38,704 nucleotides of DNA from an uncultured Clostridia bacterium. Lineage in GTDB: Bacteria > Bacillota > Clostridia > TANB77 > CAG-508. The stretch spans positions 1 to 38,704 of the forward strand of contig CANRNR010000016.1 in NCBI GenBank assembly GCA_947632035.1, read 5' to 3'. Position 1 is the first letter of the stretch. Each line of letters starts with the position of its first letter. Made by a program: the position numbers and the translations under genes. Below the pieces are notes generated by a model. The model saw nothing but the letters and a program-made list of their open reading frames with translations, made no database searches and had not been told where the DNA came from. Below, one piece after another: positions 1 through 38,704 of this stretch.

Positions 1-3000
1 TTTTCTTCGCTTCCATCTATTGGTTCTCCATTTTCATAAGTGTTAATATCTATTACTTCTTGCCATGTAATTGTATGCTTTTCATTATCATATGTTCCAT
101 TATCTAAACTTGATTTTGATAAATCTATTGGATATGGTAATGTATCTACTATTGTTATTTGTGCTTGTCCTATATATTCTGATACTGTTACATTGTAATT
201 TACGATATAGCTTACTTCTGCATCTTTTGTTTCAATGCTTTCTGTGCCTGTTTTGTTAATATTTTGATTCGTTATTTGTGGATCTTTTAGTTCATACTCA
301 TATGTTACTACTGTTAACTTATCTGTCATTGTACCTTCTGCATTATTTGGAGTCATTACTAATTTATAGTTATCTGGTATATCTTCTGCTGGATGTGTTT
401 CATATGAATCTCCATACTTTGGAGTATGTCCATCTTCTGGCAATGTTACATCTGCTGATAAAGTCTTACCTGTTCCTTTTTCTATATGATGTACTAATAC
501 ACCTGGTGAATCTTTTACATCATAGAAATATGTTACTTCTATTTTTTCATATTCATATGTTCCTTCACTATTTGATGGTGTTTCTGTTAATTCATATTGA
601 GGATTTAATTCTTCAGGAGTTTTTGCTTTAGTTGTATATGGTGTATGTACTTTCTCATATGTTGTAACATCTTCTGCTACACTACCATCTGCTAATGGTA
701 CTTTCTTTTCTGTTCCGTCTATATAGTGGTGTACTGTTAATGGTACTTTCTTTTCTACATAATAATATGTTATTTCTTTATCTTCTGATTCATAATTTCC
801 ACTTGCATCTCCTGGTATTTTATATGTTTCATCACCATTTTTTTCTAGCTCATATTTTGGTAAATCTAAGTGTGCCTTTGTTTCATATGTATCTCCTGGT
901 TTGCCATATAGGAAATCATCTGGTGCTACTTCTTGTCTTGTTTCAGTTCCATCTTCAGTTTTTAAATAATGGTGTACTGTTACTTTTGATAAAGGTGTAT
1001 TTGATATTATATATTCTCCGTTTTCATATCTTGCATTTTCTGAACCTTCTATTATAGCTTTATTATCTTCTTTAAAATCTATAACTATTGGTTTTTCTAA
1101 TATTACATATCCTTCTGGTGTATTTACTTCTGTTACACTATATCTTCCATATGGTATTTGTGTTGTTCCTTTTCCTTCACTACTAGTTACCATTGATGTG
1201 TGATATAGCTCTGAATTATCTAATATTATTCTTACATTTTTTACAGAGAAGGTATCTTCTCCCTCGTCACCAATTGCATTTTTATAGTATCCTAGATGCA
1301 AATAATATTGGTAACCTCCATCTAATGTTATTGTATAATCTTTATACTCTGAATCTGTTGTTCCTGATATATATACAAATCTTGTTGATGTATTACTATA
1401 ATATGATGGTGCTGTTGTTTCGGTTGTTACTGTTGCATATCCGTAATCACCACTTTGACTTGATACTTTAGCTTTTAGGCTTAAGTTATATTTTCCCTTG
1501 TAATCAGACAAATTTATTGGAATATATGAATTCGCTGTTGTGTTTGATTTTCCTTGATTGTTTGATTTATATTCGCCATTTTCGTTTACAAAATTATACT
1601 TTACATCTTTTGCTTCATATATATTTATACTATTTATTACTAATTGATCCTCATCTGTATCGATACTTTCATCTTTTCGATATCCTAAGTGTAAATAATA
1701 TGTATTACCTCCTGTTATTGCAAATGAAATGTATTCTTTACTTGTCTCATTTCCTGAAATTTTCATAAATTGCCCGCTACTTGTATTATATGCTGGTGCT
1801 GTTTTAGAAGTATTTATTGTTGCATAACCGTAGTCGTAACCACTTTGACTTGATATACTTGCATCTATTATTATAAAGTAGTTACCATCTTTTCCTTCTA
1901 GATTAATTGGAATATATGAATTTGCTACTGTATTTGCTTTTTGTTGATTATTTGATTTATATACTCCATTGTCATTTATGAAATTATATGTACTTGACTC
2001 AACATTAACTTTATATAACTTTATACTATGTATTACAATTTCATCATTGTTATTATCTCCACTACCATCTTTTTTATATCCTAAATGCAAATAATATGTA
2101 TGTTCTCCATCTAATACTTTAGATGTATAATCTTTTGCATCTATTATTCCAGCTTCATACATAAATCTTCCATCTGCATCAGTATCTTTTGGCGCTGTTT
2201 GTGTATCAGTTATTGTTAAATATCCATAATCGTATCTTGGTTCACTTGATACACTTGCATTTACAACTACTACATATTGTCCTTGTTTTCCACTTAAATC
2301 CAGTTTTACATATGAATTAGCTGTTGACTTATCTATTCCTTCTCCTGTTTCTGTATAGTTTTTACCATTATTAGGTACATAACTTCCATCTTGTTCTACA
2401 AAATAATAGTCCCCATTAGGTTTTGGCGTTAAATCTATATTATCATCTTTTATTTCTTCTCCTCTTTCTATTTCAGTATATGTTGCTCCATTTGCTACTA
2501 ATGAACCTTTTACTGTATCTGTTACATTTCTATCTCTATTTACTTCTATATATGTTGCTCCATTAACAGTTAAATCTCCTATTATTTTTTCTGGTGATGT
2601 TATGTCATCAATTTGATCTAACTTAAATTCTATTCCTTCTATTGGTTCTTTTGTTTTACTATCTTCTTTTTTTATTACTATTTTATTGGATTTCTTTGCA
2701 TATGTTACTACTACATGTTTATCTTCTTTTACATCATCAAATTTATCTAATGTATAACTTCCATCTTCAGCTGGTGTAAAGCTTTGCTCTACTCCGTTTA
2801 TTGTTACTTTTATTATTTCATATGTATCATCTAGAGGTGTCATTTTTATATCTACAGTACTAGAATCTCCATATTTTACTTTTTCATATGGATTTTTATT
2901 TTCGCCTAAAATGTCCCCTCCTCTTTGTCCATCTATTTCTTCTACATCTGTTGTTATTTTAAATTCTTTTCTATAATTTTTAACTTCTAATTCTTCTACT

Positions 3001-3575
3001 TCTGGTACGCCTATCATGTTTACTACTTTTACTAGCATTCCATCTTCTCCACCAGCATTTGTTAATGTTTTTCCATCTGTCTCGATTATTGGACTGTCAA
3101 AAGCTCCTCCTGCCAATATTGTTCCATCTTGTAGTTCTACTACTGAATATATTTTATCAGAAGAATTTCCTCCTATTGATTTCGCCCAATCTACTACATA
3201 TTTAACTTTAGTATTTGTATTTTTATTTGGCTTATATTTGATTAGTATTTCATCATAATAACTTTTTGAACTGCCATTATTTTTTAATGTATAATCTCCT
3301 ACTGTTATACTACTTGAAGAGGAATATCCTCCTACTATATAGCCTCCATCACTAGTTTGTGCTACTGAGCTTATACAATCGTTTAAATCTCCTCCAAAAC
3401 TCGTTGCCCATTCAACTTCATTACTAATATTATACTTGATTAATAGTCCTTTAGAATTATAGCTGTTATTATTTAATGTATAGTCTCCTAATGTTATACT
3501 ACTTGATACGAAAAATCCTCCTACTATATATCCTCCATCACTAGTTGCTAATACTGAAGTTATTTGATTATCCCC
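1..3575 (-). CDS. Giant surface adhesin, downstream part in shifted frame (partial, runs off left edge)
   Basis: This frame is open from the frameshift near 3575 to the window edge and continues the protein encoded at 10389-3568. In order it shows the last three propeller-like repeats (to about 3010), a spacer, the start of a SpaA/Cna_B-like domain (KIVIKKED then EGIEFKL, about 2690-2600), three repeated modules of about 125 residues ending in YYLHLGY (about 2385-1215), the end of the Cna_B fold (YGRYSVTEV, then PEGY, about 1160-1100), three MucBP-like domains (each begins V-HH, at about 990, 750 and 505) and the start of another extracellular domain (about 260-1). MucBP domains are known from mucus- or surface-binding proteins. 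No start codon or ribosome site is seen at the junction, so this is unlikely to be an independent gene. The cell-surface anchor must lie to the left. Translation was read by eye; boundaries are approximate. Confidence 0.8.
1215..2385 (-). repeat. Three tandem jelly-roll-like protein modules
   Basis: Three consecutive units of about 390-400 bp encode related modules. Shared landmarks are ANSY(V/I) near the start, SSQSG-YDYGYATI in the middle, TAP-Y, and YYLHLGY followed by K near the end, with the linker YNF-N-NG-YKSNNQ between units. The YYLHLGY codons sit near 2100, 1700 and 1300. The all-beta appearance suggests carbohydrate-binding-like sandwiches, but this is inference and no family was assigned. 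Confidence 0.7.
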
Positions 3576-6010
3576 GCCAATATTCTCCTCCAAAACTCGT
3601 TGCCCATTCAACTACATATTTATCTTTACTACCTACATCTTCGTTTGGTTTATACTTAATTAGTAGACCATCAGAATTAGAACCTCCTGAATGATTACCT
3701 TCTATTTTTAAGTTTCCTACTGTTATACTAGTTGAAAAGAAATATCCTCCTACTATATAGCCTCCATCACTAGTTTGTGCTACTGAACTTATACAATCGT
3801 TTAAATCTCCTCCAAAACTTGTTGCCCATTCAATTACATATTTATCGTTACTACTTACATCTTCGTTTGGTTTATACTTGATTAATAGTCCATCGCCATA
3901 AAATAATGATCTACTTCTATTATTTAATGTATAGCTTCCTACTGTTATACTATAATCAGAGAAACATCCTCCTACTATATATCCTCCATCACTTGTTGCC
4001 GATACTGCATTTACATAGTCAGAACCACTTCCTCCAAAACTCGTTGCCCATTCAATTACATATTTATCGTTACTACTTACATCTTCGTTTGGTTTATACT
4101 TGATTAATAGTCCATCAGAAGTATATGAACCTATATAAGTACCTGTATAAGTACTATTATTTGTAAATGTATAATTCCCTATTGTTATTGTATCTCCTTT
4201 TTTTCCAGTCCAATATCCTCCTACTATATATCCTCCATCACTTGTCTCTGATACTGATGTTATTATATCCGCACCACTTTCTCCAACGCTAGTTGCCCAT
4301 TCAACTTCATATTTATCATTACTACTTACATCTTCGTTTGGTTTATACTTAATTAGTAGTCCATCAGCATCCCCATTACTCTTTAATTCATAGTCTCCTA
4401 TGGTTATTGCATCTTCCTTTTCTCCGCTCCAATATCCTCCTATTATATATCCTCCATCACTAGTTGGTGATATTGAGTTTATGCTATCGTTAGTACTTCC
4501 TCCAAAACTTCTAGCACTTATAACAGTTGGATTAGCTAGCTCTTTTTTATTGTATTTGATTAGTAATTCATCATAATAATTTGTTGAACCGTTATTCTTT
4601 AATTCATAGTCTCCTAAAGTTATATTACTACTTCTAAACTGTCCTCCTATTATATATCCTCCATCATTAGATACTGATATTGAAGTTATTTCATCATCAT
4701 TGCTTCCTCCAAAACTCGTTGCCCATTCAATTACATATTTATCGTTACTACTTACATCTTCGTTTGGTTTATACTTGATTAATAGTCCATCAGCACCCCC
4801 ATTACTCTTTAATTCATAGTCTCCTAAAGTTATATTACTACTTCCAAACTGTCCTCCTATTATATATCCTCCATCACTTGTTGCCGATACTGCATTTACA
4901 TAGTCAGAACCTCTTCCTCCAATACTCGTTGCCCATTCGACTTTATTATTACTGTCATACTTGATTAGTAGTCCATCGTAATTTCCTTTAGTTGTTAATT
5001 TATTTTCTCCTACTGTTATACTACTTGAATAGAATCTCCCTCCTACTATATATCCTCCATCACTTGTTGCCGATACTGCATTTACATAGTCAGAACCACT
5101 TCCTCCAATACTCGTTGCCCATTCAACTACATATTTATCTTTACTACCTACATCTTCGTTTGGTTTATACTTAATTAGTAGACCATCAGAATTAGAACCT
5201 CCTGAATGATTACCTTCTATTTTTAAGTTTCCTACTGTTATACTAGTTGAAAAGAAATATCCTCCTACTATATAGCCTCCATCACTAGTTTGTGCTACTG
5301 AACTTATACAATCGTTTAAATCTCCTCCAATACTCGTTGCCCATTCAACTACATATTTATCTTTACTACCTACATCTTCGTTTGGTTTATACTTAATTAG
5401 TAGACCATCAGAATTAGAACCTCCTGAATGATTACCTTCTATTTTTAAGTTTCCTACTGTTATACTAGTTGAAAAGAAATATCCTCCTACTATATAGCCT
5501 CCATCACTAGTTGCTGATATTGAAGTTATTTCGTCATCATAACTTCCTCCAAAACTAATTGCGTCATCATAACTTCCTCCAAAACTACTTGCCCATTCAA
5601 CTTTATTATTACTGTCATACTTGATTAGTAGTCCATCATTATTTCCGTAATTATCGTTATTATTTAATGTATAGTCTCCTACTTTTATACTACTGCTTCT
5701 GAAAGATCCTCCTACTATATATCCTCCATCACTAGTTGGTGATATTGAAGTTATTTTGTCATCATAACTTCCTCCAAAACTACTTGCCCATTCGATATCT
5801 CCATAATCACTATACTTGATTAATAGTCCATCAGAAGTATATGAACCTATACTATTATTTGTAAATGTATAATTCCCTATTGTTATTGTATCTCCTTTTT
5901 TTCCAGTCCAATATCCTCCTACTATATATCCTCCATCACTAGTTGCTGATATTGAAGTCATTTCGTCATTATAACTTCCTCCAAAACTACTTGCCCATTC
6001 CGTTGCCATT
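3010..6010 (-). repeat. Array of 14 beta-propeller-like repeats
   Basis: Fourteen units can be counted across the frameshift: eleven complete in the upstream frame, one split by it, and two more downstream. Each has (E)WA(T/S)S(F/I)GG, then D and I-S, then SDGGYI(V/I)GG, a short variable strand (SITVG or NITLG), and DGLLIKY. The last unit is diverged (DWAKSIGG, LAGGAF, DGMLVKV), as expected of a terminal blade. Several units are identical in DNA for about 190-225 bp, for example around 3592-3820, 5110-5340 and 5330-5520. A small in-frame duplication (SFGGSYDDAI) lies near 5550-5590. The pattern is consistent with SBBP/delta-60 blades; 14 could be two seven-bladed propellers. Confidence 0.85.
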
Positions 6011-9000
6011 ATTTCTTCTGCTTCTCTTGATGCTCCTATTCCAAAGTAATATACATTGTTTGTTATTTCGTATTTTTCATCTTTTGTTTGTATTTCTACT
6101 GCTTTATATAATCCTTCTCTTAAGTTTGCTTCTATTTCTCCTTTATCGTTTGTTGTTAATGTATAATATGTTTTTCCATTTATTACTTCTTTTTCTCCTA
6201 ATATGTTGTATTTACTGTCTAATGCTAGTTGTTCTTCTCCATTATCTACATTGTATATTGCAAATTTTGTTCCTGGTAGTGGTGCTTTTGTTTCTCCATC
6301 TTTCTTTATTAATTTAAATGATGGACTATCTTCTATTTTTATTGTTACTGTGTTATCCTCTGCTGTTTGCTCCTTTATTTTGCCTTCGTTTATTTTCATA
6401 GTTAATACACCATCTATGTTAGTTACATAGAAGGTTATGTCTTTTACTTGTGCATATCCATCTGGAGCTAATAATTCTTTTAATGTATATGTTTGGTCTA
6501 AGTTCTTTGTTTCTTCATATTGATATAAGTTTGATATTGTTATGCTTCCATTTGTATCTGTTATATAATCATTTATTTTTTTTGTTCCCTTAAATAGTCT
6601 AAATTTTGCTCCTTCTAATGGTGTATCTTCTCCTTTTACTACTTTATTTATTTTTAATGTATATTCTGGTATTTTTTCGTTGGCTATGTTTAAAGTTAAT
6701 ATTGGTATATTTTCTGTTTCTTGTACTTGTGCTTTCGTTACTAAATTTTGTCCGTTTTCTTCTGCTTTTTCTACTGTATATTTTCCATCATTATTTTTTA
6801 TTGTAAATGTTATTTTACTTGCCAAATAATACCCTTCTTTTGCTTTTATTTCCTCTAGGGTATATTGTTCTCCTATACTTAATCCTGTTAAACTTACTTC
6901 TCCAGTTTTGTTTGTTGTTATGCTTCTTCCATTCTCAAAATTCTTTCCTGTTAATTTAAAGCGAACTCCATTTAATTTTGTTTCTTGACTTTCTTTTTGT
7001 GTTTTTACTATTTTTAAGCTTGCCTTTACTTCGTCTTCTACTTGTACTTGTACTTTATATCTTCCATTATCTTGTGGTTCTACTAATTTTATTGATTTTG
7101 AGTTTCCATTAACTGTTACTTCATCTACTAATTTTAATATTTCACCATCTTCTGTTACTTTAAATTTTATCTCTGCTTCATTTAGTTCATAATTTGTTGG
7201 GCTTTTTATCTCTTTTATTACATATGTTTTATCTACATAAAAATCTGTTAATGTTAAGCTTCCATTTGTATCTGTTGCCTTTGTTCTTCCTTCTTCTGCA
7301 TTTTCTTCTTTTATTAAATATGTTGCCCCTTGTACTGTATTATTTCTTCCTAATTGATATTTAGTAAGTTCTAAATCATATTGTTTTGCTATCATTATTC
7401 CTACTTTGTTTGGCTCTGTTTGTGTTCTATATTTTCCTTGCTCAGTATCTAAACTAAAGTATACTGCATGATGGCTATATGATACCTTATTATAGTCTAC
7501 ATCTTTTGGTACTAAAACTTTATAGCTAATATTATAGTTAGCATTTTTTCCAATTTTGTTATCCCCTAAATCTATTAAATAGCTTTTTATATTAGTAAAG
7601 TCTGTTGGATGTTCTTTCCAATCATTACCATCTCCATTTAAATCTTTTGTTGCCTGTCCATTTTCACTATAATATACTTTTGCTATATTTTGTAATTCTG
7701 GTGGTAAAGTTATTTCTCCTTGCATTTTTAGGTCGTATTCTGAACCTAAGTCTCCTCCATTTATTGCATATTTATTACCTATATGTGGTACTCTTCCTAA
7801 TATTTTTATTTCACTTATTGTTCTTTCATAATTGTTTGTCATTTGAATATTGATTGTTGCTGTTCCTTGATTTTTCTCTACAAGTGCTATTTGAGGTGCT
7901 ACAGTAATGCTTTTCTTATTATCATATTCTGTTATTGTTTCACTTGTAAGTAGTGAACTTGGTGATAATAATCCTAGGTTTGTTTTTGCCTTTCCTATTG
8001 ATTCTGTTTTATTTAAATCTCCATCTAAATCATAACTATCCTCTACCTTGTATTCACTCCAATAGTCTACTGCATTTGCATTATAATAATATAACTCTAC
8101 TTGTTCTGTTTGTGTTGTTGCTGTTGGGTTTGGAGTTATGTCACAGTTTATTACTACATTAAATGTATTTGGCGTATTATTTTCAGTATTTATTTTTATG
8201 TAGTAATTATTTCCTTCTTTATATTTCTCGTAGCTTATTATTTTTACTTCTTCACCTAGACTGTTATTACTTATACTTATATTATTTATACTAATATCTG
8301 CAATATCTTCTGGAAGTTTTACTAAAAATACTCCATTTTGCCATTTTACTTGGTTATAGCTTTCATTTGCTGTTGCTCTTATGGTTATATTCATATTTTT
8401 CTCTGTTACTTGTGTTGATATTGAAGTTTTATTTAAATTTATACTTGCTATTGTATATGGGGCTTCATATCTTGCATTTGCAGTATCTACTTTTACTAAT
8501 TCTTCTCCTATATATCCACATAATGTTGATTTAATATGTTCTAAGTCCATAAATGTATCTAAGTCATAATGCTCTGTTATATATTCATCATCTAATTGTT
8601 TTATGTTATATACATATAGACTTGTTTCTTTGTTTACAGTTGTTGTTTCTATTCTTATATGTTTTACTGGTTTTTCATAATAGTATGGAGTACTTGAGTT
8701 ATATTTACTCCAATTATCTTTTGTAAATGTCATCAGTAGCTCATCCAATTCATCGTCATATACTTTTATTTCTCCTGTTTCTCCTAATAATGATAATGGA
8801 TTTGAGAAGTAAATTCCTATGTTTGTAGTTACTTCTTCCATACTTACATCATCACCATTTGTTGTTATAAATTGATCACATACTTGATCTTCATCATTTC
8901 TTCTTTCCTTCATTACCATTTTTAAGTTTCCATATTTTGTACCTGCATAGCCATGCCATGTTACTAAATAATTATCGTCTTTTTCCTCGCTTGATAAACC

Positions 9001-10389
9001 ATTATATATTTTTAATGGTTTTTCTTTTGATATTATATATCTACTTGTTGGGTCATATACATGCTTTCCTACTTTTATATCAAATGCCGATGTATATATA
9101 TAACCTGTGGGTGGTTGTGGTTTTTCATATGTTAAAACAATCGTTGATTGTTGTTTAGGTGATACTTCTGGGTTATTAAATTCACTATTCGTATTATTGT
9201 GTCCTTCATAATATGCTTTTACTGGTATACGTAATTCTATTGTTTCTATTCCTGCTGTTCTATAAGCTTCTAATGGATATACTACTTTAATAGTATAATT
9301 ATTGTTTCTTGATATTGTATCTGTTACTATTTTTGTATCTTCATTTAATGTAGATTCTCTTTCTATTGTAAATTTTCTTGTATTGGGTTCATAATTAAAT
9401 TTCACATTACTATTTGTACATTCTACTCTTATTGGTGGTTGCTCATTAAATAATGGTATTGTTCCTTCTACTAGTGATTTTTTTAATATTAACTCTTCTT
9501 TGGTTTCTCTAGTATATACAGTAAAGTTTAATTTTAATTCATCATTTTCTTCATCTATTGCTGTTTCTATGTCTCCTTTTTGATTTGTATTTGTTATTTG
9601 TGCTTCTACATATCCATGCCAATCTACATCAAATTGTACTTCTTTTGTAATTTGTATTCCTTCTTCTTGTCCATCTGGTATGTATGTTCCTGTTAATTTT
9701 ACTGTTCCTTTTTTGCTATATTTACTTGTATCATTGTTGGTTATAGCTGATTTTATAATTCCTGAAATTAACTTTTGTGAACCATTATTAACGGTGTTTA
9801 GTTTAATTGTTTTTATATTATTTCCTATGGTATTTTCACTTATTATTTGATCTTGTGGTAAACTTGCTTGAAGAGCAAAGTTTTCTCCATTTATGGTTAT
9901 TACACCATCTTCTAAACGTCCATTGGTTTGTACTTTAAGTTCCATGTATAATGTATCCGTTTCTTTTACATTTCTACATGTTCCTCTTATACTTTCTGCT
10001 ATTCCATCACCAGTTAAGTCACGCAAAAAGAACGCATCAAACTCAACGTTACCGCCAGTTTCTGCTACATCTTCTTCTCCTGGATTAACTTGAGGATATT
10101 GCATTGACCTTGCAATTTCACCCATTCTTTGTGGCTGTATCTGGTTATAGCTTCCTACTAAGGCTATTACTAGAACTATTGCTGTTGCAAGTACACTTGC
10201 TCCTACTAATAGTTTTTGCTTTAAGCCTTTTGCTTGCTTTTTAGCTTTACCTTTAGCTTGAGTTTTAAACTTAGTCTTAATAGATTTAGCCTTCTTTTTA
10301 TCTTCGCTAATTTTAGATTCTGACAAAATTGCTTCTTTAGCTTTCTCCTTTTCGTTTAAATTTTCATTTTGGTTTTGATTCTCGTCCAT
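3568..10389 (-). CDS. Giant surface protein: basic N-terminus, membrane segment, SpaA domains, propeller repeats; ends at a frameshift
   Basis: The start is MDENQ at 10389, because a strong GGAGGT (10404-10399) lies 9 nt upstream; an ATG nine codons earlier would place that site inside the gene. The 2273-residue product has a highly charged Lys/Gln-rich tail (residues 1-59), one hydrophobic segment (about 60-80, a signal anchor or unusual long signal peptide) and then extracellular sequence. Residues 90-1000 are beta-rich and not confidently recognised, and include LRDLTGDG, a calcium-loop-like stretch. Four SpaA/Cna_B-like prealbumin domains follow (about 1000-1455; typical K near the start, E in IKEIKSP or LKELLAP). 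Eleven repeats of about 60-85 residues with the pattern W-SFGG-D-SDGGYIVGG-DGLLIKY follow, resembling SBBP or delta-60 beta-propeller repeats. The frame ends abruptly as FGGEYWRG-stop inside repeat 12, while the next frame continues the repeat. Likely an adhesin or surface scaffold; ligand unknown. Confidence 0.88.
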   Translation of the reverse strand: MDENQNQNENLNEKEKAKEAILSESKISEDKKKAKSIKTKFKTQAKGKAKKQAKGLKQKLLVGASVLATAIVLVIALVGSYNQIQPQRMGEIARSMQYPQVNPGEEDVAETGGNVEFDAFFLRDLTGDGIAESIRGTCRNVKETDTLYMELKVQTNGRLEDGVITINGENFALQASLPQDQIISENTIGNNIKTIKLNTVNNGSQKLISGIIKSAITNNDTSKYSKKGTVKLTGTYIPDGQEEGIQITKEVQFDVDWHGYVEAQITNTNQKGDIETAIDEENDELKLNFTVYTRETKEELILKKSLVEGTIPLFNEQPPIRVECTNSNVKFNYEPNTRKFTIERESTLNEDTKIVTDTISRNNNYTIKVVYPLEAYRTAGIETIELRIPVKAYYEGHNNTNSEFNNPEVSPKQQSTIVLTYEKPQPPTGYIYTSAFDIKVGKHVYDPTSRYIISKEKPLKIYNGLSSEEKDDNYLVTWHGYAGTKYGNLKMVMKERRNDEDQVCDQFITTNGDDVSMEEVTTNIGIYFSNPLSLLGETGEIKVYDDELDELLMTFTKDNWSKYNSSTPYYYEKPVKHIRIETTTVNKETSLYVYNIKQLDDEYITEHYDLDTFMDLEHIKSTLCGYIGEELVKVDTANARYEAPYTIASINLNKTSISTQVTEKNMNITIRATANESYNQVKWQNGVFLVKLPEDIADISINNISISNNSLGEEVKIISYEKYKEGNNYYIKINTENNTPNTFNVVINCDITPNPTATTQTEQVELYYYNANAVDYWSEYKVEDSYDLDGDLNKTESIGKAKTNLGLLSPSSLLTSETITEYDNKKSITVAPQIALVEKNQGTATINIQMTNNYERTISEIKILGRVPHIGNKYAINGGDLGSEYDLKMQGEITLPPELQNIAKVYYSENGQATKDLNGDGNDWKEHPTDFTNIKSYLIDLGDNKIGKNANYNISYKVLVPKDVDYNKVSYSHHAVYFSLDTEQGKYRTQTEPNKVGIMIAKQYDLELTKYQLGRNNTVQGATYLIKEENAEEGRTKATDTNGSLTLTDFYVDKTYVIKEIKSPTNYELNEAEIKFKVTEDGEILKLVDEVTVNGNSKSIKLVEPQDNGRYKVQVQVEDEVKASLKIVKTQKESQETKLNGVRFKLTGKNFENGRSITTNKTGEVSLTGLSIGEQYTLEEIKAKEGYYLASKITFTIKNNDGKYTVEKAEENGQNLVTKAQVQETENIPILTLNIANEKIPEYTLKINKVVKGEDTPLEGAKFRLFKGTKKINDYITDTNGSITISNLYQYEETKNLDQTYTLKELLAPDGYAQVKDITFYVTNIDGVLTMKINEGKIKEQTAEDNTVTIKIEDSPSFKLIKKDGETKAPLPGTKFAIYNVDNGEEQLALDSKYNILGEKEVINGKTYYTLTTNDKGEIEANLREGLYKAVEIQTKDEKYEITNNVYYFGIGASREAEEIMATEWASSFGGSYNDEMTSISATSDGGYIVGGYWTGKKGDTITIGNYTFTNNSIGSYTSDGLLIKYSDYGDIEWASSFGGSYDDKITSISPTSDGGYIVGGSFRSSSIKVGDYTLNNNDNYGNNDGLLIKYDSNNKVEWASSFGGSYDDAISFGGSYDDEITSISATSDGGYIVGGYFFSTSITVGNLKIEGNHSGGSNSDGLLIKYKPNEDVGSKDKYVVEWATSIGGDLNDCISSVAQTSDGGYIVGGYFFSTSITVGNLKIEGNHSGGSNSDGLLIKYKPNEDVGSKDKYVVEWATSIGGSGSDYVNAVSATSDGGYIVGGRFYSSSITVGENKLTTKGNYDGLLIKYDSNNKVEWATSIGGRGSDYVNAVSATSDGGYIIGGQFGSSNITLGDYELKSNGGADGLLIKYKPNEDVSSNDKYVIEWATSFGGSNDDEITSISVSNDGGYIIGGQFRSSNITLGDYELKNNGSTNYYDELLIKYNKKELANPTVISARSFGGSTNDSINSISPTSDGGYIIGGYWSGEKEDAITIGDYELKSNGDADGLLIKYKPNEDVSSNDKYEVEWATSVGESGADIITSVSETSDGGYIVGGYWTGKKGDTITIGNYTFTNNSTYTGTYIGSYTSDGLLIKYKPNEDVSSNDKYVIEWATSFGGSGSDYVNAVSATSDGGYIVGGCFSDYSITVGSYTLNNRSRSLFYGDGLLIKYKPNEDVSSNDKYVIEWATSFGGDLNDCISSVAQTSDGGYIVGGYFFSTSITVGNLKIEGNHSGGSNSDGLLIKYKPNEDVGSKDKYVVEWATSFGGEYWRG

Positions 10390-10464
10390 GTGTAGTTTAC
10401 CTCCATACAAAAACAATAAAAAATAATATAAAACATAGTTTTAAAGTTTATATTTATATATATA

Positions 10465-10493
10465 ATTATAAATTCTTGTAAAGAGCTTGTAAA
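10465..10493 (-). promoter_or_regulatory. Promoter of the giant adhesin gene
   Basis: TTTACA (10493-10488) and a consensus TATAAT (10470-10465) are separated by exactly 17 nt. The predicted start of transcription near 10458 leaves a leader of about 70 nt before MDENQ. Confidence 0.75.
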
Positions 10494-10499
10494 CAACAT

Positions 10500-10533
10500 G
10501 AAAGCTGGTAAATTGCACCATTTACCAGCTTTC
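10500..10533. repeat. Perfect 14-bp inverted repeat with 6-nt loop upstream of the adhesin promoter
   Basis: The arms GAAAGCTGGTAAAT and ATTTACCAGCTTTC pair perfectly around TGCACC. The element fills most of the gap between the ATCCGTAA motif (10544-10535) and the -35 (10493). No T-run follows it on the minus strand, so it is a poor terminator for the upstream gene. It may be an operator or a cruciform-prone spacer. Confidence 0.6.
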
Positions 10534-10534
10534 T

Positions 10535-10587
10535 TTACGGATTATTTATTTTGGGTTATTATTAAAAATTATTTACATTTTTGTCAC
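10535..10587 (-). promoter_or_regulatory. Shared adhesin control module, giant adhesin copy
   Basis: In gene sense it contains TGACAAAAATGTAA, overlapping a direct-repeat-like box TGTAAA-N5-TTTAAT (10577-10561), then 16 nt, then TAATCCGTAA (10544-10535), then 41 nt to the -35. The same elements in the same order precede the three thioester adhesins, with gaps longer by about one helical turn. Confidence 0.6.
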
Positions 10588-10768
10588 ATTTTGACTATTT
10601 TTTTGGCTTTATTTTTCATAACTTGTATTTCCGTAGGTTTTAATTTTGTAACATTAGTATAATTACTATATAATTTTTCAAGATAAATTTAATTGTCTGT
10701 TTTTCTTAATGTAATTCTAAGTTCTAAAACCTTAGTTTTCCTTAAGACAAAATCCCCGTCCCATTGTA

Positions 10769-13700
10769 TTAAATTACAAACTTCTTGATTAGAACTACTC
10801 CACCTGCTATTATGCTTACTGCTATTATTACTAATCCTATATATGTTGGTGTACTACCAGTTACTACTGCTAGGATTACTGGAGCTCTATCTATATCGTC
10901 CTCACCTTTTTCATTATTTCCTGGTGTTGAGTCTATATCTGGTGAATGTGGTTCATTATCGTCTTTGTATATCTCTGCCCAGTTTACTTTCTCTCCTAAG
11001 TTGTTCTTATTGTTTATCCATGTTAGTATGATTTCTACTTGTGCGCTCTCTCCTGGTTGTAGTAATGTATCTTTTAATTGGTCTGTTAATACTTTTCCGT
11101 CTTCTTCTCTCCATAATGGATTATCTTTTGGATCAAATTTTAATCCTTCTGGAATGTAGTCTATTAGTTCTTTTGCATAGCCTGCTATCTCTCCTTCGTT
11201 TGTTACTTTTATTACGAATTTGAATTTTACTGTTGTTTTGTCTATTCTACTTCCTCTTATTTCTACTTTTGCTGGTGGTTCTGGGTTTTCATCTCCTGTA
11301 TGTCCTGTTTTGGTTACTGTTGTTTTTCCACCATATGTTACTATTGATTCACTTACCCATTTCTTTAAGCTTAAGTCAAAGTATTGTACTTTTATTTTTT
11401 CTTCATCTATATCATCTTCGTCTGGCTCATCATTGTCTGGTGTAGAGTCTACATCATCTACTGGCTCATTGTGTTCGTCTCTATCATCTGTTATTTCTGC
11501 TGTGTTTATTATTATTCTATCTGATGTATTTGGCTCTGATACTCTAAAGGCTATCTTTATGTCTCTATAATCTGGCATTGTCATTGTTTCTTGGTCAAAT
11601 GCTTCTATTAAATTTGCATTTTCTTCTTTTTCATTTTCTTTTGCTAAATAATCTGTTTCAATGTACTTAGCCTCTTCTACATTATTTGTTTCTTTTCCTT
11701 CTTCAGTATACATTTTCCATCTATACTCTACGTTTGTTTCATGCTCTGGTAAGAAAGTTAAGCCTTCTGGTAAATCATCTTTTACTTTACTTGCATATCC
11801 TGCTAGTTTTCCTTCATTAAATATTCTTAATGTATATGTTACTATGTTTCCATATGCTACTTGTACAGGATCCTTTGGATGCTCGTATTTAAATTCTGTT
11901 TCACTTAATTTAGTAAATACTGGCACTCTGTTTGTTATATCTGTATCATTTACCTTTGTAATAAATTTTCTTAATGCTAAGTCAAAGTTTTCTTTTTTTA
12001 CAATTAACTCTTCAAAGTCATCATCATCTTCTTGGCTCTTATCTCTATATTCATCTTTCTTTACATTTCCTGGTGTAGAGTCTCTATCTTCTACTGTCTT
12101 ATCTCCATGCTCATCACTATGCTCTGTTATTTCTGCTATGTTCTTTAAGCTCTTATCTTTTGAGCCAGCTTCTGCTACTACTTCACATTCTATTTGTAAG
12201 TCTTCATAATCTAAAGTTTCTCCGTTAAATGCATCTATTAATGTATTTGCTATATGGTCGGTTTCGATTGTTCTTCCATCTCCGTTTGGATTTGCCCAAC
12301 CGTATTCTCTATTTATTTCACTTTCTGGTAAGAATTTTAAGCCTTCTGGTAGGTAGTCTGTTACTTTTGTAGCATATCCTGCTATTTTTCCTTCATTGTA
12401 TACTCTTATGATGTATATTACTTTGTCTCCTGTTTCTACGATTAATGGCTCTTTTGAATGTACTTTTTGTGCTGTTGTTCCATCATCTAAACTTGCTGAA
12501 CCATTTGCTAATTTTTCTAATTCTTCGTCTGTTATTACTGGTTCTCTACTATACTTTGGTTCTCCTTGTGGTACTTCACTTTGTGGTACTGGTTGTGTTG
12601 GTTCTGGTACTTCTTCAGGAGTTTCTTCTGCTTCTGCTAATAATTCTGTTCCTGCTATGCTTATTATGAATTTTCTTAATGCTAGGTCTAATTGGTAGTT
12701 CTTCATTTGGATATATATTTTTCCATTTACTACATTTGCTTTTAATTCTGTTTTTCCTGATGTTACTTCTGTTAATGTACTTCCTATACTATTTTCTTCT
12801 ATTTCTATTGTCTTTACAACATATTCTCCTTCTTCTAGTACAGGTGTTACTTTAACTGTAATTGTATCAACACTCTTGCTATATCCTGCTGGTGCTTTTG
12901 TTTCTGTTATTGTTATTGTTTGCTCTCCAAGCTGTGTTATTGGTAAATCATTAATTGTAATTTTTCCTTGCGCATTACTTGTGTATGTATTTGTTGTTCC
13001 ATCTGGAAGTGTTATTTGAAATTCTGCGTTTGCAAGTTTTGTATTTAAGTTTTGTCCATCTACTTTTTCTAATTCTAAGTTGTATTTTCCTGTTGCCTTT
13101 TCTAATATTAATTTTTCAAAGTCATCATCATCTTCTTGACTTTCTTCTTTATATGTATTTTTATCTACGTTTCCTGGTTGTGAATCTATATCTTCTACAT
13201 TTTTATCACCATATTCATCGCTATGTTCTGTTATTTCTGCAATATTTTTTAGTTGTGTTTCTTCTTCTCCTGGTTTTGCTACTACTTCGCACTCTATTTT
13301 TAAGTCTTGATAATGCAAAGTTTCTCCATCAAATGCATCTATTAATGTATCTGCTATATGGTCTGTTTCTATTATTCTTTCATCTTCTTCTGTGCTTGTC
13401 CAGCCATATTGCTGGTTAATCCTACTTTGATTTTCCCCAGTACCTGGAGCTATGAATTTTAATCCTTCTGGTAAATGGTCTGTTACTTTTTTTGCATAAC
13501 CTGCAATTTCACCTTCGTTATATACTCTTATTGTGTATATTACTCTACTTCCTGTATGTACTTTTAATGGATCTTTTGGATGTACTTTTTCTGCTGTTGT
13601 TCCATGATCCCATGTTGCTTGTCCATTTGCTAATTTTCCTTTTTCTTCTTCTGTAATCTTTGGTTCTCTTGCAAGTGTGTCTTCATCTTCATTTTCTACA

Positions 13701-16030
13701 TCTATTCCATCAATTGTTGTTATGAATTTTCTTAATGCTAGGTCTAGTTTATAGTTCTTCATTTTAACTACTATTTTGCTTCCTTGTAGCTCTGCTGTAT
13801 ATCCTTTTAATTCTGTAGATTCTGTTGCTCCTGATTTTATTGTTCCTACTGAAGTTATCTTTTTTATTACATATTGATCATCATCTGTAGAATCTGTTTC
13901 TACCGTTATTACTATTTTTGCTTCTTGATTACTATATCCTGCTGGTGCTTTTGTTTCTGTTATTGTAATTGTATGTGTTCCTTTTTCTGAAATTTGTATA
14001 TCAGTAATATTGATTTTTCCTTGTTCATCTGTTGTATATTGACCATTTTTACTTGATCCCTCACCAGTTATTTCTACATTAAATTCTACACCTTGTAGTT
14101 TTTTAGATGTATCATATGAGTCTACTTTTTGTAATTCTATTTCATATTTTCCTGGTGTTACTTTTTCTAAAACTAATTTTTCAAAATCGTCATCATCTTC
14201 TTTATTTTTTTCTCCGTAGCCCTCTGTTGTAACATTATGTGGAGTTGAATCTCTATCTTTTGCTTGAGTAGTATTGCCATATTCATCTTTATGTGCTGTT
14301 ATTTCTGCTATATTTTTTAATTCAAGTTCAGTTTCGCCTGATTCTGCTACTACTTTACATTCTATTTCTAAGTCTTCATACTTTAAATCTTGACCATTAA
14401 ATGCATCTATTTTTCTTCCTGCTAAATAATCAGTTGTTACAGTTTTTTTATCATTATCTGTAGTTTTCCATTTATAAGTTTGATTAACTTCACTTTTGCC
14501 TTCTTCAGTACCTGGTTCTATAAATTCTAACCCATCTGGTAAATGGTCTGTTACTTCTGTTGCATAACCTGAGATTTCACCTTCATTATATACTCTAATT
14601 TTATATCTTACTATATCTCCTGTTTTAACTGACAATGGATCTTTTGGATGTTTTTTCTCTGCTGTTGTTCCATGGTCCCATCCTGCTGTTTTTAATTGTA
14701 AATTTTTTAACTCATCTGTTGAAATCTTTGGCTCTCTTGTATCTTTTCCATCTATGTCTTTATCTCCAATTTTTACAATGAATTTTCTTAATGCTAAGTC
14801 AAATTCTCCTGGTGTAAACTCTCTATTATCTGTAAAGGTTTGCTTTTCTTTTTCTATTTTAACTACTGGTTGGTCATCACCATCTGGATTTGCAACTGAC
14901 CAATAAGTTATTTTTGTAGTATAATATGTTCCTGTTATTTCAAATTTTATTTTAGAATAAGTTTCCTGTTTTGGAATAGAAATATAAAAATTATTTCCTA
15001 CTAAAGCATTCAAATTATTATTGTCATATGCCTCTCCATTAACATCTTTTAAGTATTGAACTCCATCTTGTATAACGCTATCTCCATATGTTACTTTTCC
15101 TGTTAACTCACAATCAGTTGAACCCTCTAATCTATATGGTCCAAAAATATATTTGTCTTCAGATACTGTCATTGTAACAGTTGTATCTGTAAATTTTACT
15201 TTTTTTGCATCTTTATTTACATTTTTATAATCATATTGTTCTGCATTTTGTTCTGCATTTTCTACTAAGTAATCAAACAAGGCTTGACATGCATATGCTC
15301 TTTTTTGTCCATGATCGAAATGATCACTTGATAATGCATCATATGTACCTTGTTTTACATCATTTTTTATTACATTTAAATAAAGTTCAAATGTATCATG
15401 TACATGATATGGGTCATGTTCATCTGAATTTGTATAATGCCATATTGCTAATTGTTGTACTACATCTATATCATCATCTGTTAAGTAACTGAAATCACCA
15501 GCTTTAGCATCCTCTCCTGTTGCTTCTGCATATGCTTTTGCTGCATTTAACAAATTATCTCTTCTAAAATCTCCTATTGTAATATCAGAACTACTAGCCT
15601 CCTGAGTGTTTTTTTCTGGCAATATAAAGCAATTATCTAATATCCACATTATAGCTTTATATTCTGTACTGTTAGGATCTGGTAAAATATTTTGTTTGAA
15701 TTGAGATGTTATGGAGTCTGGATCTCTCATATCAAAATAATTAGTATATGTTGCTTGTTGTGGTTGTGTACTGAACATATCTTGAGATCCAAAACCAGGT
15801 CCACCTTTCAAGCAATAAATTGTGTAGTTTCTATCATTACTAGCATCATATATTTTCCAAATATTTTTACCTGAATTTGCAAGTTGGTAACCATAACCTG
15901 AAGATCTTTCCATCTTAATATTTAAATTCATTGTTCCTGTACTTGCAAAAACAACATTAAAAGAACTAATAAATGTGGTTATTAGTACAAAAAATAAAAT
16001 TAGCAATATGATTTTCTTTTTAATTTTCAT
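10769..16030 (-). CDS. Thioester-domain surface adhesin with DUF11-like and SpaA repeats (third of three)
   Basis: The start is taken as MKIKKK at 16030: AGAGGA (16044-16039) lies 8 nt upstream, whereas the upstream in-frame ATG falls on the promoter. The 1753-residue product has a signal peptide (about 1-29, cut near VFA-S) and a thioester domain with IYC73LKGG and VVQQ193LAIW, matching the Cys and the TQXA-type Gln that form an internal thioester able to bond covalently to host amines. Five DLALRKFI/DLSLKKW modules (from about 410, 763, 1113, 1350, 1551) alternate at first with two SpaA/Cna_B domains (about 629 and 983; Lys in EKVD, Glu in TETKAP, Asn in MKNY fit an isopeptide triad). Acidic DDDDFE linkers separate modules. 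The C-terminus is VVTGS, a hydrophobic helix, then KKFVI, with no LPXTG. Likely cell-wall or membrane anchored; its ligand cannot be told from sequence. Confidence 0.9.
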   Translation of the reverse strand: MKIKKKIILLILFFVLITTFISSFNVVFASTGTMNLNIKMERSSGYGYQLANSGKNIWKIYDASNDRNYTIYCLKGGPGFGSQDMFSTQPQQATYTNYFDMRDPDSITSQFKQNILPDPNSTEYKAIMWILDNCFILPEKNTQEASSSDITIGDFRRDNLLNAAKAYAEATGEDAKAGDFSYLTDDDIDVVQQLAIWHYTNSDEHDPYHVHDTFELYLNVIKNDVKQGTYDALSSDHFDHGQKRAYACQALFDYLVENAEQNAEQYDYKNVNKDAKKVKFTDTTVTMTVSEDKYIFGPYRLEGSTDCELTGKVTYGDSVIQDGVQYLKDVNGEAYDNNNLNALVGNNFYISIPKQETYSKIKFEITGTYYTTKITYWSVANPDGDDQPVVKIEKEKQTFTDNREFTPGEFDLALRKFIVKIGDKDIDGKDTREPKISTDELKNLQLKTAGWDHGTTAEKKHPKDPLSVKTGDIVRYKIRVYNEGEISGYATEVTDHLPDGLEFIEPGTEEGKSEVNQTYKWKTTDNDKKTVTTDYLAGRKIDAFNGQDLKYEDLEIECKVVAESGETELELKNIAEITAHKDEYGNTTQAKDRDSTPHNVTTEGYGEKNKEDDDDFEKLVLEKVTPGKYEIELQKVDSYDTSKKLQGVEFNVEITGEGSSKNGQYTTDEQGKINITDIQISEKGTHTITITETKAPAGYSNQEAKIVITVETDSTDDDQYVIKKITSVGTIKSGATESTELKGYTAELQGSKIVVKMKNYKLDLALRKFITTIDGIDVENEDEDTLAREPKITEEEKGKLANGQATWDHGTTAEKVHPKDPLKVHTGSRVIYTIRVYNEGEIAGYAKKVTDHLPEGLKFIAPGTGENQSRINQQYGWTSTEEDERIIETDHIADTLIDAFDGETLHYQDLKIECEVVAKPGEEETQLKNIAEITEHSDEYGDKNVEDIDSQPGNVDKNTYKEESQEDDDDFEKLILEKATGKYNLELEKVDGQNLNTKLANAEFQITLPDGTTNTYTSNAQGKITINDLPITQLGEQTITITETKAPAGYSKSVDTITVKVTPVLEEGEYVVKTIEIEENSIGSTLTEVTSGKTELKANVVNGKIYIQMKNYQLDLALRKFIISIAGTELLAEAEETPEEVPEPTQPVPQSEVPQGEPKYSREPVITDEELEKLANGSASLDDGTTAQKVHSKEPLIVETGDKVIYIIRVYNEGKIAGYATKVTDYLPEGLKFLPESEINREYGWANPNGDGRTIETDHIANTLIDAFNGETLDYEDLQIECEVVAEAGSKDKSLKNIAEITEHSDEHGDKTVEDRDSTPGNVKKDEYRDKSQEDDDDFEELIVKKENFDLALRKFITKVNDTDITNRVPVFTKLSETEFKYEHPKDPVQVAYGNIVTYTLRIFNEGKLAGYASKVKDDLPEGLTFLPEHETNVEYRWKMYTEEGKETNNVEEAKYIETDYLAKENEKEENANLIEAFDQETMTMPDYRDIKIAFRVSEPNTSDRIIINTAEITDDRDEHNEPVDDVDSTPDNDEPDEDDIDEEKIKVQYFDLSLKKWVSESIVTYGGKTTVTKTGHTGDENPEPPAKVEIRGSRIDKTTVKFKFVIKVTNEGEIAGYAKELIDYIPEGLKFDPKDNPLWREEDGKVLTDQLKDTLLQPGESAQVEIILTWINNKNNLGEKVNWAEIYKDDNEPHSPDIDSTPGNNEKGEDDIDRAPVILAVVTGSTPTYIGLVIIAVSIIAGGVVLIKKFVI

Positions 16031-16073
16031 TTTAAAAATCCTCTTTCTAAAATTTTCTTTTTTTATACTAATA

Positions 16074-16102
16074 ATTTTAGTTTTATTTTTATATACTGTC
16101 AA
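16074..16102 (-). promoter_or_regulatory. Promoter of the third thioester adhesin
   Basis: TTGACA (16102-16097) and TAAAAT (16079-16074) are 17 nt apart. The hexamers fall inside the coding extension that a more upstream ATG would require, which supports the start at 16030. Identical in the neighbouring paralogue. Confidence 0.8.
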
Positions 16103-16153
16103 TATCAAGTTTTAGCACATTTTGCAATCTTTTCCTTTTGTATTTTTTTCCTA

Positions 16154-16216
16154 TTACGGATATAGGATTTTTAAATTTTTGTATAAAATATTACATTTAA
16201 ATTACATTTTTGTAAT
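16154..16216 (-). promoter_or_regulatory. Shared adhesin control module, third adhesin copy
   Basis: In gene sense: perfect palindrome ATTACAAAAATGTAAT (16216-16201), overlapping the perfect direct repeat TGTAAT-TTAAA-TGTAAT (16206-16190), then 26 nt, ATATCCGTAA (16163-16154), and 51 nt to the -35. The direct repeat fits the published WalR/YycF consensus TGTWAH-N5-TGTWAH. Assignment to a WalR-like regulator is inference. Confidence 0.65.
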
Positions 16217-16276
16217 TTTTTCATATATTTATTTATTATTACTTAGGGAGAAGACAATGATAAGTCTTTCGAAGCC

Positions 16277-16318
16277 AAAAAAATGTAGTACCTAATTTTT
16301 ATAGGCACTACATTTTTT
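16277..16318 (-). terminator. Terminator of the second thioester adhesin
   Basis: Just after the stop at 16327, ATGTAGTGCCTA and TAGGTACTACAT form a 12-bp stem (one wobble) around TAAAAAT, with an A-run before and a T-run after. It looks able to act in both directions. Confidence 0.85.
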
Positions 16319-16326
16319 ATGATGTA

Positions 16327-19300
16327 TTAAATTACAAACTTCTTAATTAGAACTACTCCACCTGCTATAACGCTTACTGCTATTATTACTAATCCTATAT
16401 ATGTTGGAACGCTACCTGTTACTACTCCTAGGATTACTGGTGCTCTGTCTATATCGTCTTCACCTTTTTCATTATTTCCTGGTGTTGAGTCTATATCTGG
16501 TGAATGTGGCTCATTATCGTCTTTATATATTTCTGCCCAGTTTACTTTCTCTCCTAAGTTGTTCTTATTGTTTATCCATGTTAGTATTATTTCTACTTGT
16601 GCGCTCTCTCCTGGTTGCAATAGTGTATCTTTTAATTGGTCTGTTAATACTTTTCCGTCTTCTTCTCTCCATAATGGATTATCTTTTGGATCAAATTTTA
16701 ATCCTTCTGGAATGTAGTCTATTAGTTCTTTTGCATAGCCTGCTATCTCTCCTTCGTTTGTTACTTTTATTACGAATTTGAATTTTACTGTTGTTTTGTC
16801 TATTCTACTTCCTCTTATTTCTACTTTTGCTGGTGGTTCTGGGTTTTCATCTCCTGTATGTCCTGTTTTGGTTACTGTTGTTTTTCCACCATATGTTACT
16901 ATTGATTCACTTACCCATTTCTTTAAGCTTAAGTCAAAGTATTGTACTTTTATTTTTTCTTCATCTATATCATCTTCGTCTGGCTCATCATTGTCTGGTG
17001 TAGAGTCTACATCATCTACTGGCTCATTGTGTTCGTCTCTATCATCTGTTATTTCTGCTGTGTTTATTATTATTCTATCTGATGTATTTGGCTCTGATAC
17101 TCTAAAGGCTATCTTTATGTCTCTATAATCTGGCATTGTCATTGTTTCTTGGTCAAATGCTTCTATTAAATTTGCATTTTCTTCTTTTTCATTTTCTTTT
17201 GCTAGATAATCTGTTTCAATATATTTTGCTTCTTCTATATTATCTGTTTCTTCGCCTTCTTCAGTATACATTTTCCATCTATACTCTACGTTTGTTTCAT
17301 GGTCTGGTAAGAAGGTTAAGCCTTCTGGTAAATCATCTTTTACTTTACTTGCATATCCTGCTATTTTTCCTTCATTAAATATTCTTAATGTGTATGTTAC
17401 TATGTTTCCATAGGCTACTTGTACAGGATCTTTTGGATGCTCATATTTAAATTCTGTTTCACTTACTTTTGTAAATACTGGCACTCTGTTTGTTATGTCT
17501 GTATCATTTACCTTTGTTATGAATTTTCTTAATGCTAAATCAAAGTTTCCTCTTTTTAAAATTAAGTCTTCAAAGTCATCATCATCTTCTTGGCTTTTAT
17601 CTACATATTCATCTTTCTTTACATTGCCTGGTATAGAGTCTCTGTCTTCTACTGTATCGTCTCCATATTCGTCACTATGCTTTGTAATTTCTGCTATATT
17701 TTTTAGAAGTTTATCTGCTTCATCAGCTTCTGCTATTACTTCACATTCTATTTCTAAGTCTTTATAATCTAAATTTTCTCCATCAAAGGCTTTTAATAAC
17801 TTATCTTTTAAGTATTCTGTTTCTATTGTTTTTCCGTCTTCTGATGGATTGCTCCAGCCATATTCTTTATTTATTTGACTTTCTGGTAGGAATTTTAGTC
17901 CTTCTGGTAAATAATCGGTTACTTTGCTTGCAAATCCTGCAATATCTCCTTCATTATATACCCTTATTCTATATACTACTTTATCTCCTGTTCTTACTGT
18001 TAATGGTTCTTTTGTATGAATTTTCTCTACAGTTGTTCCTTCATCCCATGATGCTGTTCTTGATTTTAATTTTGTTTTTTCTTCTTTAGAGATTTTTGGC
18101 TCTCTTACGAATACATCTTCTTCACTATTTTTTATATCTTTTCCATTTACAGTTGCTATGAATTTTCTTAATGCCAAATCTAATTTATAGTTTTTTATTT
18201 GAACTACTATTTTATTTTCTTCTAAAGTTGCTTTATAATATTTTGAACCTGAATTTTCTTCATTTGCTTCTATAGATGATACTATATCTTTTACTACATA
18301 TACCTCGCCTTTAAGCTCTGTAGTTACTATTATTGTAATTTTTATTTTTTGATTACTATATCCTTCTGGAGCTGATGTTTCAGTTATTGTAATTGTTTGT
18401 GTTCCAGCTTCTGTAATTGGTATGTTTGTAATACTAATTTTTCCTTCATTATTAGTTACATAAGGTGTATTAGTAGGTAATGGTACACCATTTATTTCTA
18501 CATTAAAGCTTGCACCTTGTAGCTTTTTTAAAATATCGTATGAATCTACTTTTTCTATTTCTATTTCGTAACTTCCGTTGGCTTTTGCTAGTTTTAATAC
18601 TTCAAAATCGTCATCATCTTGTTGACTTTTTTTATTATAATTTTCTTTTTCTACATTGTTTGGGTTTGAGTCTCTATCTCTGTCTTGATCAGTAATTCCG
18701 TATTCATCTCTATGTGCTGTTATTTCTGCAATATTTGTTAATTCTTTTTCTGTATCTCCTGGTAGTGCCACTACTTTACATTCTATTTCTAAATCTTTAT
18801 AAAGTAATGAATTAGCGTCTGATTTAAATGCTTCTATTCTTTCGTCTTCTAAATATTTTGTTTTAACTGTTCTTCCATCATCTTCAACTGTCCATTTGAA
18901 ATCTTGATTAACTTTGCTTTGACCTTTTTCAGTACCTGGCTCTATAAATTGTAAGCCTACTGGTAGATAGTCTGTTACTTCTGTTGCATATCCCGCTATT
19001 TCACCTTCGTTATATATTCTAATTTTATATTTTACTATATCTCCTGTTTTTACTGCTACCGCATCTTTTGGATGTGTTTTCTCTGCAGTTGTTACTTCAC
19101 CATTTTCTGCTAATTTTTGTATCTCTTCTTGTGAAATTTGTGGCTCTCTTGTCTTTTCTTTTGCTATCTCTTCTCCATTTATGCTTACAATGAATTTTCT
19201 TAAAGCTAAATCAAATTTTTTTGGTGTAAATTCTTTGCTATTTGTAAATGTTTTACTTACTTTTTCTACTTTAACTACTGGTTGGTGTGTTCCTCCTTGC

Positions 19301-20469
19301 TGTGCAACTGACCAATAAGTTATATCTGTTGTATAATATGTACCTGATATTTCTAATATTATTTTAGAATAATCTGTTGTATTTGGAACTGAAATATAAA
19401 AATTTTCCCCTACTAATTCATCTAATGTTTTGATATTCACTTCTTCTTTTCTTGAATTTAAATACTTAACATCATCTACTGTGTTATCATCTTCTCCGCC
19501 TTTTACTGTTGCTTTTAAGTTATATTTTTTACTGTCATTATTTGTCAATTTATATGGTCCAAAAATATATCTATCGCCTGACACTTCCATTGTTACATTA
19601 GTTCCATCAAAAGTTACTGGGTTTGTGTTCTCATTTTCATTTGTATAATCATAATCCATACCTTCGGATGTTTCTACAAAGTAATCAAATAATGCTTGAC
19701 ACGCTTTTGCTCTTTCTTCTCCATTTTCGAAAGATCTTCCTTCTGATAAAGTTTCATATGTACTTTCTTGGTCAACATCATCTTTTCTTTGATTTAACCA
19801 AAGATCAAATGTATCACCACTATTTATATGATAGTCTTGATCCTTATTTGTATAATGCCATATTGCTAATTGTTGAACTACATCTATATCATCATCTGTT
19901 AAGCAATCAAAATCACTATCTTTAGCTTCTTCATAGTTTTCTTCTGCAAATTGTTTTGCCGCTTTTAATAAATTATCCCTTCTTAAATCTCCTATTGTAA
20001 TATCAGAGTTACTAGCCCCTTCACTATTTGTTTCTGGTAATATAAAACAATTATCCAGAATCCACATTATAGCTTTATAATCTTGGCTACTAACATCTGG
20101 AAGAACGCTATCATCATTTATAATAGAATATGACATAGGTTTTGCCATTGTTTCTGGATGTCTCATATCAAAATGGTTTGTATAATCTTCTTCTTGTGGC
20201 GTTAAATTACTAAACATGTTGTTAGAGCCAAATCCAGGTCCACCTTTCAAACAATAAATAGTTTGATTTCTGTCATTACCCACTTCATATATTTTCCATA
20301 TATACTTTTGTGAATTTGCAAGCATATAACTATAACCAGATGACCTCTTCTTTTTAATGTTTAATTTAAGTGTTCCTTGGCTTGCAAAAACAACATTAAA
20401 TGAACTAATAAATGTGGTTATTAGTACAAAAAATAAAATTAGCAATATGATTTTCTTTTTAATTTTCAT
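16327..20469 (-). CDS. Thioester-domain surface adhesin, shortest paralogue (second of three)
   Basis: The start is MKIKKK at 20469 with AGAGGA (20483-20478) 8 nt upstream; the promoter overlaps the longer in-frame extension. The 1380-residue protein has a signal peptide identical to the third paralogue through VFAS, then a diverged thioester domain (IYC73LKGG; VVQQ200LAIW). Modules are DLALRKFI (about 418), SpaA/Cna_B (about 634, EKVDSYD; TETSAPEGY), then DLALRKFI (763 and 976) and DLSLKKW (1178). The end is VVTGS, a membrane helix and KKFVI. From about residue 976 on it is almost the same as its neighbours, while the N-terminal thioester domain is much less conserved, suggesting a constant stalk with a variable tip. 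Its own terminator and promoter imply separate transcription. Confidence 0.9.
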   Translation of the reverse strand: MKIKKKIILLILFFVLITTFISSFNVVFASQGTLKLNIKKKRSSGYSYMLANSQKYIWKIYEVGNDRNQTIYCLKGGPGFGSNNMFSNLTPQEEDYTNHFDMRHPETMAKPMSYSIINDDSVLPDVSSQDYKAIMWILDNCFILPETNSEGASNSDITIGDLRRDNLLKAAKQFAEENYEEAKDSDFDCLTDDDIDVVQQLAIWHYTNKDQDYHINSGDTFDLWLNQRKDDVDQESTYETLSEGRSFENGEERAKACQALFDYFVETSEGMDYDYTNENENTNPVTFDGTNVTMEVSGDRYIFGPYKLTNNDSKKYNLKATVKGGEDDNTVDDVKYLNSRKEEVNIKTLDELVGENFYISVPNTTDYSKIILEISGTYYTTDITYWSVAQQGGTHQPVVKVEKVSKTFTNSKEFTPKKFDLALRKFIVSINGEEIAKEKTREPQISQEEIQKLAENGEVTTAEKTHPKDAVAVKTGDIVKYKIRIYNEGEIAGYATEVTDYLPVGLQFIEPGTEKGQSKVNQDFKWTVEDDGRTVKTKYLEDERIEAFKSDANSLLYKDLEIECKVVALPGDTEKELTNIAEITAHRDEYGITDQDRDRDSNPNNVEKENYNKKSQQDDDDFEVLKLAKANGSYEIEIEKVDSYDILKKLQGASFNVEINGVPLPTNTPYVTNNEGKISITNIPITEAGTQTITITETSAPEGYSNQKIKITIIVTTELKGEVYVVKDIVSSIEANEENSGSKYYKATLEENKIVVQIKNYKLDLALRKFIATVNGKDIKNSEEDVFVREPKISKEEKTKLKSRTASWDEGTTVEKIHTKEPLTVRTGDKVVYRIRVYNEGDIAGFASKVTDYLPEGLKFLPESQINKEYGWSNPSEDGKTIETEYLKDKLLKAFDGENLDYKDLEIECEVIAEADEADKLLKNIAEITKHSDEYGDDTVEDRDSIPGNVKKDEYVDKSQEDDDDFEDLILKRGNFDLALRKFITKVNDTDITNRVPVFTKVSETEFKYEHPKDPVQVAYGNIVTYTLRIFNEGKIAGYASKVKDDLPEGLTFLPDHETNVEYRWKMYTEEGEETDNIEEAKYIETDYLAKENEKEENANLIEAFDQETMTMPDYRDIKIAFRVSEPNTSDRIIINTAEITDDRDEHNEPVDDVDSTPDNDEPDEDDIDEEKIKVQYFDLSLKKWVSESIVTYGGKTTVTKTGHTGDENPEPPAKVEIRGSRIDKTTVKFKFVIKVTNEGEIAGYAKELIDYIPEGLKFDPKDNPLWREEDGKVLTDQLKDTLLQPGESAQVEIILTWINNKNNLGEKVNWAEIYKDDNEPHSPDIDSTPGNNEKGEDDIDRAPVILGVVTGSVPTYIGLVIIAVSVIAGGVVLIKKFVI

Positions 20470-20512
20470 TTTAAAAATCCTCTTTCTAAAATTTTCTTTT
20501 TTTATACTAATA

Positions 20513-20541
20513 ATTTTAGTTTTATTTTTATATACTGTCAA
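20513..20541 (-). promoter_or_regulatory. Promoter of the second thioester adhesin
   Basis: TTGACA (20541-20536), 17-nt spacer and TAAAAT (20518-20513), the same as in the third paralogue. Confidence 0.8.
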
Positions 20542-20592
20542 TATCAAGTTTTAGCACATTTTGCAATCTTTTCCTTTTGTATTTTTTTCCTA

Positions 20593-20655
20593 TTACGGAT
20601 ATAGGATTTTTAAATTTTTGTATAAAATATTACATTTAAATTACATTTTTGTAAT
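20593..20655 (-). promoter_or_regulatory. Shared adhesin control module, second adhesin copy
   Basis: Palindrome ATTACAAAAATGTAAT (20655-20640), direct repeat TGTAAT-N5-TGTAAT (20645-20629), ATATCCGTAA (20602-20593); gaps 26 and 51 nt to the -35. This is a recent duplicate of the third adhesin's copy, so it is not independent evidence. Confidence 0.65.
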
Positions 20656-20714
20656 TTTTTCATATATTTATTTATTATTACTTAGGGAGAAGACAATGAT
20701 AAGTCTTTTGAAGC

Positions 20715-20756
20715 AAAAAAATGTAGTACCTAATTTTTATAGGTACTACATTTTTT
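20715..20756 (-). terminator. Terminator of the first thioester adhesin
   Basis: ATGTAGTACCTA and TAGGTACTACAT form a perfect 12-bp stem around TAAAAAT, flanked by an A-run and a T-run, a few nt after the stop at 20765. Near-identical to the hairpin at 16277-16318, which has one G-T wobble. Confidence 0.87.
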
Positions 20757-20764
20757 ATGATGTA

Positions 20765-23700
20765 TTAAATTACAAACTTCTTGATTAGAACTACTCCACC
20801 TGCTATAACACTTACTGCTATTATTACTAATCCTATATATGTTGGAACGCTACCTGTTACTACTCCTAGAATTACTGGTGCTCTGTCTATATCGTCCTCA
20901 CCTTTTTCATTATTTCCTGGTGTTGAGTCTATATCTGGTGAATGTGGCTCGTTGTCGTCTTTGTATATCTCTGCCCAGTTTACTTTCTCTCCTAAGTTGT
21001 TTTTATTGTTTATCCATGTTAGTATGATTTCTACTTGGGCGCTTTCTCCTGGTTGTAGTAATGTATCTTTTAATTGGTCTGTTAATACTTTTCCGTCTTC
21101 TTCCCTCCATAATGGATTATCTTTTGGATCAAATCTTAATCCTTCTGGTATGTAGTCTATTAGTTCTTTTGCATAGCCTGCTATTTCTCCTTCGTTTGTT
21201 ACTTTTATTACGAATTTGAATTTGACTGTTGTTTTATCTATTCTACTTCCTCTTATTTCTACTTTTGCTGGTGGCTCTGGGTTTTCATCTCCTGTATGTC
21301 CTGTCTTTGTTACTGTTGTTTTTCCACCATATGTTACTATTGATTCGCTTACCCATTTCTTTAAGCTTAAATCAAAGTATTGTACTTTTATTTTTTCTTC
21401 GTCTATGTCGTCTTCTTCTGGCTCATCATTGTCTGGTGTAGAGTCTACATCATCTACTGGCTCATTGTGTTCGTCTCTATCGTCTGTTATTTCTGCTGTG
21501 TTTATTATTATTCTATCTGATGTATTTGGCTCTGATACTCTAAAGGCTATCTTTATATCTCTATAATCTGGCATTGTCATTGTTTCTTGGTCAAATGCTT
21601 TTAATAAGTTTGCATTTTCCTCTTTTTCATTTTCTTTTGCTAGATAATCTGTTTCAATATATTTTGCCTCTTCTATATTATTTGTTTCTTCGCCTTCTTC
21701 AGTATACATTTTCCATCTATACTCTACGTTTGTTTCGTGGTCTGGTAAGAAGGTTAAGCCTTCTGGTAAATCATCTTTTACTTTACTTGCATAGCCTGCT
21801 ATTTTTCCTTCATTAAATATTCTTAATGTGTATGTTACTATGTTTCCATATGCTACTTGTACAGGATCCTTTGGATGTTCGTATTTAAATTCTGTTTCAC
21901 TTACCTTTGTAAATACTGGCACTCTGTTTGTTATGTCTGTATCATTTACCTTTGTTATGAATTTTCTTAATGCTAAGTCAAGCATGTAGTTGTTTACTTT
22001 TACTGTTATTGTATCATTATTTACACTTGCTGTTATATTTGTTTTTCCTACTGTTACATCTTTTTCTTGGCTTCCTAATGTTACTGAATCTTCTTTGTTA
22101 GATGAACCTTCTGAACTTGATGAACTATTTGAATTTTCATCTACTATTTTAATTGTTTTTGCTACATATTTACCATTTTCTATTGCAGTTGTTACTTTTA
22201 CTGTTATTGTATCTATATTTCTGCTATATCCTTCTGGTGCTTTTGTTTCTCTTATTGTAATTGTTTGTGTTTCTAATTTTGTTATTGGTAAATTACTAAT
22301 AGAGATGCTTCCTTGTTTATTTGTTGTTAATGTTTGTTTACTTCCATCTGGCAATGTTACTTCAAATTCTGCTCCTGATAGTTTTTCTCTTATATTTTGT
22401 CCATTTATCTTTTCTATCTCTAAATTGTAGCTTCCGTCTTTTGCTTTTTCTAGTATTAGTTCTTCAAAATCGTCATCATCTTCTTGACTCTTATCTTCAT
22501 ATTCGTCTTTCTTCACATTATCTGGTGTTGAATCTCTATCTTCTACTGTCTTATCTCCATGCTCGTCACTATGCTCTGTTATTTCTGCTATATTCTTTAA
22601 GCTTTTATCTTTTTCACCAGCTTCTGCTACTACTTCGCACTCTACTTTTAAATCTTCATAATCTAAAGTTTTTCCATCAAAAGCATCTATTAATGTTTTT
22701 GCTATATGGTCTGTTTCGATTGTTTTTCCATCTCCATTTGGATTTGTCCAACCATATTCTTTATTTATTTCACTTTCTGGTAAGAATTTTAATCCTTCTG
22801 GTAAGTAGTCTGTTACTTTTGTAGCATATCCTGCTATTTTTCCTTCATTGTATACTCTTATGATGTATATTACTTTATCTCCAGTTTCTACTATTAAAGG
22901 TTCCTTTGAATGTACTTTGTTTGCCGTTGTTCCATCATCTAAGCTTGCTGAACCATTTGCTAATTTTTCTAGTTCTTCGTCTGTTATTATTGGCTCCCTA
23001 CTGTATTTTGGTGTGTTTGCCACTTTTAGTTGTGTTTCTTTTGAGCTAATTGGTTCTGCCTTCTCAGTATTATTTTCAACATCATTTTTAGCATTCTTTT
23101 CAGCATTTTGGTTTGCTTTAGGCTCTAGTACTTCTTCAGGGTTTATTACTGGTTCTAATTGTTCTTCTTCTGATACTTCACTTTGTGGTACTGGTTGTGT
23201 TGGCTCTGGTGTTTCTTCAGGAGTTTCTGTTGTTTCTGCTAATAATTCTTTTCCTGCTATGCTTATTATGAATTTTCTTAATGCTAAATCTAATTGGTAG
23301 TTCTTCATTTGGACATATATTTTTCCATTTACTACATTTGCTTTTAATTCTGTCTTTCCTGATGTTACTTCTGTTAATGTACTACCTATACTATTTTCTT
23401 CTATTTCTATTGTTTTTACAACATATTCTCCTTCATCTAGTACAGGTGTTACTTTAACTGTAATTGTATCTATATTTTTGCTATATCCTAATGGTGCTTT
23501 TGTTTCTTTTATTGTTATTACTTGTTCTCCAAGCTGTGTTATTGGTAAATCACTAATCGTGATTTTTCCTTGCTCAGTAGTTGTGTATGTATTTGTAGTT
23601 TCATCTGGAAGTGTTATTTCAAATTCTGCATTTGCAAGTTTTGTATTTAAGTTTTGTCCATCTACTTTTTCTAATTCTAAGTTATATTTTCCTGTTGCTT

Positions 23701-26700
23701 TTTCTAGCATTAATCTTTCAAAGTCATCATCATCTTGCTGACTTTCTTCTCCATATCCTTCTTTATTTACATTGTTTGGAACTGAATCTCTATCTAATAC
23801 TGTTGTATCACCATGCTCATCACTATGTAATGTTATTTCTGCTATGTTTGTTAAAGTAGTTATATTTTCACCCTTTTTAGCTACTACTTCACACTCTATC
23901 TTTAAGTCTTCATAATCCAATTTACTTCCATTAAATGCATCTATTAATGTGTTTGCTATATGGTTTGTTTCTATTGTTCTGCCATCTTCATTTGGATTTG
24001 TCCAGCCATATGTCTGGTTAATTTGACTTTGACCTTCTCCATTACCTGGAGTTATAAATTTTAATCCTTCTGGTAAATAGTCAGTTACTTTTTTAGCATA
24101 TCCTGCAATTTCGCCTTCATTATATACTCTTATCGTATATATTACTTTGCTTCCTGTTTCTACTTTTAATGGATCTTTTGGATGTACTTTTTCTGCTGTT
24201 GTTCCATTATCCCATTTTCCTTGTCTATTTGCTAGTTTTCCTTTTTCTTCGTCTGTAATCTTTGGCTCTCTTGCAAGTGCATCTTCTGTTTCATTTTTTA
24301 CATCTACTCCATCAATTGTTGTTATGAATTTTCTTAATGCTAAGTCAAGTTTATAGTTTTTCATTTGAACTACTATCTTACTTCCTTGTAGCTCCGCTGT
24401 ATATCCTTTTAATTCTGTAGAATTTGATGGACCTTGTTTTATTGTTCCTACTGAGCTTATTTCTTTTACTACATATTCTCCATCTTTTAGCTCTGTAGTT
24501 ACTGTTAATGTAATTGTTCCTTCTTGATTGCTATAACCTGTTGGTGCATTAGTTTCTTTTATTGTAACTGTTTGTGTTCCTGATTTTCTAATTGGTATGT
24601 TTAGAACACTAATTTTTCCATCTGTACCTGTTGTATATGTTCCTGTTTCGTTTAATTCAACTCCATCTACTTTTACTTCGAATATTACACCTTGTAATTT
24701 TGTTTCTGTATTTTGTGAATCTACTTTTTCTAATTCTATTTCGTATTTTCCTTCTGCTTGTGGTAATACTAATCTTTCAAAGTCATCATCATCTTGTTGA
24801 CTTGTTTCTCCATAATTATTTGTTGTAACATTATGTGGTACTGAATCTCTATCTTTTACCGTTGTATCTCCATATTCGTCACTATGTGCTGTTATTTCTG
24901 CTATATTTTTTAGCTGTGTTTCTGTTTCTCCTGGTTTTGCTACTACTTCACACTCTATCTTTAAGTCTTCATAATCTAAATTACTTCCGTTAAATGCATC
25001 TATTAGTATATTTGCTATATGTTCTGTTTCTATTGTTTTTCCATCTCCATTTGTGTTTTTCCAGCCATATGTCTGGTTAATTTGACTTTGGCCTGGTTCT
25101 GTACCTGGAGTTACAAATTTTAATCCTTCTGGTAAATAGTCAGTTACCTTTTTAGCATATCCTGCAATTTCGCCTTCATTATATACTCTTATTGTGTATA
25201 TTACTCTACTTCCTGTATGTACTTGTAATGGAGTTTTTGGATGATCTTTAAATGCTGTTGTTCCATTATCTAATTTTCCTTGTCCTTTTGCTAAATTTCC
25301 TTTTTCTTCGTCTGTAATCTTTGGCTCTCTTGCAAATGTACTTTCTCCATCATTTTTTACATCTGTTCCATCAATTGTTGTTATGAATTTTCTTAGTGCT
25401 AAATCAAGTTGATAGTTTTTCATTTTAACTACTATCTTGCTTCCTTGTAGCTCTGCTGTATATCCTTTTAGTTCTGTAGAATTTGTTGCTCCTGATTTTA
25501 TTGTTCCTGTTGAGCTTATGCTTTTTACTACATATCCACCATCTTCAAAACTTGTTTGTACTGTTATTACTATTTTAGCTCCTTGATTACTATATCCTGC
25601 TGGTGCTTTTGTTTCTGTTATTGTAATTGTTTGTGTTTCTGCTTTTGTAATTGATATGTCTGTTATATTTATTTTTCCTTGTCCATCTGTTGTATAATCA
25701 TTATTTTGGCTCAAACTTTCACCTGTTATTGTTACATTAAATCCTACTCCTTGTAGTTTTTTAGATGTATCATGTGAATCTACTTTCTCTAGTTCTAACT
25801 CATATTTTCCTGGAGTTACTTTTGACAAAACTAATCTTTCAAAATCATCATCATCTTGTTGACTTGTTACTCCATATGAATTTCTTTGTACATTGTTTGG
25901 TGTTGAATCTCTATCTTTTGCTTTTGTAGTATTTCCATATTCATCTTTATGTGCTGTTATTTCTGCTATATTTTTTAATTCTGAATCACTTTCTCCTGCT
26001 TTTGCTACTACTTTACATTCTATTTCTAAGTCTTTGTATGCAATTGTTTGTTTATTGAAAGCATCTATTTTCATGTTTTGTAAATAACTTGTTTTTACGA
26101 TTTTAGAATCACCATCTACATGCCAGCCATAAGTTTCATTAACTGTACTTTGACCTTCGCCTGAACCAGGTGCTATAAACTCTAATCCATCTGGTAAATA
26201 GTCGGTTACTTCTGTTGCATAACCTGCTATTTCGCCTTCATTATATATTCTTATTTTATATCTTACTATATCTCCTGTTTTTACTGGTAATGGATCTTTT
26301 GGATGTTTTTTCTCTGCCGTTGTTCCATCATTCCATGTTCCTTGTCTTATTGCTAATTTACTAATTTCATCTGCTGATATTTTTGGTTCTCTTGTATATT
26401 CATTTCCAGTTTTTATTTCTTGATTTCCGATTTTTATAATGAATTTTCTTAGTGCTAAGTCAAATTCTCCTGGTGTAAATACTGTTTCGTCTGTAAAGGT
26501 ATTTTCTTTTTCTTCTACTTTTACTACTGGTTGATCTTTTGCTCCTGGTGCTTCTACTGACCAGTAATTTACTTCTGTTGTGTAATACTTTCCTGTTATA
26601 CTAAATTTTACTTTTGAATAATCTATTGTGTTTGGAACTGAAATATAGAATTTTTGGCCTATCATATCACTTAATTTAGTACTCTCAGATACTTGACCTT

Positions 26701-27724
26701 TACCTTCATTTAAATACTTAACATCTTGTACTACTGTATCGCTAGTACCATATGTTACTTTTCCTGTTATTTCAAAGCTAGCTGTTCCTGTTTTTTCTAG
26801 TCTATATGGTCCAAAGATGTATCTATCATTTGATACTTCCATTGTAGCTTCTGAGTCATTTATTTGTACAGTTTGATTTTTATTATTTGCATTTTTGTAA
26901 TCATAATCTAAACTTCTAGGTGTTTCTGTCAAATAATAAAATAATCCTTGACATGCTTTTGCTCTTGCTTCTCCATTTGTGAAAAGTCCTCTTTCTGATA
27001 AAGGTTGATATGTATTTGTTTGTGTAACGTCACCTTTGCTTGGATTTAACCAAAGTTCAAATGTATCATCTACGTGATATGGATCAACTTTATCTGGGTT
27101 TGTATAATACCATATTGCTAATTGTTGTACTACATCTATATCATCATCTGTCAATTTATCAAAATCACTTGATCTTGCTTCTTGATAAGATTCTTGTGCA
27201 TATGCTTTTGCTGCTTTTATTAAACTATCTCTTTTAGCATTTCCTGTTGTTATATCAGAACTAGCAGGTTCACCACTATTTCTTTCTGGTAAAATAAAGC
27301 AGTTATCTAATATCCACATTATTGATTTATATGCTTGACTATCAGGCTCTGGTAAAATGTTTACATAGTCGCTACCACTATAATATCTTTTATATTCTGT
27401 TGGTATACTTTCTGGATTTCTCATATCAAAATATCTAGTATATGTTTGAACTGCTGGTTGAGTATTAAACATATTTTGAGAACCAAATCCAGGTCCACCT
27501 TTCAAACAATAAATTGTGTAATTTCTATCATTATCTACATCAAAGATTTTCCAGATGTTTTTACTTGAGTTTCCAAGTTGATAACCATAACCGGAAGATC
27601 TTTCCATTTTAATGTTTAAACGCATTGTTCCTGTACTTGCCATAACCACATTAAATGGACTGATAAGTGCAATAATTAGAAATAAAAATAAAGTTAGTGG
27701 TAATATTCTTTTTCTTAAATTCAT
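20765..27724 (-). CDS. Thioester-domain surface adhesin, longest paralogue (first of three)
   Basis: The start MNLRKR has AGAGGA (27738-27733) 8 nt upstream. The 2319-residue product has a signal peptide (about 1-29, ending VMA-S; its sequence differs from the other two) and a thioester domain (IYC73LKGG; VVQQ201LAIW). Four pairs of DLALRKFI plus SpaA/Cna_B modules follow (DLALRKFI at about 421, 773, 1127, 1477; SpaA at 640, 993, 1347, 1765), then DLALRKFI (1915), DLSLKKW (2117), VVTGS, a membrane helix and KKFVI. The fourth DLALRKFI module carries a long Pro/Glu/Asn-rich insert (about 23020-23240) that is much shorter in the third paralogue. Lys, Glu and Asn at the expected SpaA positions suggest self-made isopeptide bonds. 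Domain names rest on motif recognition; host target unknown. Confidence 0.92.
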   Translation of the reverse strand: MNLRKRILPLTLFLFLIIALISPFNVVMASTGTMRLNIKMERSSGYGYQLGNSSKNIWKIFDVDNDRNYTIYCLKGGPGFGSQNMFNTQPAVQTYTRYFDMRNPESIPTEYKRYYSGSDYVNILPEPDSQAYKSIMWILDNCFILPERNSGEPASSDITTGNAKRDSLIKAAKAYAQESYQEARSSDFDKLTDDDIDVVQQLAIWYYTNPDKVDPYHVDDTFELWLNPSKGDVTQTNTYQPLSERGLFTNGEARAKACQGLFYYLTETPRSLDYDYKNANNKNQTVQINDSEATMEVSNDRYIFGPYRLEKTGTASFEITGKVTYGTSDTVVQDVKYLNEGKGQVSESTKLSDMIGQKFYISVPNTIDYSKVKFSITGKYYTTEVNYWSVEAPGAKDQPVVKVEEKENTFTDETVFTPGEFDLALRKFIIKIGNQEIKTGNEYTREPKISADEISKLAIRQGTWNDGTTAEKKHPKDPLPVKTGDIVRYKIRIYNEGEIAGYATEVTDYLPDGLEFIAPGSGEGQSTVNETYGWHVDGDSKIVKTSYLQNMKIDAFNKQTIAYKDLEIECKVVAKAGESDSELKNIAEITAHKDEYGNTTKAKDRDSTPNNVQRNSYGVTSQQDDDDFERLVLSKVTPGKYELELEKVDSHDTSKKLQGVGFNVTITGESLSQNNDYTTDGQGKINITDISITKAETQTITITETKAPAGYSNQGAKIVITVQTSFEDGGYVVKSISSTGTIKSGATNSTELKGYTAELQGSKIVVKMKNYQLDLALRKFITTIDGTDVKNDGESTFAREPKITDEEKGNLAKGQGKLDNGTTAFKDHPKTPLQVHTGSRVIYTIRVYNEGEIAGYAKKVTDYLPEGLKFVTPGTEPGQSQINQTYGWKNTNGDGKTIETEHIANILIDAFNGSNLDYEDLKIECEVVAKPGETETQLKNIAEITAHSDEYGDTTVKDRDSVPHNVTTNNYGETSQQDDDDFERLVLPQAEGKYEIELEKVDSQNTETKLQGVIFEVKVDGVELNETGTYTTGTDGKISVLNIPIRKSGTQTVTIKETNAPTGYSNQEGTITLTVTTELKDGEYVVKEISSVGTIKQGPSNSTELKGYTAELQGSKIVVQMKNYKLDLALRKFITTIDGVDVKNETEDALAREPKITDEEKGKLANRQGKWDNGTTAEKVHPKDPLKVETGSKVIYTIRVYNEGEIAGYAKKVTDYLPEGLKFITPGNGEGQSQINQTYGWTNPNEDGRTIETNHIANTLIDAFNGSKLDYEDLKIECEVVAKKGENITTLTNIAEITLHSDEHGDTTVLDRDSVPNNVNKEGYGEESQQDDDDFERLMLEKATGKYNLELEKVDGQNLNTKLANAEFEITLPDETTNTYTTTEQGKITISDLPITQLGEQVITIKETKAPLGYSKNIDTITVKVTPVLDEGEYVVKTIEIEENSIGSTLTEVTSGKTELKANVVNGKIYVQMKNYQLDLALRKFIISIAGKELLAETTETPEETPEPTQPVPQSEVSEEEQLEPVINPEEVLEPKANQNAEKNAKNDVENNTEKAEPISSKETQLKVANTPKYSREPIITDEELEKLANGSASLDDGTTANKVHSKEPLIVETGDKVIYIIRVYNEGKIAGYATKVTDYLPEGLKFLPESEINKEYGWTNPNGDGKTIETDHIAKTLIDAFDGKTLDYEDLKVECEVVAEAGEKDKSLKNIAEITEHSDEHGDKTVEDRDSTPDNVKKDEYEDKSQEDDDDFEELILEKAKDGSYNLEIEKINGQNIREKLSGAEFEVTLPDGSKQTLTTNKQGSISISNLPITKLETQTITIRETKAPEGYSRNIDTITVKVTTAIENGKYVAKTIKIVDENSNSSSSSEGSSNKEDSVTLGSQEKDVTVGKTNITASVNNDTITVKVNNYMLDLALRKFITKVNDTDITNRVPVFTKVSETEFKYEHPKDPVQVAYGNIVTYTLRIFNEGKIAGYASKVKDDLPEGLTFLPDHETNVEYRWKMYTEEGEETNNIEEAKYIETDYLAKENEKEENANLLKAFDQETMTMPDYRDIKIAFRVSEPNTSDRIIINTAEITDDRDEHNEPVDDVDSTPDNDEPEEDDIDEEKIKVQYFDLSLKKWVSESIVTYGGKTTVTKTGHTGDENPEPPAKVEIRGSRIDKTTVKFKFVIKVTNEGEIAGYAKELIDYIPEGLRFDPKDNPLWREEDGKVLTDQLKDTLLQPGESAQVEIILTWINNKNNLGEKVNWAEIYKDDNEPHSPDIDSTPGNNEKGEDDIDRAPVILGVVTGSVPTYIGLVIIAVSVIAGGVVLIKKFVI

Positions 27725-27837
27725 TTTTCAATTCCTCTCTTCTTATTTTAATTTATTTATTTCAATTTATCTTATCTAATTTATGTCAATTTAAATCAGC
27801 TATATTTTTAAGTTAAATACTATTTCACCTACTATTA

Positions 27838-27866
27838 ATTTTACTCCGTTTTAAGCAATATGTCAA
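27838..27866 (-). promoter_or_regulatory. Promoter of the first thioester adhesin
   Basis: TTGACA (27866-27861), exactly 17 nt, TAAAAT (27843-27838). The leader is about 107 nt, longer than in the paralogues. A second TTGACA at 27789-27784 has no -10 at proper spacing. Confidence 0.75.
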
Positions 27867-27918
27867 CCTTTAAAAGCTTATTTTCTTAGAGTACATCGTA
27901 TTTTGTCATTTTTCTTTT

Positions 27919-27983
27919 TTACGGATATAATATTTTTTATTTTTTTTATAAAAATGTTAAAAATGTATTACAGTTTTGTCATA
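27919..27983 (-). promoter_or_regulatory. Shared adhesin control module, first adhesin copy
   Basis: In gene sense: ATGACAAAACTGTAAT (27983-27968), box TGTAAT-ACATT-TTTAAC (27972-27956, one mismatch to the WalR-type consensus), 27 nt, ATATCCGTAA (27928-27919), and 52 nt to the -35. Surrounding sequence is not a recent duplicate of the other copies, so conservation of the elements and spacing is informative. Confidence 0.6.
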
Positions 27984-28054
27984 TTATGGTTAATGTAAAG
28001 CTTTTATAAATTTTATATACATAATATTTTGCCAAAAAATTATGATGTTTTATG

Positions 28055-28105
28055 TAACCAAAAAGAACAGTATAATTTTTGATATTATACTGTTCTTTTT
28101 GGTTA
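28055..28105. repeat. Perfect 22-bp inverted repeat, 7-nt loop
   Basis: Arms at 28055-28076 and 28084-28105 are perfectly complementary and contain AAAAAGAACAG / CTGTTCTTTTT. It sits about 150 nt after the gdpP stop. It could end gdpP transcription, but the T-run lies inside the stem, not after it. A small mobile-element remnant is another possibility. Confidence 0.75.
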
Positions 28106-28152
28106 TATATTTATTGATTTTTCTATCATCTTATTTCAAGTCTATATATCTA

Positions 28153-28252
28153 GTGTTGTTAATTTACATATTTAGCATTGTTTCTAGTTTGCATATTCAA
28201 CATTGTTTCTAGTTTAAATATTTATTATTGTTTCTGATTTACACATTTAACA
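28153..28252. repeat. Four tandem copies of a 25-bp repeat after gdpP
   Basis: Copies begin at 28153, 28178, 28203 and 28228 and share TTGTTTCTAGTTT followed by CATATT-like sequence and ACA or TTA at the end. They are imperfect and directly abut, with no spacers, and end 4 nt before the gdpP stop codon position. The rest of the 530-nt gap to 27725 contains the inverted repeat and the adhesin control region; no gene was seen. Confidence 0.8.
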
Positions 28253-28256
28253 AATT

Positions 28257-30257
28257 TTAGCTAGATACTTCTGAAAAATATTCATTTATTCTGTTAATCA
28301 ATTCTTGTTTTACTTCTTCGATAGTCATTCCTTCAACTTGTGCTCCTGCTAAGGTTATATGGCCTCCTCCGCCTAATTTTTCTAGTATAACTTGTACATT
28401 TATGTCACCTATTGAGCGACCACTTATATATACTTTTTCTCCTATTTTTCCTATAACAAATGATGCTGTTATATCACTAATTGTAAGAAGTTCATCTGCT
28501 GCTTTTGCACATATAAGGTTTGCTTCTTTATCGTTTTGGTCATAAATTGAAATTCCTATTGTTTCGTTTACTATTTCTGCATTTTCTACTATTTTTGAAA
28601 TTTTGTTATAGGTTTTTAAATCGCTTTGGAACCATTTTTTAACTTTTATAATATCTATACCACATTTTCTTAAATATGCTGCTGCTTCAAATGTTCTTAC
28701 ACCTGTTTTAAATGTAAAGTTTTTAGTATCCATCATTATTCCTGCATATAAAGCTTCCGCTTCTATTGTTAATAATTCAATTTCTTTTGGAGCATATTCT
28801 AATATTTCTGTAACAAGCTCTGATGCTGATGAAGCATATACTTCATGGAATGTAAGTATTGCATCTTCAATGCAATCTGGACTTTTTCTATGGTGGTCTA
28901 TTATAACAACTTTACTTGTTTCTTCTAATAGTTCTGGCACTTCTACATAAGTTTGCTTATGAGTATCTACAACTATAAGAAGTGTGTCTGGTGAAATTTT
29001 TGACATTGCTTCTGCTTTATTTATAATAATTTGAGAATATTCGTCATTTTCTTTTGCAGTTTCAATGAAATTGTTTAAGTTTGTTCCTGTATTGTTGTTT
29101 ATAACATATGCTTCTACACCTAAAGTTTTAGCTAAACGATATAAGCCCATACTAGCACCCATTGAATCCATATCTCCATTTGTATGTCCCATTATCATTA
29201 CATTTTTTGCTTGTTGCATTAGTTCTTGAAGAGCATGTGATACTATTCTTGCTTTTACCTTTGTCCTCTTTTCTACTTCTTGGCTTTTTCCACCAAAGAA
29301 AATGTATTTTCCATCTTCTTCTCTAACAACTGCTTGATCTCCACCTCTACCTAATGCAATATCTACACCTGCTTGTGCTGATTTATATTTTTCGTAGTTT
29401 GATTCTCCTTCTTTTGAAATGGCAATACTTAATGTTACTGGTATTTTTTCTGAAAGTTCTAATTCTTTTATTGTATCTAATATATTAAATTTTTGCTCTT
29501 CTAACATACTTAAATATTTTTGTTCAAAAATACATATAAATGTATCTCTTTCAGATTTAATAATTAACCCTTCAAATGTTCCTGCCCAGTCATAGAGTGT
29601 TTTTTCGATTGCAGCAAGTAATATTGGTTTTTGTTCATCTTCTATTCTTTGATTTATTTCTTCGAAGTTATCTATCATGATGACTCCAACACATATTTGA
29701 GATTCTTCATAATCTTTTTTAATTTCAACATTTTTAGTTTCATCTAAGAAATATAGAGTTAAAATATATTCTTGTTTTACTTTCGTGTAATTACCTAGAA
29801 TTTCATAAATTTTATTTCCTACTTCTATTTCTTTATGAACTTTCTTTTCTGGATCTTCTTCATTGTTTTCTATTTCTAACTTAATTTCTTTTATTGCTTC
29901 GTCTAGAACACTTTTAATATCAGTATTTACAAATTCCTTTTCAAATTTTGAACTTTTCCAAAGTATATTTCCATTTGTTTCGATAATTATTAATGGAAAT
30001 GGTGTATGCATTAATGTATTTTTTGCTGTTTTGTCTAAGTGAAATGTTAAATCTTGTATATGTTCTGTTAACTCTGTTTTATTTTTTTGATTATTGAAGT
30101 ATGTGTAAATAAGTACCATGGCATAAAATAAAATTGCTGGTGCTATGTATTTTACGTCTAAAACGCATATTATTACTAATAGCACAGCAATAATAATTAA
30201 ATATATCTTTGTTTTTGACAATATTCCTTCAAATACTTTTTTATTGTCTTTTTGCAT
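28257..30257 (-). CDS. gdpP: GdpP-type cyclic-di-AMP phosphodiesterase
   Basis: A membrane-bound enzyme that hydrolyses the essential second messenger c-di-AMP to pApA, affecting potassium, osmolyte and cell-wall homeostasis. The 666-residue protein has two N-terminal membrane helices (about 19-33 and 38-54), a PAS-like region (about 75-170), a degenerate GGDEF domain (about 180-320) and a DHH/DHHA1 module. Catalytic-type motifs are GHTNGDMDSMGA (about 354), VVDTHK (about 432), DHHRKS (about 451) and GGGGH (about 627). The first motif has NGD where NPD is commoner; the metal-binding His and Asp residues are kept. Length and order match the family. The nearest AAGGA is about 16 nt before ATG, longer than usual. 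The often adjacent rplI is absent here; an adhesin follows. Confidence 0.95.
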   Translation of the reverse strand: MQKDNKKVFEGILSKTKIYLIIIAVLLVIICVLDVKYIAPAILFYAMVLIYTYFNNQKNKTELTEHIQDLTFHLDKTAKNTLMHTPFPLIIIETNGNILWKSSKFEKEFVNTDIKSVLDEAIKEIKLEIENNEEDPEKKVHKEIEVGNKIYEILGNYTKVKQEYILTLYFLDETKNVEIKKDYEESQICVGVIMIDNFEEINQRIEDEQKPILLAAIEKTLYDWAGTFEGLIIKSERDTFICIFEQKYLSMLEEQKFNILDTIKELELSEKIPVTLSIAISKEGESNYEKYKSAQAGVDIALGRGGDQAVVREEDGKYIFFGGKSQEVEKRTKVKARIVSHALQELMQQAKNVMIMGHTNGDMDSMGASMGLYRLAKTLGVEAYVINNNTGTNLNNFIETAKENDEYSQIIINKAEAMSKISPDTLLIVVDTHKQTYVEVPELLEETSKVVIIDHHRKSPDCIEDAILTFHEVYASSASELVTEILEYAPKEIELLTIEAEALYAGIMMDTKNFTFKTGVRTFEAAAYLRKCGIDIIKVKKWFQSDLKTYNKISKIVENAEIVNETIGISIYDQNDKEANLICAKAADELLTISDITASFVIGKIGEKVYISGRSIGDINVQVILEKLGGGGHITLAGAQVEGMTIEEVKQELINRINEYFSEVSS

Positions 30258-30286
30258 ATTTTATTTAATCAATTCCTTTCTTTTTT

Positions 30287-30315
30287 TATACAAAGGACTA
30301 TTTTGCCTTTGTATA
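30287..30315 (-). promoter_or_regulatory. Hairpin at the predicted 5' end of the gdpP transcript
   Basis: TATACAAAGG and CCTTTGTATA form a perfect 10-bp stem with a 9-nt loop, beginning about where transcription from the promoter at 30323-30351 should start. A 5'-terminal stem could stabilise the mRNA; in DNA it could be an operator. Confidence 0.6.
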
Positions 30316-30322
30316 CATGTAT

Positions 30323-30351
30323 ATTGTACTATTATTTATTGTTTATGTCAA
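30323..30351 (-). promoter_or_regulatory. gdpP promoter
   Basis: TTGACA (30351-30346), 17 nt, TACAAT (30328-30323). It lies between the nucleotidyltransferase stop and gdpP, so gdpP has its own promoter. No clear terminator separates it from the gene upstream. Confidence 0.75.
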
Positions 30352-30381
30352 TTGATTAAGCTTCTTATTTTTATATTTTAT

Positions 30382-30690
30382 TTATTTTTCATACACAACC
30401 ACTCCTGTTTGTTTTATTTCTTTATCTATTAAAGAATCTTTTATTATTTCATATTTTTCAAATCCATCAACTTCTTTTTTAAATTTTTCTTGTATTTGAC
30501 ATATTAATTTTAATAACGCAAAACCTTTTAATTTTGATTTCGTATCTATTATTAAATCTATATCACTTGTTTTTGTAGCTTCTTTTTTTGCATATGAACC
30601 GAATAATATTACTTGATATACAGGTTTATCTTTTAATACAGATTCTAATATTTGACTTATTTCTTCAATTGTATATACTTTTTCGCTCAT
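30382..30690 (-). CDS. Minimal nucleotidyltransferase-fold protein (MNT-like)
   Basis: A 102-residue protein with the pol-beta-type nucleotidyltransferase signature: G31-S32 in FGSYAKKEATKTSDIDL, and Asp43 and Asp45 as metal ligands. The ribosome site AAGGAG is about 8 nt before the ATG. Small MNT proteins often act as the antitoxin of HEPN/MNT toxin-antitoxin pairs, where they AMPylate the HEPN toxin, but no HEPN-like gene sits beside it. It has its own promoter, between rpoC and gdpP. Substrate and partner are therefore unknown; a solitary housekeeping or relic role is as likely as a toxin-antitoxin one. Confidence 0.85.
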   Translation of the reverse strand: MSEKVYTIEEISQILESVLKDKPVYQVILFGSYAKKEATKTSDIDLIIDTKSKLKGFALLKLICQIQEKFKKEVDGFEKYEIIKDSLIDKEIKQTGVVVYEK

Positions 30691-30714
30691 GCTATCAACT
30701 CCTTTTATATATAT

Positions 30715-30744
30715 ATTTTACCCTTTTTTTATACTTACTGTCAA
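30715..30744 (-). promoter_or_regulatory. Promoter of the nucleotidyltransferase gene
   Basis: TTGACA (30744-30739), 18 nt, TAAAAT (30720-30715), ending about 25 nt before the ATG, so the leader is very short. Confidence 0.7.
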
Positions 30745-30784
30745 TTGTTAAGGCTAAAATCATTGATTTTTCATTTGCATAGTT

Positions 30785-30820
30785 AAAAATAGGATGCTCA
30801 ATTTGAACATCCTATTTTTT
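30785..30820 (-). terminator. rpoC terminator
   Basis: AAAAATAGGATG and CATCCTATTTTT flank an 11-nt loop and end in a T-run, about 30 nt after the rpoC stop. A good intrinsic terminator closing the rpoB-rpoC unit. Confidence 0.9.
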
Positions 30821-30851
30821 TGTTTATTTAACTGTATTATTTTTATTTTGT

Positions 30852-33800
30852 TTATTCAGCTGTAGTTGTTTCTGCTTCATTGGCATTTTCAGTACTTTCC
30901 TCTTCATCTTTTTCTGTGCTTATATGTGTGTCTTTGTAAATTGGAAGTCCTGTTCCTGCTGGGATTAATTTACCAATAATTACGTTTTCTTTTAAGCCTA
31001 TTAACTCATCAACTTTACCTTTAACAGCAGCTTCTGTTAATACTCTTGTTGTCTCTTGGAATGATGCAGCTGATAAGAAGCTTTCTGTAGCAAGTGATGC
31101 TTTTGTAATTCCTAGTAAAATACGTTTTCCTGTAGCTGGTCTCTTTCCCTCTTTAACTGCTTCTTCGTTCTTGTCTTCGAAATCGTGTACATCTACTAAT
31201 GAACCTGCAAACATGTCTGTATCTCCATTGTCTTCTACTCTTACTTTCTTAAGCATTTGTCTACCAATTACTTCAATGTGTTTATCGTTGATATCAACAC
31301 CTTGGTTACGATAAACTTTTTGAACTTCTTGAATTAAGTATTCATATACTCCTTCTGGTCCTTTAATTGCTAAGATTTCATTTGGATTTATGGCACCTTC
31401 TATTAAGGCATCTCCTGCTTGTACTTCGTCTCCATCTTTTACACGTAATTTAGATCTAAATGGAATTGTGTATGTTTTTGAGTCATCTTTTGATGTAACA
31501 ATAACTTCTTTCTTCTTTTTGTCTTCTGAGATTTTAACAGTTCCGTCTATTTCAGTAATAACTGCTAATCCCTTTGGTTTTCTTGCTTCAAATAGTTCCT
31601 CAACCCTTGGAAGACCTTGTGTAATATCTGCTACACCTGCAACACCACCAGAGTGGATAGTTCTCATTGTTAGCTGTGTACCAGGCTCACCAATTGATTG
31701 AGCTGCTATAATACCAACAGATTCACCAATGTTTACTTCATCACGTGTTGCTAAGCCCATACCATAACATTTACGGCATACACCATGTTTTGTACGGCAT
31801 CCTAGTACAGAACGAACTTTAACTTGTTCCATACCTGTTGCAACTATTTTTTCTGCAATTTTTTCTGTAATCATTGTGTCTGGGTCTGCTATAACTTCTT
31901 TTGTTGTTGGATCTATAATTGTTTCTAATGGATATCTACCAATTAATCTTTCTGATAGTTTTTCAATTACTTGGTTTCCATCTCTAATGTCTGATATTAC
32001 TATTCCTTCATGTGTTCCGCAATCATCTTCACGAACGATAATGTCTTGTGATACATCTACTAATCTTCTTGTTAAGTAACCAGAGTCTGCTGTTCTTAAA
32101 GCTGTATCTGCTAAACCTTTTCTAGCACCATGGGCAGAAATGAAATACTCTAGTGCATCAAGTCCTTCACGGAATGATGATGTAATAGGAATTTCTACTG
32201 TTTTACCTGTTGTGCTTGCCATAAGTCCACGCATACCTGCGATTTGTCTTAATTGGTTTAAGTTACCTCTTGCTCCAGATTGGCTCATCATATATACTGG
32301 GTTTAAGTCTTCAAAGTTATTTTTCATAGCTTCTGTAACATCATCTGTTGCTTTCTCCCAGATTTTAATAACTGAGTTATATCTTTCATCGTTAGTTATT
32401 AAACCACGTTTATATTGTTTTAATACCTCATTTACTTGTACATTTGCATCTGCTAAAATTTGTTTTTTAGCTTCTGGTACTTTAACATCATCTACTGAAA
32501 CTGTAATACCAGCTGTTGTAGAGTGTTTGAAGCCCATTGATTTAATGTAGTCTAGTAATTCTGCTGTTGCACTTAAACCATTGCTGTTTATTGATTTTTC
32601 AATGATTTTTCCTAAGTTTTTCTTAGCAACTGCAAAATTAATTTCTGGTTCAAATAAGTTTTCTGGTTTTGTTCTATCAACAAAGCCTAAGTTTTGAGGA
32701 ATACCTTCGTTGTATATAAGTCTTCCAACTGTTGTTTCTATTTTACGAGTTTCTAAAACTCCGTCTACTTCTTTTTGAACTCTTACTTTAATTTTAGCAT
32801 GTAAGCCTAAGTCATGGTTTTCATAGGCAATTACTGCTTCTTCTGGTGAAGAATAATAATTTCCTTCTCCCATTTCTCCTGCAACTTCCATTGTTAAGTA
32901 ATAACTTCCTAAAATCATATCTTGTGTAGGTACTGTAACTGGTTTACCATCTTGTGGTTTTAAAAGGTTATTTACTGAAAGCATTAAATATCTTGCTTCT
33001 GCTTGTGCTTCTGGTGATAATGGTAAGTGAATAGCCATTTGGTCACCATCGAAGTCTGCGTTAAATGCAGTACATACTAATGGGTGAAGTTTGATTGCTC
33101 TACCTTCTACTAATACTGGCTCGAATGCTTGAATACCAAGTCTATGTAGTGTTGGAGCACGGTTTAGAAGTACTGGATGGTCTTTAATAACATCTTCTAG
33201 AATATCCCATACTTCTGGTCTTAATCTTTCTACCATTCTCTTTGCATTTTTTATATTGTGTGCTAAGCCTCTACCTACTAATTCTTTCATAACAAATGGT
33301 TTGAATAATTCTACTGCCATTTCTTTTGGCACACCACATTGATATAATTTTAATTCTGGTCCTACTACTATAACTGAACGTCCTGAATAGTCAACACGTT
33401 TACCTAGTAAGTTTTGACGGAATCTACCTTGTTTTCCTTTTAATAAATCTGATAAAGATTTTAAAGGTCTATTTCCAGCACCTGTAACTGGTCTACCACG
33501 TCTTCCGTTATCAATTAGGGCATCTACTGCTTCTTGTAACATTCTTTTTTCGTTACGTACTATAATTTCTGGAGCACCTAATTCTAATAATCTTTTTAAA
33601 CGATTATTTCTGTTTATTACTCTACGATATAAATCGTTTAAGTCTGATGTAGCAAATCTACCACCATCTAATTGTACCATTGGTCTTAAATCTGGTGGAA
33701 TAACTGGAATTACGTCCATTATCATCCATTCAGGTCTATTTTTAGATAAACGGAAAGCTTCTACTGTATCTAATCTTTTTACTAATTTAGCTCTTTTTTG

Positions 33801-34403
33801 CTCACTTGCTTTTTCAAGTTCTTTCTTTAATTTTTCAGCTAATTTATCAACATCTATTTCTCTTAATAATTCTTGGATAGCTTCTGCACCCATTTTTGCT
33901 TTGAAAGAGCCTACTCCATATTTTTCTTCTGCATCATGATATTCTTTTTCAGATAATACTTGACCTTTAATTAGTCCACTTGTACCTTTATCTACTACTA
34001 TATATGATGCAAAATATATAACTCTCTCTAAGCTTCTTGGTGTAATGTCAAGCATTAAACCAATTCTACTTGGAATTCCTTTGAAATACCAAATATGTGC
34101 AACTGGTGCTGCAAGCTCGATATGTCCCATTCTTTCACGTCTTACTTTAGATTTAGTTACTTCTACACCACACCTATCGCAGACAATACCTTTATATCTT
34201 ACTCTTTTATATTTTCCACAATGGCATTCCCAGTCTTTTGTTGGTCCAAATATTCTTTCACAGAATAGACCATCTTTTTCTGGCTTTAAAGTTCTGTAGT
34301 TGATAGTCTCAGGCTTTTTAACTTCACCTTTTGACCACTCTCTAATTTTTTCATCTGATGCTAATCCAATTTTAATCTTGTCAAAAATCTCTAATTCATC
34401 CAC
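30852..34403 (-). CDS. rpoC: RNA polymerase beta' subunit
   Basis: This subunit carries the catalytic magnesium site of RNA polymerase and forms the clamp. The 1183-residue protein has the N-terminal zinc site (C60, C62, C75, C78), the absolutely conserved NADFDGD (about 447-453) whose three Asp hold the active-site metal, and a second zinc cluster (CGTHEG, then [11 protein letters not shown] near 867). The C-terminus contains the conserved ASFQETT. Its length is near that of the Bacillus protein, with no large insertions. The start is GTG, with GGGGG about 10 nt upstream. It lies 181 nt after rpoB, the usual order. Confidence 0.99.
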
Positions 34404-34584
34404 GTTTATTTAGCCCCCTATATTTTATTTTCTTATGATAAAGGCTTTATTTTTGCTCTTATCATATCTTTGATGGCTTTTTCCCTTGCCATCTTTGGTT
34501 TTTTGTAATCTATTACTTTATAATATCCACCGCTGTACAATTTTTATTAGTCATTATATTGTACTGATTACAAAGGCTATTAAA
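34404..34584 (-). promoter_or_regulatory. rpoB-rpoC intercistronic region with two hairpins
   Basis: The 181-nt gap is long for a rpoB-rpoC junction. It contains GATGGC/GCCATC (34493-34472) and a longer imperfect stem TGATAAGAGC/GCCTTTATCA (34464-34436) ahead of the rpoC ribosome site. No good promoter was found. The hairpins may be mRNA processing or stability sites. Confidence 0.45.
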
Positions 34585-37500
34585 TTATTCTCCATCATCA
34601 TCAAGTAAATCTTGATCATTTAAAAGGTTATCTTCTCCTAAGTCTGTATCATCTAAAAGAATTTCTTCATCATCTAAATCTTCAAATAAGCTATCATCAT
34701 CTTCCATTTCATCATCTAATGGATCAACGTCTTCCCCTTCTTCTGTATAGCCGTCTGATAATTCTGATTCATCTACAACTTGTTCGTCTATTTTCTTAGC
34801 ATCTTCTATACTATTAAAATCTATTCCGTCTTCGATATTTTCTTTTAGTTCAAGCTCTTGGTTATCTTCTGATAGAAGTCTTACATCTAGTCCTAAAGAT
34901 TGAAGTTCTTTTATAAGTACTTTAAATCCTTCTGGTACTCCTGGTTCTGGTACATTCTCACCTTTTACTATTGCTTCATAAGTTTTTACTCTTCCTACGA
35001 TATCATCTGATTTAACTGTTAACATTTCTTGTAATGTATATGCAGCACCATAAGCTTCTAGTGCCCAAACCTCCATCTCACCAAAACGCTGTCCACCGAA
35101 TTGAGCTTTACCACCAAGAGGTTGTTGTGTAACAAGTGAGTATGGTCCAGTTGAACGAGCATGTATTTTGTCATCTACTAAGTGGTGTAGTTTTAACATG
35201 TACATTACACCAACTGTAATAGGGTGATCAAAAGGCTCTCCTGTTCTACCATCATATACTACTGTTTTTCCATCTTCGCTAAGTCCTGCTTTTCTAAATA
35301 ATTCTTTTATTTCATCGTCTGTTGCACCATCGAATACTGGTGTTGCTACCTTCCAGCCAAGTGCTCTTGCTGCCATACCTAAGTGTACTTCTAGAACTTG
35401 ACCTAAGTTCATACGTGAAGGAACACCTAATGGGTTTAATACGATGTCTACTGGTGTACCATCTGGCATGAATGGCATATCTTCTTCTGGTAATATTCTT
35501 GAAATAACACCTTTGTTACCATGACGACCAGACATTTTATCACCAACAGAGATTTTTCTCTTTGTTGCAATATAGCAACGAATTACTTGATTTACTCCTG
35601 GTGCTAATTCGTCTGAGTTGTCTCTAGTAAATATCTTAACATCTACTATTGTTCCTGCTTCACCATGTGGTACACGAAGTGATGTATCTCTAACTTCTCT
35701 AGCTTTTTCACCAAAGATTGCTCTTAATAATCTTTCTTCAGCAGTAAGTTCTGTTTCTCCTTTTGGTGTAACTTTACCAACTAGGATGTCTCCAGGTCTT
35801 ACTTCTGCACCAATTCTTATAATTCCGTTTTCATCTAGGTCTTTTAAGCTATCATCACCTACGTTTGGAATATCACGTGTGATTTCTTCTGGACCTAATT
35901 TTGTATCACGACATTCGCAGTCGTATTCTTCAATGTGAATAGATGTGTATACATCTTCTTTAACTAATCTTTCGCTAATTAAAACAGCGTCCTCATAGTT
36001 ATAACCTTCCCAAGTTGTGAATGCGATTAGTACGTTTCTTCCTAATGCCATTTCTCCATTTTTAGTAGCTGGACCATCGGCAATTAGTTCTCCTTCTTTT
36101 ACTTTTTCACCAACACTTACAACTGGTCTTTGGTTTATACATGTACCACCATTTGTTCTTTTGAATTTTCTTAAATGGTATACATCTAATTCATCTTTCT
36201 TATTTCTAATTTGAATTTCATCACCAGTTACTTTTTCTACGATACCATCATTTTTAGCAATAACTGTGATTCCTGAGTCTCTAGCTGCTCTGTATTCAAT
36301 ACCTGTTCCTACTATTGGTGCTTCTGGCATAAGCAAAGGAACTGCTTGACGTTGCATGTTTGCACCCATTAAAGAACGTTTTGCGTCATCATGCTCTAAG
36401 AATGGAATCATGGCTGCAGCTACAGATACTAATTGTTTTGGTGATACGTCTACGAAATCTACTTGGTTTTTATCTACCATTGTTATTTCTTCTCTGTGAC
36501 GTACACGAATTCTATCATTTACAAATCTTCCTTTTTCATCTACTGGTTCAGATGCTTGTGCGATTATGTATTTATCTTCTTGATCTGCTGACATATATAC
36601 TACTTCATCTGTTACAACACCAGTTTTGTGGTCTACTTTTCTATATGGTGTTTCTATAAATCCATATTCGTTTATAATAGCAAATGATGAAAGTGCTGAA
36701 ATTAAACCTACGTTTGGTCCTTCTGGTGATTCTATTGGGCATAATCTTCCATAGTGTGTATAGTGAATATCACGAACTTCGAAGCCTGCTCTCTCACGAG
36801 AAAGTCCTCCAGGTCCTAATGCTGAAATTCTTCTCTTATGAGTTAATTCTGATAGTGGGTTTGTTTGGTCCATGAATTGTGATAATTGTGAACTACCAAA
36901 GAATTCTCTAATTGAAGATGTTATTGGTTTTGTGTTAATTAAAGTTTGTGGAGTAACTACGTCTAAGTCTTGAATTGTCATTCTTTCACGAACAACTCTT
37001 TCTAGTCTTGTTAAACCAATTCTAAATTGATTTTGAAGTAATTCTCCAACGCAACGAATACGTCTATTTCCTAAATGGTCGATGTCATCTACATTTCCTA
37101 AACCATGTTCTAAGTTTAATAAATAGCTAATAGAAGCTATAATATCTTCTGTTGTAACATGTTTTGGAATAAGCTCATCAATTCTCTCTTTAATTACATC
37201 ATGTAAATCTTTTTTGTTTGTTGTATCAATTATTGATTTTAATACTGTGTAATTTACCATTTCTTTAATATGTAAATCACTTAAATCTACTTTTGGTAAA
37301 ACGCTGTGGATGTTAACTGTTGCATTACCAATTACTCTAACTGGTTTTCCATCAACATTAACATCTACCATGTTAATTCCTAGGTCTTGAATTTTAATTG
37401 CTACATCTTCTGTAATTGTAGCATCTTTTTCTACTAATACTTCGCCTGTTTCTGAATCTACAATGTCGCTATATGCAATTCTACCTGTAATTCTTGTTGC

Positions 37501-38343
37501 TAAGTTTAATTTTTGGTTGAATTTGTATCTACCAACTTTTGCTAAGTCATATCTTCTTTTATCGAAGAATAGACCATTGAATAAGTTTCTTGCAGCATCT
37601 GCTGTTGGAAGTTCACCTGGTCTTAATTTTCTGTAGATTTCAATTAAAGCTTCATCTTGAGTTTTAATAGGGTCTTTTTGGATTGTTGTTACTAATTTGT
37701 TTTCTTCTCCAAATAGTTGTATCATTTCTTCATCAGTAGTAATTCCTAATGCTCTTAATAATGTTGTAACAGGAATTTTTCTTGTTCTATCTACTCTAGC
37801 GTAGAAAACATCATTTCCGTCTGTTTCATATTCTATCCATGCACCACGAATAGGCATAACAGTAGATGTGTAAATTCTTCTACCTGTTTTGCTATCAAAG
37901 TCTTGTGCATAATAGCATCCTGGTGAACGAACTAACTGGCTAACAACAACTCTTTCTGCACCGTTTATTACGAAAGTTCCACTATCTGTCATAAGTGGGA
38001 AATCACCAAGATAAATTTCTTGCTCTTTAATTTCTCCTGTCTCACGATTGATTAGTCTTACTTTAACGTGTAATCTTGTAGAATAAGTTGCGTCACGCTC
38101 TTTAGCTTCTTCTAGTGTGTATTTTGTTTTTTCTTCCATGTAGTAGTCTAAGAATTCAAGTACAAGATTTCCAGAATAGTCAACAATTGGGGAAATATCT
38201 GCAAGTACTTCTCCTAAGCCTTCTTCTATGAACCAATTGTAGGAATCTTTCTGAACTTGAATTAAGTTTGGCATTTCGATTGAATCGCCGATTTTTGCAA
38301 AAGTTTTGCGAGAACATTTCTCGTGTTTAATTTCTTTTAACAA
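34585..38343 (-). CDS. rpoB: RNA polymerase beta subunit
   Basis: This subunit forms much of the active-site cleft and is the rifamycin target. The start is taken as TTG at 38343 because AGGGGTG lies 7 nt upstream; an in-frame GTG three codons earlier is part of that ribosome site. The product is about 1252 residues. The rifampicin-pocket region (about 480-510: [20 protein letters not shown], then [13 protein letters not shown]) keeps the Asp, His and Ser commonly mutated in resistance, so the enzyme is predicted sensitive. [20 protein letters not shown] near the C-terminus is diagnostic. After the conserved part there is an acidic tail of about 85 residues rich in Asp and Glu. It is first of the rpoB-rpoC pair, with its own promoter and long leader. 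Confidence 0.99.
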
Positions 38344-38554
38344 AAAAATCACCCCTAATAAATATTAAGCAGAAAAAAATATTTATGATGATTAAATAAA
38401 AAGTCCTTCTTGTTTCTATAATTGGTTTACGAAATGTTTTGTTCCTGCTCTCCAAACATCCCATTTCCGTAAGGAATTATAGAACAATTCCTCTTTTTAT
38501 TTAAATTAACATAACAAGATTTAAAGTGTGTTTTATGTTTATTTTAAAATTTAC
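38344..38554 (-). promoter_or_regulatory. Structured rpoB leader with competing hairpins
   Basis: The predicted leader is about 210 nt. Three pairings exclude one another: a local hairpin GGAATT/AATTCC (38491-38473), an overlapping TTCC/GGAA hairpin (38476-38465), and a long-range stem joining 38487-38475 to 38423-38410 (TTGTTCTATAATT with AATTATAGAAACAA, one bulge). A U-rich stretch follows near 38400. It does not resemble the L10 leader as I know it. Function is inference. Confidence 0.5.
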
Positions 38555-38560
38555 CTAATA

Positions 38561-38590
38561 AGTATATCATATTCATAGAGCTTGTGTCAA
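38561..38590 (-). promoter_or_regulatory. rpoB promoter
   Basis: TTGACA (38590-38585), 18 nt, TATACT (38566-38561), just downstream of terminator-like hairpins, so rpoB-rpoC can be transcribed apart from the ribosomal-protein genes that usually precede it. Confidence 0.75.
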
Positions 38591-38607
38591 TGGTTTTACT
38601 TGGTTTT

Positions 38608-38652
38608 TTTGTAAAAATTTTGCTTTTGCAAAATTTTCGTTGCCAATGCAAC
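38608..38652 (-). terminator. Tandem hairpins ending an unseen upstream gene
   Basis: In gene sense, GTTGC/GCAAC (38652-38639) is followed by AAAATTTTGC-AAAA-GCAAAATTTT (about 38637-38613) and a T-containing tail. The second looks like an intrinsic terminator. The upstream gene, expected to be rplL by common gene order, is outside the window. Nothing else is seen from 38653 to the right edge. Confidence 0.65.
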
Positions 38653-38704
38653 AATTTTTTTCTAAAAAATGTAGTTATATTCTCGTTTCATATTTTTGTT
38701 TTTA

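Follow-up and report, generated by a model that had tools for sequence, protein, structure and literature searches.

Activators of class I promoters of the CRP type occupy positions resembling -81 and -91, and the plc gene of Clostridium perfringens is an example of an upstream activating region built from phased A-tracts. For the response regulator WalR/VicR (YycF), two reports give the consensus TGTWAH-N5-TGTWAH (PMC9210968, PMC4168254), and in Streptococcus mutans the VicR sites covered there precede the gtfB, gtfC, ftf and wapA genes (PMC4168254). Here, we compare with these systems the upstream regions of four adhesin genes in a window of 38,704 nucleotides, i. e. the whole stretch of DNA that was analysed, from an uncultured Clostridia bacterium. 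These regions carry a module whose occurrence centres on a single family of gut Clostridia, represented here by uncultured genomes: a tandem array of half-sites, a second motif, WTCCGTAR, and a promoter follow each other in constant order.

The initial annotation had proposed that the four genes share two upstream elements, and all four copies were recovered with every gap that it gave: 16, 26, 26 and 27 nt from box to motif, if the box ends with the second half-site and the motif begins at T(A)ATCC, and 41, 51, 51 and 52 nt from the motif to the -35 region. All features lie on the minus strand. Upstream of gene 1, three WalR-type half-sites in 11-bp steps, two of them degenerate (TGTGAC-N5-TGTAAA-N5-TTTAAT, 10561..10588), are followed by the motif ATCCGTAA (10535..10542) and the promoter TTTACA-N17-TATAAT (10465..10493; the -35 is 49 nt from the motif start). 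This copy also has, upstream of the array, an inverted second motif, TACGGA (10630..10635), whose start precedes the array anchor by 56 nt. Downstream of its motif, before the -35, it contains a 14-bp perfect inverted repeat (10500..10533, z -6.3) that is also present in the C6, C8 and C30 copies. Array 2 (16190..16217), a weak AATTAC followed by TGTAAT-N5-TGTAAT, and array 3 (20629..20656), its recent duplicate with the same sequence, precede ATCCGTAA at 16154..16161 and 20593..20600 and the promoters TTGACA-N17-TAAAAT at 16074..16102 and 20513..20541, both with 59 nt from motif start to -35. In array 4 (27956..27983; TATGAC-N5-TGTAAT-N5-TTTAAC), the outer two half-sites are degenerate; ATCCGTAA lies at 27919..27926 and the promoter TTGACA-N17-TAAAAT at 27838..27866, 60 nt from the motif start. 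The genes encode a giant surface protein with SpaA domains (3568..10389), a thioester adhesin (10769..16030), a second thioester adhesin whose upstream region is duplicated from that of gene 2 (16327..20469; TED score 20.8 bits, slightly below the cut-off of 22), and a giant adhesin with SpaA/DUF11 domains (20765..27724). The listed start of the last gene, ATG 27724, stands, whereas for the other three genes the list gives TTG codons that coincide with the promoter or lie close to it; ATG 10389, 16030 and 20469 are the more likely starts.

The motif is clearly overrepresented in the window: ATCCGTAA occurs five times (0.47 expected), a number reached in none of 100 shuffles. Four copies are those upstream of the adhesin genes, and the fifth, at 1439 on the plus strand, lies within an adhesin ORF (3-3611). 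The degenerate box matches without mismatch exactly four times, at the four promoters; with up to three mismatches there are 46 matches as compared to 33.5 expected, so that the box alone is a weak signal. In the genome as a whole, ATCCGTAA by itself is not enriched (27 occurrences, 51 for the reversed sequence). The strict pair of elements occurs eight times and never in the reversed control, i. e. not at chance frequency, and all eight pairs precede a surface-protein-like gene. As proposed, two of the window copies are recent duplicates: copies 2 and 3 are identical at 174 of 175 positions. The similarity of copy 1 to copies 2 and 3 stays inside the shuffled range. For copy 4, it somewhat exceeds the best of 200 shuffles in each pair (1-4, 16.0 against 10.0; 2-4, 23.0 against 18.5; 3-4, 24.5 against 21.0), so that this copy may have a distant common origin with the others.

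Judged from its sequence, the first element is a tandem array of half-sites spaced by 11 bp that match the WalR/VicR consensus, rather than the 15-bp unit described initially. Direct-repeat hexamers with a 5-bp spacer are exact in copies 2 and 3, and copies 1 and 4 each have one exact hexamer. In a check free of the array pattern, i. e. 95 non-redundant motif sites from named loci for which no array was required, two TGTWA sequences are 11 bp apart in 39 cases (shuffle mean 0.1, maximum 2). In the aligned set, the search patterns dictate the core letters of all three elements (motif, array and -35). The position after each hexamer was free, and it is an A in 92% and 67% of the aligned arrays; this fits the extended form of the VicR site. 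Three to five half-sites are present at 58 of 127 sites. We also considered a palindrome, TTACA-N4-TGTAA, which we take to be BlaI/CopY-like; only the C and neighbouring A's stand out in its left arm, and this reading was dropped since the arm is weak while the direct repeats of 11 bp stand out even when no array is preselected.

The comparison with relatives is based on 205 non-redundant WTCCGTAR sites, 78 of which were excluded because their array or promoter scored weakly, leaving 127. Eighty regions from relatives were hand-picked among the matches listed, avoiding near-duplicates and coding-looking matches; two of them (L158 and L188) proved to lie inside long open frames and were dropped, together with L117, L118, L119, L121, L125 and L133, before the alignment and spacing counts. 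The loose genome search pattern also matches the reversed control in many genomes, and its raw counts are no proof. At the 127 sites, which share ancestry and are thus not 127 independent events, both distances fall on combs: about 24, 34, 45 and 55 bp from the last half-site to WTCCGTAR, and about 38, 49, 59 and 71 bp from WTCCGTAR to the -35, with three sites outside, at 77, 81 and 93. For each distance, R is 0.80 at a period of 10.5 (shuffle maximum 0.17 for the second). These two combs of about 10.5 bp give good support to a shared regulon on a fixed face of the DNA. Phased A-tract peaks upstream of the -35 were seen in 83 sites. Two observations speak against joint activation: the summed distance from array to -35 is less concentrated (R = 0.48), and the A-tract period is best fitted by about 11.5 rather than 10.5.

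The downstream proteins are diverse; 121 of 124 have a hydrophobic N-terminal stretch. Pfam detected a thioester domain in 57 of 123 (the short L227 was left out, and the scan covered no more than the first 330 residues of each); the regulon is wider than the thioester adhesins. Phased A-tracts, surface genes without thioester domains and the inverted motif that precedes some arrays, among them that of window copy 1, had gone unnoticed in the initial annotation. Among 86 surface ORFs, the 260 bp upstream contain neither element in 12 cases, some of them second genes or kinase-like membrane proteins, only an array in three, and a degenerate motif in 16, of which 12 read TCCCTA; in L048 the motif is present but lies beyond the 260 bp examined. 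Orthologous loci do not, in general, keep the gene and lose the elements, although two close relatives of window gene 4, one in L043 and one in L042, lack the motif.

We consider it rather probable that this is a co-activation module for surface proteins. A WalR/VicR-type regulator would bind the array of two to five half-sites in 11-bp steps, and a second protein would bind WTCCGTAR further downstream, at a distance that is in most cases about 34 or 45 bp (from the start of the last half-site to the motif start), with regularly spaced A-tracts often in the DNA between them. Both would contact RNA polymerase at a sigma-A promoter, whose -35 often reads TATTGAC, and would work from one face of the DNA only, so that spacings would evolve mostly by whole turns. 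The core of the initial interpretation, a shared regulon with at least two proteins predicted to bind on one fixed face of the DNA, finds good support in the comparison, with three of its points corrected.

Genes for a WalR-like regulator and a WalK-like kinase lie side by side in the genome. The DNA-binding domain of the former has the solved VicR/WalR/YycF domains as its best matches and shares RTVDVT[VI]RR[IL]REKIE with them. Two scores argue against the assignment: the regulator reaches 334.1 bits in NCBIfam, narrowly below the cut-off of 340, and the kinase 375, far below the WalK cut-off of 725. A WalR relative is present in 17 of 17 genomes tested. It also occurs in sister-family genomes (three of three), and since the module is rare or absent in the sister families, its presence fails to explain the distribution of the module. 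It is unlikely that a different regulator of the OmpR family, PhoB-like or VanR-like, recognises the array, with the remainder unchanged: PhoP-type sites are similar direct repeats, the genome has three such regulators besides the WalR-like one, and the C6 adhesin promoter has a VanR-like gene some 2.3 kb upstream, but among the four only the C1:103314 protein has the WalR-type recognition stretch, and the additional A described for VicR is part of the array consensus.

The second element, for which we found no description in the literature, would be the DNA site of a second protein. Positional peaks stand against only two hits with a control 6-mer; WTCCGTAR with TTGAC also occurs outside the module, mostly in long open frames. 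AraC proteins can be dismissed as binders, as HTH_18 was detected in 11 of 57 genomes and is absent, for example, from G008 with its three strict pairs. LytTR proteins were initially favoured by their presence in 33 of 37 own-family genomes; as universal binders they are disfavoured because 8 of 22 chosen genomes have none, subject to some doubt due to incomplete assemblies (87-96%), and the module was inspected in six of these eight (G003, G012, G172, G224, G241 and G246). A response regulator protein that has a GGDEF-like region is among the recurrent neighbours of the loci; the sole DNA-binding type recognised in the clusters listed was OmpR-type (5 of 75 loci), and neighbour genes were dismissed as a source of the regulator. 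The inverted TACGGA lies at -55 to -58 in 20 of 129 array anchors, and 20 anchors have the motif on both sides; six have the mirror site only and 103 have none. Divergent upstream ORFs (2 of 20, 3 of 6 and 11 of 103, respectively) leave most mirror sites unexplained. Two copies of the second protein could flank the WalR array in such cases. It is possible, though we put it forward only tentatively, that WTCCGTAR is recognised by an undescribed DNA-binding protein which is specific to the family, is dedicated to activating surface proteins and forms, with WalR and the phased A-tracts, an enhanceosome-like complex of geometry fixed to the helix turn; inverted flanking sites would permit looping around the WalR array, and the cell-wall growth signal would be coupled to the display of the adhesin repertoire.

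The same elements might serve to silence the genes: a phased complex of WalR and the second protein, looped with the mirror site, would keep them off until a signal releases it. The anchors with a mirror site agree with this, as does a TTGA...TATAAT promoter-like sequence that 60 of 127 sites have upstream of the motif, in the vicinity of the array or overlapping it; it might be a distal promoter on which the array acts. Moreover, a study of C. difficile describes genes that are repressed in Wal-ON conditions (PMC9210968). We nevertheless regard repression as rather unlikely, since array and motif lie upstream of the proximal promoter and not over it, most anchors lack the mirror site, and the motif centre falls in most cases near -91 or -81 relative to the predicted start, resembling class I activator positions. 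The promoter-like sequence and a strong hairpin after motif 1 could also mean that WTCCGTAR is no DNA site but belongs to a leader RNA transcribed from a distal promoter near the array. This is very improbable: the other 67 sites without a promoter-like sequence belong to the same phased set, the inverted copies would lie outside such a transcript, and RNA has no need for steps of about 10.5 bp. A single Rfam search with permissive settings, covering the window, found no family at gathering score and just two mir-6 matches far below it, both on a hairpin at 28056-28104, and a riboswitch or other RNA element was set aside. Finally, functionless elements might have hitch-hiked with duplicated adhesin genes, given the duplicate copies 2 and 3, the weak similarity of copy 4 to them, and the many downstream genes in one thioester-adhesin family; with the sequence between the elements poorly conserved while elements and phase are retained, and with such diverse proteins downstream, shared ancestry alone is hardly credible.

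With the module, a surface-protein regulon can be sought by a sequence rule in a gut-bacterial family, a regulon putatively linked to the cell-wall regulator WalR, and the protein that reads WTCCGTAR becomes a concrete target for search. The 127 natural spacing examples of a helical-phase constraint are, in our judgement, a large natural series.

The initial view that no such module had been described holds for WTCCGTAR and for the combination, but the first element is of the described WalR/VicR type. As in S. mutans, a VicR/WalR system would act at surface genes; a TCCGTAA partner site goes unmentioned in the accessible part of that report (PMC4168254), whereas the module here has one. With the WalR/VicR (YycF) site it shares the half-site sequence, the 11-bp step, the conserved A after the half-sites and an encoded WalR-like regulator, and it differs in having often three to five half-sites, well upstream of the -35 and coupled to a second, phased motif. 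Like class I promoters, it has a motif predicted to be centred mostly at activator-type positions one helical turn apart upstream of the -35, but the motif is a short asymmetric 8-mer without a known binder, and the regulator array lies further upstream. Regularly spaced A-tracts upstream of the -35 are shared with promoters of the C. perfringens plc type; here, they are interleaved with two elements that resemble protein sites.

Our work supports the idea that the four adhesin genes of the window, which is an entire contig (C16, 38,704 bases) of a 1.69 Mb assembly in 43 contigs, share a compound upstream control region. Large surface proteins, in which SpaA, DUF11 and thioester domains were detected, are encoded on the minus strand. 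The genes that precede theirs on this strand code for a GdpP-like phosphodiesterase, a nucleotidyltransferase and the beta' and beta subunits of RNA polymerase. Between the GdpP gene and that of the giant adhesin (28056-28104) there is a very strong hairpin (z -12.4), probably a bidirectional terminator, from which sub-threshold mir-6 matches arise. The initial annotation had described two elements with characteristic gaps before the adhesin genes, and both the elements and the gaps were reproduced in the window sequence. The pattern ATCCGTAA occurs five times in the window as compared to 0.47 expected copies, and 0 of 100 shuffles reach this number; taken alone across the whole genome it is not enriched (27 copies vs 51 for the reversed control). 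The genome search for the pair gave a result above chance: the strict form ACAAAANTGTAA-N{12,42}-ATCCGTAA has eight matches and its reversed control none. Beside the window's four, these are located at C6:9250, C8:54639, C14:38415 and C30:13647 on other contigs, likewise before surface-protein-like genes, and a ninth, diverged copy is found at C6:50273. The pair enrichment and the sites in relatives indicate that the observation is real, and both stronger and wider than is visible from the window.

The first element is a tandem array of half-sites. In 95 non-redundant WTCCGTAR sites from 75 named loci of relatives, taken whether or not an array was present, a pair of TGTWA words 11 bp apart occurs 39 times; over 200 shuffles this number averages 0.1 and never exceeds 2. 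The consensus of 88 aligned pattern-selected arrays, TGTAAT-ANAA(T/A)-TGTAAT-A, fits the WalR/VicR binding consensus TGTWAH-N5-TGTWAH (PMC9210968; PMC4168254) and has an A after each hexamer, an addition to the site made in the S. mutans VicR work. A collection of 263 sites was reduced to 205 non-redundant ones and then to 127 with a confident array and promoter, and in these the array has two half-sites in 69 cases, three in 44, four in 13 and five in one. The genome encodes four OmpR-family regulators. For one of them (C1:103314) the top-scoring family is YycF/WalR (334.1 bits, under the cut-off of 340), its DNA-binding domain aligns with the solved VicR, WalR and YycF domains and has the recognition stretch in common with them, and the best match of the adjoining kinase is WalK (375 bits vs a cut-off of 725). 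WalR relatives were present in all 17 genomes tested, with at least 72% identity in 14 genomes of the same family (the query's own included) and 60-61% in three of sister families. At L256, a locus of a sister-family genome, a WalR-like array stands directly before the -35 of a gene that reads from its sequence as FtsA-like.

The second element, WTCCGTAR, has a TCCGTA core that is fixed by the search pattern itself, and beyond it 103 sites exhibit only weak preferences. In one subgroup (L092, L093, L094, L096, L107, L114 and L115) the motif is WTCCCTAR, mostly at a similar place, and some of these loci also carry an intact inverted TACGGA upstream of the array. This mirror copy, which the initial annotation had overlooked, is present at 26 of 129 array anchors (two loci with overlapping anchors being counted twice), at -55 to -58 in 20 of them, and lies at 10630-10635 in the first window copy. 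As for candidate binders, LytTR proteins are encoded in 45 of 57 relatives but 8 of 22 selected genomes lack them, and a module had been inspected in six of these eight (L242; L241 and L250; L253; L135 and L161; L223 and L224; L207). AraC proteins occur in 11 of the 57.

Several observations concern the spacing. Around 74 non-redundant array anchors, TCCGTA occurs 61 times, at +48-50 (14), +57-60 (36), +69-72 (5) and elsewhere (6); a control 6-mer of equal composition occurs twice. At the 127 sites, the distance from the last half-site to the start of WTCCGTAR (W) is 22-26 (10), 31-36 (49), 43-48 (64) or 54-55 (4), and that from W to the -35 is 37-43 (7), 47-51 (29), 56-61 (85), 70-71 (3) or 77, 81 and 93 (one each); related sites are not independent events in these counts. 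At 10.5 bp the concentration is R = 0.80 for each distance (best periods 10.5-10.8) and R = 0.48 for the summed distance from array to -35. For W to -35, the sequence downstream of all 205 sites was put through 200 simple shuffles with the score filter off, giving a mean of 0.06 and a maximum of 0.17. Much of R is due to one large single peak; phasing is supported by the remaining distances, which lie about one turn off this peak with few in between. In principle, arrays that gain or lose 11-bp repeat units could by themselves make the first distance change in steps, an effect that measuring from the last half-site lessens and does not abolish; the W to -35 stretch has no 11-bp repeat of that kind. 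When only the named loci are counted and the score filter is left off, TTGAC is found at 56-60 (39), 70-71 (3) and elsewhere (5), and the 49-bp class therefore rests mainly on other loci and on weaker -35 sequences.

The initial annotation had also missed the A-tracts. Where W stands 57-60 nt from the -35 (83 sites), AAAA has its peaks around -68, -45, -33, -21 and -12 relative to that -35, with near-zero troughs. The best period of those tested is 11.5 (0.68), and at 10.5 the data give 0.52 vs a maximum of 0.45 in a permutation control that ignores neighbour correlation. A perfect 14-bp hairpin (10500-10533), likewise overlooked there, lies between motif 1 and its -35 and is common to the C6, C8 and C30 copies. 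At 60 of 127 module sites a TTGA...TATAAT sequence resembling a promoter precedes the motif, close to the array or overlapping it, and may be a distal promoter.

An ORF is within reach downstream at 124 of 127 sites, and by a simple count 121 of the 124 proteins have a hydrophobic N-terminal stretch; of the other three, one is signal-peptide-like and two have a long charged N-terminus. The putative surface proteins at L182 and L202 carry ERERERER repeats at a cytoplasmic-looking N-terminus. A domain scan of 123 downstream proteins (up to 330 N-terminal residues each) detected thioester domains in 57, BspA-type repeats in three, and cohesin, pilus N-terminal or other domains singly. Viewed from the genes, the 75 named loci contain 86 large surface ORFs. 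These have an array with the exact motif (53), with a degenerate motif (11) or alone (3), or the exact (2, by a strict array rule) or degenerate motif (5) and no array. Neither element precedes the remaining 12, which include second genes, kinase-like proteins, L048 with its motif further upstream, and real losses such as that in the relative of window gene 4 at L043. In 36 of the 75 loci (e.g. L097:9684), a response-regulator protein with a region that reads as GGDEF-like is encoded near the adhesin genes, which suggests a link between these genes and c-di-GMP.

Among the named relatives, uncultured Clostridia or Clostridium MAGs prevail, and the titles of some mention rumen or chicken samples. 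The strict pair is present in 5 of 57 genomes, including that of the window. An order-wide search with a looser pattern, AAATGTWATN{37,66}TCCGTAR, gave matches in 128 of 238 genomes and 29 of 41 genera, its reversed control also being positive in many genomes; by a hand count from the table, the matching genomes are 122 of 183 in the own family and 6 of 55 in four sister families. Five of these six were inspected: L120 is a module, L117, L118, L119 and L121 are not. A phylum-wide search matched 35 of 299 genomes, and by eye a second exact half-site at +11 is absent from all the matches listed except that of the window's own genome. Judged from these genome sets, the module therefore seems mostly confined to a single family.

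Repression, another OmpR regulator, an RNA leader and mere shared ancestry were weighed as alternatives, and activation is the sign of regulation that we would prefer. We suggest that WalR on the array, a second factor on WTCCGTAR, the A-tract DNA and the polymerase may have one DNA face in common. The initial annotation knew of no described module of this form. This does not hold for the array half, a known site type; it stands for the WTCCGTAR half and for the combination, for which we found no description. Whole-word searches with the 7- and 8-mers of WTCCGTAR on both strands in open-licence literature (text without figures) returned three papers, none of them bacterial to judge from title and abstract, and among the results listed by topic searches of that literature there was nothing relevant. 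If the start site is taken to be 7 nt past the -10, the motif centre would lie mostly near -91 or -81 and more rarely at -70 or -103. Class I activators bind at positions like these, and the module resembles them in this respect.
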